DNA of 64,000 nt from Alloprevotella tannerae ATCC 51259 (GTDB taxonomy: Bacteria > Bacteroidota > Bacteroidia > Bacteroidales > Bacteroidaceae): contig NZ_GG700642.1 of NCBI RefSeq assembly GCF_000159995.1, positions 1,134,242 to 1,198,241 of the forward strand. The letters run 5' to 3'. Position numbers and translations under genes: made by a program. Positions within the stretch are counted from its first letter, which is position 1. Every line of letters begins with the position of its first letter. Positions 1 through 64,000 of the stretch are shown here, one piece after another. The notes under the pieces were generated by a model. The model was not told the DNA's origin, did not search any database, and saw nothing but the letters and a program-made list of their open reading frames with translations.

Positions 1-1095
1 CCTTCACTCGATATTCCCGAAAGCGTAAAAACAATTGGCGATAACGCTTTTGCCGGCTGCATTGGCCTACAAAGTCTCCGCCTTTCTGAAGGATTGGAAA
101 CAATAGATGCAGCAGCCTTCAGCGGTTGTGAGCAGTTGCCGACAGCAACAATACCCGCAAGCACGCTCATTATAGGAGCCGGTATCTTCAACGATTGCAA
201 GAAGCTTACGCACATCACAGTTAAAAGCGGAAATAGCAACTACGTGGACCAAGATGGCATCTTATACGATAAAGAAAAAAAGCACTTGATACAATATCCT
301 GTAGGCAGAGAAATCACTACATTTAATATTCCCGAAAATGTATCTCGGATTGGCGATTACGCCTTTGGAGGTTGCGAAAAACTAACAGAGATCATTCTTC
401 CCCAACAAGTCAAACACATCGGCACTTTTGCTTTCGCCAGATGTAGTAATGTATCGGTGTTCAACGTTCCCGCCGGCGTAGAAATGATAGGCGAGTCAGC
501 CTTTCACGATTGCCTGCAACTTTCGGCCATTAACGTAGCAAAAAGCAATCAGGCTTATATCTCTATAGATGGAGTCTTATATGATAAGAACCAAACTACG
601 CTCCTGCAATATCCAGGCGGCAAAAAGACGCCGACGTTTATAGTCCCGACGAGTTTACAACAGATTGCCGGTTACGCATTCTTTGGAAATATTTATCTGA
701 CTTCGGTCACGCTGCCGGCCAATTTAAACAAGATCGACACGTTTGCTTTTGGTTTTTGCAGAAATATAAGCTCATTTACGACCCAAGTTGCGGACCCGGC
801 TTCGATTACTCTGGGATTGATGGCCTTTTTCAGAGGCTCTGGCGCCGTCACTTGCACGCTGCGCGTGCCTGCCGGCAGCAAAGACAAATATGAAGCAGCC
901 GAACAATGGGCCGACTTTTCCCCCAACATCGAAGAGTTTGATCCCGTTGGCATCCATCAAATCGAGAACGACGCAGCATCAACGGCTGGCAAACAACGCA
1001 TTTATGATCTGAACGGCAACTTGCAGCAAGGTCCGCTCTCAAAGCTCCCCGACGGCCTATACATCATTAACGGCAAGAAGATTATCAAAAAATAA
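1..1095 (+). CDS. BspA-like leucine-rich-repeat surface protein, 5' truncated by window edge
   Basis: The reading frame is open from base 1 and ends at TAA 1093-1095, so only the last 364 residues are present. They consist of LRR_5 (BspA/TpLRR) units of about 23 residues with the recurring pattern I-P-x-x-V-x-x-I-G-x-x-A-F-x-x-C. Two inserts of the form DGxLYDK...LLQYP (near residues 80 and 185) interrupt the repeats, as is common in this family. The tail (RIYDLNG...GLYIINGKKIIKK) looks like the short C-terminal region of secreted Prevotella-type proteins, possibly a sorting signal (inference). Proteins of this family are surface adhesins that bind host matrix or other bacteria. Upstream part and signal peptide lie outside the window. 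Confidence 0.85.
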   Translation, partial: PSLDIPESVKTIGDNAFAGCIGLQSLRLSEGLETIDAAAFSGCEQLPTATIPASTLIIGAGIFNDCKKLTHITVKSGNSNYVDQDGILYDKEKKHLIQYPVGREITTFNIPENVSRIGDYAFGGCEKLTEIILPQQVKHIGTFAFARCSNVSVFNVPAGVEMIGESAFHDCLQLSAINVAKSNQAYISIDGVLYDKNQTTLLQYPGGKKTPTFIVPTSLQQIAGYAFFGNIYLTSVTLPANLNKIDTFAFGFCRNISSFTTQVADPASITLGLMAFFRGSGAVTCTLRVPAGSKDKYEAAEQWADFSPNIEEFDPVGIHQIENDAASTAGKQRIYDLNGNLQQGPLSKLPDGLYIINGKKIIKK

Positions 1096-1190
1096 AAGCG
1101 CCCAATAAGGCTGAGAAGGTTAGTTTGCCTTACAGCGTTGGCAGTTTGCACAAAAAAGAAAGAAATGTGAAGTGAAAAATAGATTTTTGC

Positions 1191-1221
1191 TTTGCATTTC
1201 TTTCTTCATACGCTACCTTTG
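1191..1221 (+). promoter_or_regulatory. Bacteroidetes promoter of the carboxyltransferase gene
   Basis: TTTG at 1191-1194, 19-nt spacer, TACCTTTG at 1214-1221. This is an exact match to the -33/-7 consensus and leaves a leader of about 30 nt before the ATG at 1261. Confidence 0.8.
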
Positions 1222-1260
1222 CAGGTCTCAAAGCAAAATACGAATTAAATCAAGACAAAT

Positions 1261-3042
1261 ATGGCAAACCGTAAAATCCAATTCAGTCTCGTCTATCGCG
1301 ACATGTATCAGTCCTACGGGAAATTTCAGCCACGCAAAGATCAGCTCGAGCGCATCGCACCCGTGATCATCAAGATGGGATGCTTTGCACGCGTAGAAAC
1401 CAATGGCGGCGCATTCGAACAGGTTAACCTCCTATATGGTGAGAATCCTAACGATGCAGTTCGTGCTTTTACGAAACCTTTCAACGAGGTAGGCATCAAG
1501 ACGCATATGCTTGACCGCGGTCTGAACGCGCTGCGAATGTTCCCGTGTGCAGACGATTTACGGCAACTTCAATATAAGGTTAAGCACGCTCAAGGTGTAG
1601 ATATCACGCGTATATTCTGCGGCCTCAACGACGTGCGCAACATTATCCCATCTATTAAATGGGCCTTAGAAGCCGGCATGACGCCGCAAGCAACGCTGTG
1701 TATCACCAACTCACCAATTCATACGGCGGAATACTATAGCGCCATTGCAGACGAACTCATCGCAGCGGGCGCGCCGGAAATCTGTTTGAAAGATATGGCC
1801 GGCATAGGACAGCCCGCCTTGCTCGGAAAACTCTGCGGGATGATCAAGAAAAATCATCCGGAAATCATTGTAGAGTATCACGGACACAACGGCCCCGGAC
1901 TCGTAATGGCCAGCATTCTCGAAGTTTGCAAAAACGGAGCAGACATCATTGACGTAGCGATGGAGCCGCTCTCTTGGGGTAAAGGCCACGCGGACATTAT
2001 TTCCGTTCAGAGTATGTTGAAACACTACGGCTTCGATGTTCCGGAAATCAATATGAATGCCTATATGGAGGCGCGCGCCTTGACGCAGGAGTTCATCGAC
2101 GATTTCTTGGGCTACTTCATCAATCCGCAGAACCACTTTATGACGTCTCTCTTGCTCGGGTGCGGACTTCCGGGCGGCATGATGGGGTCAATGATGGCCG
2201 ATCTCAAAGGTGCAATGAGCGCCATCAATGCCAATAGGGAGAAGAAAGGAGAAGCAGCGCTCACTGACGACGAAATGTTGATCAAGCTCTTCGACGAAGT
2301 CAGCTATGTTTGGCCGCGCGTCGGCTATCCTCCTTTGGTGACGCCTTTCAGTCAATATGTGAAGAACATCGCTTTGATGAATCTGCTCACAGAGTCGATG
2401 GACAAGCCGCGTTTCTCTATGATGGACGAGAATATGTGGGGTATGATCCTCGGCAAGAGCGGCAAACTGCCCGGCCCGGTAGCGCCGGAGATTGTCAAAC
2501 TCGCAGAAGAACAAGGCAAGGAGTTCTATACGGGCAACCCGCACGAACTCTACCCCAACTGCCTCGCAGATTTCCGCAAGGAAATGGAAGAAAACGGTTG
2601 GGAACTCGGGCCGGACGACGAAGAACTCTATGAATTTGCGATGCACGAGCGTCAATACCGCGACTACAAGAGTGGCGAGGCGAAGAAGCGCTTCTTGGCC
2701 GACCTGCAAGCCGCTAAAGATAAAGCGATGGCCAAGGGTATGACGCCCGAAGAAGCTGCTGCTGCCAAGCACGCCAAAGCTGACGCCGTTGTAGCACCCG
2801 AAAGCGGCATCGTCCTTTGGGAAATCAACGGCGATGGTGAGGCAGTGAAGAGTATAGAACCCTTCTTGGGCAAAGAATATCAAGAGGGCGACTTCTTCTG
2901 CTACATTGAGAACAACCACGGGCGCATCTTGGAAATTCCGGCTGCCTTGGGCGGAAAACTCGTAGAGATTGCCGCGAAACAAGGAGGCCACGTGGCCAAA
3001 GGCGATGTCTTAGCTTACCTCGAAAGACCGGGTATCGCTTAA
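1261..3042 (+). CDS. Biotin-dependent carboxyltransferase-type protein (oxaloacetate decarboxylase alpha / pyruvate carboxylase B family), no biotinylation motif
   Basis: 593 residues. The N-terminal TIM-barrel carboxyltransferase domain is recognisable: R13-D14 in YRDMYQS, the candidate carbamylated Lys177 in CLKDMAG, and the metal-binding pair His207/His209 in YHGHNG. A PYC_OADA-like conserved domain follows (about 310-480), then a linker rich in Ala/Lys/Glu and a C-terminal beta-rich domain shaped like a biotinyl/lipoyl domain. That domain lacks the MKM biotin-attachment site, so it would need a biotin carrier encoded elsewhere. Expected chemistry is CO2 transfer between biotin and oxaloacetate/pyruvate or a related acid; the substrate cannot be read from sequence. 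The gene has its own promoter and appears monocistronic. Confidence 0.8.
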   Translation: MANRKIQFSLVYRDMYQSYGKFQPRKDQLERIAPVIIKMGCFARVETNGGAFEQVNLLYGENPNDAVRAFTKPFNEVGIKTHMLDRGLNALRMFPCADDLRQLQYKVKHAQGVDITRIFCGLNDVRNIIPSIKWALEAGMTPQATLCITNSPIHTAEYYSAIADELIAAGAPEICLKDMAGIGQPALLGKLCGMIKKNHPEIIVEYHGHNGPGLVMASILEVCKNGADIIDVAMEPLSWGKGHADIISVQSMLKHYGFDVPEINMNAYMEARALTQEFIDDFLGYFINPQNHFMTSLLLGCGLPGGMMGSMMADLKGAMSAINANREKKGEAALTDDEMLIKLFDEVSYVWPRVGYPPLVTPFSQYVKNIALMNLLTESMDKPRFSMMDENMWGMILGKSGKLPGPVAPEIVKLAEEQGKEFYTGNPHELYPNCLADFRKEMEENGWELGPDDEELYEFAMHERQYRDYKSGEAKKRFLADLQAAKDKAMAKGMTPEEAAAAKHAKADAVVAPESGIVLWEINGDGEAVKSIEPFLGKEYQEGDFFCYIENNHGRILEIPAALGGKLVEIAAKQGGHVAKGDVLAYLERPGIA

Positions 3043-3070
3043 GTTCAACGCAAATACATAATATAAACAA

Positions 3071-3111
3071 CGCCGCGCAACCGATCAAAGGCCTGCGCGG
3101 CGCTGCTTTTT
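3071..3111 (+). terminator. Rho-independent terminator
   Basis: CGCCGCGCA at 3071-3079 pairs with TGCGCGGCG at 3094-3102, followed a few bases later by five T. It lies 28 nt after the carboxyltransferase stop. A second GC-rich hairpin (3117-3155) preceded by A residues may terminate the opposing minus-strand gene. Confidence 0.6.
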
Positions 3112-3182
3112 ACAAAAGGCGGCGCCAAGGAAGTCTGCTTCCCGACGCCGCCTGCTTTATGGGGCAAGATCAGTTGCCGCGC

Positions 3183-4247
3183 TTAGCACTTCACGAGCGT
3201 AGCACCATAGCCGTACTCTTGAAACGAAGCATCCTGGAACGTACAAGTTTTATAGTCGCGCTTTAAGGCCGCCACGATCGCATTGCGCAAGACGCCGTTG
3301 CCCTTGCCGTGGATAAAGACCAGCTTGCGGCCGCGCTCCTGCTTATGTTCTTCCATCGCCTTACGAAAGATATCCAGTTGATAATCTAAGATATCCTTTG
3401 GCTGCATGCCCGCCGTCGTTTCCAACACTTCGGCCGCGTGCAGATCAATTTCAATCACCGCGTTGCGAGCTGCCTTTTCCTTGCGCGCCGGTGCTTTCTG
3501 CGGGCGCTGCGGACGGTCCAAAATAGCCTCTTTCAGCTGTTCTGCATCTACGAAGACCGTACGCACGGGTTTATCATCGCGCACTACGTCAAAGAGTAGT
3601 GCCGGTTCGTCGAAGAAGTCGTTATCTTTAAACGTATGCTGCTTATAAAATTTTGCACCCTCCAATCTGAGTGTCACGCTAAGCGGACTTTTCAGCAAAA
3701 AAGTTCGCTCCGTTTTATAAGCCAGCGCCTGTATCGTCGGCTGTTCCCATTGTTCCAATTCGCTGCGGTCAAAAGTTTCGATGAAGCACTTCGTATTCGG
3801 TTCGATCAGTCCTTCGTGGCGCACGCTAAACGCCTTACCCTCCTGCTTGAGCAGCAGGTAACGCACATAATAGTTGCTATCATTCACCCAATAAGCCTCA
3901 AATTCCGACGTCTCACTGCCCACCTCCGCAGGCAGAAATGCCAAATAGAGGTTCAGCAACTCAGCTCCGCGGCGCTCTTGGGGCTTTGCTTTGAACGTGA
4001 CGGGCCGATCGGCCGGTTCCACCTCCGTCGGCGGCGCCGCCACAACCTGCGTTGGCTCGACCGACTTCCGCGTATTTACTTTCGCAATGTTATAATCGTT
4101 CGTCTCTACTGCTATTACCTCATGGATGGGAAAGGGAATATCGAAGCCACTCTCATCCCGCACGATGACCGTCTTGTTTCCTTCAAATCCCACGACGATA
4201 CCGCCTCCCACCTCATTGAGGAAGCGTACTTTATCTCCTATTTTCAT
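3183..4247 (-). CDS. DUF2027 and Smr-domain protein
   Basis: 354 residues. The N-terminus (MKIGDKVRFLNEVGGGIVVG) is typical of the Bacteroidetes DUF2027 family. After a variable linker (about 55-85) and a central beta-rich domain (about 90-240) comes a C-terminal Smr domain (about 265-354), with EIDLHAAEV and the FIHGKGNGVLRNAI motif. Smr domains, as in MutS2, bind or nick branched DNA or cleave RNA in stalled-ribosome rescue; here there is no MutS ATPase. Cytoplasmic. It is the only gene of its transcription unit; the ATG at 4247 is the natural start because the conserved N-terminus begins there. Specific substrate unknown. Confidence 0.8.
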   Translation of the reverse strand: MKIGDKVRFLNEVGGGIVVGFEGNKTVIVRDESGFDIPFPIHEVIAVETNDYNIAKVNTRKSVEPTQVVAAPPTEVEPADRPVTFKAKPQERRGAELLNLYLAFLPAEVGSETSEFEAYWVNDSNYYVRYLLLKQEGKAFSVRHEGLIEPNTKCFIETFDRSELEQWEQPTIQALAYKTERTFLLKSPLSVTLRLEGAKFYKQHTFKDNDFFDEPALLFDVVRDDKPVRTVFVDAEQLKEAILDRPQRPQKAPARKEKAARNAVIEIDLHAAEVLETTAGMQPKDILDYQLDIFRKAMEEHKQERGRKLVFIHGKGNGVLRNAIVAALKRDYKTCTFQDASFQEYGYGATLVKC

Positions 4248-4353
4248 ACCTTGTCTGCTTAAATTCTTGGGCGAATGTACAAAAAACGGCTGATTATGAC
4301 AAGAGGCAAGCTCAGCTTGCCTCCCTATTTGTTGATTAACTACGCGATACCAT

Positions 4354-5205
4354 TCAATGCGTCTCTTTCAAATCATACCTTTCTATGTAGGTAAATTTTT
4401 TCTTTGCCTCCTCATTGTTGCTGCGATCTGCTTTGCGTACCAATTCATCAGGAAATTGCTGCTGACCTCCAAATTGGCGATTTAAAAAAGCTAAAGGATT
4501 TTCTCGACGTTCCTGCTCCATTTTGAAAGCCTCCTCGGGCGTACAACTTACATAGTTGTTTTTAGCTAATTCAATAGGAGGAAATTCAATCGAAGCAACA
4601 CCCGTGCAGTCAAAATCAAAATATCCTTGCTCATCCGTCGCGCGCAGAATCAAGCCGGGCAAGCCGCACAACTTCCAAGGTCCGTCAGATACAGGGATGT
4701 CCAAAGTAAACCACGCCCGCCACCGACGTCCGCGCAAGGAGGTCGTAGCCGCTTGACAATGATAACCGGCAATGACCGAATCTTTTCCTTCTATTTTCCA
4801 CTGCAATGCGGGAATGGGCTCACTATATTTGAACCAATCCACGTGATAAGTGGTAAACGTCAACTTCCCTTCTGCGGGGATATGCTTATATACAAAGTTG
4901 GGTTGCCCACCATCGTAAGGCGCAATGGCCTTACTCACCATATCATCAGAAACGCTCCCTCTACGATTGATGCTGTCTTGAATCTCCTGACTTTTTACAA
5001 AATAATGACTGTAAAAGCAAGAGACGCCATCATCTTGTACGTCTAAATAACTTACATCGTGCCGAGGAGCTAAATCGGAGCTATAAGTATAGACAACTTT
5101 GTAGGTAATACGCATGGCCTTTTGCTTTTGCCCCATTGCAGACAGGGCAAAAAGCAGCAGACAACAAACGATTTTAATTCGGCAAGTGAGGGTTAGAGTT
5201 TGCAT
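4354..5205 (-). CDS. GLPGLI family secreted protein (copy 1)
   Basis: 283 residues with a hydrophobic N-terminal signal segment ending near ...FALSAMGQ. The family-defining motif is at GPWKLCGLPGLILRATD, preceded by the conserved AWFTLDIPVSDGPW context. GLPGLI proteins (TIGR01200) are exported proteins restricted to Bacteroidetes, of unknown biochemical role and often beside outer-membrane receptors. That is the case here: the large beta-barrel gene starts upstream on the same strand, and two more GLPGLI genes lie on the other side of it. It is clearly homologous to the genes at 8551 and 9551 (same YLDIQD, VDW/KWK, DSVIAGYHCQ blocks) but more diverged. Confidence 0.88.
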   Translation of the reverse strand: MQTLTLTCRIKIVCCLLLFALSAMGQKQKAMRITYKVVYTYSSDLAPRHDVSYLDVQDDGVSCFYSHYFVKSQEIQDSINRRGSVSDDMVSKAIAPYDGGQPNFVYKHIPAEGKLTFTTYHVDWFKYSEPIPALQWKIEGKDSVIAGYHCQAATTSLRGRRWRAWFTLDIPVSDGPWKLCGLPGLILRATDEQGYFDFDCTGVASIEFPPIELAKNNYVSCTPEEAFKMEQERRENPLAFLNRQFGGQQQFPDELVRKADRSNNEEAKKKFTYIERYDLKETH

Positions 5206-5288
5206 AAGTTAATGTCGTTTACCGCTTTCTTGCAAGCAAGAAGCTGCGAAACAAGAGATGCGAATAGTCAGGAGCTTGTATGCTCGCT

Positions 5289-5319
5289 CAAAATTAGAAA
5301 AATATCATGAAAGCACAAA
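5289..5319 (-). promoter_or_regulatory. Promoter of GLPGLI copy 1
   Basis: On the minus strand: TTTG (5319-5316), 19 nt, TAATTTTG (5296-5289). This gives a leader of roughly 75 nt before the ATG at 5205. Confidence 0.75.
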
Positions 5320-5421
5320 CGTTTATCGACAAAAGATCTATTTACCTAAGGCGAAAGTCAGGCAATGAGAGCATGCAGAGGAGGAAAACGAAGCTTCAAA
5401 AGTTGGTTTGCCGAGTTTGTT

Positions 5422-5505
5422 CTCACGATAAAAAAGGCTTGCGCTCACGACAAAAAAGGCTTCACCTCACGAGAAAAAAGGTTTCACCTCACGAGCGCAA
5501 ACTCC
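5422..5505 (+). repeat. 22-bp intergenic tandem array, family R22, locus 1
   Basis: Three full 22-bp units (5422-5443, 5444-5465, 5466-5487) and one partial unit, each beginning CTCACGA followed by an A-run and GG[CT]TT. The same unit recurs at 16675, 31005, 44204 and 63577. The array is followed by a flank (about 5506-5600) that is also shared with the 16675 copy. No convincing gene is seen between 5320 and 5778; short open frames here read through the repeat and are not credible. Confidence 0.85.
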
Positions 5506-5600
5506 CCACTTGGATTTTCACCCGTCCATTGGTTGTGCTCGTGCGCACGTTTTCGTGATTTTTGCCTTTTAATCCAAGCCTTAAGTGCTTTGAAAGACGA
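5506..5600 (+). repeat. Flanking module of the R22 element, homologous to 16590-16674 (minus)
   Basis: Directly after the array comes ACTTGGATTTT (CTTGGATT 5509-5516), a 54-nt interval, and TTTTAATCCAAG (AATCCAAG 5571-5578). The two octamers are inverted repeats of each other. The same order, with blocks such as TCCATT, TGATTTT and TTTTAATCCAAG conserved between them, is present on the minus strand beside the copy at 16675-16735. This makes a composite element of about 160-190 bp. Confidence 0.6.
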
Positions 5601-5778
5601 ACCCTTAGGGGGTGTTTGTGATGAAAAAAACGCAAAGTTCTATCTCGAGCGAGCAAAGGACTACGCCGATAAAGCTATTTGTGGTAGAGGGTAGAAAATA
5701 TTCCACTTTAGGTGGACAAAAGGCTTGAATCTTTGCCGGCTTATACGGACAAAAGGAAACAAAAATCAGCCGTACGCA

Positions 5779-8373
5779 TCAGAAACTAAAGGCTGCACGA
5801 ACGAGGAACTCGCGCGGGCGGAGCGTCGTGAGCGTATAGGAGCGCTGGGTCGAAGTAATGTAGCGGCGTTCAAAGGTGGAATGGCCGAAAATATTGTGCA
5901 GGTAAAAGCCTACTTCGAATTGCTTCTTGACATACCGGAGATCCACGTCGGCAAAAAAGTGGGCCGAGGAGGCATCATCGTTGTCGTGAAACAATTCATT
6001 GTTCCAATTCAACTGCCACGCACCGAAAACGACGCCGGCTCGCAGGGCATGACGATAATATAAGTAGGTGGGCGAAGCCGCACGGAGCGCATCGCGGCGT
6101 TGCTGCTTGCTGTAAGAAAATTCCGTCTTGCCAAACAATGAAAGCCAAGCCACGGGGCGTATAGAGACGGAGGCTCTGGCGCCGCCATTGAGCATACGGA
6201 GGGGAATGATGGAGGTTTGGAGCAGCATGTTACTATTGTTCCAACTCTGTTGGCCGGATAGGGAAAGCAGCAAGTGTTTCCAATCAAAACTTTTGCTGAC
6301 TTCGCCCTCCAAACTATAATTGGAACTGTGCGTATGCAGATCGGTCGGCACGGTTTGATAGTAAAAGTAAGTGGGATGTAAGGCATTGCGATAGAGCAAC
6401 ACGTGACCCGTGCGACTCGTATGCATATTAAGATTGGCAAAATAACCCTTGAGCACATTTTTATAAGCTATCGTGGCCGAAAGATTGGCCGAACGCACAA
6501 AATCGGGCTTCCCGTTGCCGCAGCGCAGGCTCGTGTAGCTCGTAAAAATCGGGGCTTCGAGGGCACTCGTGCCTTCGAGCAAGCCCTTATACAGTCCGGC
6601 ATAGCAGCGAAAGCTCCAGCGGGCCGTCGGTTTATAGGCCAATAAAAAAGTGGGATTGACGGTCAGGTCGACTTTCCGCTCGTCGTCGAGTCGGCGCAGG
6701 TAGAGGTTGACGTCAGCATCGAGCGCAACTTCAAAACGCTCGGTCTTGTAGGCGAAACGCGGGATAAGGTAGGCCTTATTGTCAGCTGCGATGTAGCGCT
6801 GATGGGCCATAAAGTTGTGCAGACGCAGCTGTTGACGCACGCCATTCAGCCCTGCATCGTACGTAATATTGAAGCCGAAGAGCCGATGGCGGAAGTCGGT
6901 GGACAAGCCCCAATAGAGCGCGTGTTGATTGAGGACCTGCCAAGAATTATCGGCGAGCAAGAGAGAAGAAGGCAGATAGTTGTAAGAAAAATAGGCCTTC
7001 ATGCCGAATGATTTGCCGCCGCTGAATCTGCGAACAAAGTCGATGTAATCGCTAAAATAGCTACGGTGCGGACTGACAGCCTGCACGACGCTGCGCCCGT
7101 TGAGCTGCGCTTGGCCAAAGCTATGGTTGAAGTCGATGTAGCCCGCCGCTGTGTTGCGCAAATAGAGTTTGTCGGAATTGATAATATAAAGTAGTTCGCC
7201 GCTATACGCTGCTCGGTAACTGTTGGCGCTGCTTACTTCGTCGATAACGGAATCGCCGACAACGTCGGTATAGATTGTGCGATATTGTTGCCGGACCGCG
7301 CTTTTATCCCAAAGGCCGGTCAACTGCGTGCGCAGTTCGGCATCTTTACTAAGTTTGAACAACCAACTGTTGCCAAAGATATGCGTGCGGTTAAAAGCGG
7401 TGCGCTCATTGCTTAAAACGTCGCTGCCGGCCGAAAGATTAGAGACAAATCCGCTCGCCGTAGGCGCGGCGGCATCGAAAATCGACTTTTGGGAGATCTC
7501 TTGGCGGATGTCCTTGCCCGTATTGTTGAATTTATACATCGAAAGGCTTTGCTTGCGCCGCGAGAAGAGCATCGCTATGGCCCGCACATCGCCCAAAAGG
7601 TCTTTATCGCCTTGTAGTTGGCAGCCGATAGCGCCGTCTAAAGCGCCTTGCCATACGTCTTTGGCATCGGGCTTCAAGATGATGTTGAGCGCAGCATTCT
7701 CACTGAAAGAGACATCTTTGAGCGCCTTGATGGGCTGATGATTCTCCATCACTTGCACCTTACTCACCTTGTCGGCCGATAGGTTCTCGCTGACCATAGC
7801 GTATTTGCCGCCCATCATATCCATACCTTCGACGTAAAACTTATTGATCGGCTTGCCTTGATAGGAGATGCCGCCATCCTCGCTCACTTTCAAGCCGGGC
7901 ATTTTCTTGAGTACGTCGGCGATAGAGCGATCTTGGGCGTTTTTGAATCGACTGACGAGATAATCGATCGTATCGCCGCGCTGCCGAATGGCCTGCGCCC
8001 TGACTTGTACTTCCCGCAAAGCTTGCTCGCGTGCACCTAAAACTACGGTTTGTCCGTTTTTGAACGCCTGTAAATCTAATGTATCGGCGGCATAACCCAT
8101 TCTGCTGAAGCGAAGCAGCGCTCCACGCTTCCCCTCAGGCACTTCCAGCGAAAAGCGCCCATCCGCCGTGCTCATCGCAAAGGAGAGAATCAGTCGGGAG
8201 GAGTCTAAAAGTGAGACGGAAACGCCTTTCAGTCGATGATTACTGCCATCTGTCACTATGCCGTGCAACGTCTGTGCGGAAAGTGTCGAAGCAAGGGTTG
8301 TCAGCAAAAGCACAAAAAGGAGACGAAAGGCTGACTTCCGTTGCCAATTGAAGGGCGTGTTTGGTTGATTCAT
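5779..8373 (-). CDS. Outer-membrane beta-barrel receptor (TonB-dependent-receptor-like) with carboxypeptidase-type N-terminal domain
   Basis: About 864 residues. A signal peptide ending ...STLSAQ is followed by a carboxypeptidase-regulatory-like/DUF4480 domain (LHGIVTDGSNHRLKGVSVSL), then a plug-like domain (IADVLKKMPGLKVSEDGGIS, YQGKPINKFYVEGMDMMGGK). A long C-terminal barrel ends in aromatic/charged strands and a terminal Phe (LVRAAFSF). Genes of this architecture take up or export substrates across the outer membrane; none is identifiable here. It sits among three GLPGLI genes, suggesting joint function. I prefer the ATG at 8373; an in-frame ATG at 8385 would leave almost no leader after the promoter at 8398-8428. 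Confidence 0.85.
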   Translation of the reverse strand: MNQPNTPFNWQRKSAFRLLFVLLLTTLASTLSAQTLHGIVTDGSNHRLKGVSVSLLDSSRLILSFAMSTADGRFSLEVPEGKRGALLRFSRMGYAADTLDLQAFKNGQTVVLGAREQALREVQVRAQAIRQRGDTIDYLVSRFKNAQDRSIADVLKKMPGLKVSEDGGISYQGKPINKFYVEGMDMMGGKYAMVSENLSADKVSKVQVMENHQPIKALKDVSFSENAALNIILKPDAKDVWQGALDGAIGCQLQGDKDLLGDVRAIAMLFSRRKQSLSMYKFNNTGKDIRQEISQKSIFDAAAPTASGFVSNLSAGSDVLSNERTAFNRTHIFGNSWLFKLSKDAELRTQLTGLWDKSAVRQQYRTIYTDVVGDSVIDEVSSANSYRAAYSGELLYIINSDKLYLRNTAAGYIDFNHSFGQAQLNGRSVVQAVSPHRSYFSDYIDFVRRFSGGKSFGMKAYFSYNYLPSSLLLADNSWQVLNQHALYWGLSTDFRHRLFGFNITYDAGLNGVRQQLRLHNFMAHQRYIAADNKAYLIPRFAYKTERFEVALDADVNLYLRRLDDERKVDLTVNPTFLLAYKPTARWSFRCYAGLYKGLLEGTSALEAPIFTSYTSLRCGNGKPDFVRSANLSATIAYKNVLKGYFANLNMHTSRTGHVLLYRNALHPTYFYYQTVPTDLHTHSSNYSLEGEVSKSFDWKHLLLSLSGQQSWNNSNMLLQTSIIPLRMLNGGARASVSIRPVAWLSLFGKTEFSYSKQQRRDALRAASPTYLYYRHALRAGVVFGAWQLNWNNELFHDNDDASSAHFFADVDLRYVKKQFEVGFYLHNIFGHSTFERRYITSTQRSYTLTTLRPREFLVRAAFSF

Positions 8374-8397
8374 AGCTGTACGCAATTTTAGGCATCA

Positions 8398-8428
8398 CAA
8401 ACTTAAGCAGAGAATCAGTACTGACAAA
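8398..8428 (-). promoter_or_regulatory. Promoter of the outer-membrane receptor gene
   Basis: Minus strand: TTTG (8428-8425), 19 nt, TAAGTTTG (8405-8398). Expected transcription start about 8391, only some 18 nt before the ATG at 8373. Confidence 0.8.
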
Positions 8429-8476
8429 GCGTTTTTTCAGAAAAAAGAGGGAATTAGTCGTTTTGCCTTACTTTAT

Positions 8477-8507
8477 TTTGCAACCCGGAATTGTTTTCTT
8501 AAGTTTG
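8477..8507 (+). promoter_or_regulatory. Promoter of GLPGLI copy 2
   Basis: TTTG 8477-8480, 19 nt, TAAGTTTG 8500-8507. It is divergent from the receptor promoter 50 bp away and uses the identical -7 sequence, so the two transcription units may be co-regulated. Confidence 0.8.
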
Positions 8508-8550
8508 CAAATAAGGAAATGTCAATCAAAAAATTCCACAATTCATCGCT

Positions 8551-9363
8551 ATGGAAGCCAAACGCCTCCTTTATTTCATCCTCACCGCATTGTTCGCACA
8601 GAATCTTTGGGCGCAGGAATCTACAGTCAAGACTTTGCGCATCGTTTATAATAGCATCTATTCCATTCCCATACAAAACAAACAAAATAAAGACGCTATG
8701 TATTTGGAAATACAAGATGATCACTCCATCTTTTACAGCCATTTCCATCACCGCACTATGGCTATAATAGATAGTCTCAATCAGCATCGCGCCTATACTT
8801 TAGAACAGGATAGGAAACTAACCTCTCCTTATCGAGAAGGACAATGGTATTACATATATAAAGGCTTTCCAACTGAAGAAAAACTGACATTTATCGACAC
8901 GAATTTGGCTAATTTCAGGTACGAAGAAGAGCAGAATGATATGAAATGGAAGATGTTGGGGAAAGATTCCATCATCGCCGGCTATCCCTGCCAACTCGCG
9001 ACAACAAACTTTCACGGAAAGACTTGGAAAGCTTGGTTTACTTTAGACATTCCCATACCCAACGGGCCGTGGAAACTTGGCGGTTTGCCCGGACTCATAC
9101 TCAAAGCAACGGATAGTAAGGGATTCTATTCTTTTGAATGCGCCGGCATCCAAAACATAACGGCTCAACCGATCGCTATACCCAAGAAAGATTATGAAAC
9201 AATAAAGCCCAAAGACTACTTTTACTTACAAAGGCTTCTGAATGAAGATCCCAAGGCGTTTATGCGCAGAATTGGACTTATTCCCATCAGTGCGGAGACG
9301 CAAGAAAAGCCAATCAAAATAGGCAAGCCTTTTAACAAAGAGGCATATATTGAAACTTATTGA
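8551..9363 (+). CDS. GLPGLI family secreted protein (copy 2)
   Basis: 270 residues with a signal peptide (MEAKRLLYFILTALFAQNLW, then AQ). It has the conserved blocks YLEIQDD, MKWKMLGKDSIIAGYPCQL, KAWFTLDIPIPNGPWKLGG and the GLPGLILKATD motif. The first 103 nt are almost identical to those of the next gene (two mismatches), while the middle of the protein is strongly diverged. Transcribed from its own promoter at 8477-8507. Biochemical role of the family is unknown; export to the periplasm or beyond is expected. Confidence 0.88.
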   Translation: MEAKRLLYFILTALFAQNLWAQESTVKTLRIVYNSIYSIPIQNKQNKDAMYLEIQDDHSIFYSHFHHRTMAIIDSLNQHRAYTLEQDRKLTSPYREGQWYYIYKGFPTEEKLTFIDTNLANFRYEEEQNDMKWKMLGKDSIIAGYPCQLATTNFHGKTWKAWFTLDIPIPNGPWKLGGLPGLILKATDSKGFYSFECAGIQNITAQPIAIPKKDYETIKPKDYFYLQRLLNEDPKAFMRRIGLIPISAETQEKPIKIGKPFNKEAYIETY

Positions 9364-9550
9364 ACCCAAACATATTCATTTAGTACAACATCTCAGCAAA
9401 AAGGAATAGGTAAACAAAGCTTAGTTCACCCTAATCGCCAACATGAAGTTTCATGCTAAGGCTTTCCGCCCTCATTTGGGAAAGAGAAGAAGCACTTCTT
9501 TAGTTTTACGAAACCAAGTCATTAACAAAAAACGCAATAAAGACATCGCT

Positions 9551-10363
9551 ATGAAAGCCAAACGCCTCCTTTATTTCATCCTCACCGCATTGTTCGTACA
9601 GAATCTTTGGGCGCAGGAATCTACAGTCAAGACTTTGCGCATCGTTTATAATACGAAGTATACCGACCCTATTGCTATTCATGAATCAAAAGACGTACAG
9701 TATCTTGACATTCAAGACGAACGCTCTGTCTTTTATAGCTATTTTCATCATCGCCTAAAAGCTATAGAGGATAGCCTCAACCGTCGCGGAAGTGTATCAA
9801 CAGCGCAGCTCCACAAACTAGTTCAACCTTACATTTATGGGCAATGGTATTATGTGTACAAAGGACTGCCGGCCGAGGGAAGACTAACTTATCTCTATAC
9901 AGATATATGCAACTTCAAATATGAAGAGCCGATAAGCAAAATGAAATGGAAGATGTTGGGGAAAGATTCGGTCATCGCCGGCTATCCCTGCCAACTGGCG
10001 GAGACAAACTTTCGCGGAAGGACGTGGAGAGCTTGGTTTACCTTAGACATTCCTATACCTAACGGGCCGTGGAAACTGGGCGGTTTACCCGGACTTATAC
10101 TCAAAGCAACGGACCATACGGGCTGGTATGATTTTGACTGTGCCGGCATTCAAAATATAACGGCTCAACCTATTGCCGTCCCAAAGAAAAACTATGAGAC
10201 AATGAAGCCCAAGGAATATTTCTACTTGCTAAGAATGAGCCACGAGCACTTCAGCGAATTTATGCAGAGATATAATGGAAAATCAGGCGAATCAACGACA
10301 CCGGCACAGCAACTTAAAGCTGAAAAACTGCCGGAAAAGGCGGAATATATCGAGGTTTATTGA
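9551..10363 (+). CDS. GLPGLI family secreted protein (copy 3)
   Basis: 270 residues. The start at 9551 gives MKAKRLLYFILTALFVQNLW, matching copy 2; an upstream in-frame ATG at 9443 would add 36 basic residues in front of the signal peptide and is rejected. Motifs are KWKMLGKDSVIAGYPCQLAE, AWFTLDIPIPNGPWKLGG and GLPGLILKATD. The gap from copy 2 is about 190 bp without an obvious promoter, so co-transcription is possible. Copies 2 and 3 look like a tandem duplication of one ancestral gene. Confidence 0.88.
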   Translation: MKAKRLLYFILTALFVQNLWAQESTVKTLRIVYNTKYTDPIAIHESKDVQYLDIQDERSVFYSYFHHRLKAIEDSLNRRGSVSTAQLHKLVQPYIYGQWYYVYKGLPAEGRLTYLYTDICNFKYEEPISKMKWKMLGKDSVIAGYPCQLAETNFRGRTWRAWFTLDIPIPNGPWKLGGLPGLILKATDHTGWYDFDCAGIQNITAQPIAVPKKNYETMKPKEYFYLLRMSHEHFSEFMQRYNGKSGESTTPAQQLKAEKLPEKAEYIEVY

Positions 10364-10620
10364 GCACAAAAAGGCCCTCAACGAAAAATTATGCAAAGGA
10401 CTTGCCGACTATTGCGGTGAGTCTTTTTGCTTTTCTACTTCTTTCCTTACGGTTTTAGCTTCGATAAGGAGGCGAAGAAACCGACCGAAAAAGATACAAA
10501 GCGCAGACTTGAGAGAAAGTGCTAATGCTTGCCACTTTACACGGTATCTATCGGGAAAAGATGCAGGCCGCGGCCTAATCCAATAGGCCTCCACACGCCA
10601 ACAAAGGCAAGGCGGCGCAA

Positions 10621-10644
10621 TGTGTAGTGTACTGAATAAGTTGA
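10621..10644 (+). repeat. IS left inverted repeat
   Basis: TGTAGTGTACT-GAAT-AAGTTGACA; pairs imperfectly with the right end at 12126-12150. Confidence 0.65.
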
Positions 10645-10676
10645 CACTTTCTAAATCAAAAAAGGAGTAAAAATTT

Positions 10677-11045
10677 ATGTCTCAGTACAATGAATCAGAG
10701 AAAATACTGTTATTACATCAGTATGTAACAAGTGGCTTAACCTTGCATGAGTTCTCTTCTCGTCATGGTATCCCTTTAAGCACTTTCCATCGTATTTATA
10801 CCGAATATGGCTCACCCGACGTCTCGTCAGTAGCATATCTTATGAAAAAAGAAGATATCCCCGTTCAGCTCGAAGAGCTCCAAGCGCAGCTATTACGCGA
10901 GCGCAAGGCTCATGAAAAAGAGATCAAACGTCTTGAAAAAGAATTGGCCGTTGAAAAACTTTATGGTTTGGCCAACAAGACGATGATCGACCTTGCCGAG
11001 AAGAAATACAACATCCGCATACGAAAAAACTCCGCTGCCAAGTAA
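10677..11045 (+). CDS. IS3-family transposase OrfA (helix-turn-helix protein)
   Basis: 122 residues. An N-terminal helix-turn-helix (SEKILLLHQYVTSGLTLHEF, then SSRHGIPLSTFHRIY) is followed by a charged coiled coil (about 60-100) typical of IS3 OrfA leucine-zipper regions. It has a strong upstream AAAGGAGTAAAA. The last codons contain A-AAA-AAC at 11024-11030, a -1 frameshift signal that would fuse this protein to OrfB. Confidence 0.85.
   Translation: MSQYNESEKILLLHQYVTSGLTLHEFSSRHGIPLSTFHRIYTEYGSPDVSSVAYLMKKEDIPVQLEELQAQLLRERKAHEKEIKRLEKELAVEKLYGLANKTMIDLAEKKYNIRIRKNSAAK
11024..11030 (+). promoter_or_regulatory. Programmed -1 frameshift heptamer A AAA AAC
   Basis: In the OrfA frame the codons are CGA AAA AAC, exactly the X XXY YYZ pattern. 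A slip to the -1 frame continues in an open frame (CTC CGC TGC CAA GTA ATC AAG ACC) straight into OrfB, giving the OrfAB transposase. The frame of OrfB is open throughout the overlap. Confidence 0.75.
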
Positions 11046-11053
11046 TCAAGACC

Positions 11054-11929
11054 TTGTCGCAGGGAGAAGAAAGACAGGAACTAGTAAGTCATCCTGTCAG
11101 TTTACTCTGCGGTTATCTTGGCATAAGCAGACAAGGATATTATCGCCATGTGGATCGTTCTTTGGAGTTGGACGTCCTTCGCAGCAGCATCGTATTCTAT
11201 GCGCAGGAGCTCCGCACCTCTTTACCCAAGGCCGGCATACGCATCCTTTACGAGCTATGCCGTCGCAAATATGCAGATAAGTTTACCATCGGGCGCGACC
11301 AATGCTATGAGCTCTTCCGCTCTAACGGTCTGTGCCTTCGCCGTCGCAAGCGCCCAAGGACGACCAACTCCAATCACCACTACCACATCTATGAAGACCT
11401 TCTCAACACAAGGCCCAAGCTACATCCCACCCGCTTCGGCGAGCTGTGCGTTACGGATATCACCTACGTGGCAACCTCTTCAGGTTGGGCCTATCTCTCC
11501 TTGGTAACCGATGCCGCTTCACGTCTGATCGTGGGCTGGTGCCTGCATCCGACCCTTGAGAGACAAGGTCCGATGAAAGCCCTCTCTATGGCCATCGATT
11601 TCTACAGAAAGTATAATGTCGAACTCTCGCAACTCATACACCACTCCGACCGCGGCGTGCAATACTGCTGCAATGAGTACGTCGACAAACTCAAATCTCT
11701 TGGAATACAAATAAGTATGACACAAACCGGAGACCCATTGCACAACGCCCTGGCCGAGAGGATGAACAATACGCTCAAGAACGGATGGCTCTTCAGTACA
11801 GAAGACAAAAGTCTGCAGCAGGTCAGGCGCCTTACAAAGAAAGCCATCGACCTGTACAACACGCTCAGACCGCATCAGAGTCTGCAGATGAGAACGCCAA
11901 TGGAAGAAGTCGGAAGGTTGACGGCATAA
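11054..11929 (+). CDS. IS3-family transposase OrfB (DDE integrase core)
   Basis: About 291 residues from a TTG; independent initiation is doubtful and translation is probably by -1 frameshift from orfA. An HTH_21-like domain (SRQGYYRHVD; IGRDQCYELFRSNGLCLRRR) precedes an rve integrase domain with the catalytic triad: D in VTDITYVAT, D in IHHSDRGVQY, E in NALAERMNNTLK. The C-terminal YNTLRPHQSLQMRTP motif is the usual end of IS3 OrfB. The reading frame is undamaged, so the element may be active. Confidence 0.85.
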   Translation: MSQGEERQELVSHPVSLLCGYLGISRQGYYRHVDRSLELDVLRSSIVFYAQELRTSLPKAGIRILYELCRRKYADKFTIGRDQCYELFRSNGLCLRRRKRPRTTNSNHHYHIYEDLLNTRPKLHPTRFGELCVTDITYVATSSGWAYLSLVTDAASRLIVGWCLHPTLERQGPMKALSMAIDFYRKYNVELSQLIHHSDRGVQYCCNEYVDKLKSLGIQISMTQTGDPLHNALAERMNNTLKNGWLFSTEDKSLQQVRRLTKKAIDLYNTLRPHQSLQMRTPMEEVGRLTA

Positions 11930-12125
11930 CTTCCTCGGCACACATTATTAATGTCAAACAATAAAAGAAGGAGGCAGAAACAACCGCAACAAGAAAATAA
12001 AAGAGTAATTTTGCAATTAGAAGACAACTGTCAACTAACTATGTAGTTAAGAAAAGAACACGACAAGCCTAGCTGAACTTAGCAAATAAACTTGTCAAAG
12101 AAGAATGAAATTAAGAAACCAAAGT

Positions 12126-12150
12126 TGTCAACTAATTCTAGGACATTACA
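12126..12150 (-). repeat. IS right inverted repeat
   Basis: On the minus strand reads TGTAATGTCCTAGAATT then AGTTGACA, matching the left end with a one-base insertion and a few mismatches. Confidence 0.65.
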
Positions 12151-12184
12151 ATGGGATGCTTTATCGTTGACGCCGCTATGGGTT

Positions 12185-12272
12185 GGGCGTAAAATTCCGA
12201 CCTATAGAAATTTCAATTCCTACTTGTGCGGATTTTAGTTCCTACCTTTGGAATTTTTGTCCCCACCCTTTG
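12185..12272 (+). repeat. 22-bp tandem array of a second sequence family, four units
   Basis: Four contiguous degenerate units of 22 bp: 12185-12206, 12207-12228, 12229-12250, 12251-12272. The common core is ATTTnARTTCC followed by TACCTTTG. The last part of each unit resembles a Bacteroidetes -7 box. The array is unrelated to the R22 and R21 families. It lies between the IS right end and the etfB promoter; nothing else is recognisable in 12273-12552. Confidence 0.7.
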
Positions 12273-12552
12273 AATTTCAAAACTTATTATTGAAGCCGCA
12301 AAACTTACGTATATTGCGGCTATTGTTTGCGTATGTGTAAGTTCGATCATCATCTTTTTTCTACAGCTTCAAATATAAAATCATACGAGACAGCGGCTCT
12401 TTTGCAGGACACCATCATTTATTGATGCTTTTCCGCACATCGGGCGGCGAAAGTCGTGATCACCGATCCAAAAGATTTGTAAAACTGCGCAAAAAAGAAG
12501 ACGAATTTCGCACAGATACGGGTGGTTTTGTGCAGAAAAAGCACCTTACAGC

Positions 12553-12583
12553 TTGGTTCATCGGCAATAATTACGTACTTTTG
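12553..12583 (+). promoter_or_regulatory. Promoter of the etfBA-acyl-CoA dehydrogenase operon
   Basis: TTGG 12553-12556, 19 nt, TACTTTTG 12576-12583; leader about 40 nt to the ATG at 12631. Confidence 0.75.
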
Positions 12584-12630
12584 CGGCGATTAAGTTGATT
12601 ATTAGAATATAAAAACGAACAATCGTAAGT

Positions 12631-13503
12631 ATGAGTCTTAAAATTGTTGTGCTTGCTAAGCAAGTGCCCGATACACGCAACGTCGGAAAGGATGCAATGA
12701 CGCCGGAAGGCACCGTGAACAGAGCGGCGCTGCCGGCTATTTTCAATCCGGAAGACTTAAATGCACTGGAGCAGGCGCTACGCCTGAAAGATCTTCACCC
12801 GGGATCTACTGTACAAGTATTGACGATGGGACCTCCGCGCGCAACTGACGTGATCCGCGAGGGACTTTTCCGCGGCGCAGATGGCGGCTATTTGCTGACA
12901 GATCGCGCCTTTGCCGGTGCAGATACTTTGGCAACGAGTTACGCCTTGTCTATGGCTATTCGCAAAATCGGCGTTCCCGACATTGTGATCGGCGGCCGCC
13001 AAGCTATCGATGGCGACACGGCGCAAGTGGGCCCGCAAGTGGCACAGAAGCTCGGCTTGGATCAAGTGACTTATGTGACGAGCATTGACGAAGTGAAAGA
13101 TAAGGAGATTACGCTCACGCGCCACATCGACGGCGGCGTGGAGCGCGTAAAAGCTCCGCTACCCATTCTGCTCACAGTTAACGGCGACGCAGCGCCTTGC
13201 CGCCCACGCAACGCCAAACTTGTGATGAAGTACAAACGCGCTTCTGCACCGATGGAACGCCCTAAAGAAGGTTTGCCTTACGCTGAAGAGTATGAGCGGA
13301 AGCCTTATCTGAACGTTACGCAATGGGGTGCGACTGACGTCGACGCTGATCTGGAGCAATGCGGCTTATCGGGCTCGCCGACTAAGGTAAAGGCCGTTCG
13401 TAACATTGTCTTTAAGGCTAAAGAGAGCAAACGTCTGACGGGTAAAGACGCAGATGTTGAAACGCTGGTCAAAGAACTTTTAGAGAACAACACTATTGGT
13501 TAA
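12631..13503 (+). CDS. etfB: Electron transfer flavoprotein, beta subunit
   Basis: 290 residues of the EtfB/FixA family: N-terminal MSLKIVVLAKQVPDT, the AMP-binding-type segment (PDIVIGGRQAIDGDTAQVGP) and the conserved PLPILLTVNGDAAPCRPR region. It forms a heterodimer with EtfA, holding FAD (and AMP or a second FAD) and shuttling electrons from acyl-CoA dehydrogenase. First gene of a three-gene operon with etfA and the dehydrogenase. Whether the complex is electron-bifurcating cannot be decided by eye. Confidence 0.92.
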   Translation: MSLKIVVLAKQVPDTRNVGKDAMTPEGTVNRAALPAIFNPEDLNALEQALRLKDLHPGSTVQVLTMGPPRATDVIREGLFRGADGGYLLTDRAFAGADTLATSYALSMAIRKIGVPDIVIGGRQAIDGDTAQVGPQVAQKLGLDQVTYVTSIDEVKDKEITLTRHIDGGVERVKAPLPILLTVNGDAAPCRPRNAKLVMKYKRASAPMERPKEGLPYAEEYERKPYLNVTQWGATDVDADLEQCGLSGSPTKVKAVRNIVFKAKESKRLTGKDADVETLVKELLENNTIG

Positions 13504-13673
13504 GCGCTCGCAAGGCCTTCTCCTTTCAAGGAGGCACGGCGCACCTTTATACTCACATTCAGCTATCACAACAAAACCTCTCGCTTCCTTATATATAATA
13601 TAATGTGTGCGCAGCGCCGACAAGCTTCGGCGGGCAGCAAGCAGAAAAGGGAGCAAAAGAAGGGCTTATCATT

Positions 13674-14696
13674 ATGAATAACGTATTTGTATATTGCGAA
13701 ATAGACAAGACGACCATTGAAGAAGTCAGTCTCGAACTGCTGACAAAGGGTCGCAAACTTGCTAACCGCCTCGGCGTACAGCTTGAAGCGGTTGCTGCAG
13801 GATCCGGCATCAAAGGTAAGGTGGAGAAGGAAATTCTCTCTTACGGTGTCGACAAGCTGCACGTATTTGACGGCGAAGGACTCTTTCCTTACACCTCAAA
13901 GCCCCACACGGATATTCTTGTAAACCTCTTTAAGCAAGAGCAGCCGCAGATTTGCCTAATGGGCGCTACGGTTATCGGCCGCGATTTGGGTCCGCGCGTA
14001 TCTTCTTCGTTGACCAGCGGCTTGACGGCCGACTGTACAGACCTTGAAATCGGCGATTTTGAGGACAAGAAGAACAATAAGACGTACAAAGACCTGCTTT
14101 ATCAGATCCGCCCCGCTTTTGGCGGCAACATCGTCGCAACGATTGTCAACCCGGATCACCGTCCGCAGATGGCTACTGTGCGTAGCGGCGTGATGAAGGC
14201 AGAAATCGTAGACCCCAACTACAAGGGCGAGGTCGTTTATGAAGAGGTTGACAAGTTTGTGCCCGCCGAAGATTACGTTGTAAAAGTAATTGAGCGCGAA
14301 GTACAAAAGGCGAAGAACAATCTGAAGGGCGCACCAATCGTCATTGCCGGCGGCTACGGCGTAGGCTCTAAAGAAGGCTTCGACTTGCTCCGCCATTTGG
14401 CCGACGAACTTCACGGCGAAGTCGGTGCCAGTCGCGCAGCCGTCGACGCAGGTTTCTGCGAACACGACCTGCAAATCGGACAAACCGGCGTTACGGTGCG
14501 TCCTAAAGTATACATCGCTTGCGGTATCTCCGGCGCCATTCAGCACGTAGCCGGTATGAAGGAGAGCGGCATCGTTATCTCCATCAATACGGATCCCGAA
14601 GCGCCGATCAACGCGCTTGCCGACTATGTTATCACGGGTAGCGTCGAAGAAGTCGTGCCGAAGTTAATTAAGTATTACAAGGAAAACAGCAAATAA
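13674..14696 (+). CDS. etfA: Electron transfer flavoprotein, alpha subunit
   Basis: 340 residues. The start at 13674 gives [20 protein letters not shown], the usual EtfA N-terminus; an in-frame ATG at 13605 would add a non-homologous extension. The C-terminal FAD domain is clear: [60 protein letters not shown] and [10 protein letters not shown]. It lies 170 nt after etfB and 3 nt before the dehydrogenase, so the last two are tightly coupled. Confidence 0.93.
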
Positions 14697-14699
14697 ACT

Positions 14700-16427
14700 A
14701 TGGCCAACAATTATACGGATCACCCCGAACTGCGTTTCGAGCTGAACCACCCATTGATGAAGCGCATTGTCGAACTCAAGGAGCGCAATTTCCACGACAA
14801 AGAAACCTACGACTATGCCCCGCTTGATTTTGAAGACACAATGGACTCTTACGAGCGCGTTTTGGACATCGTAGGAGACATTGCCGGGACAACAGTTGCC
14901 GATAATGCAGAAGGCGTAGACTTGGAAGGGCCGCACCACGAAGGCGACCGCGTGCGTTACGCTTCAGGTACGGAAAAGAATATGGAGGCAATGGTCAAGG
15001 CCGGTATGAATGGAATGACGATGCCCCGACGCTTCGGCGGCTTAAACTTTGCCATCACGCCTTACACGATGTGTGCAGAGCTCGTAGCCGCGTCTGACCC
15101 CGGCTTCAGCAATATCTGGAGTCTGCAAGACTGCATCGAAACGCTTTACGAATTTGGCAATGAAGATCAACACAGCCGCTTCATTCCTCGCGTTTGCGAA
15201 GGCGCAACAATGTCGATGGACTTAACGGAGCCGGATGCCGGTTCTGACCTCCAACGCGTAATGTTAAAGGCCACCTACAGCGAGAAAGACGGCTGCTGGT
15301 TGCTGAATGGCGTCAAGCGATTCATCACCAACGGCGATGCAGATATTCATTTGGTCCTCGCACGTTCTGAAGAAGGAACGACCGACGGCCGCGGACTTTC
15401 AATGTTTATCTACGACAAGCGCCAAGGCGGTGTGAATGTGCGCCGCATAGAAAACAAACTGGGTATTCACGGCTCGCCCACCTGCGAACTCGTCTACAAG
15501 AATGCACACGCAGAGCTTTGTGGCGACCGCAAACTCGGCTTGATTAAATACGTGATGGCTTTGATGAACGGCGCACGCCTCGGCATCGCAGCCCAAAGCG
15601 TAGGAATCTCGCAAGCGGCCTACAACGAAGGCTTGGCTTACGCCGCAGATCGCCAGCAGTTTGGCAAGCCCATCATCGAGTTCCCCGCAGTCTACGATAT
15701 GTTAGCCCTGATGAAAGCTAAATTAGACGCAGGTCGCGCCCTCCTCTATCAATGCTCCCGCTACGTAGACCTTTACAAAGCCCTCGAAGACATCAGTCGC
15801 GAGCGCAAGTTAGAGGCAGACGAGCGCAAAGAGCAGAAAGAATATGCTAAATTGGCCGATTCTTTGACGCCGTTAGCTAAGGGTATCAACTCCGAGTACG
15901 CCAACCAGAATACCTACGACAGTATTCAGATCCACGGCGGTTCAGGTTTTATGCTCGATTACCCTATCCAGCGCTTCTATCGCGACGCCCGCATCACGAG
16001 CATCTACGAAGGTACGACACAGTTGCAGGTAGTAGCCGCCATCCGCTACGTAACCAACGGCAGCTACCTCAAACAAATGCGCGACTTCGAGCAAGCTGAA
16101 GTAAGCGAAGCACTGCGTCCTATCCAAGAACGCGCTCGCGCTATGGCCGACACCTTCGCAGCAGCCGTAGACCATGTCAAAGCAATGGAAAGTCAGGAAG
16201 CGCTCGATTTCTGCGCGCGCCACTTGGTAGAGATTGCAGCCAATGTTATTATGCTCCACCTCTTGCTCCACAACGCGACGGAGGCTCCGGAACTCTTCGA
16301 CAACAGTGTGCGCGTCTACGCCAACTTTGTTGAAGCTGAGATTGCTAAGCACAATACGTTCATCCTCAACACGACGGTCGAGCAGCTTGAAGCTTACCGC
16401 CAGCACCTGCCTGAAAACGAGCAATAA
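14700..16427 (+). CDS. Acyl-CoA dehydrogenase, long Bacteroidetes type
   Basis: 575 residues. The acyl-CoA dehydrogenase core is present: MSMDLTEPDAGSDLQ (FAD/substrate loop), GVKRFITNGDADI, the QQFGKPIIEFPAV segment and QIHGGSGFMLDYPIQRFYRD. The likely catalytic base is the Glu of SIYEGTTQLQ. An extra C-terminal domain of about 130 residues makes it longer than the usual 380-residue enzymes. Flavin enzyme oxidising an acyl-CoA (or reducing an enoyl-CoA) with EtfAB as electron partner, as the operon shows. Substrate chain length is not determinable; a role in butyrate-type or amino-acid fermentation is inference. Confidence 0.9.
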   Translation: MANNYTDHPELRFELNHPLMKRIVELKERNFHDKETYDYAPLDFEDTMDSYERVLDIVGDIAGTTVADNAEGVDLEGPHHEGDRVRYASGTEKNMEAMVKAGMNGMTMPRRFGGLNFAITPYTMCAELVAASDPGFSNIWSLQDCIETLYEFGNEDQHSRFIPRVCEGATMSMDLTEPDAGSDLQRVMLKATYSEKDGCWLLNGVKRFITNGDADIHLVLARSEEGTTDGRGLSMFIYDKRQGGVNVRRIENKLGIHGSPTCELVYKNAHAELCGDRKLGLIKYVMALMNGARLGIAAQSVGISQAAYNEGLAYAADRQQFGKPIIEFPAVYDMLALMKAKLDAGRALLYQCSRYVDLYKALEDISRERKLEADERKEQKEYAKLADSLTPLAKGINSEYANQNTYDSIQIHGGSGFMLDYPIQRFYRDARITSIYEGTTQLQVVAAIRYVTNGSYLKQMRDFEQAEVSEALRPIQERARAMADTFAAAVDHVKAMESQEALDFCARHLVEIAANVIMLHLLLHNATEAPELFDNSVRVYANFVEAEIAKHNTFILNTTVEQLEAYRQHLPENEQ

Positions 16428-16465
16428 ACGCTGACAACAGCTGCCAAGGCTGCAAAATATACATC

Positions 16466-16504
16466 CCCGACAACGAAGCTACAGTTTCGTTGTCGGGCTT
16501 TTTT
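16466..16504 (+). terminator. Strong rho-independent terminator of the etf operon
   Basis: CCCGACAACGAA (16466-16477), 8-nt loop, TTCGTTGTCGGG (16486-16497), then C and six T. Perfect 12-bp stem. Confidence 0.9.
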
Positions 16505-16589
16505 ATCGGCAAGCTTCAGCTGTAGGCGCTTCAAACTTAGACCGCGCACGCCGCATTTGAGCTAATCTTTAGGCCCGGTCTTTAGCAGC

Positions 16590-16674
16590 GCCCAAGACTT
16601 GGATTAAAAGCACAGAAAATCAGAAAATTACACACACAAGCATAAGTAATGGAAGGATGAAAAATCCAAGTTAA
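16590..16674 (-). repeat. Flanking module of the R22 element, homologous to 5506-5600
   Basis: Minus-strand reading away from the array gives ACTTGGATTTTTCATCC (AATCCAAG on plus at 16663-16670), then TTCCATT, TGATTTTCTG and TTTTAATCCAAG (plus CTTGGATT at 16598-16605). Order and spacing match the module at 5506-5600. Confidence 0.6.
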
Positions 16675-16735
16675 GAGTTTACGCTCGTGAGGTGAAGCAA
16701 TTTTTATCACGAGCGTAAACCATTTTTATCACGAG
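16675..16735 (-). repeat. 22-bp intergenic array, family R22, locus 2 (minus orientation)
   Basis: Two full units (16714-16735 and 16692-16713, minus) reading CTCGTGATAAAAAT plus [GT]G[GC]TT, and a terminal partial unit CTCACGAGCGTAAAC. The partial unit is nearly the same as at the end of locus 1. No gene is seen in 16505-16992. Confidence 0.8.
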
Positions 16736-16992
16736 AACACACTCGAGAAGTCGACTTTTGATACTCGGTTTTCCATCTTTGCCTCATCGCATAGTTTGTC
16801 CTCTGCCTTTACCAATCCGGAGCGTCATTATTTTTGTCCGTTATTCCTCTTTTCCAATGGGGAAAGGCGGTGCAGAATGGCGTTTCTTGCAGCAGAAGAA
16901 ACAAAGCTCGGCACATTTCTTGCAAAGCTCAGGAAGAAATGATACATTCGTAGCAGATAACAAACTGTCATTTACTGAAAAAACAAAAGACT

Positions 16993-17280
16993 ATGTTGAG
17001 CATTCAAACGACAGACGACGGCAAAACGGGAGCTTTCAAGCTACTGATCGACAATGAAGAAGTGGGCATTATGGAGTTTCATTGGGAAAACCCTGACGTC
17101 TTCGTCATCACCCACACCGAAGTAAGCCCCGAACACAAAGGCGAGGGTTTGGGAAAAGAACTTTTGGCCGCAGCCGTCGATTATGCGCGCCAAAAAGGTA
17201 AGAAGATACGCCCCCGGTGCTCGTTTGTAGAATTGTATTTTACGCGCTATGCGGAACAATATAAAGATGTAGCCATCTGA
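16993..17280 (+). CDS. Small GNAT-fold N-acetyltransferase (YjdJ/NATD1 type)
   Basis: 95 residues, the usual size of this minimal GNAT subfamily. The acetyl-CoA binding loop is visible as HTEVSPEHKGEGLGKELLAA (R/Q-x-x-G-x-G/A variant with KGEGLGKE). The final strand is RPRCSFVELYFTRYAEQYKD, with the family's RPxCxF signature. Substrate unknown. It stands alone, after the etf terminator and an R22 array and 190 bp ahead of the DUF1573 gene. Confidence 0.8.
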   Translation: MLSIQTTDDGKTGAFKLLIDNEEVGIMEFHWENPDVFVITHTEVSPEHKGEGLGKELLAAAVDYARQKGKKIRPRCSFVELYFTRYAEQYKDVAI

Positions 17281-17472
17281 TACTTGCAGCGACGATGGGC
17301 AAGTCCTGCCTTGCACATTATGATTCAGTGGAAAAGCGGCCGGCAGGGCCGATGAAAGGGCGACGACACGAGTTGAAAACCTCATAATTCGCCCCATCCT
17401 ATGCTTAGAATGCGCTCGGACGGGGCAAAAGTCTTGTTTTTTTCGTACCTTCGCCGAAAATAGCTACTTCTG

Positions 17473-18531
17473 ATGAAGCGTATCCTCTCCTTATTCTCAA
17501 TAGTCTTTGCCCTCTGCTTGACGGCAAAGGCCCAACCGCGCATCGTTTTCTCCCGAGAGCAAATAGATCTGGGCAAACTGATTTGGCATAATGCCAAAGA
17601 AGCAAATTTTACGCTTACCAACAAGGGCAATGCGCCGCTGATCCTCAAAGCGGTGGAGACGGGGTGCGGCTGTACGGCTGCCCAATGGGACGATAAGCCG
17701 ATTGCGCCCGATTCTTCGACGACGATTCGTGTGCGCTACGATGCTGAACTCTTAGGCCATTTCACGCGAGACATTGAGATATATACCAACGAACAGACTG
17801 CGCCGTTTCTGCTTTCGATTTTCGGCGTCGTCAGGATGGAGGACGTCGACGATGTGAGCAACTTTGCGTACCGCGATGGAAACTTATGTTTTAACGCGGA
17901 CGAGATAGAATTTGACGATGTGAACAGAGGCGACCAGCCGGAAGCCGTCGTGCGCATATTCAACGCCGGAACGAAAAGTATGCGGCCCACCGTGATGCAC
18001 CTGCCTAAATATCTGAGCGCAACGGTTGTTCCCACGTCTATTCACCCAAACAGAGCAGGTAAAATCATATTCCGCCTAAACTCGAACCTGCTACGTAATA
18101 TGGGCTTAACGCAAACGGCCGTCTATCTGTCTGCTTATCCCGGTGACCGTATCCGCAAGACGAACGAAATAAACGTATCTACTACGCTGCTACCCAAAGT
18201 AGATGCTACGAAAAAAGGAGGTAATCAGCCGCAAGCCGTGCTTGACAGCACGATGGTCAACCTGACGATGCAGGGAAAGAAGAAGGTGACCACAGAATTA
18301 TGGCTCACCAATAAGGGCACTGCACCCCTCTTGATTCAGGCCTTGCAGGTCTACAATCCGGGCATTAGCGTAAGAATCAATCATCGCAAGATTCCGGCCG
18401 GCGCACAAGAACGCATGCGCATCTCTATCAGCGCTACGGCACAGACAGTCAAAGGTCGCCACCGCATTCTGCTAATCACGAACGATCCAAAGCAACCCAA
18501 GATGGTGATTGATATAAACGTAAAAAAATAA
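17473..18531 (+). CDS. DUF1573 domain secreted protein
   Basis: 352 residues with a signal peptide (MKRILSLFSIVFALCLTAKA). DUF1573 (Ig-like/ASH-type beta domain) is seen at residues 25-115: IDLGKLIWHNAKEANFTLTN, KGNAPLIL and the hallmark GCGCTAAQW. A second domain of similar beta character covers 130-235 and a third covers about 250-352 (TELWLTNKGTAPLLIQALQV). Bacteroidetes-typical exported protein of unknown function, perhaps structural or binding. Monocistronic, just before a tRNA with its own promoter. Confidence 0.82.
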   Translation: MKRILSLFSIVFALCLTAKAQPRIVFSREQIDLGKLIWHNAKEANFTLTNKGNAPLILKAVETGCGCTAAQWDDKPIAPDSSTTIRVRYDAELLGHFTRDIEIYTNEQTAPFLLSIFGVVRMEDVDDVSNFAYRDGNLCFNADEIEFDDVNRGDQPEAVVRIFNAGTKSMRPTVMHLPKYLSATVVPTSIHPNRAGKIIFRLNSNLLRNMGLTQTAVYLSAYPGDRIRKTNEINVSTTLLPKVDATKKGGNQPQAVLDSTMVNLTMQGKKKVTTELWLTNKGTAPLLIQALQVYNPGISVRINHRKIPAGAQERMRISISATAQTVKGRHRILLITNDPKQPKMVIDINVKK

Positions 18532-18541
18532 AGATAAACCC

Positions 18542-18572
18542 TTGGCGGTATAAGTTTTTCTCCTTACTTTTG
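18542..18572 (+). promoter_or_regulatory. Promoter of tRNA-Pro(CGG)
   Basis: TTGG 18542-18545, 19 nt, TACTTTTG 18565-18572; the tRNA 5' end is 11 nt further on. Confidence 0.75.
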
Positions 18573-18583
18573 CAACGCTTAAT

Positions 18584-18656
18584 CGGAAAGTAGCGCAGTT
18601 GGTAGCGCACTACGTTCGGGACGTAGGGGTCGGGCGTTCGAATCGCCTCTTTCCGA
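18584..18656 (+). tRNA. tRNA-Pro (anticodon CGG)
   Basis: Acceptor stem CGGAAAG (18584-18590) pairs with CTTTCCG (18649-18655), discriminator A. D-arm is present and the TTCGAAT T-loop is intact. Anticodon stem CTACG/CGTAG encloses loop TTCGGGA, anticodon CGG. The CCA end is not encoded. Confidence 0.95.
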
Positions 18657-18669
18657 CAAGAGTAAGAAT

Positions 18670-18704
18670 GAGCAGTTTACTTTCAAGAAGTAAGCTGCTC
18701 TTTT
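18670..18704 (+). terminator. Terminator after tRNA-Pro
   Basis: GAGCAG-T-TTACTT (18670-18682) pairs with AAGTAA-G-CTGCTC (18688-18700), followed by TTTT. Confidence 0.8.
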
Positions 18705-18755
18705 CTTTGTATTCCTTAGCCACTTTTTCCGACAAAGGGCTTCATCGCCAAGCGT

Positions 18756-19922
18756 TTATCTTTTAGCTCTGCCACCTTGTGCTTTCACTTTCAGATAGAC
18801 GTCGTGCAGTGCATTGGCCGCCTTTTGCCAAGCATAGATTTTCAAGCGCCCGCGCTGCCGGCTTAAGAGTTCTTCTTTTGCAGTCGTCGACATCGCGGTC
18901 AAAGTTTGCAAACAATCTAAGAGATTATCTTGCGTCTCATCTAAATTAAAATAGAGCGCAGCCTCGCCGGCCACTTCCGGGAAACAGCTCTTCCGGTTCA
19001 ATAATACGGGGCAATCCATTTGGTATGCCTCCAAAATGGGAATACCGAAACCCTCGTAAAGAGAAGGGAAGATAAAGGCCTGCGCATCTCTATACAGGGC
19101 CAGCAACTCCGCATCATCAGGACGCGCGAATACGAAATGCTGCGCAAGACCTAAGGCAGAAAAGGCTGCCAACTCCTTTTTCGTGAACGGCACCAGCGTG
19201 CAAACCATACGCCAATCAGGATGTTCGCGAAAAAAATGCTGCAAAGCCGGGAGCATCGCGGCGAAGTTTTTGTAGGAAGTTCGCTTGCCCACGTAAAGCA
19301 GATAGGGGAAGTCAAAAATCTGCCGATGAGCGGGCTTCAACAGTGCGGGAGGACCGTGATGAATCACGCTGATCATCTGCGGATCAACGTGCAACAGCTC
19401 CACAATATCAGCTTTCGTATGCTCCGAAACGGCTACGATATGGGCCGCATGCTTTACTAAGTGGCGCTTACGCTCAATCTGCATATCCCCACGCTTGAAG
19501 TACAACTCGGGGATCATATCATGAATAGTCAAGACAAAGGGGCGGCCGTGGAGATGCGGCAGAAAATACTCGTCGAAAAAGGTGGGGTGAAAAATATCAT
19601 AATCGGCCGCTTCGAGCAACCGGATGGCATAGCGCTTATTACGGCCAAGCGTAGTGGATCCCGGAGCTAACTTACTGAAAACTTTATACAAGTCGCCCTT
19701 GAGCGGATAGTGGCGGGTAGAAATAAAATTGCGCTTCGTGCAACTTGCGGGGTGAACGTCCTGCGCAAAGGACTGCCCTTGCAAATGTACGTTGTCGCTT
19801 TCGCGCATAGCCAACTTAACCTCCGTAGATGAGGGCAGATGGCGCATCAATTGGACGAAGCTATTCGATACTCCACCTGCATCTTGTATATAAAAGGCCT
19901 GGTAGTCAAACAATATTTTCAT
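18756..19922 (-). CDS. Glycosyltransferase, GT4 (GT-B fold) family
   Basis: 388 residues from the ATG at 19922 (MKILFDYQAFYIQDAGGVSN), which fits the family better than an in-frame ATG 45 nt upstream. Features: an N-terminal GGVSN glycine loop, the DIFHPTFFDEYFLP region, VLTIHDMIPELY, VAVSEHTKADIVELL, then a nucleotide-sugar binding half with YLLYVGKRTSYKNFAAML and FPSLYEGFGIPILEAYQMDC. The last has the E-x7-E donor motif. Transfers a hexose from a nucleotide sugar to a surface polysaccharide or LPS core, by inference; acceptor unknown. It stands alone rather than in a polysaccharide cluster. Confidence 0.85.
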   Translation of the reverse strand: MKILFDYQAFYIQDAGGVSNSFVQLMRHLPSSTEVKLAMRESDNVHLQGQSFAQDVHPASCTKRNFISTRHYPLKGDLYKVFSKLAPGSTTLGRNKRYAIRLLEAADYDIFHPTFFDEYFLPHLHGRPFVLTIHDMIPELYFKRGDMQIERKRHLVKHAAHIVAVSEHTKADIVELLHVDPQMISVIHHGPPALLKPAHRQIFDFPYLLYVGKRTSYKNFAAMLPALQHFFREHPDWRMVCTLVPFTKKELAAFSALGLAQHFVFARPDDAELLALYRDAQAFIFPSLYEGFGIPILEAYQMDCPVLLNRKSCFPEVAGEAALYFNLDETQDNLLDCLQTLTAMSTTAKEELLSRQRGRLKIYAWQKAANALHDVYLKVKAQGGRAKR

Positions 19923-20258
19923 TGTCAATTTCGCACTGCAATTAAACAGCAGGAAGCAAAAATACATATTCTCTCTACAAATTCAAGCGTCTACCTCTAC
20001 AAATCTGCCGCGCCGGCTCATTGTAGAAAAATAACACTAAGCGGCTTTATCGGTTCGCTTCTGCGAAAAACGCCTCTCAAACACCAGGATGTGAGAAATA
20101 AAAGAAAAAGGAAGTAGTTCAGGATTTATTGTTTACCTTTGCCTACGTTCGAGAAAATGGAATGTTTCCAAATTGTTCTCCGAATAAACAAAAGACAGCG
20201 CTGAACGTTCTAAAAAAGACGGAGCAGCGTTGATAACTTACTTCAACAGATAAACAAC
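19923..20258. other. Divergent intergenic region
   Basis: About 335 bp between the glycosyltransferase (minus) and xth (plus). A good -7 box TACCTTTG for xth lies at 20134-20141, without a clear -33 partner. A minus-strand TATTTTTG near 19965 could serve the glycosyltransferase. No gene or repeat seen. Confidence 0.5.
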
Positions 20259-21011
20259 ATGAAATTTATATCTTGGAATGTAAACGGTCTGCGAGCGGTC
20301 GACGGCAAAGGCTTCAGAGATATCTTCCGCGCGATAGACGCCGACTTCTTTTGCCTGCAAGAGACAAAGATGCAGGAAGGCCAGTTGGACATCGCCTTTG
20401 ATGGCTATGAGTCGTACTGGAACTATGCGGAGAAGAAAGGATATTCGGGTACGGCGATTTTTACGAAGCACAAGCCGCTCAGCGTTCAGATAGGACTCGG
20501 CATAGATGAGCACGATCACGAGGGGCGCGTAATCACGTTAGAATTGGACGACTTCTATTTGGTTTGCGTCTATACGCCCAACTCGCAAGATGAGTTGCGC
20601 CGCTTGGACTATCGAATGATTTGGGAAGAAGCCTTTCAAGCGCATTTGCATAAACTGGATGCTCATAAACCGGTGATTGTATGTGGAGATATGAACGTGG
20701 CGCATCAGGAGATTGACCTCAAGAACCCGAAGACAAATCGCCGTAATGCAGGCTTCACAGACGAGGAACGCGAAAAAATGACGCAACTGCTCTCAAACGG
20801 ATTCATCGATACTTTTCGTTATTTCCATCCCGACTTGACGGGAGCTTACAGTTGGTGGAGCTACCGCTTTAGGGCCCGCGAAAAAAATACGGGGTGGCGC
20901 ATCGATTATTTCCTCGTATCAGAACGACTCAAACCCCGATTGGTCGAAGCCAATATCCACAACGATATTATGGGCTCTGATCACTGCCCCGTAGAACTCA
21001 TCCTCAAATAA
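20259..21011 (+). CDS. xth: Exodeoxyribonuclease III (AP endonuclease)
   Basis: 250 residues, normal for ExoIII. Motifs in order: [14 protein letters not shown] (metal Asn), [15 protein letters not shown] (catalytic Glu), [28 protein letters not shown] (Asp/Asn), [27 protein letters not shown] and [10 protein letters not shown] (catalytic Asp-His). Removes abasic sites and 3' blocks in base-excision repair. It is followed 22 nt later by sppA on the same strand. Confidence 0.95.
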
Positions 21012-21032
21012 AAACGATTCAAACAAAACCTT

Positions 21033-22796
21033 ATGAAGGACTTCTTTAAATATACACTGGCCACGATGCTCGGCATGTTTATCATGGGTGCATTTACTAT
21101 GGCGATGGGCCTTGTTATGTTATTTGTTGTTTCATTATCAGACAGTATGAAGCCTACCATAGCTCGACATTCTGTCTTAAAAATCACGCTGAGCGGGACC
21201 ATATCCGAGCGATCGGCTGGCGCAAATCCGCTCGCCTCGATTTTAGGCAACCCGATGGCGGACGAACAAGGGCTCGACGATATTTTATCAGCTATCCGCG
21301 TGGCTAAAGATAATAAGCGCATCGAAGGAATTTACTTGGACGGTGGCGTGGTTTCGACGGACGTGGCTTCATTGCAGGAGATCCGTAAGGCGCTGATTGA
21401 TTTTAAGAAATCGGGTAAGTTTATTGTGTCTTATGCTGACTCTTATTCACAAGGTTCTTACTACGTTTGTTCGGTGGCTGACAAAGTTCTTTTAAATCCG
21501 GTAGGCATGCTTGATTGGCACGGCTTAAGTTCTAACCCCATTTTCTACAAGGATTTATTGGAAAAGGTAGGCGTCAAGATGCAAGTATTCCGCGTCGGGA
21601 CGTACAAAAGTTTTGTTGAACCCTATACACGCACAGAGATGAGTCCGGAGAACCGCGAACAGACGGCCTTCCTCCTTGGCGGACTTTGGAAAGATCTTTG
21701 CACAGAAGTAGCGCAGTCGCGCCGCTTACCGGTTGAGGCCATCAATAATTACGCCAACCAGTATCAAAACTTTGCCGACCCAAGTGTATATATCAATGAA
21801 AAGCTTGTGGATAAACTCGTCTACATTGAAGAAGTGCGCAACGTTCTGCGCGATATGGTAGGCGGAAATCGCGTTTCGATGGTAGATCCTTTCACGCTTT
21901 CGCTACTCGAAACTGAAAAAGGACGCAAAAATAAGGTAGCCGTTTACTACGCTTACGGAGATATCGTCGATGCGTCGACAAGTTCAGGCGGCTTGCGCGG
22001 CGATGAAATTGTCGGCAATCAAGTAATTCAAGATCTGGATGAACTGGCCAACGATGACAACATTAAAGCTGTTGTTCTGCGCGTCAATTCAGGCGGTGGC
22101 AGTGCGTATGCCTCCGAGCAGATTTGGCACGCCGTTGAATTGCTAAAGAAGAAAAAGCCCGTAGTCGTGTCTATGGGCGGTACTGCGGCCTCAGGCGGAT
22201 ACTATATTTCCTGTGGCGCCGACAAAATCATTGCTGACCCCACCACGGTTACGGGTAGCATCGGCATTTTCGGAATGATTCCTGACTTCAGTGGGCTGAT
22301 GACAGAGAAACTCGGGCTGCATTTCGACATTGTTAAGACTAACGAAGCGTCAGACTTTGGTGCGATGGGCCGAGGTATGACAGCAGCAGAGGGGGAAGCC
22401 CTCCAAAACTACGTCAACCGGGGTTATGGATTGTTCCTCAAGCGTGTGGCCAACGGCCGCAACAAGACTGTGGAGCAAATCAATCAGGTTGCACAGGGAC
22501 GTGTCTGGACAGGACGCCAAGCCTTGAAATTAGGCCTCATAGATCAACTGGGCACTTTAGAAGATGCCATCAAAGAGGCTGCACGCTTGGCAAAACTGGA
22601 GAAATATGACGTTCGCCGCGTACCTTACATCACAGACTGGCTGACAGATTATCTACAACGGCAACAAGACGACTATATGGATCGCAAATTGCGCCGCAGT
22701 TTGGGCGTCTACTACGATCCGCTGCGCTTCGTCTCCTCACTTCAAGGACGCGACTGCTTGCAAGCTCGCATGTATAGCGCACTCAACATTCGCTAA
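21033..22796 (+). CDS. sppA: Signal peptide peptidase SppA, 67-kDa type
   Basis: 587 residues, the length of the double-domain SppA. One N-terminal membrane segment (about 9-32) anchors it. Both S49 domains are present: the catalytic Lys192 in RVGTYKSFVEPYTR (N-terminal half) and the nucleophile Ser387 in GGTAASGGYYISCGAD (C-terminal half), preceded by VVLRVNSGGGSAYASEQIW. It degrades remnant signal peptides in the inner membrane. Co-directional with xth (22 nt) and lpxK (75 nt). Confidence 0.95.
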   Translation: MKDFFKYTLATMLGMFIMGAFTMAMGLVMLFVVSLSDSMKPTIARHSVLKITLSGTISERSAGANPLASILGNPMADEQGLDDILSAIRVAKDNKRIEGIYLDGGVVSTDVASLQEIRKALIDFKKSGKFIVSYADSYSQGSYYVCSVADKVLLNPVGMLDWHGLSSNPIFYKDLLEKVGVKMQVFRVGTYKSFVEPYTRTEMSPENREQTAFLLGGLWKDLCTEVAQSRRLPVEAINNYANQYQNFADPSVYINEKLVDKLVYIEEVRNVLRDMVGGNRVSMVDPFTLSLLETEKGRKNKVAVYYAYGDIVDASTSSGGLRGDEIVGNQVIQDLDELANDDNIKAVVLRVNSGGGSAYASEQIWHAVELLKKKKPVVVSMGGTAASGGYYISCGADKIIADPTTVTGSIGIFGMIPDFSGLMTEKLGLHFDIVKTNEASDFGAMGRGMTAAEGEALQNYVNRGYGLFLKRVANGRNKTVEQINQVAQGRVWTGRQALKLGLIDQLGTLEDAIKEAARLAKLEKYDVRRVPYITDWLTDYLQRQQDDYMDRKLRRSLGVYYDPLRFVSSLQGRDCLQARMYSALNIR

Positions 22797-22871
22797 GGCC
22801 TGCTGCGGCGTGAGCAAGTCTTCTTTCTGACTCGCGCCGTAAGCCTTATTCGAACAATTCAATTTGCGCCA

Positions 22872-23993
22872 ATGCAAACACCGCCTTCCACCACACCACT
22901 GCATCCCATCGCTGCACCGTTTTTTCAAAAGCGCGGCTATGGGATGCTTGCGCCTTTGGCGGCAATATATGGCGGCGTGATGACTTTGCGCAACAAAGCC
23001 TTCGATTGCGGGCTACTTCCGACAAAGAAAGCCGATGTATCGGTAATCTCTGTCGGAAACTTGGCCGTCGGGGGAACGGGAAAAACGCCCCACGTCGATT
23101 ATCTGATTCGCTTGCTCCAACCAGCGTTTCGCCTCGGCGTATTAAGCCGCGGCTATGGTCGGACGACGCGCGGCTTTCGCTTGGTTTCCGCAGAAGAGGA
23201 TGCAGCCTTGGTCGGCGACGAACCATTACAACTAAAGTTGCATCATCCTGACGTGGTCGTAGCGGTAGATGAGAATCGCGTGAACGGCGCAGCGCGCTTG
23301 CAGAAGACGGATCGGCCGCCCCAACTCCTTTTATTAGATGACGCCTATCAACACCGGTACATCTTTCGCGACGTTAATATCCTCCTAACTGACTATTCCC
23401 GCCTCTATCCACTGGATCGCGTGTTGCCGGCAGGCCGTTTACGCGAGCCGATTTCGGGCAGTCGGCGATCAGATATGATCATTGTCACCAAATGTCCCGA
23501 CTCGTTGACCGTCGCGCAGGCCGACACCATTCGCACCTTGCTTTCCCCGCGACCAGAGCAAAGCCTTTATTTTACGACGATGACCTATGGCGCGCCTTAT
23601 GCGCTCTTTACAGAGCAAGCCGTGCCATCGTTGACCGACAAAGCGCTATTAGTGGTCAGCGGCATCGCACATCCTGCGCCCCTACTCCATCACCTATCCG
23701 CCCAAGGCGCACAAGTGAAATCCCTCAACTATCCGGATCATCACCGTTTCTCCGTGCGCGACGCTGAGCACATCAATCGCGCTTTCGAGGACTTGCCCGG
23801 AAAAGAGAAATGGGCGATCACGACAGAGAAAGATGCAGCGCGCCTACGCCATTTACGCGGTCTGAGCGACGAAATACGCAATCATTTGCTCGTTCAGCCC
23901 ATCACGGTACGCTTCTTGTTAGAGAAAGAAGAGGCCTTTGCGCAAGATCTCCGTAAGCGATTAAGAAACGTACGGCCCGCCACCAAGCATTGA
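22872..23993 (+). CDS. lpxK: Tetraacyldisaccharide 4'-kinase (lipid A biosynthesis)
   Basis: 373 residues. The P-loop is SVGNLAVGGTGKTPHVDYL, with RGYGRTTRGF, VGDEPLQLKLHHPDV, LLLDDAYQHR (catalytic Asp region), DVNILLTDYSRLYPLDRVLP and a C-terminal ITTEKDAARL. It phosphorylates the 4' position of the lipid A disaccharide at the inner membrane. The Bacteroidetes form is longer at the C-terminus than enteric LpxK. The start at 22872 leaves about 50 residues before the P-loop region, as expected. Confidence 0.93.
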   Translation: MQTPPSTTPLHPIAAPFFQKRGYGMLAPLAAIYGGVMTLRNKAFDCGLLPTKKADVSVISVGNLAVGGTGKTPHVDYLIRLLQPAFRLGVLSRGYGRTTRGFRLVSAEEDAALVGDEPLQLKLHHPDVVVAVDENRVNGAARLQKTDRPPQLLLLDDAYQHRYIFRDVNILLTDYSRLYPLDRVLPAGRLREPISGSRRSDMIIVTKCPDSLTVAQADTIRTLLSPRPEQSLYFTTMTYGAPYALFTEQAVPSLTDKALLVVSGIAHPAPLLHHLSAQGAQVKSLNYPDHHRFSVRDAEHINRAFEDLPGKEKWAITTEKDAARLRHLRGLSDEIRNHLLVQPITVRFLLEKEEAFAQDLRKRLRNVRPATKH

Positions 23994-24089
23994 AGCCGAC
24001 CGGCTAATATTCGCGCCTCTATATATAAAGATGTGTGGGGCGAGAATCAAAATTTACAAGACAATAACAAACCAATAAAAACTTTTCAT

Positions 24090-24908
24090 ATGACCTACTT
24101 AGCACAAATTCAAGAAACGGCAGAATGGATTCAGGCACACACTGCCTTACGTCCGCAAACAGCGATCGTTCTCGGTACAGGTTTAGGCAAATTGGCCCAA
24201 GAAATAGACGTGGTCGACGAATTTCCCTACAAGGACATTCCTAATTTCCCCGTCTCTACTGTGGAAGGCCATAGCGGCCGCTTAATCTTCGGCCACTTGG
24301 GCGGCAAACCCATTATGGCGCTCGAAGGACGCTTCCACTACTACGAGGGCTACACGATGCAGGAGGTAACTTTCCCTGAGCGAGTTATGTATGCGCTCGG
24401 CATCAAGAATCTTTTTTTAAGCAATGCCTCAGGCGGCACAAACCCTGACTTCGAAATCGGCGACTTGATGTTGATTACAGATCACATCAACTTCCAACCG
24501 GAGCACCCGCTCCACGGACCGAATATCCCGACGGGACCGCGTTTTCCGGATATGTCGGAAGCCTACGACCGCGCCTTTTTGGAAGCTGCGCGCAACATAG
24601 CACGCGAAAAGGGCATCAAGGTTGTAGAAGGCGTATATTTGGCCGACCAAGGCCCAACTTATGAAACGCCGGCCGAATATAAGATGTATCGACTGCTTGG
24701 TGCCGACGCCGTGGGAATGAGCACTGTTCCAGAAGTAATCGTAGCGCGCCATTGCGGCATCCGCTGCTTTGGTATCAGCATTATCACCGACTTAGGCGTA
24801 GAGGGAAAAATAGTTGAGGTAAGTCACGAAGAAGTTCAGAAGGCTGCCAACGCAGTTCAGCCCCTGATGGCCGAGATTTTCCGCGAGTTGATCAAAAAAA
24901 TCGACTAA
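24090..24908 (+). CDS. punA: Purine nucleoside phosphorylase I (inosine/guanosine type)
   Basis: 272 residues from ATG 24090; an upstream in-frame ATG at 24033 is rejected because the family starts near MTYLAQIQETAEWI. Motifs: VLGTGLGKLA (phosphate loop), FPVSTVEGHSGRLIFG, ALEGRFHYYEGYTMQEVTFP, SNASGGTNPDFEIGDLMLI, GPTYETPAEYKMYRLLGADA and GMSTVPEVIVARHCG. A trimeric purine-salvage enzyme that splits (deoxy)inosine and guanosine with phosphate. The order lpxK-pnp-thioredoxin may be one transcription unit. Confidence 0.95.
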   Translation: MTYLAQIQETAEWIQAHTALRPQTAIVLGTGLGKLAQEIDVVDEFPYKDIPNFPVSTVEGHSGRLIFGHLGGKPIMALEGRFHYYEGYTMQEVTFPERVMYALGIKNLFLSNASGGTNPDFEIGDLMLITDHINFQPEHPLHGPNIPTGPRFPDMSEAYDRAFLEAARNIAREKGIKVVEGVYLADQGPTYETPAEYKMYRLLGADAVGMSTVPEVIVARHCGIRCFGISIITDLGVEGKIVEVSHEEVQKAANAVQPLMAEIFRELIKKID

Positions 24909-24965
24909 GGCGTGTAGTAATTAGGGCATCTTGTCCGTCATCTATTTAATTAAAGTCAAAAAAGT

Positions 24966-25523
24966 ATGAAGAAAACAATGATTCTTGCCGCAGCCTTATT
25001 GCTCACAGCAGCTACGGGATGCGCAAAAAATAAGCCGGCCGCTGAAGCAGCGCCGGCAAAAACGGAACAAGCACAAACAAATGCAGGTCCTTACAATATA
25101 AAGTCGGTCGACAGCAAACTGAAAGGTATGGCCATTCTCGATGCCATCAAGAAAAACTATGCCGGAAAGGTAGTGCTCATCGACTTTTGGGCTACTTGGT
25201 GCGGCCCGTGCCGTATGGCGATGAAAGAGGTCGATGCGATTAAGCCGGCCCTCCAGAAAAAGGGCGTTGAGTTCGTGTATGTCACGGGCGAAACCAGTCC
25301 GAAGGCCAACTGGGATCAAATGATTCCCAACATTGCCGGGGATCACTACCGCTTGACCGATGCACAGTGGAAAGACCTCTTGACGCTGTTGCAAGTGCCC
25401 GGCATTCCGTCTTACATGATCATAAATAAAGACGGCAGCAAGGCGTGGGACAACCTCAACGAAGGGGGATACCCGGGCAATGAGCTATTACAGAACGAGT
25501 TGGAAGTAGCTTTGTCTAAATAA
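24966..25523 (+). CDS. TlpA-like thiol-disulfide oxidoreductase lipoprotein
   Basis: 185 residues. A lipoprotein signal peptide ends TAATGC, so Cys20 is probably lipidated. An Ala/Pro/Glu-rich tether (20-45) is followed by a thioredoxin fold with LIDFWATWCGPCRMAMKEVD (active-site WCGPC) and a cis-Pro loop VPGIPSYMII. Likely a periplasmic, membrane-anchored reductase in disulfide handling or cytochrome maturation; exact partner unknown. A strong terminator follows. Confidence 0.88.
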   Translation: MKKTMILAAALLLTAATGCAKNKPAAEAAPAKTEQAQTNAGPYNIKSVDSKLKGMAILDAIKKNYAGKVVLIDFWATWCGPCRMAMKEVDAIKPALQKKGVEFVYVTGETSPKANWDQMIPNIAGDHYRLTDAQWKDLLTLLQVPGIPSYMIINKDGSKAWDNLNEGGYPGNELLQNELEVALSK

Positions 25524-25550
25524 GCCGGTAGTTTAACGACTACAACATTT

Positions 25551-25587
25551 AGCCCGACAGCTTGACCCATCAGCTGTCGGGCTTTTT
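25551..25587 (+). terminator. Rho-independent terminator
   Basis: AGCCCGACAGCT (25551-25562) pairs with AGCTGTCGGGCT (25572-25583), then TTTT. Perfect 12-bp stem. Confidence 0.9.
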
Positions 25588-25773
25588 CGTGGCTTTTCTA
25601 ACAGAGGCTGACAAGGCTACGCAAGACGTAGACACGACTTCTGCAAGATGCTACCTTGCAGGACTCTCCGACAGCGTTTTCTATGAGCCGCAAGGCTAAG
25701 CTTGCAAACAGCCGGCCGCGTCATTGCGAACGTTGAAGGTAGCTTTTCGCGCTATGCCTTGCCGCTTTTGCTT

Positions 25774-25857
25774 CGTTTGCTCGGGCCAAACGATGGTTTG
25801 GTGGCAGCAAACGATGGTTGGGTGCGAGCATACTATCGTTTGCCGGCAGCAAACGAT
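25774..25857 (+). repeat. 21-bp intergenic array, family R21, locus 1 (four units)
   Basis: Four contiguous 21-bp units: 25774-25794, 25795-25815, 25816-25836, 25837-25857. Each is of the form nGTTTG-N7-GCAAACGAT or a degenerate version. The GTTTG/CAAAC arms make every unit a dyad. Homologous four-unit arrays occur at 39187-39270 and 51931-52014. The gap 25588-26126 holds no credible gene; open frames through the array encode heptad repeats and are a by-product of the 21-bp period. Confidence 0.85.
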
Positions 25858-26126
25858 AAATGAAGCAAGGCTAAGGCCTACTGAAGATGAGCATAGCAAC
25901 GAACTATTCCACGCGTTGCAGACGAAGCCGGCGACAAGGCGAAGGGTAAATCAGAAGGAAGAGATAACGCGTGAGAACGAGTCCTTCACAGCAGGATGTT
26001 TAAGAAGCAAAGCCCTCGCCGGCCGCTTGCAACAATGCGACGGAAGACTTCGGAATGGCCGCCAACAGACCGGCAGCTAAGATCGCGGGGACAAGCAAAC
26101 CGCCCCAACGATTCTACTTTTGAGCA

Positions 26127-26164
26127 CAAAAAAAGCAGGAGCAATGCTTGCGCTGCGCTCCTGC
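26127..26164 (-). terminator. Terminator of fhs (minus strand)
   Basis: On the minus strand GCAGGAGC (26164-26157) pairs with GCTCCTGC (26042-side arm at 26142-26135), followed by seven T (plus-strand A-run 26128-26134). It faces the tlpA-like terminator across the R21 array. Confidence 0.85.
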
Positions 26165-26209
26165 AATCTTTTGGATCTGTATATCGAAAATTCGAATTGT
26201 TGCTCTTTG

Positions 26210-27877
26210 TTATGATAGTCCTTCAATCACACCATCTACCACGTAGATGCGCTCTGCTTGCGGACTCTTGGGCAATCCGGGCATACGCATAATACTTCCG
26301 GCTACGGCAACAATCATTTCGGCGCCGGAATTTATGACAAAGTCGCGAATCGTTATGTCGAAATCTTTCGGCATGCCGTATGCTTTCGGGTCTTCCGAGA
26401 AGGAATATTGCGTCTTCGCGATGCAGACGGGGAAATGCTCGATGCCCAACTCGCGAATGCGAGCCAACTGCTTCTTGGCAGCAGGCTTGAGGATTACGTC
26501 CTTTGCGCCGTAAACTTTCTGGCAAACCTTGCGCACCTTCGTTTCGATGTCGTCTTCATCTTCATACATAAAGGTGAGCGGACGAGAAGGATTTTTCTCG
26601 ATCGTTTCCACGACGAGGCGTGCCAAATCTTCAGCTCCCTTTCCACCATCCGCAAAGGCAGTGTTGATGGCAAAGCCCACGCCCAACTCTTCGCAATGGC
26701 GGCGAACGAGATCAAGTTCTTCGTCAGTGTCGGTCGGGAAGCGGTTCAAGCATACTACGACAGTCTGGCCGAAGGCCTTGATGTTCTCAATGTGCTTGTC
26801 CATATTAGCCAATCCGCGCTTGATGCCCTCGAGGTTAGGCGTCTTGATCTCCTTCTCATCTACACCGCCATGCATCTTCAGTGCAGGCGCCGTAGCTACG
26901 AGTACGGTCAACTTGGGAGAGAGTCCGGCCTTGCGACACTTAATGTCGAAGAACTTCTCCATACCTAAGTCTGCGCCGAAGCCTGCTTCAGTAATGGTGT
27001 AATCGCCAAAGGTCATCGCCATTTTTGTAGCGAGCACACTGTTGCAGCCGTGGGCGATGTTGGCGAAAGGTCCGCCGTGGATAAACGCCGGTGTGTTCTC
27101 CGTCGTCTGCACTAAATTCGGGTGAATCGCATCGTGCAAGATAGCGACGATTGCGCCCGCCACGCCGAGATCTTTTACCGTCAAAGGTTTTCCATCAAGC
27201 GTCACGCCGAGCACAACGTTTTCTATACGGCGCTGCAAGTCAGCTTCGTCTTTTGCCAAACAGAAAATCGCCATAATTTCTGAAGCCGGCGTGATGTCAA
27301 AACCGCCCTCGCTCATTACGCCGTCCGTTCTGCTGCCCAGTCCGGTGATGATATTGCGCAAATTGCGGTCATTAACGTCTAAGACTCTGCGCCAAAGAAC
27401 TTCGCGCATACCGAATCCTTCCTCGCGACGTTGATAAATATGATTGTCAAGCAAGGCCGCGATCATATTGTTAGCAGAAGTAATCGCGTGGAAGTCGCCC
27501 GTGAAGTGCAAATTTATTTTCTCCATCGGCAATACTTGGGCATAGCCGCCGCCGGCTGCACCGCCCTTCATTCCGAAACAAGGGCCCAGCGATGGTTCTC
27601 GCAATGCGGCGATCGCATTCTTGCCTATCCTGTTCATACCTAAAGCCAGACCGACGCTGACCGTGGTTTTGCCATTACCGGTTTTGGTTGGCGTGATCGA
27701 AGTGACCAAGATCAGATTCGATTGTTTTACCTTCGCCTCGTCAATCAGCGTATAAGGCACCTTGGCTATGTATTTGCCGTAAGGCTCTAAAGCCGTCGTC
27801 GGCACGCCGATTGATTCAGCTATTTCTGTGATGGGTTTGAGCGGCGTTTCTCTGGCTATCTCAAAATCAGTCTTCAT
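26210..27877 (-). CDS. fhs: Formate-tetrahydrofolate ligase
   Basis: 555 residues, full length. Motifs: the ATP loop [69 protein letters not shown] and the folate/C-terminal region [18 protein letters not shown]-dependent synthesis of 10-formyl-THF for purine and one-carbon metabolism. It has its own promoter and terminator, so it is monocistronic. Confidence 0.96.
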
Positions 27878-27916
27878 TCTAATGTGTGTTTAACGTGTTT
27901 TGGGTTAATAATGGCA

Positions 27917-27948
27917 CAAATATAGTGGAATAGTGCAGGAAACACAAA
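27917..27948 (-). promoter_or_regulatory. Promoter of fhs
   Basis: Minus strand TTTG (27948-27945), 20 nt, TATATTTG (27924-27917); leader about 33 nt. Confidence 0.75.
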
Positions 27949-27960
27949 ATTTAGACACGG

Positions 27961-27999
27961 AAAAAGGCGGACGAAAAAGCACTTTTTTCGTCCGCCTTT
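27961..27999 (-). terminator. Terminator of the second outer-membrane receptor
   Basis: GGCGGACGAAAAA (27966-27978) pairs perfectly with TTTTTCGTCCGCC (27984-27996). On the minus strand it is followed by TTTTT. It separates the receptor gene from fhs. Confidence 0.8.
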
Positions 28000-28109
28000 C
28001 AAATAGAAATCTAAGCGACTTAAACTTTGCGACCACTCTATCCTTTTACAAACATTTTGAAAGCATAATTTATCAGGCTGAAAGTTTGCGCTTGTTAAAC
28101 GAAGACGGA

Positions 28110-28277
28110 TCAGCGTGCGATGCGCAGGCTCGCCAAGCGCTTCCCGCTTCGGTTGTAAGCCACCGCCACGCAGATGCCGGCCGGCACGTCCCGCAACGAA
28201 ACGCCCTCCTGCCCAGCTTCGATCTGCCGCATCAAGCGCCCGCAACCACACATTGCGCCAACGCCCGCACCAAGTCC
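28110..28277 (-). other. Possible gene remnant downstream of the receptor stop
   Basis: The minus-strand frame of the receptor continues after its TAA (28280-28278) for about 55 codons to TGA at 28112-28110. It ends ...VPAGICVAVAYNRSGKRLAS plus a basic tail. That end resembles the short C-terminal sorting segments of Bacteroidetes secreted proteins. It may be debris of such a gene, a readthrough extension, or chance in GC-rich sequence. An internal ATG at 28253 would give 47 residues. The rest of 28000-28277 shows nothing else. Confidence 0.25.
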
Positions 28278-30617
28278 TTACATACGATTACGCTGCGCCG
28301 AGCCGGCAGAACTTCCTTTGTATTTGCTGGAACTCGTATTAAATTTATAGCGCAGCGTGATAGAAAAATTGCTCATACTATAAATATGTTGTTTCGCAGT
28401 ATACTGCGCACCCGAATAAATCCTCCCATAATTATCGCCCGTGCCAAAGAGATCATACAAGTAACACTCAATGGACAGTTTGTTTTTCAAGAAAGATTTA
28501 TACCAAGACAAGGACGTGCAGAAATAAGGCTTGGGATTATATCCGTTATCTTCATTTCCCGTCGTCTGGAGCGTGGTTATAAGGCGCCAATAGCCCCATT
28601 TCGTATCAAAAGCATTATCTATCCGTAGCGTAGCTTGGGCGCGATAAAGCCCCACATCAAAAGGCGTAGGCATATTAAACCATTGTTTGGTCACTGTGGC
28701 GCGAAATTGTGGATGCCAAATGCCTACAACGGGCTGCAAAGTCGCCGACAGAAACAAACGATCTGCCTTCGGGCCGTTTTCGGGTCGATTCAGCATAATC
28801 TCGGGGTTGTTCTCGTAAGATCTCATCATAGTCAGTAGCGGGTCGGTCAAATGCAGATAGATGGCGTTAAAGAGTAGCCATTTATACGACAAAGTCAGCG
28901 ACAAGTTGCGACTGATTGCAGGCACAAGAAATGGGTTTCCCGTCTCGTACGTATAGCGGTTGTCATATTGAATCCCACTTCCGAGCATATAATAAGGTGG
29001 TCTTTCGATATCCGCCCCATAGGAGAGCTGCGTTTGTAGCTTTCCGAGCGGCATAGACAGCGTAATGGAGGGAAAAAGGTTGTTGTAGATGCGACTTTGT
29101 TCCGCCACGCGGACACCGGCATTGTAATAATTGAAGTCTACGTGCTCGTAGCGCAGGCCAAGGTTTACATCGAGCGGGCCGAAACTGCGTCCATATTCGG
29201 CAAAGGCCGAGCTATAATATTCCCTGAACTGATTATGAGTCTCCGGTATCAAGCCTACGGGCAGAATGGTGTAATCTGTCAAGCGGCGTGTCCCGGAATA
29301 TTCGCCGCCGACGGAGAGAGATCCCTCCCAAATTGGCGCAGTCAGAACCAGCCTTGAAGCCAGTAGTTTGTTGTCAGTCTTAGTTTGCGTTTTCACTTCA
29401 TTCTGCTGCATCACGCCACCGGCCGGCGTAAACTGTTCTTGCGTTTCAAGCGCATCGCGCTGATTTTTCTGCCACCAATCGCCGCTCCAGTCGATCATAA
29501 GGGGGCCGATTTTACCCACATAATACAAGCTGCTCCCCCACGAGTGCTCAAAACTTCCTGCCCCCTGCTCTAATTTGCCGAGACCGGTTTCAACCAGCGC
29601 GCCGTTTCGCCTTATTTGGTTACTTTGAAGAAAGGACATCGATGGACGATCCGGTAAAAAAGTCAGACGCCCTCCGATAGAGTGGTCGGGAGCTATCTGA
29701 TAAGCTGCAGAAAAATTTGTATCAAATGCTTTCGCGCTGTTATGCCCGGAGATAGACAGAGACTGTTGCCAGGTATGCGCCAAGTAAGCATCCAATTCAA
29801 ACCATTTCTCACTATAGTTGTCATAATCATTAGCCTCCAAGTACCAGTTTAGATCCAAGCGCTTCTTTCTATAATTCAGCCCCACGCGCGTCCACTCGTT
29901 CCACGTGCCTTTTTCATTGACATCAGCGTGCAGGCGAGCATCTACGGCCCACCCCTCGCCGAGCGGCTTTTTCGTAGTGATGCGTACGACGGCTTTCGTA
30001 GCCGCCGGATAGCGTGCACCGGGGTTGAGAATCGTTTCTACGTCTTTGATGTTATCGGGTGTGAGTCGGTCCAACTCACTTTTGTCTCTCATCTTCCGAC
30101 CATTGATATAGATCAAAGCTTCGCCGCGGCCGAAGACGACGACTTTGTCGCCCTGCACACTGACATTGGGGATACACTCTAAGAGTCGTTCTATCGTAGC
30201 ATTCTTTTCGAGCACCGAACCGGCCACGATGGTTTTCAGCCCCTCGCCTTTGACCAACACTTTGGGGCGCTCTGCGCGCACGACGGCTTCTCCCAGTTGG
30301 CTGTCGGCATCTTGCAGCACAATGCGGGCCAAGTCCTGCGGTGTGCAGGCGCGATACTGCGCGGCGTAGCCAAGGCCTGTGATTTTTACAGTATGATTTC
30401 CAACCGGTATGTCCAACCGGAAATGCCCATCCTCGCCGGTTGTTGTCCCCACGACAAAAGCCGAATCGGGCAAGGTCAAGATACTGATGTTTACATAAGG
30501 CAGTCCCACGCCTTGCGCGTCAGTGACGCGTCCGTCGATGCGTTGCGCAAAAAGAATGGCGAAGTGACAGCAAAACAGGATCAGGCAGCAGGCGCTGCGA
30601 AGGTTTCTATATTTCAT
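28278..30617 (-). CDS. Outer-membrane beta-barrel receptor with carboxypeptidase-regulatory-like N-terminal domain (second copy type)
   Basis: 779 residues from ATG 30617 (MKYRNLRSACCLILFCCHFA, then ILFAQ, signal peptide); an ATG 45 nt upstream is rejected as non-homologous. A CarboxypepD_reg-like domain (25-105: IDGRVTDAQGVGLPYVNISI) and a plug-like segment (ATIERLLECIPNVSVQGDKV; VVFGRGEALIYINGRKMRDK) precede an OMP_b-brl_3-type barrel. The barrel ends NFSITLRYKFNTSS..., with 19 further residues beyond the last strand. Transport substrate unknown. Paralogous in design to the gene at 5779 but not closely similar. Its promoter spacer contains a nine-base G tract. Confidence 0.85.
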   Translation of the reverse strand: MKYRNLRSACCLILFCCHFAILFAQRIDGRVTDAQGVGLPYVNISILTLPDSAFVVGTTTGEDGHFRLDIPVGNHTVKITGLGYAAQYRACTPQDLARIVLQDADSQLGEAVVRAERPKVLVKGEGLKTIVAGSVLEKNATIERLLECIPNVSVQGDKVVVFGRGEALIYINGRKMRDKSELDRLTPDNIKDVETILNPGARYPAATKAVVRITTKKPLGEGWAVDARLHADVNEKGTWNEWTRVGLNYRKKRLDLNWYLEANDYDNYSEKWFELDAYLAHTWQQSLSISGHNSAKAFDTNFSAAYQIAPDHSIGGRLTFLPDRPSMSFLQSNQIRRNGALVETGLGKLEQGAGSFEHSWGSSLYYVGKIGPLMIDWSGDWWQKNQRDALETQEQFTPAGGVMQQNEVKTQTKTDNKLLASRLVLTAPIWEGSLSVGGEYSGTRRLTDYTILPVGLIPETHNQFREYYSSAFAEYGRSFGPLDVNLGLRYEHVDFNYYNAGVRVAEQSRIYNNLFPSITLSMPLGKLQTQLSYGADIERPPYYMLGSGIQYDNRYTYETGNPFLVPAISRNLSLTLSYKWLLFNAIYLHLTDPLLTMMRSYENNPEIMLNRPENGPKADRLFLSATLQPVVGIWHPQFRATVTKQWFNMPTPFDVGLYRAQATLRIDNAFDTKWGYWRLITTLQTTGNEDNGYNPKPYFCTSLSWYKSFLKNKLSIECYLYDLFGTGDNYGRIYSGAQYTAKQHIYSMSNFSITLRYKFNTSSSKYKGSSAGSAQRNRM

Positions 30618-30745
30618 TTTATCTTGGTTCTCAATCTCCTCAAAGGAGAAAAGGTTAATCAAAGTGCGTTTTATGGTGCATTAAATCAAGCGAATAGCCA
30701 TCGGCGTTTGCCTTTCGCAAATCGTCAATAGTCTTTTCGCGCCTG

Positions 30746-30775
30746 CAAAGTTAATAATCCCCCCCCCGATACAAC
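30746..30775 (-). promoter_or_regulatory. Candidate phase-variable promoter of the receptor gene
   Basis: Minus strand: TAACTTTG at 30753-30746 is a perfect -7 box. Upstream, GTTG (30775-30772) is the best -33 candidate (consensus TTTG), with an 18-nt spacer of which nine bases are an uninterrupted G run. Other promoters in the window use 19-20 nt, so gain of one G would bring this one to the usual spacing. Confidence 0.5.
30759..30767 (+). repeat. Homopolymer C9 tract
   Basis: Nine consecutive C (G9 on the coding strand of the receptor) inside the -33/-7 spacer. Such tracts are prone to slipped-strand changes. Confidence 0.95.
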
Positions 30776-31004
30776 TATTTTAACAAGAAAATTTCATCTT
30801 CCATCGAGAAAATCGGCAAATTGAAACCCGCAAGTGCCATGTCTTTTGATCCGTAACAAGATCTGCTCTATCTGCATACGGCATTGCTCGTCTACAAGTT
30901 CACCTCCGATTTGGTAAGGTTGACAAATGGAGCGTGCGCAACTTTATTTTTCACCGTTTATGCCGCCTTTTGCAAGTCACTAAGATTGGGCGCTACCCTT
31001 TTTT

Positions 31005-31090
31005 ATCACGACAACAAAGGTTTGCGCTCACGATAAAAAGCGTGTGCGCTCGTGAGAGAAAAGGTTTGCGCTCGTGATAAAAAAGGAAGC
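31005..31090 (+). repeat. 22-bp intergenic array, family R22, locus 3
   Basis: Units 31005-31026, 31027-31048, 31049-31070 and a partial to about 31090. Each is [CA]TC[AG][CT]GA[TCG]A-run followed by GGTTTGCG or a variant. The surrounding region 30780-31248 has no credible gene. Confidence 0.8.
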
Positions 31091-31248
31091 AAACGAAGTC
31101 GGCGACCGGCAATGTGAGACTTTCAGCGAAAGAAAGAAGGAGAAAGGCGCACGCCAGCCAAAGCAGGCAAAAAGAAAACGGCAGAGATGGATGCTGAAGT
31201 CCGCCGCTGCCGTTGTTTACTTTGAATGTTGGCAAGTATTAGCCCTGC

Positions 31249-31806
31249 TTATTCTTCCTCATCGGCCACTTGCGGGTGGCGGAAGAAGGAGAAATTGACG
31301 CTGCCATAAGCCCTGTGCGCCAAGAAATCGGGGCGGGCCGAAAAATCGTGCCTTGCGCCGTGCTCTAAGACGAAGATGCCGTCGGGCGCGAGGACACTGC
31401 TCTGCATCACGCGGTCGGGCAGTTCGGGCAATTCGGGCAGGGCGTAAGGGGGATCAGCGAAAATAAGATCAAACTGCTCCCGACAACGCGCCACAAAGCG
31501 CAAAGCATCGCCGCAATAAGGGCGGGCGCCGGGATCGTCGAGTTTGCGAAGTACGGCACTGATGAAACTAAAATGTTGGCGGTCTTTCTCGACTGAAACG
31601 ACAAGCGGGCAGCCGCGCGAAAGCAACTCGAGCGTGATAGATCCCGTCCCGGCAAACAAATCGAGCGCGCGGGTCGACGGGAAGTCGATATAGGCGCGCA
31701 GGACGTTGAAGAGATTTTCTTTGGCAAAGTCGGTCGTAGGGCGCGCCTTAAAGGTGCGCGGCACGTCGAAATGTCGTCCTTTATATTTTCCGGTAATGAC
31801 TCGCAT
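31249..31806 (-). CDS. rsmD: 16S rRNA (guanine(966)-N2)-methyltransferase
   Basis: 185 residues. N-terminal MRVITGKYKGRHFDVP and RPTTDFAKENLFNVL are RsmD signatures, followed by the SAM site LDLFAGTGSITLELLSRGC and the catalytic FADPPYALPEL (DPPY). It methylates G966 of 16S rRNA in the 30S subunit. Last gene of the minus-strand unit DUF4250-VanZ-DUF3822-rsmD. Confidence 0.93.
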   Translation of the reverse strand: MRVITGKYKGRHFDVPRTFKARPTTDFAKENLFNVLRAYIDFPSTRALDLFAGTGSITLELLSRGCPLVVSVEKDRQHFSFISAVLRKLDDPGARPYCGDALRFVARCREQFDLIFADPPYALPELPELPDRVMQSSVLAPDGIFVLEHGARHDFSARPDFLAHRAYGSVNFSFFRHPQVADEEE

Positions 31807-31865
31807 GAATATTACTTATAAGAGGTGCGTAAAACAAGCGTTCGGCTATAAAAACCTTAGACGAC

Positions 31866-32663
31866 TTATTGGAAGCGAGACTCTAAGCGCAACAGTTCGC
31901 AGACCATATCGTAAGGCACGGCGGCATTGGCCGTCACAATGCTGTGGTTAAACTCCTCGTGTGGGTCTATGCTGACCACTCGCTGAGCAAAACGGCCCAA
32001 TTCGTTGACCATACGCGTGCGCAAATCGGCCGCACCGAAGACAAAGATGGGATCGCGGCGCACGTCCATCCCGACGTGACGCACGGCATTAAAGACGTAA
32101 TAAGCCACGTCAGCCTCCTCGCGCACGTCAAACGTATTGACGAAGAGCAGGCGCCCACCATCGAAAACGGCGATGTCGGCCTGACGCTCGTGCAGATGAA
32201 CAAAGAGGCGCCGACTGCGAGCGCCGGCAATGCCTTTCGCACCAAAATAGCGCAAAACGGCCGTCTGGGCCGAGCGGTAATGGACTTCGCCAAAGACATC
32301 CTCAACGGCGGTACACTTATCCTCGTCTAAGGCGAACAGCAAGATGGCATTGGCCAACGGCAAGGTATCATAGAAAACGCGGCGGCGCACTTGCGAAGCG
32401 AAACAATAGTTGTAAAGTGCATCACAGTCTTCTTCGCGAAAATCTGCTAAAGGCACCGCCACCACGGGGCCCGTCACCAAGACTTCAATGCCGGATGTAG
32501 GTCGGCTGAGGATTTCTTCGGTCTCTCGTGCGTGCTGCAAATTGACGGTAAGGGAAGTCTCCGTACGCAAGCGATACGTGGAAAAGGCGAAATAAGGCTC
32601 GCGGCCCAATTCGTACTGCGCCATCGACAGGCTGCCGGCAGAGAGGCGGAGATAAAGTTTCAT
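31866..32663 (-). CDS. DUF3822 family protein
   Basis: 265 residues from ATG 32663, which overlaps the stop of the VanZ gene in the four bases ATGA. This overlap and the conserved N-terminus (MKLYLRLSAGSLSMAQYELG) decide the start. The fold resembles an actin-like/type IV pilus PilM-like ATPase (weak impression only). The family is found in Bacteroidetes next to rsmD, as here, and has no assigned function. Cytoplasmic, no membrane segment. Confidence 0.8.
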   Translation of the reverse strand: MKLYLRLSAGSLSMAQYELGREPYFAFSTYRLRTETSLTVNLQHARETEEILSRPTSGIEVLVTGPVVAVPLADFREEDCDALYNYCFASQVRRRVFYDTLPLANAILLFALDEDKCTAVEDVFGEVHYRSAQTAVLRYFGAKGIAGARSRRLFVHLHERQADIAVFDGGRLLFVNTFDVREEADVAYYVFNAVRHVGMDVRRDPIFVFGAADLRTRMVNELGRFAQRVVSIDPHEEFNHSIVTANAAVPYDMVCELLRLESRFQ

Positions 32664-33040
32664 TCGCGATAATATTTTTTCAGAAAGAAGCGCACCAAAG
32701 GCCAAGCGAGAAGCACGCCAAGGGCATCAGCCAGGAAATCAAACAGATCAGCGCTGCGATAATCGGTAAGCGCGCCTTGCAGCACCTCAATGAGTGCGCC
32801 AAAAGCCAAGGGTGCGGCAAAGGCAATCAGCAAGAGCAGGCGCAGATTTTCACGCGCGTGGCGTTTTTTATACTCCCAGAGGATGAGACTCGAAAGGCCG
32901 AAAAACATCATGCAATGCGCCACCTTGTCAAGTCCACTCACGCCGCTCATACTTACGTGGGGCGGCCGGCAGAGGCAGAGCCACAAAATCGCCACCACAC
33001 ACAGCAGCGAACAGGGATAACTACGCAGAACTTTTACCAA
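32660..33040 (-). CDS. VanZ-like membrane protein
   Basis: 126 residues with four predicted membrane segments (about 7-25, 38-55, 66-90, 100-118). It has the family pattern GLDKVAHCMMFFGLSSLILW ... GALIEVLQGALTDYRSADLF D. The start is a TTG at 33040-33038 that overlaps the TAA of the preceding DUF4250 gene, suggesting translational coupling; a later ATG (SGVSGLDK) would remove the first membrane segment. Function of chromosomal VanZ-like proteins is not established. Confidence 0.75.
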   Translation of the reverse strand: MVKVLRSYPCSLLCVVAILWLCLCRPPHVSMSGVSGLDKVAHCMMFFGLSSLILWEYKKRHARENLRLLLLIAFAAPLAFGALIEVLQGALTDYRSADLFDFLADALGVLLAWPLVRFFLKKYYRE

Positions 33041-33210
33041 AACTTATTGTTTGCTTTGCTATACTCAAAACCCGCTGCAGCGAGTGTTTGCGTAAGCCAA
33101 TCTTGATCAATGTCCATCTTACGGCAGAGTTCGTCGAGCGAGCCGTAATTGTCGCGCAGCTTCATGTTGATTACGCTGAACAGCATCGCAGGATCTTTGG
33201 GTAATTCCAT
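33034..33210 (-). CDS. DUF4250 small protein
   Basis: 58 residues: starts MELPKDPAMLFSVINMKLRD and continues NYGSLDELCRKMDID..., ending GFEYSKANNKFW. This is the whole DUF4250 family pattern (LPxDPxMLxSxxNxKLRD ... Y...NKFW). Small cytoplasmic protein of unknown role. Its stop overlaps the TTG start of the VanZ gene. A -7 box TACCTTTG lies upstream on the minus strand (33254-33247). Confidence 0.85.
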   Translation of the reverse strand: MELPKDPAMLFSVINMKLRDNYGSLDELCRKMDIDQDWLTQTLAAAGFEYSKANNKFW

Positions 33211-33502
33211 CTTCTTAATGCGCTATTATATATATATTGTGAGCCGCAAAGGTACATAAAAAAGCGAGGGATAAGTGCTTATCATCAACGGAATGCGTAC
33301 TTAAGGGGCCTTTTTCCCTATAGAAAGGGAGAAAGGGCTAACTTTCGCGGGCGGAGTAGCCTGCTATCCAAAGAAAAGTCGTAATATTGCCGCGCATTGT
33401 AAAACCCGAGCCGTCCAAAACGTAGGCGCAAGCGGCGAAAAGCCGTAGGAATTGCCTCAAAACGCGGACATCGGCCCTTATATTTAACACAAACAAAATC
33501 CA

Positions 33503-34045
33503 ATGAAAGCTCAAGATTTACATATCATTTACTTCGCCGGCGGCTGTTTTTGGGGCGTCGAGCATTATTTCAAACAGGTGCGCGGCGTCGTGGAAACGCA
33601 GGCCGGCTATGCGAATGGTAATCGGACACGCCCCGACTATGAGGAGGTCTGCACGGGACGCACGGGTTTTGCGGAAACGGTGCGCGTGACGTTTGATGCG
33701 ACGCAGGTGGATCTGGACTTGCTGTTGCAACTCTATTTCAAAGCGATCGACCCGACTTCCTTGAACAGGCAAGGCGGAGATGCCGGCTCGCAATACAGAA
33801 CGGGCATCTTCTTTACGGATCCGCAAGACGAAGCGAAGGCGCGACAAGCCTTGGACGAACTGGCAAAGCACTATGCGGACCCAATCGTGGTGGAACTGCT
33901 ACCGCTAAAGAACTTTTATGCGGCTGAAGATTATCATCAGGATTATTTGGACAAACATCCTGACGGCTATTGCCACCTCAGACCCGAACTTTTCCAATGG
34001 GCGGCGAAAGCGAACGCACTGCGAACGGAGGAGGACAAAGCTTGA
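33503..34045 (+). CDS. msrA: Peptide-methionine (S)-S-oxide reductase
   Basis: 180 residues. The catalytic Cys15 is in FAGGCFWGVEHYFKQV, with AGYANGNRTRPDYEEVCTG, VYFKAIDPTSLNRQGGD-type loop (LYFKAIDP), and YHQDYLDKHPDGYCHL near the end. Repairs oxidised methionine. MsrA-only; no fused MsrB domain. Divergent from the DUF4250 unit. Confidence 0.95.
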   Translation: MKAQDLHIIYFAGGCFWGVEHYFKQVRGVVETQAGYANGNRTRPDYEEVCTGRTGFAETVRVTFDATQVDLDLLLQLYFKAIDPTSLNRQGGDAGSQYRTGIFFTDPQDEAKARQALDELAKHYADPIVVELLPLKNFYAAEDYHQDYLDKHPDGYCHLRPELFQWAAKANALRTEEDKA

Positions 34046-34143
34046 GAGGCAGAAAAACCAACGAAAGTGGGTGCAAAGACTGTTCTAACGGCGCGCAACC
34101 CAACTTAAGTAGACATATATAAAGGCTAAAATTTAGCAAGAGG

Positions 34144-35664
34144 TTGATTTACGAAGAACTATTTGAGCGCTTAGCGGCGGAATTTCATTTCTCCTTCACG
34201 GAGGAGCAAGCGCGGGCGGCGGCAATGCTGGCGGAGTTTGTCTATACGCCGATACAGCGGCCCGCTTTCATACTCCGCGGCTACGCCGGTACGGGCAAAA
34301 CGACACTCATCGGGGCACTGGTCAAAACGCTTTGCGAACTGGGACGCCCGGTGGTGCTCCTTGCGCCTACAGGACGGGCGGCGAAAGTTTTTGCAGCGCA
34401 CGCTGCGCAAGAGGCCTCGACGATTCATAAGGTCATTTACCGCCAAGAAACTTTTAATGGCGAACAGACGCGCTTCAACCTTAATTTTAATCGGCTGAAA
34501 GATGCTCTTTTTATCGTCGATGAGGCTTCGATGCTTTCGGGAGAGCACGCGGCGGACTCGCTTTTCGGATCGGGTGCACTCTTAGACGACTTGATCGAGT
34601 TCGTTTACCAACGCGAAGGCTGCCGACTCTTGTTGGTGGGCGACACGGCTCAGCTTCCGCCGGTCGGAGACGAAGAGAGTCCGGCGCTCAACGCAAACAA
34701 CTTACGCGCTTACGGACTTGCCGTCGGCGAAATCGACTTGACGGAAGTTGTGCGCCAACATCGGGGATCGGATGTCTTGTCGGGCGCCACGCATATCCGC
34801 ACTTTGCTGACCGAGGGCTTTACGGGGCGGCCCGTAATTCAAGGCAGCGAGACAGGAGAAGTGCGCTTCGTGCCGGGAGATGAACTGATCGAGACGCTCA
34901 TTACAGCGTATGGCGACTGCGGAACCTCAGATACGATCGTTATAACGCGTTCTAACAAACGGGCAAACGTATATAACGCCGGCATTCGCGAACGTATTTT
35001 CGACCGCGAAGGACCGCTGACGCGCGGCGATAGAATTATGATCGTCAAGAATAATTATTTTTGGACTGAACGCCTACTGAAGGCCATCGAAAAAGCGGAA
35101 GCGAAGCGGCGAGAAGCACGCTTGAAAGCCGGACTCCTACCGCGGGAGCAGGAATTTGCAGCAGAGCGGCCGCCGTTCGACTTCATCGCCAACGGAGAAA
35201 CGGCGGAGGTAATCGCTGTCCATAATCGGCAAGACCAGTTTGGGTTTCACTTCGCCGACTGCGTACTCCGCTTCGATGCTTATCGCAATTACGAAATGGA
35301 ATGTCGGGTTTTGCTCGACACACTCACGTCTGAATCGCCATCACTCACAACGGAGGAGCGCCGCACGTTGTACGAGAACGTATTAGACGACTACGAATCG
35401 ATCCCGACAAGGCGCGAACGGATGAAAGCCTTGCGCCAAGACCCCTATTACAACGCGCTACAAATTAAATATGCCTATGCCGTGACCTGCCACAAGGCGC
35501 AAGGCGGCCAATGGGAAAGGGTTTTTGTAGACCAAGGCTACGTTACGGACGAGATGATGGGAGATAATTATCTCCGATGGCTGTATACGGCGTTCACACG
35601 TACGACTGACCGCCTCTATCTTGTGAATTGGCCCGAAGAACAGCAAGAAAACTTGCCAGAATGA
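34144..35664 (+). CDS. RecD-like ATP-dependent helicase (SF1, UvrD_C_2)
   Basis: 506 residues from a TTG at 34144; no ATG gives a complete N-terminus, so the start is uncertain. Motif I is ILRGYAGTGKTTLIGALVK, then LLAPTGRAAKVF, motif II LFIVDEASML, LLLVGDTAQLPPVGDE (motif III), RQHRGS (motif IV), and the C-terminal YAVTCHKAQGGQWERVFVD and RWLYTAFTRTTDRLYLVNWP (motifs V/VI). A 5'-3' DNA helicase of the RecD/Pif1-like group, probably in repair or recombination. In related genomes this gene often adjoins DUF3822; here it is 1.5 kb away on the other strand. Confidence 0.85.
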   Translation: MIYEELFERLAAEFHFSFTEEQARAAAMLAEFVYTPIQRPAFILRGYAGTGKTTLIGALVKTLCELGRPVVLLAPTGRAAKVFAAHAAQEASTIHKVIYRQETFNGEQTRFNLNFNRLKDALFIVDEASMLSGEHAADSLFGSGALLDDLIEFVYQREGCRLLLVGDTAQLPPVGDEESPALNANNLRAYGLAVGEIDLTEVVRQHRGSDVLSGATHIRTLLTEGFTGRPVIQGSETGEVRFVPGDELIETLITAYGDCGTSDTIVITRSNKRANVYNAGIRERIFDREGPLTRGDRIMIVKNNYFWTERLLKAIEKAEAKRREARLKAGLLPREQEFAAERPPFDFIANGETAEVIAVHNRQDQFGFHFADCVLRFDAYRNYEMECRVLLDTLTSESPSLTTEERRTLYENVLDDYESIPTRRERMKALRQDPYYNALQIKYAYAVTCHKAQGGQWERVFVDQGYVTDEMMGDNYLRWLYTAFTRTTDRLYLVNWPEEQQENLPE

Positions 35665-35692
35665 CTAATTTTCAGTAGTTTTGTTCCGATCT

Positions 35693-37108
35693 ATGTGGAC
35701 TGAAGTGATATTTTGGGTGGCTTTAGCCTTATACGCCGTACTCGTAATCAGTACGGCGACGGTCATTGTCCTCGAAAATCGCCAGCCGGCCAAGACGATC
35801 GCGTGGTTAGTAGTGATTATGTTGCTCCCCGGCGCAGGCTTGATTTTCTTTTACTTCTTCGGGCAAGACTTAAGAAAGAAATACAAGCTCATCCGCAAGA
35901 ATTACGACTACATTGTCCGAAGTATGCGCGGCAAAGCCCCGCCTGAGATTTCAGCCGACACGGTGCCCGACTACGCCCCCTTGATTCAGCTTTTGCACAA
36001 CAATGGCGGCGAACCCTTGACCGCACACAACAGCGTGGAAGTCTTGGATTGCGGTCGCGTTTTTTTCCTTTCGCTGCTACAAAGCATTCTCAACGCGAAA
36101 CATAGTATCCACATTGAGACCTACATTATTGAAGAAGATGCCGTTGGCAGCCTGATTGCCGACGCCTTGATCGACAAAGCGCGCAGCGGCGTCGAAGTTC
36201 GCCTGCTCTACGACGATGTAGGCTGCTGGAAAGTGCCGGATCGCTTCTTCAAACGTATGATGGAAGCCGGCATAGCCATAGGTGCGTTCCTCCCCGTGCG
36301 CTTCCCGCGTCTGACGAGGCGCGTTAACAATCGCAACCACCGCAAGATTTGCGTCATAGATGGGAGCGTAGGCTTCATAGGCGGCATGAATATCGCCCTA
36401 AGATACGCTACGGATCAATGGAAAGACATGCAGCTTCGCGTAGAAGGTGATGCCGTCGGCCAACTGCAAAGAATATTTTTGGGAGATTGGCATTTCACGA
36501 CAGGCCAACTCTGCTCCGGTGCGCAATATTTCCCTGCCGGACGAGCAAGTGCGGATACGATGCTACCGGTTCAGATAGCGGCCACTTCCCCTCTTTCTCG
36601 CTATCCATCAATAATGTATTCTTTTACGTGGCTATTGCAGAATGCGCGGCACTATATCTACCTTCAGACGCCTTACTTTATGCCTTCCGAGCCGGTGCTT
36701 CAAGCGCTGCAAACGGCGGCTATGATGGGCGTCGATGTGCGCCTGATGCTGCCGGAGAAGCCCGACGCTTTTTGGCTTCGGTGGGCGAATGAGTGCTACT
36801 TCACTGACGTTTTGCGCGCCGGCGTCAAGGTTCTGCTCTACAAGGAGGGTTTTCTCCACGCGAAAGTCTTGGTTTGCGACGACACGTGCTGTTCTGTAGG
36901 CTCGTCGAATATGGATTTTCGCAGCTTTGAAGACAATATGGAGGCCAATGCTTTTATCTACGACGCCCGCTTAGCGCTTGAGGTGAAGGCGGTCTTTCTT
37001 CGCGATGCCGAACGCTGCGAAGCCATCGACCCGGAACGGTGGAAGCGCCGCGCGCTCTGGCGTAAATATTTTGAGAGTCATACGCGGATTCTCTCGCCCC
37101 TACTTTAA
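35693..37108 (+). CDS. cls: Cardiolipin synthase
   Basis: 471 residues from ATG 35693 (MWTEVIFWVALALYAVLVIS). Two N-terminal membrane helices (3-22, 32-52) precede two phospholipase-D motifs: HRKICVIDGSVGFIGGMN and HAKVLVCDDTCCSVGSSNMD. Condenses phosphatidylglycerol to cardiolipin at the inner membrane. It starts 29 nt after the helicase and ends 10 nt before the protease gene, so the three may be co-transcribed. A TTG 12 nt upstream is a less likely start. Confidence 0.93.
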   Translation: MWTEVIFWVALALYAVLVISTATVIVLENRQPAKTIAWLVVIMLLPGAGLIFFYFFGQDLRKKYKLIRKNYDYIVRSMRGKAPPEISADTVPDYAPLIQLLHNNGGEPLTAHNSVEVLDCGRVFFLSLLQSILNAKHSIHIETYIIEEDAVGSLIADALIDKARSGVEVRLLYDDVGCWKVPDRFFKRMMEAGIAIGAFLPVRFPRLTRRVNNRNHRKICVIDGSVGFIGGMNIALRYATDQWKDMQLRVEGDAVGQLQRIFLGDWHFTTGQLCSGAQYFPAGRASADTMLPVQIAATSPLSRYPSIMYSFTWLLQNARHYIYLQTPYFMPSEPVLQALQTAAMMGVDVRLMLPEKPDAFWLRWANECYFTDVLRAGVKVLLYKEGFLHAKVLVCDDTCCSVGSSNMDFRSFEDNMEANAFIYDARLALEVKAVFLRDAERCEAIDPERWKRRALWRKYFESHTRILSPLL

Positions 37109-37117
37109 TTGCTGCTT

Positions 37118-38998
37118 ATGCGTAGTTTGCTTTTCCTTCTGTTTAGTTTTTACGTTTGCTGCGCGCGAACGGCGCCGATTGATTCGCTCACGGCGCGGCA
37201 AACGGCGCAAGCTTTTTTCCGCAAGGCTTTATCTCTGAAAACGATGCAAAGACCGCTTTTGCGCCACCAAGCAAAAGCGACCTATCTTTTCTCACTCGGC
37301 GATCATTTTATCTTGACGGCTGCCGACGATGCTTTACCCGAGGTCATCGGCTATGGGCGCTGCCGCGACGGGCACTTGCCGCCGGCACTCAAGGACTTGA
37401 TCCACGATTATGATCGAGCACTCCGCCTCCACGCGCTTCGCTCTGCAGCGCCTATGCGCCCTACTGCGTCTCCGCCTCATCGGACCGTTGCGCCCTTGCT
37501 GCAAACGATTCGCCACCAAGAAGCACCTTTCAACGCGCTATGTCCTTATTATTTACAAGATGACGGCACACTTTCTTCGGAAAGATGCATTGTGGGCTGC
37601 GTGGCAACGGCTTTGGAGCAGATCGTGGCGCACTATAAGCGCCCCATCTCTTTGCTTGAACCGCTCCGAGGCTGGTCTACGCCGCACTACACCGTAACTG
37701 ACGTCGCGGCGGGCTCGCAAGTCGACACGCAACATATATTAGATGTCTACGATGATCAATCTTCGCCGGAGGCCTGTGCGGCGGTGGCCACGTTGAGCTA
37801 TTGGTTAGGACTGGCCGTCCACATGAAATGGGGACTAAACGCAAGCAGCGCCAACTCGCAGCGGGCTGCCGAGCCGCTACGCCGCAGTTTTGGTTGGCAA
37901 TACGTACATTATGTCGATAGTTATCGCTATGCGCCGGACGTGTGGCTGCCTATGCTTTACCGCGAACTTGAAAGCGGGCGGCCGATCTACTATGCGGGGA
38001 GCACGATGCGCCTCAATGGTCACGCTTTTATCATAGATGGCGTGGACGAAGCCGGACGTTTCCACGTTTTGTGGGGATATGGTGGGCAGTATGATGGTTA
38101 TTTTGACCTGAACGTCTTATGTGCTGCCGCACCGGCCTATGATGTGCAACCTGATGACGAGGTTAACGGTTTCTTCTGCAACCAAGAGGCTCTCCTGCTC
38201 CACCCTGACGCGCAGCAGGTCGCAATGCCCGATTCGCTGGAGCGGACAGGGAGCGAGATTGTCGTCGACTCGATTCGCTGGGAGGCTGCTCCGCGCGTCG
38301 GCACTTATACGCCGCTTCGCCTTTATGTACACAACGCCGCTCCGCACGCACTCACCACGCCCTTGGTCTTGTTTACGAATTTGCAAACTGATACAGCCGC
38401 CATTCAACAAGGCGATTTTATCGGCCTTACGGGGCTTTCGCTCGAAGCGGGGGCGCAGCGTGAACTCCTTGTTCACGTGCGGGCTGACGCCGGAGGCCAA
38501 CGTTTGTTGCGCATCACGCAGGACGGCGTCAGTTGGCGCAATTTGGAGAGTACGAATATTTTGCCGGCCGTCGCGGCCAACTTAAATTTTGAGCTTTCAG
38601 CACCTACTTTTCTTTCGGACCACGCCGTGCGCTTCGTCCTATCGGCTACGGCCGGCGACGAGCGTGTGGGTGCGCTTATCACCTACGAACTTACGGCGAA
38701 GAGGGAGCGGGAAGGCACGCGCCACGGGCGCTATCTCTACGTAGCAGCAGGCGAAACGGCGCAAGACACGGTGCATTTTCAAGGCCTAAAAGCGGGCGAG
38801 CCTTACACGCTGTCTGTTCGCTATCCTTGGGCAGTTGTAAAACAAATCAGTTTCACAATGCCTACGACAAGCCTCGACCCAATTCACAAAGCGCAGGACG
38901 CGCCGGCAAAATGGATTGATACGAATGGGCGCGCCGCCGACGCTCCACGACAGCGCGGCGTATACATTTATCGCGGGAAGAAAGTATTTCGGCCCTAA
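37118..38998 (+). CDS. C10 family cysteine protease (streptopain/interpain-like), secreted
   Basis: 626 residues. A signal peptide (MRSLLFLLFSFYVCCA) and a Spi-like inhibitory propeptide (about 25-120; TARQTAQAFFRKAL, YLFSLGDHFILTAADDALPE) precede the papain-like core. Nucleophile Cys161 lies in RCIVGCVATALEQIVAHYKR and His302 in LNGHAFIIDGVDE, followed by FHVLWGYGGQYDGYFD. Beta-rich C-terminal domains (about 370-590) end in a short tail, GVYIYRGKKVFRP, like other secreted proteins of this lineage. Probably released or surface-bound and activated by propeptide removal; degrades host proteins by family analogy (PrtT, interpain A). Confidence 0.9.
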   Translation: MRSLLFLLFSFYVCCARTAPIDSLTARQTAQAFFRKALSLKTMQRPLLRHQAKATYLFSLGDHFILTAADDALPEVIGYGRCRDGHLPPALKDLIHDYDRALRLHALRSAAPMRPTASPPHRTVAPLLQTIRHQEAPFNALCPYYLQDDGTLSSERCIVGCVATALEQIVAHYKRPISLLEPLRGWSTPHYTVTDVAAGSQVDTQHILDVYDDQSSPEACAAVATLSYWLGLAVHMKWGLNASSANSQRAAEPLRRSFGWQYVHYVDSYRYAPDVWLPMLYRELESGRPIYYAGSTMRLNGHAFIIDGVDEAGRFHVLWGYGGQYDGYFDLNVLCAAAPAYDVQPDDEVNGFFCNQEALLLHPDAQQVAMPDSLERTGSEIVVDSIRWEAAPRVGTYTPLRLYVHNAAPHALTTPLVLFTNLQTDTAAIQQGDFIGLTGLSLEAGAQRELLVHVRADAGGQRLLRITQDGVSWRNLESTNILPAVAANLNFELSAPTFLSDHAVRFVLSATAGDERVGALITYELTAKREREGTRHGRYLYVAAGETAQDTVHFQGLKAGEPYTLSVRYPWAVVKQISFTMPTTSLDPIHKAQDAPAKWIDTNGRAADAPRQRGVYIYRGKKVFRP

Positions 38999-39186
38999 AA
39001 CGTCCGACTAATCGGGCCGCATCGATGCAAATGCGCACGAGGCGGCCGCCAATCGTAATCAGACAATAAGGCGAGCGAACGAGGACGACCGGCGCTGCTT
39101 CAGCCGACGTCAGCGTGCACCCCACGAGAAGCGACCTTTACGTTGTCAGTCCGCGAAACTATTTCGCCGCAATCGGCATTCGTCAT

Positions 39187-39270
39187 CGTTTGGTGCCGGC
39201 AAACCATCGTATGCTGCCAACAAACCACAGTATGCTGCCGGCAAACGATGGTTTGGCCCGAGCAAACGAC
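39187..39270 (+). repeat. 21-bp intergenic array, family R21, locus 2 (four units)
   Basis: Units 39187-39207, 39208-39228, 39229-39249, 39250-39270. The second and third have GTATG instead of GTTTG on one arm, the rest of the unit (GCCGGCAAAC or variants) being conserved. The interval 38999-39438 otherwise appears non-coding. Confidence 0.85.
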
Positions 39271-39438
39271 GCTCCGCATTGGTCGGCTAATGACAAAATC
39301 TGTCTTCTGCCTCAAAAAGTTGACTTTGCGGCCCGTCGAAACAAGACAAAGCAAACCCGCAGCGCACCGGAAGCGATACAAACCCCACGGGCGGCAAAGC
39401 CAAGTGGTTTGTATTTGATAACTAAAAAGAAAATAACG

Positions 39439-39849
39439 ATGTCAAAACAGATAGCCATCACCACGCGCTTGGTGACGCGAATCGACAACGAGGAGGAAAT
39501 CATTGAGCAAGCTGTAGACGGACTGCTCGATATAGGCCCTGAGAATCATATGTTGCGCTTTACGGAGCAAGATCAACAGACGCAGGTGCACCTACTCGTA
39601 TCTGAGGAGCGCGCACAGCTTCGCAGAAATGGAAGTTTCAGTTCGGCGATGCGTTTTACCCAAGGCGGGCGCTTCGAATCTACGTATCAGACGCCCCACG
39701 GTCCGCTGCAGATGCACGTAGTCACGAAACAGTATCATACAAAGCACGATACCGAAGGCGGAACATTGGAAACGGCGTATGAACTTTACCTCTCCGGGCG
39801 CTTCATTTCCCACGACAAACTCCTTATTACTTGGAAAGTATACAAATAA
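39439..39849 (+). CDS. DUF1934 (calycin-like, YwiB-type) protein
   Basis: 136 residues from ATG 39439; the much longer in-frame extension upstream runs through the R21 repeat array and is rejected. The sequence alternates as in a beta barrel: KQIAITTRLVTRIDNEEEII, LRFTEQDQQTQVHLLVSEER, AQLRRNGSFSSAMRFTQGG, YELYLSGRFISHDKLLITWK. Assignment to DUF1934 is by pattern. Cytoplasmic, no signal peptide, function unknown. Confidence 0.65.
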   Translation: MSKQIAITTRLVTRIDNEEEIIEQAVDGLLDIGPENHMLRFTEQDQQTQVHLLVSEERAQLRRNGSFSSAMRFTQGGRFESTYQTPHGPLQMHVVTKQYHTKHDTEGGTLETAYELYLSGRFISHDKLLITWKVYK

Positions 39850-39872
39850 ATTAAAAAATCTAAGGAGCAAAT

Positions 39873-39903
39873 CTTGACCTTTGCATAGATTTTTTTATAT
39901 TTG
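39873..39903 (+). promoter_or_regulatory. Promoter of the first GYF/CD225 gene
   Basis: CTTG 39873-39876 (one mismatch), 19 nt, TATATTTG 39896-39903. The ATG follows at 39914, leaving a leader of only a few bases. Confidence 0.55.
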
Positions 39904-39913
39904 CTGCTCAAAT

Positions 39914-40399
39914 ATGAGCACCTATTTTTACATAGACGCGCAACAGCGGCAATGCGGCCCGATTCCGCCGACACAATTTGCAGCTTACGGCATCACGCCT
40001 ACTACTTACGTTTGGACGGCCGGTATGGCGCAGTGGCAACTAGCAGGCACGATTATTGAGTTGCAGCCTTATTTCTCCAAAAGCCAACTCTTCAACGCGG
40101 TAGGCATACGCCCGTCGCGCCCCGATAGCAACTTAGTTTGGGCAATCTTAAGCACGATACTCTTCTGCCTACCTTTGGGCCTTGTAGGTGTATACTACTC
40201 AATGAAAGTTGACCCCCTTTATTTGCAAGGCAAGTATGAGGAGGCTCAGGCAATGGCTAAGAAATCCATGAATTGGAGCATCGCCGGTTGCATCACGGGG
40301 ATCGCCCTCGCAGTCATATACGCAATTCTCTCCATCTTCTTGATGCCGATAATTGGCGCATACCTACAGTACGCAATTATGTCGCTATGTGCAACATAG
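39914..40399 (+). CDS. GYF_2 and CD225-domain membrane protein (copy 1)
   Basis: 161 residues from ATG 39914 (MSTYFYIDAQQRQCGPIPPT). GYF_2 domain at 1-48 (CGPIPPTQFAAYGITPTTYV, WTAGMAQWQLAG), then a CD225/dispanin region: LVWAILSTILFCLPLGLVGV membrane helix, YYSMKVDPLYLQGKYEEAQAM loop (KxDxLYxxGxYxxA pattern), and a second helix (about 122-150). Bacterial proteins of this type are membrane-anchored with a small soluble adaptor-like domain; role unknown. Its paralogue follows 63 nt later. Confidence 0.82.
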   Translation: MSTYFYIDAQQRQCGPIPPTQFAAYGITPTTYVWTAGMAQWQLAGTIIELQPYFSKSQLFNAVGIRPSRPDSNLVWAILSTILFCLPLGLVGVYYSMKVDPLYLQGKYEEAQAMAKKSMNWSIAGCITGIALAVIYAILSIFLMPIIGAYLQYAIMSLCAT

Positions 40400-40462
40400 C
40401 AAGATTATCGGAGTAAGAAAATAAGACAACGACAACAATTAATCAATTAAACATTCCATACA

Positions 40463-41104
40463 ATGAAACAGTATTACTATGTAGATGGGAACAACCAACA
40501 GCAAGGCCCCATCGACGCAGCACAACTCCCATCATTCGGCGTCACGACTAAGACGCTCGTATGGTGCGAAGGGATGGCCAACTGGCAAGCTGCGGGAGAA
40601 ATCCCCGAGTTAGCGTCTTTCTTCGCTGCGAAGCAACCGGAAATTCCGGCACAACCGCAGATGCAGCCGGGAACTCCGGCACAGCCGCAAATGCAACCGG
40701 GAACTCCGGCACAGCCGCAAATGCAACCGCAAGCACAACCGCAAGTACAACCGCAAACAATGAACATTAATAACTTTCAACAAACACAACAACCAATGAA
40801 CACACAACCTCCTTTCCAACAACCCAACAACCAACAAATGCCTCCCCAACCGGACAACTACTTAGTCTGGGCTATTCTGGTTACAGTTCTTTGCTGTCTG
40901 CCTTTAGGTGTGGCTTCTATCATTTATTCTGTAAAGGTTGGTTCACTTTATGCACAAGGTGACTACAACGGCGCTGTAGATGCTTCTCAGAAAGCAAAGA
41001 AATTTGCGATGATTGGCGGTATCGGTGGCCTCGTCTTTATTATTATCTACGTTATCTTTATGGTTATCGCCGGCGCTGGCGCTGCTATGAGCGGTATGCA
41101 ATAG
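40463..41104 (+). CDS. GYF_2 and CD225-domain membrane protein (copy 2) with Pro/Gln repeat linker
   Basis: 213 residues. Same design as copy 1: GYF_2 domain at 1-52 (QQGPIDAAQLPSFGVTTKTL, VWCEGMANWQAAGEIPEL), CD225 region at about 132-213 (LVWAILVTVLCCLPLGVASI, YSVKVGSLYAQGDYNGAVDA). The linker (about 58-130) is expanded and Pro/Gln-rich, with a 10-residue unit AQPQMQPGTP repeated twice and partly a third time, encoded by near-perfect 30-bp repeats (about 40650-40740). Linker length may vary between strains. Ends at a bidirectional terminator. Confidence 0.85.
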   Translation: MKQYYYVDGNNQQQGPIDAAQLPSFGVTTKTLVWCEGMANWQAAGEIPELASFFAAKQPEIPAQPQMQPGTPAQPQMQPGTPAQPQMQPQAQPQVQPQTMNINNFQQTQQPMNTQPPFQQPNNQQMPPQPDNYLVWAILVTVLCCLPLGVASIIYSVKVGSLYAQGDYNGAVDASQKAKKFAMIGGIGGLVFIIIYVIFMVIAGAGAAMSGMQ

Positions 41105-41135
41105 ATATCGAATCATCATTTTAGGTTAAAAAAAT

Positions 41136-41172
41136 CGGGCGAAAAGACTTTAGTGCTTTTCGCCCGGTTTTT
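41136..41172. terminator. Bidirectional terminator between convergent genes
   Basis: CGGGCGAAAAG (41136-41146) pairs with CTTTTCGCCCG (41156-41166). A seven-A run precedes it and GTTTTT follows it, so it can serve both the GYF/CD225 gene and the minus-strand acyltransferase. Confidence 0.85.
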
Positions 41173-41209
41173 GTATGCGCAAACTTGGAGGCGCGCAGCG
41201 CCGGTCGCG

Positions 41210-42238
41210 CTATGATTTTTCGGCCTTGCGGCGAGAGAGAAGCAGTTCCCAACTTGCGCGGCGCAATTCGTCGACCCCGACGCACACAAGATAGACTACG
41301 CACAACCACAACAGGAGTGCTACTGCGCCCAGCGCGGGCGGAGCGTCCATAAACGCCTTTTGGCAAATCGAAGCATAGAACGGGCGCGCGCCGGGGTGCT
41401 GATGGATCAAATAAACTGCGAAGCTACCCGCCGCAATCCGATTCACGAGGGTGCTGCTCAAAGTTTGCCGCGTGAAATACAATAATAGCGCGAGCGCTTG
41501 CAGCACTACGAGCGGCGAATTGTACAACATAATTTGCTGAAACAGCTTACTGCCAAAACCGAAGAGCGCTATGGAGCCGATCAAGACGTGAAGCAGCGCG
41601 ACGCCAAAAAAGATCAGCAAGAAAAAACTACTCCGCAAGCGCGCCAAACGTGGAAGTTGGAAGCGCCGGACGTATTGTGCGAGCAGATATAAGCAAGCGA
41701 AGGAAAGCAAAGAGTAACCATAGTTGAAATCAGCAAAGATTTTAAGCACGAAAGCCCCGACCGACTGCGCCACAAAAAGACTGATGAGCACCCGCCGTTG
41801 CGTTGGCTCGTCGGCAGCCTCAACATAAGCATTCAAAACCGGACTTAGGAGAAACAGCAACAAATAAGAAGGCACAAACCATCCCGTTTGCTGCAACGTA
41901 AAGGCCTCAAAGAGCATAGAAAACGACAGATTTTCAGTCCCTACCAGCCACAAAACGGCATCAACAACGAGACTGCAGAAAACGCATTGGTACAAAAATT
42001 TCCCCAATCCCCGCATCGTAGGACGAATGCCAAACCAGCCGGAAATCAGCACAAAGACGTTAACCGCCACAATCGAAATCATTTCAACAAAAGAAAAGCC
42101 CAGATGCACCACGAGCGGCTGACTCATCAGGAAACCGCCGCGCGGCCATTGAAAACTTTGAACGGCGTGCAGCAAGAGCACCATAAACATCGCCAATAAG
42201 CGGAGAAGTTCTACGTTAGACTGTCGGGTTTTCTTCAT
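41210..42238 (-). CDS. Acyltransferase 3 family membrane protein
   Basis: 342 residues, about ten membrane helices. N-terminal RQSNVELLRLLAMFMVLLLH carries the family's RxxxxD/E-L-R...H start (here VELLRL and LLLH), then VHLGFSFVEMISIVAVNVFV and LISGWFGI. Transfers acyl (often acetyl) groups to extracytoplasmic polysaccharide or lipid. It follows the sulfatase-fold gene by 58 nt on the same strand, so both may modify the cell envelope. Substrate unknown. Confidence 0.85.
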   Translation of the reverse strand: MKKTRQSNVELLRLLAMFMVLLLHAVQSFQWPRGGFLMSQPLVVHLGFSFVEMISIVAVNVFVLISGWFGIRPTMRGLGKFLYQCVFCSLVVDAVLWLVGTENLSFSMLFEAFTLQQTGWFVPSYLLLFLLSPVLNAYVEAADEPTQRRVLISLFVAQSVGAFVLKIFADFNYGYSLLSFACLYLLAQYVRRFQLPRLARLRSSFFLLIFFGVALLHVLIGSIALFGFGSKLFQQIMLYNSPLVVLQALALLLYFTRQTLSSTLVNRIAAGSFAVYLIHQHPGARPFYASICQKAFMDAPPALGAVALLLWLCVVYLVCVGVDELRRASWELLLSRRKAEKS

Positions 42239-42296
42239 TATCTTTCTTGCGTTCTTTTAAGTCTTATTTTTGCATTTCGTAGTCCCAATTTGCGCC

Positions 42297-44135
42297 TCAA
42301 CGGTTGCCTAAATCGTCATACAGCTTCTGCAGAAAAGCCTTGCCGTAAGGCAGATTATAGCCGCGGCGCCGGCCTTGATCGGCCACGACTTGATTATTGT
42401 CGCAATTGTACATCACAGAATCTTCCGCATCCACAAATCCGAAGGCATTGGGGAAGGAAAAATAGCCGAAGTGCCGCACTTGGTCGTTCAGCATATCCTT
42501 GCTGAAGCGGTAAGATCGATAAGAGAGCCGCATCTGCGAGAGCAGCGTCGCCGCGATGTCTATTTGCGACCCGTAGGCCTCGCAGCGGGCCGGCGACTTC
42601 ACAGCGCCGCCCACCCAAATCATAGGAATGTGGTAACGAGAGAAGTCAAAATAATCTATATCCTTAGGATACGCGCCCAAATGATCGGGCACGAGCACTA
42701 CAAGCGTATTCTTCCACGCCGGCAGGCGCTTCAGTTGCGCAATAAATCTACCTAAGCAATCGTCCGTGTAAGCAAAAGCATTCAGCCGTTCGTCTTTCAA
42801 TTTATGATAAGGCACATCGTAAGGCTCATGACTGCTACTCGTTTGCACGACATACAAGAATGGCGTTTTTCGCTGCGTTTGCAGAGCGCGTAGCGTTGCA
42901 TCGAAGACGTATTGGTCGGGCACGCCCCATTTGCTGAGCTTATATTTGAGCGGGAAGTCTTGATCACTGGTGATGCGGTCAAAACCACCGGTCACCAAGA
43001 ACGAGCGCATACCCGTGAAGTCTGCATCGCCGCCGTAAAAGTAAGCCAAATCATAGCCCTCGTTGCGGAGTTGGCGCGTCCACATCGGGAGCGAATCAAC
43101 CTTTTTCGGATATTTCATGATGCTGGTCGTAGGCTGCGCCGGATAAGCCCCGAGAATGGCGGCTAAGCCACGGTCCGTGCGAAAACTGTTCGCATAAAAA
43201 TTGGTAAAGAGTACGCCCTCGTCCGCCAAGCGATCCATATTGACCGCCACGTTCGGGAGTCCGCCAAGGCGCGACATAATCTTGCCGCTAAAACTCTCCA
43301 ATACGACAACGATAACATTGGGTCGCTCCGTCGTGAGCAAGCGTTCTACGTGCGCTTCTCTCCCCACGGTGGGCATATCTTGCAAATCCGCAAACAGACG
43401 ATCGGCTTCGGCAGGCTCCATAAAGCGATACATGCCGGCAATCTTCATTTCGCCGACAACGGAACTCAGCAAACTGAACACGGGGTTAATGGCCGCGTGG
43501 TTGAGTTGTTGGTTCTGACTGAAATAGACACGACCCAAATTCATTGTCGACGTAGTGACGCTGCCGCGAATCGGCAAAAAGAGGGCCGCCGTACACAATA
43601 ATAATATAGCAAAAGCCCGTTTGCGCTTCTCAGAACTGACGGGGCGCAGGCGTTCGTCCAAATAGCGATGGAGCAACCACCACAAACCAACGCCGAAGGC
43701 GCAGCAGGTGAGCAGGGCAACAACAGCGTAGCCCACACTGACGCTGGCGAAGGCATCTTTCGGCGAACTGGTGAAATAGAAGATCGGCGTCGTGTCGAGG
43801 CGGAACTTCCAGAAGCCGTAGAGCACCAAGTCTACGATGTAGATGATGGACAACAAAACAGCCATCACCACCGTCCAGCCGCGCCGCACGCGATCTGCCC
43901 ACAGCCGCGCGCGCTCCCAAACGGACAGCGTCAGCAAGAGCGCCGGAAGAGCCGTAAAATAGCCCGCCACAGACGCATCCATCGGCAGGCCGTGCCAAAC
44001 TACGCGGAGATAGTCGGTCAAGCCAACACCGGCATACAGATCGCGATGATACAGCATAAACGCGGGCTTCATCAAGACAAAGAACAAGATGAGGAGGCCA
44101 AACGTTTTCAAGAGTAAAATCAACCTTTGCTTCAC
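42297..44135 (-). CDS. LTA synthase-like sulfatase-fold membrane protein
   Basis: 612 residues. Five membrane helices in the first about 190 residues, then an extracytoplasmic alkaline-phosphatase/sulfatase domain. The metal site begins NVIVVVLESFSGKIMSRLGG (Glu), the nucleophile Thr is in ANSFRTDRGLAAILGAYPAQ, and later ligands are DDCLGRF..., LVVLVPDHLGAYP (Asp-His). Family members transfer phosphoglycerol or phosphoethanolamine to envelope polymers; in a Gram-negative the acceptor may be a glycan or lipid A (inference). Head gene of a pair with the acyltransferase. Confidence 0.88.
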   Translation of the reverse strand: MKQRLILLLKTFGLLILFFVLMKPAFMLYHRDLYAGVGLTDYLRVVWHGLPMDASVAGYFTALPALLLTLSVWERARLWADRVRRGWTVVMAVLLSIIYIVDLVLYGFWKFRLDTTPIFYFTSSPKDAFASVSVGYAVVALLTCCAFGVGLWWLLHRYLDERLRPVSSEKRKRAFAILLLCTAALFLPIRGSVTTSTMNLGRVYFSQNQQLNHAAINPVFSLLSSVVGEMKIAGMYRFMEPAEADRLFADLQDMPTVGREAHVERLLTTERPNVIVVVLESFSGKIMSRLGGLPNVAVNMDRLADEGVLFTNFYANSFRTDRGLAAILGAYPAQPTTSIMKYPKKVDSLPMWTRQLRNEGYDLAYFYGGDADFTGMRSFLVTGGFDRITSDQDFPLKYKLSKWGVPDQYVFDATLRALQTQRKTPFLYVVQTSSSHEPYDVPYHKLKDERLNAFAYTDDCLGRFIAQLKRLPAWKNTLVVLVPDHLGAYPKDIDYFDFSRYHIPMIWVGGAVKSPARCEAYGSQIDIAATLLSQMRLSYRSYRFSKDMLNDQVRHFGYFSFPNAFGFVDAEDSVMYNCDNNQVVADQGRRRGYNLPYGKAFLQKLYDDLGNR

Positions 44136-44203
44136 ACTACATCAGATTTTTCTGCGAAAGTAATCAAAATTCAGTGAGCAGAAGCTCCCCATTGGGCTAT
44201 TTC

Positions 44204-44285
44204 TTCTCACGAGCGTAAGCCTTTTTCATCGTGAGATGAAACCCTTTTTATCACGAGCGCAAACCTTTTTTCTCGTGATAAAAAA
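44204..44285 (-). repeat. 22-bp intergenic array, family R22, locus 4 (minus orientation)
   Basis: Full units 44258-44279, 44236-44257 and 44214-44235 read on the minus strand as ATCACGAGA..., CTCGTGATA..., CTCACGATG..., plus partial ends. It lies in the divergent gap between the LTA-synthase-like gene and tamB. Confidence 0.8.
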
Positions 44286-44436
44286 CTTCGCCGGCAAGCC
44301 GGCGTCAGTCAGAAGTAGCCTTGCGTGCGTTAAAAAGTCAATCCCTCGCTCGACAAAAAAGCGACGGAAGCCTTCGCAAGCAGAAAGGAGGAAGCTACCG
44401 GAAGAAGCGAGAAATTGCACAAAAGGAATGCAATCC

Positions 44437-44468
44437 TTTGGTTAAGCACCCGCCAAGTATTACCTTTG
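44437..44468 (+). promoter_or_regulatory. Promoter of tamB, almost abutting the start codon
   Basis: TTTG 44437-44440, 20 nt, TACCTTTG 44461-44468. The ATG is at 44477, so the transcript start (about 44475) would leave practically no leader. Confidence 0.7.
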
Positions 44469-44476
44469 CTCTCAGT

Positions 44477-47400
44477 ATGGAAAAACGCCGTATCGCAAAG
44501 CGCATTATGCGCATTTTCGCTTGGATAGTCTTGACGCCCATTGCGTTATTTCTACTCTTAGCCATCCTGATCTACATTCCGCCCGTCCAGCAATTTGCCG
44601 TAGACAGAGCGGCGCAATACCTTACGAAAAAAACGGGCGTGCGGTTTAACGTAGAGTCTGTGCGTCTGGCCTTTCCTTTAGACTTAGCCATTCACAACGT
44701 GACGGCCGTAGAGCACAACGATACCCTACTGGCCGCGGGTTCGCTACGCCTCAACGTGGCGCTGCTTCCGCTCTTCGACGGGCGGGCCGAAGTGGACGGC
44801 ATAGCCTTATATCGTGCGCAAGTAGATACGAGAAACTATATCGGCGGCGCACACGTCGCGGGCCGAATCGGGGCATTGCAGGCTTCGGCCAAGGAGATCG
44901 ACTGGGTGAAGCGGAAAGTCATCGTAGACTATGCCGACTTACGCAAGTCTGATGTCGTCGTTTGCCTCTCAGATACGGCGATGGACGACACGACGAAAGT
45001 CAAAGCGCAATGGGAAGTGAGCGTGGGTCGCGCCACGCTGCGACAGACGAAAGCGAAAGTGGCACTAATGGCCGCCCTACCCCAAGCTCGAAAGGGTAAA
45101 GGCAGTTTGCTTGAGCGCCTACCGGCCACTTATCAGCCCAAACAAATGTGGTTGGCAGCGGATATTGCACAGGCAGCATTAAAGGGCGGCACTTTCAACA
45201 TGAAAACCGGCCGTTATGCCCTTCGCTCCTTTGGCGTAGAAAAAAGTAAATTGGCCTATCTGAACCAAGCGCCGGACGGCGTGTGGACGCGCAACCGACA
45301 ATATCGCCCCATACCTGCGGCGAAAGAACGCTCACTGCGCGATTCGATACGCGGCGCCTACACTTATCAAGACAATATCAAAGGTTTGCAAGCGTGGCAG
45401 CCCTTTGCGGCTTTCCCAAAGGGAGGCGGCGCAAGCGATATGGCGACTTGGCTGCGCAAAGGCAAGCCCTTGGACCCGAACGATATAGCCTTGCAGGACG
45501 TATTCCTGCAAATCGACACGCTGACTTACACCGAAAACGTATTGAACGCCAACGTAGCCCACGCGGCCTTTGTCGAGAAGTGCGGTTTGCAAGTGAAGCG
45601 CATCAGCGGGCCGATCTATATGGATCAGCAACGCCTCATTTTGCCCAACATGGCCCTGCATACGGCGCATTCTAAAGTATCTATTGGTCTGCGTTTCCCA
45701 TTGTCGACCTTCGATCCCGATAGTCGGACGAAGATGACGCTGCACTGCGATGCCCAACTGGGGTGGCAGGACGTAAAGAACTTGGGACGAAGCTACGTGC
45801 CGCGCGACTTGCTGCGCGTCTATCCAAAAACGACGCTTCGCATAAAGGGCGATTTTAGTGGGAATCTGCGGCGTTTTGCTTTCGGAAATACGACGTTGGA
45901 ACTGCCGGGCTTGATCCGCTTGCAAGCAAACGGTACTTTACTGAACGTGGCATCAACGCAACGCAGCGGGGCGATTAACATCCGCTCGCTGACAACGGGC
46001 GCCGGACTGCCGCGCTTGTACAAACAGCTCGCGCCTTCGGCTGCCGGCAGCGTAAAATTGCCCAACAGAATGCAGGCTTCGGGACGCGTCAACTTCAAGG
46101 GGGATAATTATGGGTTTGATCTGCGACTGGCGGTAGGGCAAGGGCGACTGTCGGCAAAAGGCAAGATAGATTTGCGTGCACAAAGTTATACGGCCGACCT
46201 GCAAGCTCAACGCTTCCCGCTGAAAGTCTTCCTGCCGACGATGGGATTAAATGATTTCTCGGGACACATCGTAGCAAAAGGAAATGGATATGATTTGATC
46301 TCGGGCAAGGCTCAACTGAAAGCTGACGTAAGCATCAACCGGTTCGCCTATGGCGGCTACGACTTGAGCGGACTCCGCTTCCAAACTTTGCTAAAAGGAC
46401 ACAAGGCGCTCTTTGAAGCAGCCATAAACAACGAGATTGTCAAAGGTGATGTGAAGGCAGAGCTTATGTTGGAACGCTTAATCAGTATTAAGGCGGATGC
46501 AAACATAGAGCAGGCGGATCTGCGCCGCTTGAACGTGACGACTGATACGCTCTCGGCGGGCGGGCAACTGCACTTATACGCATCAACTGACCGCCAATTT
46601 AAGCGGATTTCAGCCAATGGCATCGCGGATCACCTGTTTGCGGTCTCTCCATCGCGAGGTTTCTCGACGGATGATATACACTTCAACTTCAAAACGGGTA
46701 CTGACTCGACGATGTTCAGGATCAATAGTGGCGACCTGCGGTTGCTGCTGGCGACGAAAGGCGACATCAATCGCCTCACACCGCGTCTGGCGCGACTGGG
46801 CACGCTACTGACAAAGCAGATAGCCGATCAAAAATTGGACCAAGAGGCTCTTAAGCGCGAATTGCCCGTAATGGATCTGCACTTAGAAGCAGGGCAGAGT
46901 AACCCGATTGGGAACTTCCTGCATTTTAATGGCTATACATATAATAAAATATACGTCGATCTGCACGCGAATCCGACGGCGGGCGTCTACGGAACGGCAT
47001 CTGTAGGGCGCTTAAGCAACGGGGGACTGCTCTTAGATACGATTTACGCAAACCTTAGTCAGGACACGACGGGCGTACGTATGGAGGCATTTGTGAAAAA
47101 CTATACGAAGCGCAATCCGAATAAGTTTGAAATACGTGCGCAGGGCTACTTGCTCTCGTCAGGGGCGGGATTGATGGCGCAATTCTACGACAACGATGGC
47201 GAAAAGGGCATCGATCTGGGACTAAAAGCCGACTTGGTCGAAAACGGACTGAAGATTATGATCTCGCCGGAACATCCGGTGCTGGCTTATCGCAACTTTA
47301 CGGTCAATAAAGACAACTATATTTTCTTCGGAAATCAGAAGGAAATTCGCGCTAACGTGGACTTGCTGGCGGACGATGGGACAGGCGTGAAGCTATACAG

Positions 47401-49324
47401 TGCTCCGGGCGATTCGATTAACGACATTGCACTCTCGATTAACAACTTAAACCTCGGAGAACTGTCGACGGTCTTGCCGTATCTGCCAACTATGGGCGGA
47501 AAACTCTCGGGTGATATTCATATTTTGGATAATCATAAGACGTATAGTGCGATGGCCTCGCTCCAAACGAGCAATTTCACATACGCCGGTACGCCTCTCG
47601 GGTCGCTGGGGGCGGAGTTGATGTATCTGCCAAAGGAGAAAGGAGAGCATTATGTGGAGGCTTACGTCTCTACCAACGATGCTGAAATGTTGTCGGCCAA
47701 AGGTACGTATGCAGAAACGGAAGGCGGTAGTTTTGACGGAACCGCTACGTTGGAGGGATTCCCGCTACTCTTCTTCAATTCTTTCCTCGACGGGACGGAA
47801 ATTGCACTGCGCGGAAAGGCCAATGGGTCTGTGGAAATCAAAGGCCCGCTGACGCGGCCTGCAATTAACGGCAGTTTGACGCCCGATTCGGCACATATCG
47901 CTTCGGAAGTGTATGGGTTTGATTTCAAACCGGAACAACAGCCGATCCAAATTGTGAACTCCAAGATCACATTTGCGAATTACCAACTCCTATCGACGGG
48001 CGAAGCGCCGCTTGTCTTGAACGGCAACGTGGATATGACCAACCTCTCGAAGGTATATCTGAACTTGGGACTCAAGACGGAGAACTTCGAACTCATCAAT
48101 ACGCGCCGCAAAACTAAGTCTTTGCTCTTCGGAAAGGTCTTCTCTGACATCAATTGCACCATCAAAGGACCGGTCGACGGCTTATCTGTGCGCGGCGATC
48201 TACGTATTTTAGACAAAACGGATCTTACATACATTCTGCGCGATTCTCCGTTGACGGCAAGCAATAGCTTAGACGGACTCGTGGAGTTTGTAGACTTTAG
48301 CGATACAACTAAAGCCGAAGCCGCTACAACGCCGGACTACGGCGTCAATATGGTGCTCGGCATAAACATAGCTGAAGATGCGAACTTCCATTGTCTGCTT
48401 TCGGAAGACGGGCAAAGCTATGCCGACCTCCAAGGTGGAGGCTCGCTCACTTTCCGCTATACTCCGTCGGGCGAAATGCGCTTAGTGGGTAAGTTGACGG
48501 CAAAAGATGGGAAAATCAAATACGAATTGCCCGTCATTCCGTTGCGCACATTCGATCTAAAAGAGGGAAGTACGATCACATTCACGGGAGATCCAACAAA
48601 TCCCACCTTAGATATAATAGCCACAGAGCGGATGAAGACGTTCGTTAGTTCGGATGAGCAACGCCGCGCCGTAGTCTTCGACGTCGGACTCAAGCTTACG
48701 AAGCCCCTTGATCAAATGGGCTTGGAATTTACGATTGAAGCGCCCGAAGATTTGGCTGTTCAAAACACGCTGGCATCAATGAGTAAGGAGCAAAGAAGCA
48801 AGGCCGCGGTGGCGATGATGGCAACCGGTATGTTCATAGCCGACAACGCCTCCGCCGGTTCTGGTTTCAAGGCCAACAATGCATTGAATGCTTTCTTGCA
48901 GAATGAGATTCAAAGCATCGCCGGCAAAGCTTTGAAGACCGTAGACATTAGTTTGGGAGTAGAAACCGGCACTTCGTCGGTCGGAACTGTCACAACCGAC
49001 TACTCTTTCCAGTTCGCGAAGCGCTTTTGGAACGATCGCATCAGCGTTATCATCGGCGGCCGCGTCAGCGCGGGAAAAGAAGCCGACAACAGCGCTGAAA
49101 GTATCATCAACAATGTCAGCATAGAATACAAAATCAACCCGGGCGCCACCCGCTATGCCCGCATTTTCTACGAGCGCGACACAACAGATCCGCTCGAAGG
49201 CTTACTCACGAAAACCGGCATCGGTTACTCTGTGCGCAAAAAGACGGATCGCTTCGGCGACTTGTTCATCTTTTGGAGGAAAAAGTCCAAGGATCAACAG
49301 CCGACATCGAAGAAGAAGCAATAA
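44477..49324 (+). CDS. tamB: TamB-like translocation and assembly module protein
   Basis: 1615 residues from ATG 44477 (MEKRRIAKRIMRIFAWIVLT); an open extension of 52 residues upstream overlaps the promoter and repeats and is rejected. One N-terminal membrane helix (about 10-35), an AsmA-like start (LTKKTGVRFNVESVRLAFPL), a very long beta-helical middle, and the C-terminal DUF490/TamB domain (about 1150-1580; EFTIEAPEDLAVQNTLASMS, VDISLGVETGT, ITVIIGGRVSAG-like end). It spans the periplasm and works with the BamA-family partner encoded 22 nt downstream in outer-membrane protein insertion or lipid transport. Confidence 0.9.
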   Translation: MEKRRIAKRIMRIFAWIVLTPIALFLLLAILIYIPPVQQFAVDRAAQYLTKKTGVRFNVESVRLAFPLDLAIHNVTAVEHNDTLLAAGSLRLNVALLPLFDGRAEVDGIALYRAQVDTRNYIGGAHVAGRIGALQASAKEIDWVKRKVIVDYADLRKSDVVVCLSDTAMDDTTKVKAQWEVSVGRATLRQTKAKVALMAALPQARKGKGSLLERLPATYQPKQMWLAADIAQAALKGGTFNMKTGRYALRSFGVEKSKLAYLNQAPDGVWTRNRQYRPIPAAKERSLRDSIRGAYTYQDNIKGLQAWQPFAAFPKGGGASDMATWLRKGKPLDPNDIALQDVFLQIDTLTYTENVLNANVAHAAFVEKCGLQVKRISGPIYMDQQRLILPNMALHTAHSKVSIGLRFPLSTFDPDSRTKMTLHCDAQLGWQDVKNLGRSYVPRDLLRVYPKTTLRIKGDFSGNLRRFAFGNTTLELPGLIRLQANGTLLNVASTQRSGAINIRSLTTGAGLPRLYKQLAPSAAGSVKLPNRMQASGRVNFKGDNYGFDLRLAVGQGRLSAKGKIDLRAQSYTADLQAQRFPLKVFLPTMGLNDFSGHIVAKGNGYDLISGKAQLKADVSINRFAYGGYDLSGLRFQTLLKGHKALFEAAINNEIVKGDVKAELMLERLISIKADANIEQADLRRLNVTTDTLSAGGQLHLYASTDRQFKRISANGIADHLFAVSPSRGFSTDDIHFNFKTGTDSTMFRINSGDLRLLLATKGDINRLTPRLARLGTLLTKQIADQKLDQEALKRELPVMDLHLEAGQSNPIGNFLHFNGYTYNKIYVDLHANPTAGVYGTASVGRLSNGGLLLDTIYANLSQDTTGVRMEAFVKNYTKRNPNKFEIRAQGYLLSSGAGLMAQFYDNDGEKGIDLGLKADLVENGLKIMISPEHPVLAYRNFTVNKDNYIFFGNQKEIRANVDLLADDGTGVKLYSAPGDSINDIALSINNLNLGELSTVLPYLPTMGGKLSGDIHILDNHKTYSAMASLQTSNFTYAGTPLGSLGAELMYLPKEKGEHYVEAYVSTNDAEMLSAKGTYAETEGGSFDGTATLEGFPLLFFNSFLDGTEIALRGKANGSVEIKGPLTRPAINGSLTPDSAHIASEVYGFDFKPEQQPIQIVNSKITFANYQLLSTGEAPLVLNGNVDMTNLSKVYLNLGLKTENFELINTRRKTKSLLFGKVFSDINCTIKGPVDGLSVRGDLRILDKTDLTYILRDSPLTASNSLDGLVEFVDFSDTTKAEAATTPDYGVNMVLGINIAEDANFHCLLSEDGQSYADLQGGGSLTFRYTPSGEMRLVGKLTAKDGKIKYELPVIPLRTFDLKEGSTITFTGDPTNPTLDIIATERMKTFVSSDEQRRAVVFDVGLKLTKPLDQMGLEFTIEAPEDLAVQNTLASMSKEQRSKAAVAMMATGMFIADNASAGSGFKANNALNAFLQNEIQSIAGKALKTVDISLGVETGTSSVGTVTTDYSFQFAKRFWNDRISVIIGGRVSAGKEADNSAESIINNVSIEYKINPGATRYARIFYERDTTDPLEGLLTKTGIGYSVRKKTDRFGDLFIFWRKKSKDQQPTSKKKQ

Positions 49325-49346
49325 CTGACAAAGTTTATAACGACTT

Positions 49347-51836
49347 ATGGCTTTTAAGCACCTATTATTTCCCATCCTGCTCCTCCTTTTGGCCTGTTCC
49401 TGCTCCACGACGAGCCAACTGCCCGAAGGCGAACAGCTCTATACCGGCATCAAGAAAACCACTTACACGCAAGAGCCCGCAAAACCGTCCAAGGTAAGGC
49501 GAGATTCCGTCGGCGTCATCACGACGATCTCCGACGCCGTCAATGCTATCGACGACGCACTCTCAGGCAAGGGCGGTTTAGGCGCACTTTCAAACCTTAA
49601 GCAATCAGATTCAGCACAAGCAGAAGCTGCTCGCGCAGCCGCCAAAGCTGCATCGCACAAACAAGAAGTCACGAAAGCCGCCTTAGAGACAGCCAAGGAA
49701 GAGGTCGAAGCCGTGTTGGCTTATCCGCCCAACAATGCCCTGTTTGGTTCCTCTTATCATAGCTCGCCTTTGCAACTGGGTTTGTGGGCCTACAACGCCT
49801 TTGTGAAGTCGGAGACCAAGCTGGGTAAATGGATGTTTAAGAGTTTCGCCACGACGCCCGTACTTATCACGAGCGTTAGTCCGGATATACGCGCCAAAGT
49901 GGCGCAAAACACGCTGCGCAATTATGGTTTTTTCAGCGGCAAGGTCAATTATGAAATCCGTCCGGAGAAGAATCCAAAGAAAGCGAAAGTGGCTTACGCC
50001 GTACAAGTTGGCCCTTTGTCGCTGCTCGACTCCATTACTTATCTTTCTTTTCCGCCCGCACAGGACAGTTTGCTGCAAGCGACGCACAACAAACGCCTAC
50101 TCCGCAGCGGAGATGCTTTTTCCGCTGTTCGACTGACTGACGAACAAGCGCGCATCAGCAAACTCTTTCGCAATGCGGGCTATTACTATTGGCAGGACAA
50201 CTACACGACGTTTCAGGCCGACACACTGGCACGCCGCCAACTCGTACAACTACACGTGCAGCCCTCGCCGGCGATTAACAAGAGAGCACTTCGGCCGTGG
50301 AAAATTGGCGAAACGCACATCACCGTGAGGCGTTACGATTCAGAAATACTCGAAAGGACAAAGTCAAAGCGCTTCTTCACGTTCAATTATTCCGGCAAAC
50401 GCGTCCCCTTGCGCTCATCTATGTGGCGACAGGCCGTAACTCACAAACACGGCGAACTATATCGCTACGACGACCAGCGAAGTACGCTTGAGAAGCTCAA
50501 CAACATCGGCGTGTTCCGTCTGTTAGACGTAGAATATATCCCGCAAGACACGACCGATCTTTGCGATTCGCTCGACCTTTATGTAACCGCTGTGCTCGAC
50601 AAACCTTATGATTCAAACTTCGAGATGAATGCTACGCTCAAGAGCAACCAGCAGATAGGTCCGGGAATGAGTTATGAACTGAGCAAGAACAATGCTTTTC
50701 GCGGCGGCGAACGCATTTCGTTCAAAATATTTGGCTCTTACGAATGGCAACTTCGCACCGGGACGGAACGAAACAGTTCTTTTCTCGATTCTTATGAGCT
50801 CGGCTCGCAACTGGCCTTCCATTTTCCGCGCATCTTCTTCCCCGTCATCTCCAAGAAGCGCCTGCGCTTCCCTGCCGAAACGACCTTTGCGTTCGATACG
50901 GATTGGAAAAAGCGCACCAGCTTCTTCACTTTGATCAACGCCGGCATCAGTGCCAAATATGCTTGGCACAAAAAGCAGAACGCCCTGCACGAACTCGTCC
51001 CGCTAAGCATTGATTTCAACAAAGTATTATCCTCTTCCCACGCCTACGACTCGATTCTCGCGGCCAATCCGGCTTTAGCCGTATCTATGCGCAACCAGTT
51101 TGTGCCGGCTATGTCTTATCTCTTCACTTATAGTTCGGCGGCTCACCACCGCAATCCCGTAATGGTGCAAGTCTTGGCCAAGCAAGCCGGCAACCTCACG
51201 TCAGCTCTCTACGCCTTAGCGCGCAAACCGTTTAACCAACGCGACAAGAAGATGTTTGGCTCTCCCTTTGCGCAATTTCTAAAAGCTACGGCAGAGCTAC
51301 ATTATACGTATAAAATCAACAGTTCGCTCAAATTGGCCACGCGCCTCTACGGCGGCATCCTCTACGCTTACGGCAACAGCACGCGCGCACCTTATTCCGA
51401 ACAGTTTTATGCCGGTGGCGCCAACAGCGTCCGCGGTTTTGCGGTCCGCAGCATCGGGCCGGGCACATACAAGGCCGACAATTCAAAATATGCTTACATA
51501 GAACAGACGGGCGACGTCAAACTGGAAGCCAACGCCGAACTGCGGGCGCACCTCTTCGGCAGTCTTTACGGCGCGCTCTTCTTAGATGCCGGCAACGTGT
51601 GGCTGCTCCACAAAGACCCGCAGCGGCCGGGCGGCGAATTCAACTTGCGCAACTTCAAGCAGATCGCCGTAGGCACAGGCTTAGGCTTGCGTTACGACTT
51701 AAGCTACTTGGTGCTCCGTTTCGACCTCGGCGTCGGACTCCACGCGCCCTATGCTACGAGCAAGTCGGGCTTTTACAACATCGACAAGTTTCGTAACAGC
51801 CTCGTCTTCCACTTTGCCATCGGTTATCCTTTCTAA
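49347..51836 (+). CDS. tamL: TamL/TamA-like BamA-superfamily outer-membrane lipoprotein
   Basis: 829 residues. A lipoprotein signal peptide (MAFKHLLFPILLLLLACSCS; lipobox LLAC) replaces the ordinary signal of enteric TamA, as in the Bacteroidetes TamL type. An Ala-rich helical insert (about 55-120) precedes POTRA-like domains, then a 16-strand barrel with YAGGANSVRGFAVRSIGPG (the VRGF-type lid loop) and a C-terminal NSLVFHFAIGYPF ending in Phe. Forms the outer-membrane half of the TAM system with TamB. Tightly linked operon. Confidence 0.88.
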   Translation: MAFKHLLFPILLLLLACSCSTTSQLPEGEQLYTGIKKTTYTQEPAKPSKVRRDSVGVITTISDAVNAIDDALSGKGGLGALSNLKQSDSAQAEAARAAAKAASHKQEVTKAALETAKEEVEAVLAYPPNNALFGSSYHSSPLQLGLWAYNAFVKSETKLGKWMFKSFATTPVLITSVSPDIRAKVAQNTLRNYGFFSGKVNYEIRPEKNPKKAKVAYAVQVGPLSLLDSITYLSFPPAQDSLLQATHNKRLLRSGDAFSAVRLTDEQARISKLFRNAGYYYWQDNYTTFQADTLARRQLVQLHVQPSPAINKRALRPWKIGETHITVRRYDSEILERTKSKRFFTFNYSGKRVPLRSSMWRQAVTHKHGELYRYDDQRSTLEKLNNIGVFRLLDVEYIPQDTTDLCDSLDLYVTAVLDKPYDSNFEMNATLKSNQQIGPGMSYELSKNNAFRGGERISFKIFGSYEWQLRTGTERNSSFLDSYELGSQLAFHFPRIFFPVISKKRLRFPAETTFAFDTDWKKRTSFFTLINAGISAKYAWHKKQNALHELVPLSIDFNKVLSSSHAYDSILAANPALAVSMRNQFVPAMSYLFTYSSAAHHRNPVMVQVLAKQAGNLTSALYALARKPFNQRDKKMFGSPFAQFLKATAELHYTYKINSSLKLATRLYGGILYAYGNSTRAPYSEQFYAGGANSVRGFAVRSIGPGTYKADNSKYAYIEQTGDVKLEANAELRAHLFGSLYGALFLDAGNVWLLHKDPQRPGGEFNLRNFKQIAVGTGLGLRYDLSYLVLRFDLGVGLHAPYATSKSGFYNIDKFRNSLVFHFAIGYPF

Positions 51837-51930
51837 TCCTGATAACCTGACACCCCCTTTTCAAAAAACAAACGCGCATCCACCGAGCCTTTTCAGCGCT
51901 GCGGAGGATGCGCCGTGCTGCTTCTGCTTT

Positions 51931-52014
51931 CGTTTGCTCCCGGCAAACAATCGTTTGGTGCCGCCAAACCATAGTTTGGTGCCGGCAAACCATAGTTTGC
52001 TCCCACCAAACAAT
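51931..52014 (+). repeat. 21-bp intergenic array, family R21, locus 3 (four units)
   Basis: Units 51931-51951, 51952-51972, 51973-51993, 51994-52014. All four start [CA]GTTTG and end CAAAC[CA]AT, with the middle GnYCC[GC][GC] or similar. It is the cleanest copy of the family. Region 52015-52326 contains no gene or clear promoter. Confidence 0.88.
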
Positions 52015-52326
52015 CACAAGGTCAAACCTCGACAAACAGAAAGCCCCTCGCCGCCTGCCGAAAATCAAGCACACCCCGCCACATTCTCACGCTCCGAATG
52101 CAAAATCCTATCCCTCTCACTCAACCATCACCGGTAAGCCTTGCAAATCTGCGGTTTGAGGGAAAAAGATTAGGAAGAACTTAGCCACTCACGTGCTTTT
52201 TTTCCTTAAATTCGCAGCGTCTATCGTCTATAGCGAAACAGAAAGACTCTCCGACGGCCTCTCCGCGATGCCGTAGAGCCTCTTGACAAACACTTTTTTA
52301 ATTAACTTTCAATACAACCCAAGACT

Positions 52327-54432
52327 ATGAAAAAGTTACTCTTTTCTCTCCTCGCCCTCTTGGCACTAACGGCCCAAGCAGATGGAGGGATGTGGTTTCT
52401 CAAACTGATGGAGCAGCAGCATTTGGCCGACTCGCTGAAAAAAGCCGGACTAAAGATGCCGCTGGATCAATTGTACAACGAAAACGGCCCTTCGCTGCGA
52501 GATGCAATCGGCCAGTTTGGGCGCGGCTGCACGGGCGAAGTGATCTCGCCCGACGGACTTGTGCTTACCAATAACCATTGCGGTTACTCCTATGTGCACG
52601 GTATCAGCACAACGCAACGCAATTATCTGCGCGATGGCTATTATGCGAAAAGCCGCGCCGAAGAATTGCCGGTCAAAGACCTGACATTTACGTTCATCAT
52701 CGCGATCGAGGACGTCACGGAAGCCGTCGAAGCAGCGGCCAAAGCCGCCGGCGCCGACACTTACACGATGCAGAGCCAAGGCTTCTTGAGGCCCTTCGGC
52801 GAAAAGATGTTCAAAGCATCTAAATATAGCAAGATGCCTGGTGCACGCGGAAGCGTAGTAGCTTTCTTTAGCGCTAACCGCTTCTATTTCTTTGTCGAAC
52901 AGACGTATAAAGATGTACGCCTCGTGGTCAATCCGCCACTGAATATCGCGCAGTTTGGCGGTAATCAAGACAACTGGGTCTATCCGCGCCACAACCCCGA
53001 CTTTGCCATCTTCCGCATCTACGCTGACAAAAAAGGACAGCCGGCTGCTTACAGCGCAAAGAACGTTCCGCTGAAGCGCGAGACGTATTTACCCATCTCA
53101 CTCAAAGGCATTAACGAGGGCGATTACACGATGGTTATGGGATTTCCGGGCCACACGCAGCGCTTCTTGACCAGCGATGCTTTGGCCCACTTTATGAGCG
53201 ATATGTATCGCCCCATCGTCGAAGCCGGCCGCGTCGAATTGGCCTTCAACGCTACGGAAATGGCGCGCAGCGAAGCTGAAAAGCTCGCGTTGCAAGACGA
53301 AGATATGAGCTTGAACAACCTCGTCAAAAACTATGGCGGCGCCATCGAATCTGTGCGCAAGAATAAGCTCGTAGAAACGCTACGTAAGGAAGAAAAAGCT
53401 TTTCAGGCTTTCGCAGAAAAGAGTGGCAATCCGGCTTACAAGACCGTGGTTGGCGACATCGCCAAACTTGCGCAAGCGTATGGCGATAGCGTGCACGACG
53501 CAACCTTGATTACGCGCACGATTACTACAGCGGGCATCTTCGTTCACCCGCTCGACGCTGCCAATTTCCTACGCTTGATGCGCACGGGCAAACCGGAAGA
53601 CGTTGCAGCTGCTGCAGAACGCTTGCGCGCCGCACTCTACATTATGCCGACCAAGTCGAACTTCGCGCAAGACAAACGCCGCTACGCAGCCTTAGCCCCC
53701 GTATGGGAGAAAAACTGCCGCTTGCAAAGCTCAAAAGCCTTGAAAGTGCCCACGGCTGAAGAGGTCTATGAAAAATCTATTTTCCGTTCACGCGCAGCAT
53801 TGGAAGAATTCCTCCAACATCCCGACACGACGGCCTTCTTGAATGATCCTATTTATCGAATTATGCTGAAGACTTACGTCCCCTTGGCACGTGCTACCGG
53901 CAATGCCAACCGCCGATTGATCGATTTGCAACGCACTTACGTGAAAGGCTTGTTGGAAATGACCAATTTCTCAAAAGCGCCCGACGCCAACTCTACGCAG
54001 CGCCTCACGTATGGACACATCGCCAATATGCAGCCGCGCAATGCGGTCAGCTACGATTGGTGTACGACGCTCGAAGGAATGTTTGAAAAAGAAAATCCGA
54101 ACGATAGCGATTACGTAGTCAACGAACGGATGCGCGAACTCTATGAGGCGAAAGATTTTGGCCAATATGCGCGCCCGGATGGCAAGCTTCAGACGTGTTT
54201 CATCTCAAACAACGACATCACGGGCGGCAACTCCGGTTCGGCTGTGTTGAACGATCGCGGCGAAATCATAGGTTTGGCCTTCGACGGCAACATCGAAAGT
54301 TTGATGAGCGACTTCCGTTATGATCCGAAACTGCAACGCTGTATCTCTGCCGACATTCGTTATGTCCTCTGGGTCGCAGATAAAGTCGGCGGTTCAAGCT
54401 ATATTTTGAAAGAATTGAAACTGATCAAATAA
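52327..54432 (+). CDS. dpp7: S46 family dipeptidyl-peptidase, DPP7 type
   Basis: 701 residues with a signal peptide (MKKLLFSLLALLALTAQADG). Chymotrypsin-like catalytic residues: His84 in TNNHCGYSYVHGIST and Ser636 in ITGGNSGSAVLND. Eighteen residues after the serine is Gly654 (LAFDGN); in this family Gly here marks DPP7 (hydrophobic P1), whereas Arg marks the acidic-residue enzyme DPP11. Periplasmic removal of N-terminal dipeptides from peptides used as carbon and energy source by asaccharolytic or peptide-using Bacteroidales. Single-gene unit with a strong downstream hairpin. Confidence 0.92.
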   Translation: MKKLLFSLLALLALTAQADGGMWFLKLMEQQHLADSLKKAGLKMPLDQLYNENGPSLRDAIGQFGRGCTGEVISPDGLVLTNNHCGYSYVHGISTTQRNYLRDGYYAKSRAEELPVKDLTFTFIIAIEDVTEAVEAAAKAAGADTYTMQSQGFLRPFGEKMFKASKYSKMPGARGSVVAFFSANRFYFFVEQTYKDVRLVVNPPLNIAQFGGNQDNWVYPRHNPDFAIFRIYADKKGQPAAYSAKNVPLKRETYLPISLKGINEGDYTMVMGFPGHTQRFLTSDALAHFMSDMYRPIVEAGRVELAFNATEMARSEAEKLALQDEDMSLNNLVKNYGGAIESVRKNKLVETLRKEEKAFQAFAEKSGNPAYKTVVGDIAKLAQAYGDSVHDATLITRTITTAGIFVHPLDAANFLRLMRTGKPEDVAAAAERLRAALYIMPTKSNFAQDKRRYAALAPVWEKNCRLQSSKALKVPTAEEVYEKSIFRSRAALEEFLQHPDTTAFLNDPIYRIMLKTYVPLARATGNANRRLIDLQRTYVKGLLEMTNFSKAPDANSTQRLTYGHIANMQPRNAVSYDWCTTLEGMFEKENPNDSDYVVNERMRELYEAKDFGQYARPDGKLQTCFISNNDITGGNSGSAVLNDRGEIIGLAFDGNIESLMSDFRYDPKLQRCISADIRYVLWVADKVGGSSYILKELKLIK

Positions 54433-54475
54433 GCGCCCAACGCGCCTGAGCGAAATACACATTATTATATATAGC

Positions 54476-54520
54476 ATTATAGCTGTCTGCAAAACATTTG
54501 CAGACAGCTATAATTTTAAT
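54476..54520 (+). terminator. Terminator after the DPP7 gene
   Basis: ATTATAGCTGTCTGCAAA (54476-54493) pairs with TTTGCAGACAGCTATAAT (54497-54514), loop of 3-4 nt, followed by TTTAAT. Very stable 18-bp stem. Confidence 0.85.
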
Positions 54521-54681
54521 CCTACGGGCCGACCCCTAAAATCGATGTTCGCACAAAAGAAGGTCTATATTTAATTATTGCTCTCCGATAAAGATAAAGC
54601 TTAGCCGAATGCAGCAGGACTATCGCCTCTGATTTTTAAGCGTATAACACGTTTTACAAAGCATCTTTTTCGCGATTAATG

Positions 54682-54713
54682 TTTGCCGGTTTCAATAAAA
54701 GGTCTTAACTTTG
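54682..54713 (+). promoter_or_regulatory. Promoter of the fimbrillin locus
   Basis: TTTG 54682-54685, 20 nt, TAACTTTG 54706-54713, a consensus promoter. It starts a leader of about 330 nt that contains a short ORF, dinucleotide repeats and a terminator-like hairpin before the next gene. Confidence 0.75.
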
Positions 54714-54751
54714 CCTCCGATTACGCCGCTTGGCGGGTGAGCGTGAAGGTG

Positions 54752-54889
54752 ATGGCAAAAACAAATATAAACATATTCAATAAGGTGCTGCGGAGCAATG
54801 TGGATTCCTCTGCACTTTTTAAGGGTTTATATTTGGTCGCTTCGGAGATTTTGCTAACACACACACACACACACAGGCGCAGGCCGTAA
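54752..54889 (+). CDS. Candidate leader peptide ORF with THTHTH tail
   Basis: 45 residues, MAKTNINIFNKVLRSNVDSS through ...EILLTHTHTHRRRP. The ATG at 54752 follows the promoter by about 35 nt. The (AC)9 run at 54857-54875 encodes the Thr-His alternation, so any change in repeat number shifts the frame of the last residues. Whether it is translated is unknown; its position between a consensus promoter and an intrinsic terminator fits a leader role. An opposite-strand open frame over the same DNA is less likely. Confidence 0.4.
   Translation: MAKTNINIFNKVLRSNVDSSALFKGLYLVASEILLTHTHTHRRRP
54857..54875 (+). repeat. Dinucleotide repeat (AC)9A, with a nearby CG alternation
   Basis: 19 nt of perfect AC alternation, then ACGCGCGCGCG at 54914-54924. 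Both are alternating purine-pyrimidine tracts, which favour slippage and Z-DNA. Confidence 0.95.
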
Positions 54890-54946
54890 TCACACACTTT
54901 CAAATCCTTTCCTACGCGCGCGCGAAGCGTGCCGTAAACCCCTGCA

Positions 54947-54984
54947 AACAAAGGGCTCTCGCGAGATCCCTTTGTTCTTTTTTT
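54947..54984 (+). terminator. Intrinsic terminator / possible attenuator in the fimbrillin leader
   Basis: AACAAAGGG (54947-54955) pairs with CCCTTTGTT (54968-54976), the loop itself containing the palindrome TCTCGCGAGA, followed by seven T. It lies between the promoter at 54682 and the small ORF at 55050, so read-through would be needed unless another promoter exists. Confidence 0.75.
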
Positions 54985-55049
54985 CGTACCCTCTTACCAG
55001 TGTTGGCAAGAGGAATATAAGCATAGTTTAATCCATTAAATAAAAGTAT

Positions 55050-55202
55050 ATGAAACAAGAAGGATTAGAGAAGATGGCCTACATAGAGCCGGAGATTAAA
55101 GTCATTACTTTAGAATTTCAAGGACGGTTGTTGGACGTTTCCGGCGCCAAGTGGTTAGAAGGAAACAACAATCCCATAGAGGACGATGACGAAGAACTCT
55201 AA
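55050..55202 (+). CDS. Small acidic-tailed protein (50 aa) preceding the fimbrillin gene
   Basis: 50 residues: MKQEGLEKMAYIEPEIKVIT, then LEFQGRLLDVSGAKWLEGNN and NPIEDDDEEL. The layout (M...YxxPEIxVIxLE, a hydrophobic stretch with a small-residue segment, then an Asp/Glu tail) is like short uncharacterised ORFs seen beside surface-lipoprotein genes in this phylum (recollection, not checked). It lacks a signal peptide and known domain. It is 62 nt upstream of the lipoprotein gene and codirectional. Could be a peptide precursor or a regulator; function unknown. Confidence 0.6.
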   Translation: MKQEGLEKMAYIEPEIKVITLEFQGRLLDVSGAKWLEGNNNPIEDDDEEL

Positions 55203-55264
55203 GCAAAGTAGAACAACTTCTGACGCAACACAGAAGAACAAATAACTCAAAAAACAAGAAACGT

Positions 55265-56716
55265 ATGGAAACAATAATCAAGAAATCCCTATTGCTCGTC
55301 TGCATACTGCTGGCAGGATGCTCTACGGACAATCTGATCGATAACAAAGAAAATGATAAGACCGACCCGGAGAAAAAAGGGCTGACCACCTTCGTCTCTT
55401 CCGGTGAAGCACAAGAAAGCAAAGAGCAGAAACAAATACGCACCGTGGGGCAATATGAAAAAGACAACTTCGTCTCACAACTCAATGTCTCTTGGATGAA
55501 AGGTGACCATATCTGGGTTAAAAGAGAAAATGGATGGGCGCAAGACTCGGCAAATTCAATTAAAGGAGATTATGAACTCTTTTACAGGAATGAACAAGCA
55601 CATTTCTATTTTCCCGGAGTCTTTACAGCACCCTCTTACGTTGTACGCTATACAGGCCATGGGAATGCCACGACTCACGATAAGGTGACCATCGCCTCTG
55701 TGCAAAACCAGGAATATGAAAACCAAGCTACCCAGTTTGGGCTGGTAGGTGATTGTGCTGTGGGCATAGCTAATAAAATTACTCAACAAGGAGGTTTCTA
55801 CTACTACTTTTTCAAACTTGATCACAAAGCAGCATACATCACTTTCGCGCCTTATTCTGAGATGAAAGCACTTTGGGATATCAGCAATACATATATTAGA
55901 CAAATCAAGGTAACAGCAGACAAGGCTATCTCAGGCACATTCAACTTCACGGATGATGGTATTGATCTGAATTCTCGTCCTGCGACTACAGATGAAAACA
56001 AGACTATTACTTTCAACGTAGGAAAAGGGACGAAAGGTTTCGGAGTCAATCCCTCCACGACAAAGGGAAGAGGATACGCAATGATGGTGATAGCTCCCGG
56101 CACATACGAAACCTTCAAAGTGGAATACACATTAGAGGATGGTTATCATAACAAGCTTACTTTCAGCAATGAATACAAAAACGTTACTTTTAAAGCCGGT
56201 AAGAACAAGTTTATTCGCCAGCATATGCAGGTTTCCAACCTTGACGCTATGGGCGTCAGCGTCCCTCAACGCTGGTCTCGCCACGATGCCGAGTATTGTC
56301 CGAATGTCAACGAAATTGTTTGGTACATAGAAAAAGGTGATCCGCATTTTGTTGATAAAGAATTCTATCAATACAATGATCGCCTTTATTATGGAGCTGG
56401 CGTTTGGATAAAGAAGCAAAGCGTAATTGCCACTGAAAACCATAAAATTGTTGCAGACCTCAAAGCAAAAGCTCCTGACGAAAAAGATTACACAAGAGGT
56501 GGTTATCCTACAAGTAACATCACCGGACTACCAACTGGTCGTCCTGAGAAGATCGAGGATTATTTCTTTCTTAGGATAGGCGACTATTGGTCGTCTACAG
56601 AAGTGTATAATTCTTCAGGAAATATATTCTATTTATCAACCCAGGAAAACAATAAATCTATTAGGATAAGCCAATCCGGTAAAGACTATAGCCGTAATGT
56701 TTGGAGAGCCCAATAA
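55265..56716 (+). CDS. Fimbrillin-like (Mfa/FimA superfamily) lipoprotein
   Basis: 483 residues. Lipoprotein signal METIIKKSLLLVCILLAGCS with lipobox LAGC. Two beta-sandwich fimbrillin domains follow: the first with LDHKAAYITFAPYSEMKALW and IRQIKVTADKAISGTFNF, the second from about residue 215 to 325 (YAMMVIAPGTYETFKVEYTL, FKAGKNKFIRQHMQV). The C-terminal 150 residues (EIVWYIEKGDPHFVDKEFYQ; FFLRIGDYWSSTEVYNSSGN) form an adhesin/FISUMP-like domain with the usual YWSST box. Exported, acylated, and assembled at the surface as pilin or tip by family analogy. Codon use is more A/T-rich than its neighbours, suggesting transfer. Confidence 0.8.
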   Translation: METIIKKSLLLVCILLAGCSTDNLIDNKENDKTDPEKKGLTTFVSSGEAQESKEQKQIRTVGQYEKDNFVSQLNVSWMKGDHIWVKRENGWAQDSANSIKGDYELFYRNEQAHFYFPGVFTAPSYVVRYTGHGNATTHDKVTIASVQNQEYENQATQFGLVGDCAVGIANKITQQGGFYYYFFKLDHKAAYITFAPYSEMKALWDISNTYIRQIKVTADKAISGTFNFTDDGIDLNSRPATTDENKTITFNVGKGTKGFGVNPSTTKGRGYAMMVIAPGTYETFKVEYTLEDGYHNKLTFSNEYKNVTFKAGKNKFIRQHMQVSNLDAMGVSVPQRWSRHDAEYCPNVNEIVWYIEKGDPHFVDKEFYQYNDRLYYGAGVWIKKQSVIATENHKIVADLKAKAPDEKDYTRGGYPTSNITGLPTGRPEKIEDYFFLRIGDYWSSTEVYNSSGNIFYLSTQENNKSIRISQSGKDYSRNVWRAQ

Positions 56717-56768
56717 TCTACAAACGAAGAAAGATAGAAGAAGACGGTCATACAGACACCACACGACA

Positions 56769-56929
56769 AACCCTTATATAACTTCAAGAGGACCTCTTAT
56801 GTAAGTCCTCTTGTACTCCTTATATAAGTACAATCGTACTCCTTATAGGAGTGCAAGAGGAGTCCTTATAGGAGTCCAAGGCAAGTCCTTATAGGAGTAC
56901 AAGAGGAGTCCTTATAGGAGTACAAAAGG
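56769..56929 (+). repeat. 23-bp tandem array, seven units
   Basis: Seven contiguous 23-bp units starting at 56769, 56792, 56815, 56838, 56861, 56884 and 56907. The last four are nearly identical (AGTCCTTATAGGAGT plus nCAAGAGG); the first three are degenerate. The core ACTCCTTATAGGAGT is an inverted repeat, so the array can also form a series of small hairpins. It lies in the 3' region of the fimbrillin transcript, before a terminator. Confidence 0.92.
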
Positions 56930-56953
56930 ACACACAAAACAATGGTATTAACC

Positions 56954-56986
56954 GGGTGCCGTTCCAGATGAACGGCACCCTTTTTT
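56954..56986 (+). terminator. Strong terminator before the HU-like gene
   Basis: GGGTGCCGTTC (56954-56964), loop CAGAT, GAACGGCACCC (56970-56980), then six T. Only 23 nt separate it from the ATG at 57010, so it might also regulate the HU-like gene. Confidence 0.92.
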
Positions 56987-57009
56987 CATAACTTAAAACA
57001 ATAAACAAT

Positions 57010-57429
57010 ATGCTGGTATTCAAAGTGATTGAAAGCATCATGCGCATAGGTCCGCGCAAGGGACAGAAGGCCTACAGCGCCGTGCCGAAGGCTCCGCTGA
57101 AGTTTTCCTCGAAATGGCTCGTGGAGCGCATCGTCAGGGAAACGTCATTGAGCGAGGGCGACGTGAGGAACGTCATCATCACGCTGCGCAACATCGTCAT
57201 AGAGGTTGTCACCCTCGGCGGCTCGCTCGACTTGGGCGACATCTTCTCGCTGCGCACCGCCATCCCCTCGAAGATGGAAGCCAAGGAGGTCGATGTCTGC
57301 GCCGAATCATTGAAGCGTCCGCGCATCATCGTGACGTGGAAAGAGCCCGTTCGCCAGGCCTTGAAGAAGATCGAGGTGGAGGTCGACAACCCGAAGCGGA
57401 AGAAAGAGAAGCAGAAACCCAAACCGTAA
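57010..57429 (+). CDS. HU/IHF-like DNA-binding protein (Bacteroidetes HU-related family)
   Basis: 139 residues. The pattern MLVFKVIESIMRIGPRKGQK, then KWLVERIVRETSLSEGDVRN, VIITLRNIVIEVVTLGGSLD and LGDIFSLRT fits the HU-related family (TIGR01201 type). In that family the usual beta arms are followed by a basic/charged C-terminal extension (PKRKKEKQKPKP here). A nucleoid-associated or locus-specific DNA-bending protein is expected. It is GC-richer than the fimbrillin gene and directly follows the 23-bp array and terminator. A promoter of its own is not obvious. Confidence 0.82.
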   Translation: MLVFKVIESIMRIGPRKGQKAYSAVPKAPLKFSSKWLVERIVRETSLSEGDVRNVIITLRNIVIEVVTLGGSLDLGDIFSLRTAIPSKMEAKEVDVCAESLKRPRIIVTWKEPVRQALKKIEVEVDNPKRKKEKQKPKP

Positions 57430-57500
57430 GCGACTTCGGCTCTCGCCCGCCTCCATTTCTGCAGACTTCACTTTCTGCTTCCGGAGCGGGAGGGCAATAC

Positions 57501-57546
57501 AAAGGGCAAGGGAAAAGAGACAGGTATCTCTTCGCCCTTGCCCTTT
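57501..57546 (+). terminator. Hairpin after the HU-like gene
   Basis: AAAGGGCAAGGG (57501-57512) pairs with CCCTTGCCCTTT (57535-57546), with an inner AAGAGA/TCTCTT stem. No clear T-run follows, so termination is probable but not certain. Confidence 0.6.
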
Positions 57547-57997
57547 AATTGTAACAAACTAAGACCGGACGAACTTGGTTTAAGAGACAAAACTATTGCT
57601 TCCTGATAAAAAATAAACAATAAACATCCCAACAAGGATAAAATGATAAACAAGCCCTGTAAACGGCTTACTCTACAACGTTTTGCATTTTAACATACTC
57701 CTCCACCCAAAAAAGATTTGGCGACAACGGGTGCTTCTTTGGCAAATTGAGTCGCTCCAATCTCGCTTCGGATGATTAAAGCAGCTTAGAAATCCACATA
57801 GTACATCAGCACGATACGTGCTATAATGGTAAGTGCTGAGAAACCTCGTATGCAGGGTGAATCTACATCATATTATCATCAAAAGCAGGTAGACGCACCA
57901 ATCGCTCCGAACCCACCCCGTCTCGACTGATTTCTTGCATAAAATAAGAGGTGGCAAACATCTTAAGTTGTTGATGTCTACCACCTCTATTGCTTTG
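57547..57997. other. Gene-free interval
   Basis: About 390 bp of AT-rich sequence with no credible gene, ending in the tRNA terminator at 57939-57988. Two stop-rich frames on each strand; no repeats found. Confidence 0.5.
57939..57988 (-). terminator. Terminator of tRNA-Pro(GGG), minus strand
   Basis: Minus strand: AGAGGTGG (57988-57981) with inner ACATC pairs with GATGT and CCACCTCT (57954-57947), followed by TATTTTAT. Confidence 0.75.
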
Positions 57998-58072
57998 TCG
58001 GGGTGACTGGATTCGAACCAGCGACCACACGCCCCCCAGACGCGTACTCTAACCGGGCTGAGCTACACCCCG
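57998..58072 (-). tRNA. tRNA-Pro (anticodon GGG)
   Basis: Minus strand: acceptor CGGGGTG (58072-58066) pairs with CACCCCG (58005-57999), discriminator A. D-stem GCTC/GAGT, T-loop TTCGAAT. The anticodon loop CTGGGGG gives anticodon GGG (stem CGCGT/GCGTG with two G-U pairs). CCA is not encoded. Confidence 0.93.
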
Positions 58073-58167
58073 CAAACGCCTAAGCGTTGCAAGCGAGTGC
58101 AAAAGTAGAGAAACTTTTGATTCAAACCAAATAAAAGGCTAAAAAATCACGCTTCTGCACGAAGATC

Positions 58168-59262
58168 TTATTGTATTTTGGCGGGCGGAAGCAATCCAAT
58201 CTCACCACTACCCAAACAACGGTGCGCCTGTTCGTCATATAATACGGCAAATTGGCCCGGTGCGATACCCTGAATCAACTCGTCCGAATGCAACTCGTAC
58301 TTCCCGCCGCGCACAAGCAGCCGGCCCGGTGTAAACTCCGGCGTATGGCGCACCTTAAACGTAACCCGATAGTCGCCATCCGCCTCATAGGGGTTGTAAG
58401 TAATGAAGTGCGGCATTTCTATGCGGAAGGCCTTGCCGTAAGCCGCCTTCGTCTCGAAACCGCGACTCACATATATAATATTGCGTTTGATATCCTTGCG
58501 CACAACGTACCACGGCCCGCCGCCGAAACCTAAACCTTTGCGCTGCCCGATGGTGTAAAACCAATAGCCTTTATGCTTGCCGATAATATTGCCCGTCTCT
58601 TGTTCCACAACCAGCCCTTCCTTTTCGCCCAAATACTTGCGGGCCAATTCCGAAAAGCTGATTTTGCCTAAAAAACATATACCTTGGCTATCTTTGCGTT
58701 TGGCCGGCGCGAGATGCGCCGCCTGCGCGATCTTTCGAACCTCATCTTTCATCAATCCACCTATGGGAAAGATGAGCTTACGCACGCTAAAGCCGTCCAG
58801 TTGTGCGAGAAAATCCGTCTGATCCTTGATCGGATCAGGCGCCGTGGTGAGCCAAACTCTCCCCGCCTCGTCTGTTTCCGTCTGCGCATAGTGTCCCGTG
58901 GCGATACGATCGTAGTTGTGGCCCTCGCGTTCCTCAAAGCAGCCAAATTTTATGTACTTGTTGCACATCACGTCGGAGTTTGGCGTCAATCCCTTGCGCA
59001 ATCGGTCGACGATATACCCGACTACTTCGTCCCAATACTCTTTTTGCAGATCGATAAGTTTGAGCTTGCAGCCGTAGCGTCGGGCCACGGCCGTTGCCAT
59101 CTCCCAATCTTCCTCCGCCTTGCAATCCCATTCGCCCTGCGGTCCGTTGCCGATCTTAATATAAAAGAGATCGGGCGTGATACCCTGCTCTTTCAGCAGG
59201 TGAACTGCAACGGCGCTGTCTACACCGCCTGAAATAAGTGCTGCTGTTTTCATACTTCCCAT
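58168..59262 (-). CDS. mnmA: tRNA-specific 2-thiouridylase
   Basis: 364 residues. The ATP PP-loop is [20 protein letters not shown]. The two active-site cysteines are in [17 protein letters not shown] and [54 protein letters not shown] and the C-terminal beta-barrel region ([13 protein letters not shown]) are typical. Thiolates U34 of Lys/Glu/Gln tRNAs using sulfur relayed from IscS. The ATG at 59253 ([10 protein letters not shown]) is an equally good start. Head-to-head with the gene at 59405. Confidence 0.94.
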
Positions 59263-59404
59263 TTGCGGGCGAAGTTACAATTTTCAGAGAAACCGCCCTA
59301 AAGATAGGGACGTTTTAGGTATTTTCTCTTATCTTTGCCCTCCGGCGTCATTGCCCTTTACGGTAAAAACGGTACTCCGGAACGCCGGCTGAAAACATAC
59401 GACA

Positions 59405-59794
59405 ATGAATAAAAAAGAGACGTTCGACAGCATCTTACGCCAAATTCCGGCCTTCCAACGTGTGCCTCAAAGCGAGCGCAAACACGTCATTCGCCGCGCC
59501 TTGCGCCATCCGCTGTTCTGGGGAACGTTCTTGGCGCTGATTCTGTTTTGGCTCGGAGCTTTTGTCAGCGTATTCGCGGCCACGGGTATCGATTATACGT
59601 TTAGTTTAGCGCCTAAATACAACTTTTTAGACATACTTTTCAAGCTCTTACTCTTCGTCGTAATACCGCTGATTTGGATTTCGTTCATCAGTCTACGCAT
59701 TCGCAATTCGCTCATCAAGCGCATCATTGATCGAGAATACCCTTCGGAGCGTTCAGAGTCAATCGAAGAAGACGAACCTCCAACTTCCGCGTAA
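59405..59794 (+). CDS. Small membrane protein of unknown function
   Basis: 129 residues. Hydrophilic N-terminus (1-35), two membrane helices (about 36-58 and 77-97), and a charged C-terminal tail ending ERSESIEEDEPPTSA. I recognise no family. It is 40 nt upstream of the MerR-like gene and codirectional, with a -7 box TATCTTTG at 59330-59337. It probably forms one unit with the MerR-like gene and radA. Confidence 0.6.
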   Translation: MNKKETFDSILRQIPAFQRVPQSERKHVIRRALRHPLFWGTFLALILFWLGAFVSVFAATGIDYTFSLAPKYNFLDILFKLLLFVVIPLIWISFISLRIRNSLIKRIIDREYPSERSESIEEDEPPTSA

Positions 59795-59834
59795 GCGATC
59801 GTTCTTTTTCTTAGCCATTTATGCCAGTTTTGAT

Positions 59835-60176
59835 ATGACAGAACCGAAAGATTTGAAACTATATTACAACATCTCGGAAGTAGCCAAGATGTTTGATGTG
59901 AAAGAGACGCTTCTGCGCTATTGGGAGACGGTCTTCCCGCAGATTTCGCCCAAGAAAAGCGGCCGAAATATCCGGCAATATACAAAGGAAGACATAGAAA
60001 AAATACGCATTGTCCACAATTTGGTCAAGGTGCGTGGACTTCGCCTCGCCGCGGCTGCACAATTATTGCGAAAAAATAAGGAAGGCGTCGTGCAAACAGC
60101 TGATGTTCTTGACGAACTACGCGCTATTCGCAAAGAACTGGTGCGCCTTAAAGCCGACATAAGCGGACTGGAATGA
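59835..60176 (+). CDS. MerR-family transcriptional regulator
   Basis: 113 residues from ATG 59835 (MTEPKDLKLYYNISEVAKMF). The winged helix-turn-helix is YYNISEVAKMFDVKETLLRY, WETVFPQI, then GRNIRQYTKEDIEKIRIVHN and a short dimerisation coil (about 80-113). There is no C-terminal effector domain, so it is of the minimal type common in Bacteroidetes. Its stop overlaps the start of radA by the four bases ATGA, implying coupled translation. Confidence 0.88.
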   Translation: MTEPKDLKLYYNISEVAKMFDVKETLLRYWETVFPQISPKKSGRNIRQYTKEDIEKIRIVHNLVKVRGLRLAAAAQLLRKNKEGVVQTADVLDELRAIRKELVRLKADISGLE

Positions 60177-61558
60177 AAGTAAAAACAGCTTTTGTATGTG
60201 AAAATTGCGGGCAGGAATCAGCCAAGTGGATTGGTCGTTGTCCGGCCTGCGGAGAATGGAATACATTCAAGGAAATCCGCCTCGCGTCCTCCTCTTCACA
60301 GCAGTCGGCGAGCGTTGCTGAACGCACGCTAAGCCAAGATAGGCGCAGCAAACGTGGACCCGTGTCGCTTTCAGACGTACAGGCCGACGCGGTGTCGCGT
60401 TACGATCTCCACGACCCCGAACTCAACCGCGTTTTGGGTGGAGGTTTAGTGCCCGGTTCTTTGATCCTGCTCGGCGGTGAACCGGGTATCGGAAAGTCTA
60501 CCTTGCTCCTCCAGACGCTGCTTCGCCTTACCAACCGCAAGGTTCTTTATATAAGTGGTGAAGAAAGCGAGCAGCAGATCAAACTCCGCGCCGATCGTTT
60601 AGCGCCCTCAGCTTCCGGCAACGATTGTCTGCTCCTGTGCGAAACCAATCTGGAGCGCATCTTCGAACAGTTGCGCGACGTTTCGCCGGATCTTATAATC
60701 ATCGACTCCATTCAAACGATGGCCACGGAAACCATCGATTCCGCCCCCGGCAGTTTATCGCAAATCAGAACCTGCGCCGCAGAGTTTTTGAAGTATGCCA
60801 AGTCGAGCGCCACGCCCGTCCTGCTTGTCGGCCACATTACTAAAGATGGCGCCATCGCAGGTCCGAAAATTTTGGAACATATTGTTGATACCGTGCTCCA
60901 ATTCGAAGGAGATCGCCACTATTTCTATCGTATTTTGAGGAGCATCAAGAATCGTTTCGGCAGCACGGACGAACTGGGCATCTACGAAATGCGGGCGGAA
61001 GGTCTCCGGCCCGTAGCCAACCCCTCCGAACTCTTATTAACGGAAGGCACAGACGAGTTAAGCGGCATCGCCGTTGCCGCCGCCGTCGAAGGCGCTCGCC
61101 CCTTCCTCATCGAAGTGCAAGCGCTGGTCAGTTCAGCAGCTTACGGCACGCCCCAACGTTCCGCCACCGGCTTCGATCTTCGCCGTTTGAACATGCTTTT
61201 AGCGGTATTGGAAAAGCGCGCCGGCTTCAAATTGGGGGCCAAGGACGTATTTCTCAATATCGCCGGCGGCCTGCGCGTCACCGACCCCGCCATCGATTTG
61301 AGCGTCATCGCCGCCATTTTGTCGAGCAATGTAGATATTGCCATCGATCGCGCGATTGCAATGGCCGGCGAGGTTGGTCTGAGCGGCGAAATCCGCCCCG
61401 TCACCCGCATCCGTCAGCGCATTGCCGAGGCCGCCAAACTTGGTTTCAAGCGCTTCCTGCTCCCCGAAGCCTCACTCAAAGGTTTGGGAGCGGAGGTCAA
61501 CATTCAGTTGATTCCCGTGCGCCGTGTCGAAGAAGCCCTGCAAGCCTTGTTTCGCTAA
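60173..61558 (+). CDS. radA: DNA repair protein RadA
   Basis: 461 residues. An N-terminal zinc finger (CENCGQESAKWIGRCPACGE) precedes a RecA-type ATPase with Walker A LLGGEPGIGKSTLLLQTLLR and LIIIDSIQTM, the RadA-specific KNRFGSTDE motif, and a C-terminal Lon-like domain (VFLNIAGGLRVTDPAIDLSV; GEVGLSGEIRPV). Promotes branch migration of recombination intermediates. Overlaps the MerR-like gene by 4 nt. Confidence 0.96.
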   Translation: MKVKTAFVCENCGQESAKWIGRCPACGEWNTFKEIRLASSSSQQSASVAERTLSQDRRSKRGPVSLSDVQADAVSRYDLHDPELNRVLGGGLVPGSLILLGGEPGIGKSTLLLQTLLRLTNRKVLYISGEESEQQIKLRADRLAPSASGNDCLLLCETNLERIFEQLRDVSPDLIIIDSIQTMATETIDSAPGSLSQIRTCAAEFLKYAKSSATPVLLVGHITKDGAIAGPKILEHIVDTVLQFEGDRHYFYRILRSIKNRFGSTDELGIYEMRAEGLRPVANPSELLLTEGTDELSGIAVAAAVEGARPFLIEVQALVSSAAYGTPQRSATGFDLRRLNMLLAVLEKRAGFKLGAKDVFLNIAGGLRVTDPAIDLSVIAAILSSNVDIAIDRAIAMAGEVGLSGEIRPVTRIRQRIAEAAKLGFKRFLLPEASLKGLGAEVNIQLIPVRRVEEALQALFR

Positions 61559-61638
61559 AGGCCGATAAAGCGCCGCCGGGCGCTTATTTTTTTATCCTAT
61601 ACATTCAATCATTCTCTCCACAGTTCCCTTTTTCCGGT

Positions 61639-63264
61639 ATGCAAAAAGAAATCCAACTCCGCCTCACACCCGATATAGCCCTGCAAGAAGAAGCTTTGCG
61701 TCGCCATTGTGCCGCCGAGCTCCACCTTGCGCCTGGTTCCATCCGCGCTATGCGCCTTTTGCGCAAAAGCATCGACGCGCGCCAGCGTCGGGTCTTCGTC
61801 AATCTCACGGTCCTGCTTTTTATTGATGAAGACGAACCCTCCGTGGCTTATGAGCCGATTCATTATGGCGATGTTTCCCGTGCGCCCCGCGTGGTCGTTG
61901 TCGGCGCGGGGCCGGCCGGCCTCTTTGCAGCTTTGCATTTGATCGAACTCGGCCTCTGCCCCATCCTTTTGGAGCGTGGCAAGGACGTCCACGAGCGCCG
62001 CAAGGACATCGCCCGCATCAAGCAGCATCAGACGGTAGATCCGGAGAGCAATTATTCGTTTGGCGAGGGCGGCGCCGGCGCTTACTCTGACGGCAAACTC
62101 TATACGCGCAGCAAGAAGCGCGGCAATGTGGATAAGATTCTGCGCATCTTTGCGCAGTTTGGCGCACAGCCAAGCATTCTCTACGATGCGCACCCTCATA
62201 TCGGCACCGACCGACTCCCGCTAATCATCGAAGCCATGCGCAAGCAGATTATCGAAAGTGGCGGTGAAGTCCACTTTCAGACCTGCGTCGATGGTCTTTT
62301 GCGCCAAGATGAGCGCGTCGTCGGCGTGCGCACGACGGCCGGCGCCGAATTTTTAGGCCCCGTCATCTTGGCTACGGGCCATTCGGCGCGAGATGTCTAT
62401 CGCTTTCTCCGCCGCGATGGCATCCGACTCGAAGCGAAGGGCATCGCTGTCGGCGTTCGCCTCGAGCATCCTTCGCAACTCATCGACCGCTTGCAATATC
62501 ACAATCCGCAAGGGCGAGGTAAATATCTGCCGGCTGCCGAATACAATTACGTAGCGCAATGCGATGGGCGCGGCGTCTATAGTTTTTGTATGTGTCCGGG
62601 CGGCATTGTCGTCCCTGCGGCCACCGGCGCGCGTCAGATCGTTGTAAACGGCATGTCGCCCTCCCACCGCAACACCGCTTGGAGCAATTCCGGAATGGTC
62701 GTGGAGACGCGCCTCGAAGATTTAGACGGAGAATTGCGGCCCTTTATGGAAGAACGCTTTGCCGACCCTCGCTTTTCGGAAGAACATAGTGACTATTTTG
62801 ACGCCGAAAATCCGCTCCGTATGCTCTACTTCCAAGAGGCTTTGGAAGAGGCCTGCTGGTTGCAAGGCAATCAGCGCCAGACGGCGCCCGCGCAGCGTAT
62901 GCAAGATTTCGTCCGCGGCCGTTTAAGTTTCGACCTACCTAAGAGTAGCTACGCCCCGGGCTTGGTTTCCTCGCCCCTCCACTTTTGGATGCCGACCTTT
63001 ATCACCAAGCGTCTGCAAGCGGGCTTTGAAGTTTTCGGTCGTCGCAGTCGAGGATTTTTGACCAACGACGCCTTACTTATTGCGGCCGAGACGCGCACAT
63101 CTTCGCCGGTTCGCATTGTGCGCGATGCGCTTACACTTCAACACTTGCAACATCCTGGTCTCTATCCCTGCGGTGAGGGCGCGGGCTACGCCGGAGGCAT
63201 TGTTTCCTCGGCGATAGACGGTGAGCGCTGTGCGGCATCGGTCGCAGCGAATATGGGCTTGTAA
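61639..63264 (+). CDS. NAD(P)/FAD-dependent oxidoreductase (COG2509 type)
   Basis: 541 residues. An N-terminal alpha/beta domain of about 80 residues (KEIQLRLTPDIALQEEALRR) precedes the FAD-binding fold VVVVGAGPAGLFAALHLIEL, then GKDVHERRKDIARI, SFGEGGAGAYSDGKLYTRSK, VILATGHSARDVYRFLRRD, GVRLEHPSQLID and YPCGEGAGYAGGIVSSAIDG near the end. This is a conserved flavoprotein family of unknown substrate that resembles glutamate-synthase-small-subunit/Rossmann reductases. It follows radA after 80 nt and ends at a hairpin. Confidence 0.88.
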   Translation: MQKEIQLRLTPDIALQEEALRRHCAAELHLAPGSIRAMRLLRKSIDARQRRVFVNLTVLLFIDEDEPSVAYEPIHYGDVSRAPRVVVVGAGPAGLFAALHLIELGLCPILLERGKDVHERRKDIARIKQHQTVDPESNYSFGEGGAGAYSDGKLYTRSKKRGNVDKILRIFAQFGAQPSILYDAHPHIGTDRLPLIIEAMRKQIIESGGEVHFQTCVDGLLRQDERVVGVRTTAGAEFLGPVILATGHSARDVYRFLRRDGIRLEAKGIAVGVRLEHPSQLIDRLQYHNPQGRGKYLPAAEYNYVAQCDGRGVYSFCMCPGGIVVPAATGARQIVVNGMSPSHRNTAWSNSGMVVETRLEDLDGELRPFMEERFADPRFSEEHSDYFDAENPLRMLYFQEALEEACWLQGNQRQTAPAQRMQDFVRGRLSFDLPKSSYAPGLVSSPLHFWMPTFITKRLQAGFEVFGRRSRGFLTNDALLIAAETRTSSPVRIVRDALTLQHLQHPGLYPCGEGAGYAGGIVSSAIDGERCAASVAANMGL

Positions 63265-63288
63265 AAACGAGCCATCAATAGCAAGAAA

Positions 63289-63327
63289 AAAGATGCACCG
63301 CTCTCTTGTTTGAGTCGGTGCATCTTT
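63289..63327 (+). terminator. Terminator after the FAD-dependent oxidoreductase
   Basis: AAAGATGCACCG (63289-63300) pairs with CGGTGCATCTTT (63316-63327). The stem ends in TTT and A runs lie on the other side, so it may act in both directions. Confidence 0.7.
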
Positions 63328-63576
63328 GAAATTCTGCCCAAAATCGGGCCATAGCGTAACCGTTGTATGAATTTTATGTGCCTTAAAAGCACTTGCAAAG
63401 TTGCCGCTTTCTTTTTATCGTTGCAATACTCAAAATTGGGTATTCTTTTAGTCTGATTCCTTACGCTTATCCCACCGCTCCGCCGACTTCGGGTTTGCTC
63501 CTGCCTGCGCCGCACGCCTTTTCTGAGTGCAAAGCATTGGTCGCTATCGCTGCCGACTGTGATTAGTTGCTTTTTC

Positions 63577-63637
63577 ATCACGATAAAAAAGGTTTGTTCT
63601 CACGAGAAAAAGGGTTTACGCTCGTGAGCGTAAACGG
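63577..63637 (+). repeat. 22-bp intergenic array, family R22, locus 5
   Basis: Units 63577-63598 and 63599-63620 plus a terminal partial. The last junction forms a palindrome with arms GTTTACGCTC / GAGCGTAAAC around GT (63612-63633). Region 63328-63811 otherwise shows no gene; a -7 box TATCTTTG at 63779-63786 serves the helicase. Confidence 0.8.
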
Positions 63638-63811
63638 CGCCGGCGGAGGCTTTTGGTCTACGAATAGGGCCGAAAGGTGTTGGTTTGTGGGGCGCTGTTC
63701 GCAAAAGCGGCGATGTCGGCGCGCCAAGAGCAAGCAGGATGAGTGGGCATAAGGTCCGGCGTTTTCCTAAAAAAACCTTATCTTTGCCTATTAAGAGATG
63801 CCGCTAAGGAC

Positions 63812-64000
63812 ATGAAAGAATCACTCATTATATATAAGGCTTCGGCCGGCTCGGGTAAGACCTTTACGCTCGCGCAAAACTACCTCGTGCAACTCTTATC
63901 GAAGGGGGGCTCGCATCGCTACATTCTGGCCGTGACGTTTACCAATAAGGCGACGACGGAAATGAAGCAGCGCATCCTCGCTTATTTGTACGACTTGGCA
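63812..64000 (+). CDS. UvrD/RecB-type helicase, 3' truncated by window edge
   Basis: 63 codons to the window end. Starts MKESLIIYKASAGSGKTFTL (Walker A ASAGSGKT), then RYILAVTFTNKATTEMKQRI (motif Ia). These are hallmarks of the large Bacteroidetes UvrD-helicase/exonuclease-V beta family (AddA/RecB-like). In related genomes it is usually over 1,000 residues and paired with a PD-(D/E)XK nuclease gene for double-strand-break processing; that part lies outside the window. Confidence 0.88.
   Translation, partial: MKESLIIYKASAGSGKTFTLAQNYLVQLLSKGGSHRYILAVTFTNKATTEMKQRILAYLYDLA

Follow-up and report, generated by a model that had tools for sequence, protein, structure and literature searches.

Four-unit palindrome arrays with a two-turn period in Alloprevotella tannerae: candidate anchor sites of nucleoid architecture

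Introduction

Tandem protein-binding repeats of approximately 20-22 bp that lie on one face of the helix are found in plasmid iterons and in ParR/parC-type centromeres, which occur a few times per replicon and adjoin their own rep or par genes. The arrays of four dyads described here (quartets) instead number approximately 80-90 of one family in a single genome. Sites of the Lrp/AsnC regulators are a second likeness. In the available passages of two papers these are clustered palindromes on one helix face whose centres lie two or three turns apart and around which the DNA is wrapped (PMC2995911), and the LrpC octamer is made of four dimers (PMC8481266). The regions discussed in those passages are control regions of regulated genes (PMC2995911, PMC8481266), whereas quartets form at least two large families with unrelated motifs in a genome with one Lrp gene. 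REP/RAYT sequences are likewise short intergenic palindromes in many copies, but their spacing is free and their dimer orientation mixed in the passages available (PMC3733652), while quartets have a fixed 21/22-bp phase, a near-fixed number and no RAYT link that we could find. The BrickBuilt MITE of Porphyromonas gingivalis, also a Bacteroidales genome, is built from direct repeats between genes, each 23 nt or about two turns long, and the accessible text gives 19 elements of 1 to 22.8 repeats with a leader and a tail with inverted ends (PMC4596501). Quartets differ in period, 21 or 22 instead of 23 nt, and in number, which is near-fixed at four instead of variable. Finally, persistent A-tract periodicity places A-tracts at the helical period over most of a chromosome and has been read as nucleoid structure and curvature (PMC3940949). 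The available part of that work describes no fixed phase origin, four-unit palindrome arrays or phase locking, all of which the quartet genome has. The open-access literature, covered through titles, abstract openings and passages with most subscription journals outside this scope, yielded no description of such arrays, and the available passages of PMC5771137 and PMC4060949 hold nothing on them.

Results

The DNA analysed is a 64-kb stretch of the A. tannerae genome (the window), in which an initial annotation had reported three intergenic arrays of four 21-bp units. All three are present and contiguous, but each begins one base later than had been given, with GTTTG starting at 25775, 39188 and 51932. 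These R21 quartets consist of four GTTTG-N7-CAAAC dyads with NATN linkers and, like every array reported below, are assigned no strand. Quartet 1 (25775..25854) lies between a thioredoxin-like gene (+) and formate-tetrahydrofolate ligase (-), quartet 2 (39188..39267) between a peptidase C10 gene (+) and a DUF1934 gene (+), and quartet 3 (51932..52011) between tamL (+) and a Dpp7-like/S46 peptidase gene (+). The arms had been ascribed to every unit; both are exact in 9 of 12, whereas the units at 39209 and 39230 read GTATG (one mismatch each) and that at 25817 carries two mismatches. Similarly, the nAT said to follow each unit is present as a NAT linker in 10 of the 12 but not in the other two. 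The intergenic position was borne out for all three arrays, without overlap of conserved coding sequence. An open frame (39115-39849) does span quartet 2; since the DUF1934 domain is recovered only from 39430 on, we regard the frame over the quartet as an upstream extension. Dinucleotide shuffles of the window gave a mean of 2.5 dyads with at most one arm mismatch (maximum 6), and tandem pairs at 21-bp spacing occurred in none of 100 such shuffles. Among curated RNA families, only two tRNAs reached gathering scores in the window, and no family matched the arrays.

A scan of the genome located sites well beyond these three and a unit number that is not random: approximately 80 R21 arrays have exactly four dyads at 21 bp, and four are longer. 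With up to three mismatches, the pattern matched 90 four-unit and 6 five-unit stretches; the latter stem from two arrays of five units and two of six, and 10 of the 90 come from these same four arrays, so that 80 remain. A 464-kb sample unselected for arrays, made up of C5:1-400000 and the window, contained 22 R21 arrays, of which 21 had four units and one had three. Altogether 68 arrays were read, with 40 loci taken from lists of good matches; 58 had four units, four had three, two had five, two had six and two were scored as two. One of the last is spurious; the other belongs to an array that an inserted element divides 1+3, of which it is the first part, the second part being counted among the four threes. 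Because pattern searches require good arms, badly decayed arrays would escape them. When the long gaps of the 464 kb were scanned by lag without regard to motif, no extra lag-21 array passed the threshold, and 20 of 20 lag-21 gaps contained R21. The arms vary at approximately 2% of positions, a value partly built in because arrays were located by their arms, and the 7-bp centre varies freely so long as it keeps to an S-Y-S-S-S-R-S rule; the NATN linker is part of the unit profile (232 units). Unit order gave no copying signal (ordered similarity 16.09, compared with 15.98 when permuted), and copying of whole R21 arrays was rejected on this ground. The suggestion that selection on unit count and helical phase, and not recent duplication, shaped the arrays thus holds for R21 in view of its near-constant four units, kept arms, scrambled centres and lack of unit-order copying. 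A coding repeat, 21 bp being seven codons, is countered by the intergenic position and by families with a 22-bp period.

The second family in this genome, R22-A, has a TCRYGA motif at a period of 22 bp; of its 19 called arrays, 16 have four units. Three sites with two or three perfect cores (C5 70622, 122917 and 133294) did not satisfy the calling rule and are excluded from these counts and from the placement and lattice analyses below, and a five-unit call overlapping a gene at C5 189898 was removed as spurious. In the window, quartets of four TCRYGA-centred dyads at 22 bp occupy 5417..5500, 31000..31083 and 44201..44284, the last of which is exceptional in lying in a short gap of approximately 185 bp. 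Three clear units are present at 16679..16740, together with degenerate sequence, and at 63572..63633. This family, also four-unit, was absent from the initial annotation. Overall, the array families of one genome comprise a few large ones and singletons.

Placement was assessed using gene calls from a simple script, and thresholds and windows were picked during inspection of the data. On this basis, quartets in the 464 kb occur one per gap, in 40 of 74 gaps of at least 400 bp compared with 3 of 252 shorter gaps. They are centred in their gaps, with a mean offset of 0.107 of gap length against 0.203 in simulations (0/5000, n=40), and no gap in the 464 kb holds both R21 and R22-A (P=0.002). Quartets in the 400 kb of C5 are at least 4.1 kb apart; none lie closer than 4 kb, where 4.3 would be expected (P=0.003). 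This absence of close pairs is the sole significant feature of their spacing, which was no more regular than random for R21 only (cv 0.94 versus 0.87 simulated, P=0.68) or for all families (cv 0.75 versus 0.78, P=0.49). The candidate anchors have a density of one per approximately 8-10 kb in the 400 kb studied, in long gaps. Convergent genes flank 6 of 22 R21 and 2 of 19 R22-A arrays, and convergent gaps make up 19% of long-gap DNA.

Beyond the arrays themselves, A/T positions recur every 21.2/10.6 bp in fixed phase with the quartet over approximately 1.2 kb on each side, reaching into genes. Between 140 and 320 bp from 58 R21 arrays, the power of this lattice was 0.060 compared with a null of 0.006 (0/1000). 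For 16 R22-A arrays the P values were 0.009 at 21.2 bp and 0.043 for the best period, and the A/T profiles of the two families agree (r=0.49 unshifted, P=0.005; r=0.86 at +2 bp). No lattice peak was seen in 28 long gaps without a called quartet. Coding DNA carries the lattice out to 1.26 kb from quartets. The long gap enclosing quartet 1 (25524..26209) may serve as an example, the 21.2-bp lattice being the average of 58 arrays and not specific to this gap. At the lattice positions of R21 flanks only A/T content was found, with no other conserved sequence. A helical peak at 10.6-10.65 bp, scored on A/T rather than on A-tracts, was detected in the 464 kb, the only stretch read for it; its power in 2-kb windows was 2.4-2.9, where the scan median was 1.1-1.3.

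Arrays with a period of 21 or 22 bp also occur in other species of the genus; judged by eye they often have four units, and they are built from different palindromes. Since the palindromes differ between families and species and the four-unit 21/22-bp arrangement persists, it is the layout and not the sequence that is conserved, and motifs turn over quickly between species. A scan of lags 13-33 over 280 kb of 11 relatives gave 12 matches at lag 21 (at least 3 of them coding or simple repeats), none at lag 20, one at lag 22 and at most five at any other lag. The exact GTTTG pattern was found in 5 stretches among 84,980 species genomes, our own excluded, a scarcity that reflects a lineage-specific motif rather than layout. 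Arrays in genome G125 have 4-8 units on a loose count, and one array in G519, which may be coding, has many. The 13 loci of G099 match one another at approximately 80-100% over approximately 96 bp, and their flanks are mostly unrelated. Identity between L052 and L053 is 100% over 96 bp, and L055, L056 and L059 additionally have 185-214 bp in common. Lag counts around FTHFS (30 loci) were 12 at lag 21, 5 at lag 22 and 8 for all remaining lags 15-29 together, and around tamL (30 loci) 9, 2 and 6 for the others, several of these lag-21 matches looking coding. Arrays thus occur beside both genes, but by eye not clearly above the general density, and a conserved position by their orthologues was rejected. 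Spread by phage was also rejected, the one viral_contigs match being apparently coding. Several members of the pool of 77 arrays are probably coding false positives (e.g. L096, L238, L257, L263).

Kilobase-coherent A/T periodicity was found in G000, G171, G082 and G125. The G125 arrays, with a different motif, are phase-locked to 440 bp (8 distinct arrays, P 0.005 and 0.01) and not beyond, and 1 of 10 G125 control windows reached P=0.026. Four arrays in G171 gave a non-significant lattice save for one window at P=0.04, the G099 lattice was significant only to 140 bp, and arrays pooled from other species (24 and 8, with imprecise centres) gave none that was significant. Because the relatives G015, G128 and G099 bear quartets and showed no sharp periodicity in the 60-100 kb read, quartet and lattice are separable.

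Discussion

We propose, with a probability of about 0.5, that the arrays are cis-acting, phase-setting anchor sites of nucleoid architecture bound by a putative protein. Among the roles suggested initially (binding array, chromosome-organisation site, REP-like mobile element), chromosome organisation is the best supported, by placement, exclusion and the A/T lattice. The proposal starts from what is directly observed in this genome, namely number, spacing, placement, mutual exclusion, arm conservation and the phase-locked lattice, and we infer a protein, bending or wrapping of DNA, and organisation of the chromosome by quartets. Each quartet would present eight half-sites on one face of approximately 84 bp of DNA, and a putative oligomeric DNA-binding protein, four dimers' worth, would occupy it and set the DNA's rotational phase. 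The quartet would be the centre of symmetry of two stretches that mirror each other and extend outward through the gap and approximately 1.2 kb into genes; along them, bends toward the protein or toward a superhelix axis would recur every 10.6 bp, with a stronger contact at every second turn. The motif families (R21, R22-A and others) would do the same job and be mutually exclusive. Together with the rhythmically tuned DNA nearby, the set of quartets suggests a mode of bacterial chromosome organisation not described before. Tentatively, and with the odds rather against it, this may extend to a chromatin-like lattice in these Bacteroidales: quartets would nucleate a two-turn wrapping filament in both directions, nearby coding DNA would be tuned by selection or by lattice-shaped mutation, and the recognition sequence would be replaced between lineages, as in centromeres, with the geometry (four dyads, 21-22 bp) kept. 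A kept geometry with exchangeable sequence would account for homology searches missing such sites. Quartets offer a handle on Bacteroidales chromosome folding, providing a phase origin, a bait for the protein and, over the stretch studied, a spacing of approximately 8-10 kb, and the anchor model predicts that codon choice near them tracks the rotational phase of the DNA.

An unlikely alternative is that quartets are miniature mobile (selfish) elements, the core required by a transposase or recombinase, whose families rise, spread and decay and so leave species-specific motifs. The few large families with singletons, the rapid turnover of motifs and the intergenic location suit such elements, and the near-identical G099 quartets amid mostly unrelated flanks are what copied elements would look like. 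However, R21 unit order is free of copying and the arms are nonetheless kept at the loci found; no common terminal repeats were seen in R21 flanks, R21-type dyads were found beside no Y1 transposase at the 30 loci read, and mobility predicts neither a lattice extending into genes nor exclusion between families. No terminal inverted repeats were seen around R21, and no target-site duplication was recognised by eye among the similar G099 copies. A REP-like origin in particular was not supported: PF01797 (RAYT/Y1) gave 42 matches in 28 of 58 genus genomes, and none of 30 Y1 loci read, including those of our own genome, G099 and G141, contained tandem GTTT/AAAC dyads at 21 bp, and REP/RAYT was rejected for R21 on this sample. 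The GTAG/CGTC tag at the palindrome foot is likewise absent from the R21 profile (232 units). Some other 21- or 22-bp array was present at 4 of 29 Y1 loci of relatives (L069, L088, L094 and L096, the last looking coding), by eye no higher than the general density. The RAYT genes of G099 and G141 appeared by eye to be ringed by other repeats (CCCCTTCGGGG-like; GACGCTGAAAGCGTC-like). Identity with BrickBuilt fails on period, near-fixed unit number and the leader and tail, R21 flanks showing no position-conserved sequence beyond A/T-rich positions.

It is quite improbable that quartets are operators of one or more transcription factors, of the octameric Lrp/AsnC type or others, with four phased sites regulating neighbouring genes. 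R21 and R22-A arrays do match the Lrp/AsnC-like geometry of several palindromes on one helix face two turns apart. Gaps between convergent genes, however, have no promoter and hold arrays about as often as long-gap DNA predicts, and, the motifs being species-specific, roughly 80-90 sites in one family would have had to change in concert. The genome has a single AsnC/Lrp domain match (relatives 0-3) for at least two large motif families; one Lrp paralogue per family was rejected on this ground, and Lrp paralogues fit poorly as binders of quartets.

RNA-level elements, either bidirectional terminators or mRNA-stabilising hairpins, seem very improbable. Although the three R21 stretches of the window fold better than shuffles (z -5.75, -2.36 and -3.91), two R22-A arrays were inconsistent (z 0.01 and -2.35), and RNA hairpins were set aside on this ground. 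The R21 centre also avoids pairing, with positions 6/12 reading GG 89, CC 61, CG 36 and GC 16 times in 232 units, and complementarity between units is lower within arrays than between them (0.421 versus 0.493; 21 arrays). Moreover, the fixed two-turn period and the A/T lattice belong to the DNA level. Equally hard to credit is a decayed minisatellite, a longer 21-bp tract of which only the middle four units are still recognisable: the outward A/T peaks do keep the same period, and AACTTTT-like words lie approximately 21 bp apart in G099 flanks by eye, but decay should leave random unit numbers, the lattice continues through coding DNA, and its positions in R21 flanks show nothing beyond A/T content.

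The window also holds an R22-B array with another motif (TTCCTACC-like; 12185..12280), which has four units at 22 bp, and an intergenic R23 array of five CTCCTTATAGGAG dyads at 23 bp (56817..56930), whose kinship with quartets is a guess.

R21 arrays recur throughout the genome, nearly always as four units

All three R21 arrays (GTTTG-N7-CAAAC dyads at 21 bp) reported in the initial annotation were present as described and lay between genes, with starts at 25775, 39188 and 51932, one base later than stated. Both arms are perfect in 9 of their 12 units, and 100 dinucleotide shuffles of the window produced no tandem dyad pairs at 21 bp. The window belongs to contig C6 of a 2.586-Mb genome in 6 contigs. 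Genome-wide searches, whose patterns and thresholds were not identical, returned 265 matches to a two-unit pattern (≤2 mismatches), 166 to a looser three-unit pattern (≤1 mismatch), 90 to a four-unit pattern and 6 to a five-unit pattern (both ≤3 mismatches). The first three stand near 3:2:1, the expectation if nearly 90 arrays have four units each. Behind the six five-unit matches are four arrays (two of five units, two of six); since these supply 10 of the 90 four-unit matches, 80 arrays have exactly four units. Base-by-base reading covered about a quarter of the genome. Among the 68 arrays read, 58 have four units, 4 three, 2 five and 2 six; the 2 scored as two are a fragment of an array broken by an inserted element and a spurious call. 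In C5:1-400000 plus the window, a stretch not selected for arrays, 21 of 22 are of four units and the other is of three. As arrays were located through their arms, badly decayed ones would escape; a motif-free scan of long gaps for repeat periods (lags) gave zero additional lag-21 arrays at the threshold used.

Several features were seen alongside. At L142 2040-3470 (C5 about 710.9-712.4 kb), a roughly 1.3-kb inserted element, with GAGACC...GGTCTC-like ends and an apparent 5-bp duplication, splits an R21 array into 1 + 3 units. C5 from about 40 to 160 kb has lower G+C (0.37-0.43) and few R21 arrays, and is possibly an acquired island. Adjoining the second window array, positions 37109-38998 encode a peptidase C10 with Spi inhibitor domain; the 30- and 12-bp repeats at 40633-40757 lie within an open frame and are probably coding.

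Unit anatomy and a second family

The consensus of 232 units from 58 arrays is GTTTG-SYSSSRS-CAAAC-NATN, with arms diverging at about 2% of positions. Arm mismatches are fewer in the outer units (0.07 and 0.05) than in the inner ones (0.24 and 0.40). Centre positions 6, 8, 9, 10 and 12 are 91-96% G or C in either orientation, and the centre shuns palindromy (positions 6/12 are GG in 89 units, CC in 61, CG in 36 and GC in 16). No memory of unit order was detected between arrays (16.09, against 15.98 with order permuted). Taken with the unit anatomy, this suggests that the arrays, rather than being recent copies, are either ancient or maintained independently, with selection on arms, number and phase; the conserved arms and absent order memory thus favour the earlier proposal of selection on number and phasing.

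A lag scan also revealed 22-bp arrays in this genome. The R22-A unit carries a TCRYGA core inside an extended GTAC-NN-TCRYGA-NN-GTAC dyad. Of 20 calls in 464 kb, one overlapping a gene was left out; the remaining 19 arrays comprise 16 of four units and 3 of three. In addition to these calls, three loci showed two or three perfect cores and fell below the calling rule. Five called R22-A arrays lie in the window. Further motifs (R22-B to E, R23) occur as single arrays.

Quartets occupy long gaps singly and centrally

Placement was analyzed over 464 kb with our own simple gene calls. Gap lengths are bimodal, and quartets (arrays nearly always of four units) of any family occupy 40 of 74 gaps of ≥400 bp versus 3 of 252 shorter ones, so placing 43 of 46 within called gaps. 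No gap holds two quartets, and R21 and R22-A never share one (P=0.002). Within their gaps, quartets lie centrally (mean offset 0.107 versus 0.203 simulated, 0/5000, n=40). In 400 kb of C5 (36 quartets; mean spacing 10.1 kb, median 8.3 kb), the closest quartets of any called family are at least 4.1 kb apart (P=0.001); where 4.3 spacings of less than 4 kb would be expected, there are none (P=0.003). Taken as a whole, though, the spacing shows no regularity beyond that of random placement. The 22 R21 gaps comprise 9 tandem (7 --, 2 ++), 6 convergent, 5 divergent and 2 over a dubious gene call, and the 19 R22-A gaps 11 tandem, 2 convergent, 4 divergent and 2 of no assigned orientation. Compared with long-gap DNA overall (59% tandem, 19% convergent, 22% divergent), neither family has a clear promoter or terminator preference.

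An A/T lattice is phase-locked to the quartets

With both sides of 58 R21 arrays pooled, A/T peaks fall 69, 90, 112 and 134 bp from the centre, then at 196, 217, 238, 259 and 302 bp. Across six windows spanning 44 to 320 bp, the correlation between left and right profiles ranges from r=0.4 to 0.87. Power at 21.2 bp over 140-320 bp is 0.060 versus a null of 0.006 (0/1000 random-shift sets), and no lattice peak appears in the 28 long gaps where no quartet was called. The 16 R22-A arrays gave P=0.009 for the 21.2-bp period and P=0.043 for their best one. Some P values throughout this work are optimistic, because we settled on gene calls, thresholds and a number of windows while inspecting the data. 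Despite unrelated motifs, the profiles of the two families match (r=0.49, P=0.005; 0.86 with a 2-bp shift). In 106-bp windows around 55 arrays, 9 of the 11 that cover 60-1226 bp had P≤0.02, the exceptions being 696-802 and 908-1014; in each of the 17 windows reaching out to 1862 bp, left and right phases stay within 3.7 to 11 of 21.2 bp. Coding positions alone (42 sides) gave P=0.01, 0.007, 0/300 and 0/300 out to 1.26 kb, then 0.52.

A/T periodicity in the 464 kb also shows a sharp line at 10.6 bp. Among other species, such a line appears in the 40-100 kb read of G171, G082 (10.55) and G125 (10.8), and is absent or weak in G015, G128, G099 and other genera. On contig C2 of G125 (L172, L194-L198) the 10.8-bp periodicity is very sharp and coherent over several kb. 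The G125 lattice is locked to that genome's own 8 arrays to 440 bp (P 0.005 and 0.01), without significance beyond; control periods of 9.7 and 11.9 gave one P=0.026 and one 0.05 in 10 windows. In G099 the lock holds at 60-140 bp (0/500) and not at 140-320 bp. The four G171 arrays gave no significant lattice beyond a single window (P=0.04), nor did other species pooled, whose array centres were imprecise.

The motif is nearly private, the layout is not

Among 58 genus genomes the R21 motif is numerous only in A. tannerae. Divergent relatives occur in G099 (19 matches) and G141 (7), with one match in each of three other genus genomes (≤3 mismatches), and three exact units were found in 5 stretches of an 84,980-species collection, own genome left out. 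The motif is thus nearly private; the layout is not. In a partly masked 280-kb sample of 11 other genus species, lag 21 gave 12 matches, at least 3 of which (L160 3112, L173 12765, L177 12167) resemble coding or simple repeats; the remaining lags between 13 and 33 gave 0-5 each. Four relatives, at 100 kb apiece, had 7, 4, 1 and 13 matches at lag 21, some coding-like, and none at lags 19, 20 and 22. Array motifs differ by species: ATCCATGGGAT in G171, TCTCSGAGA in G125, AATAAGG/CCTTATT in G015 and CCTCAGAGG in G128. Near orthologues of FTHFS and tamL, genes adjoining the window arrays, further palindromes occur, among them GTNNCAC-N4-GTGNCAC units with NATN linkers at a 22-bp period in L221 and GTGGCAGGCCTTGCCAC in L255. 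Sixteen stretches from other genera yielded 7 matches at lag 22 (at least one, in G024, a simple 11-bp repeat), three at lag 24 and 0-2 at the others; among those at lag 22, G275 has four units of TGTGCCA-N6-TGGCACA. Outside A. tannerae the unit number is by eye often four, not always: loosely counted, G125 arrays have 4 to 8, and G519 has many. At a contig end of the latter (G519:C3:66195-66358, L218), a 21-bp GTTTC-N7-GAAAC array of many near-identical units is possibly coding.

A proposed role in nucleoid architecture

Number, phase, placement, family exclusion and lattice fit together if the quartet is an anchor or nucleation site of nucleoid architecture, which we consider its most likely role. 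Of the roles initially suggested, that of chromosome-organisation site comes out strongest. A putative protein would occupy the quartet as the equivalent of four dimers, contacting a single face of the helix. Lrp/AsnC octamers, described as four dimers with two- or three-turn spacing and wrapping (PMC2995911, PMC8481266), are a precedent for such geometry; the genome has a single AsnC/Lrp domain, too few for paralogues to serve several motif families. Genomes with persistent A-tract periodicity have been described, and the periodicity has been interpreted as nucleoid structure (PMC3940949); a fixed phase origin does not appear to be among the features reported there.

The strongest rival holds that the arrays are miniature mobile elements, since the G099 family appears copied and motifs turn over fast, but it leaves both the lattice and the exclusion between families unexplained. 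Transcription-factor operators are less likely, as quartets occupy convergent gaps too. The RNA-hairpin reading does not hold for R22-A, and the arrays lack the defining features of REP/RAYT and BrickBuilt elements, so that the REP-like role suggested earlier is not supported. Other 21/22-bp arrays occur at 4 of 29 RAYT (Y1 transposase) loci of relatives, by eye at or below general density. A. tannerae has a single Y1/IS200-like transposase match (L051 1459-1935; G000:C6:839898-840239), and the 3.3 kb read at this locus contain no R21 dyad. RAYT-type genes in L078 (G099) and L080 (G141) are surrounded by many copies of other palindromes, CCCCTTCGGGG-like and GACGCTGAAAGCGTC-like, that resemble genuine REP repeats.
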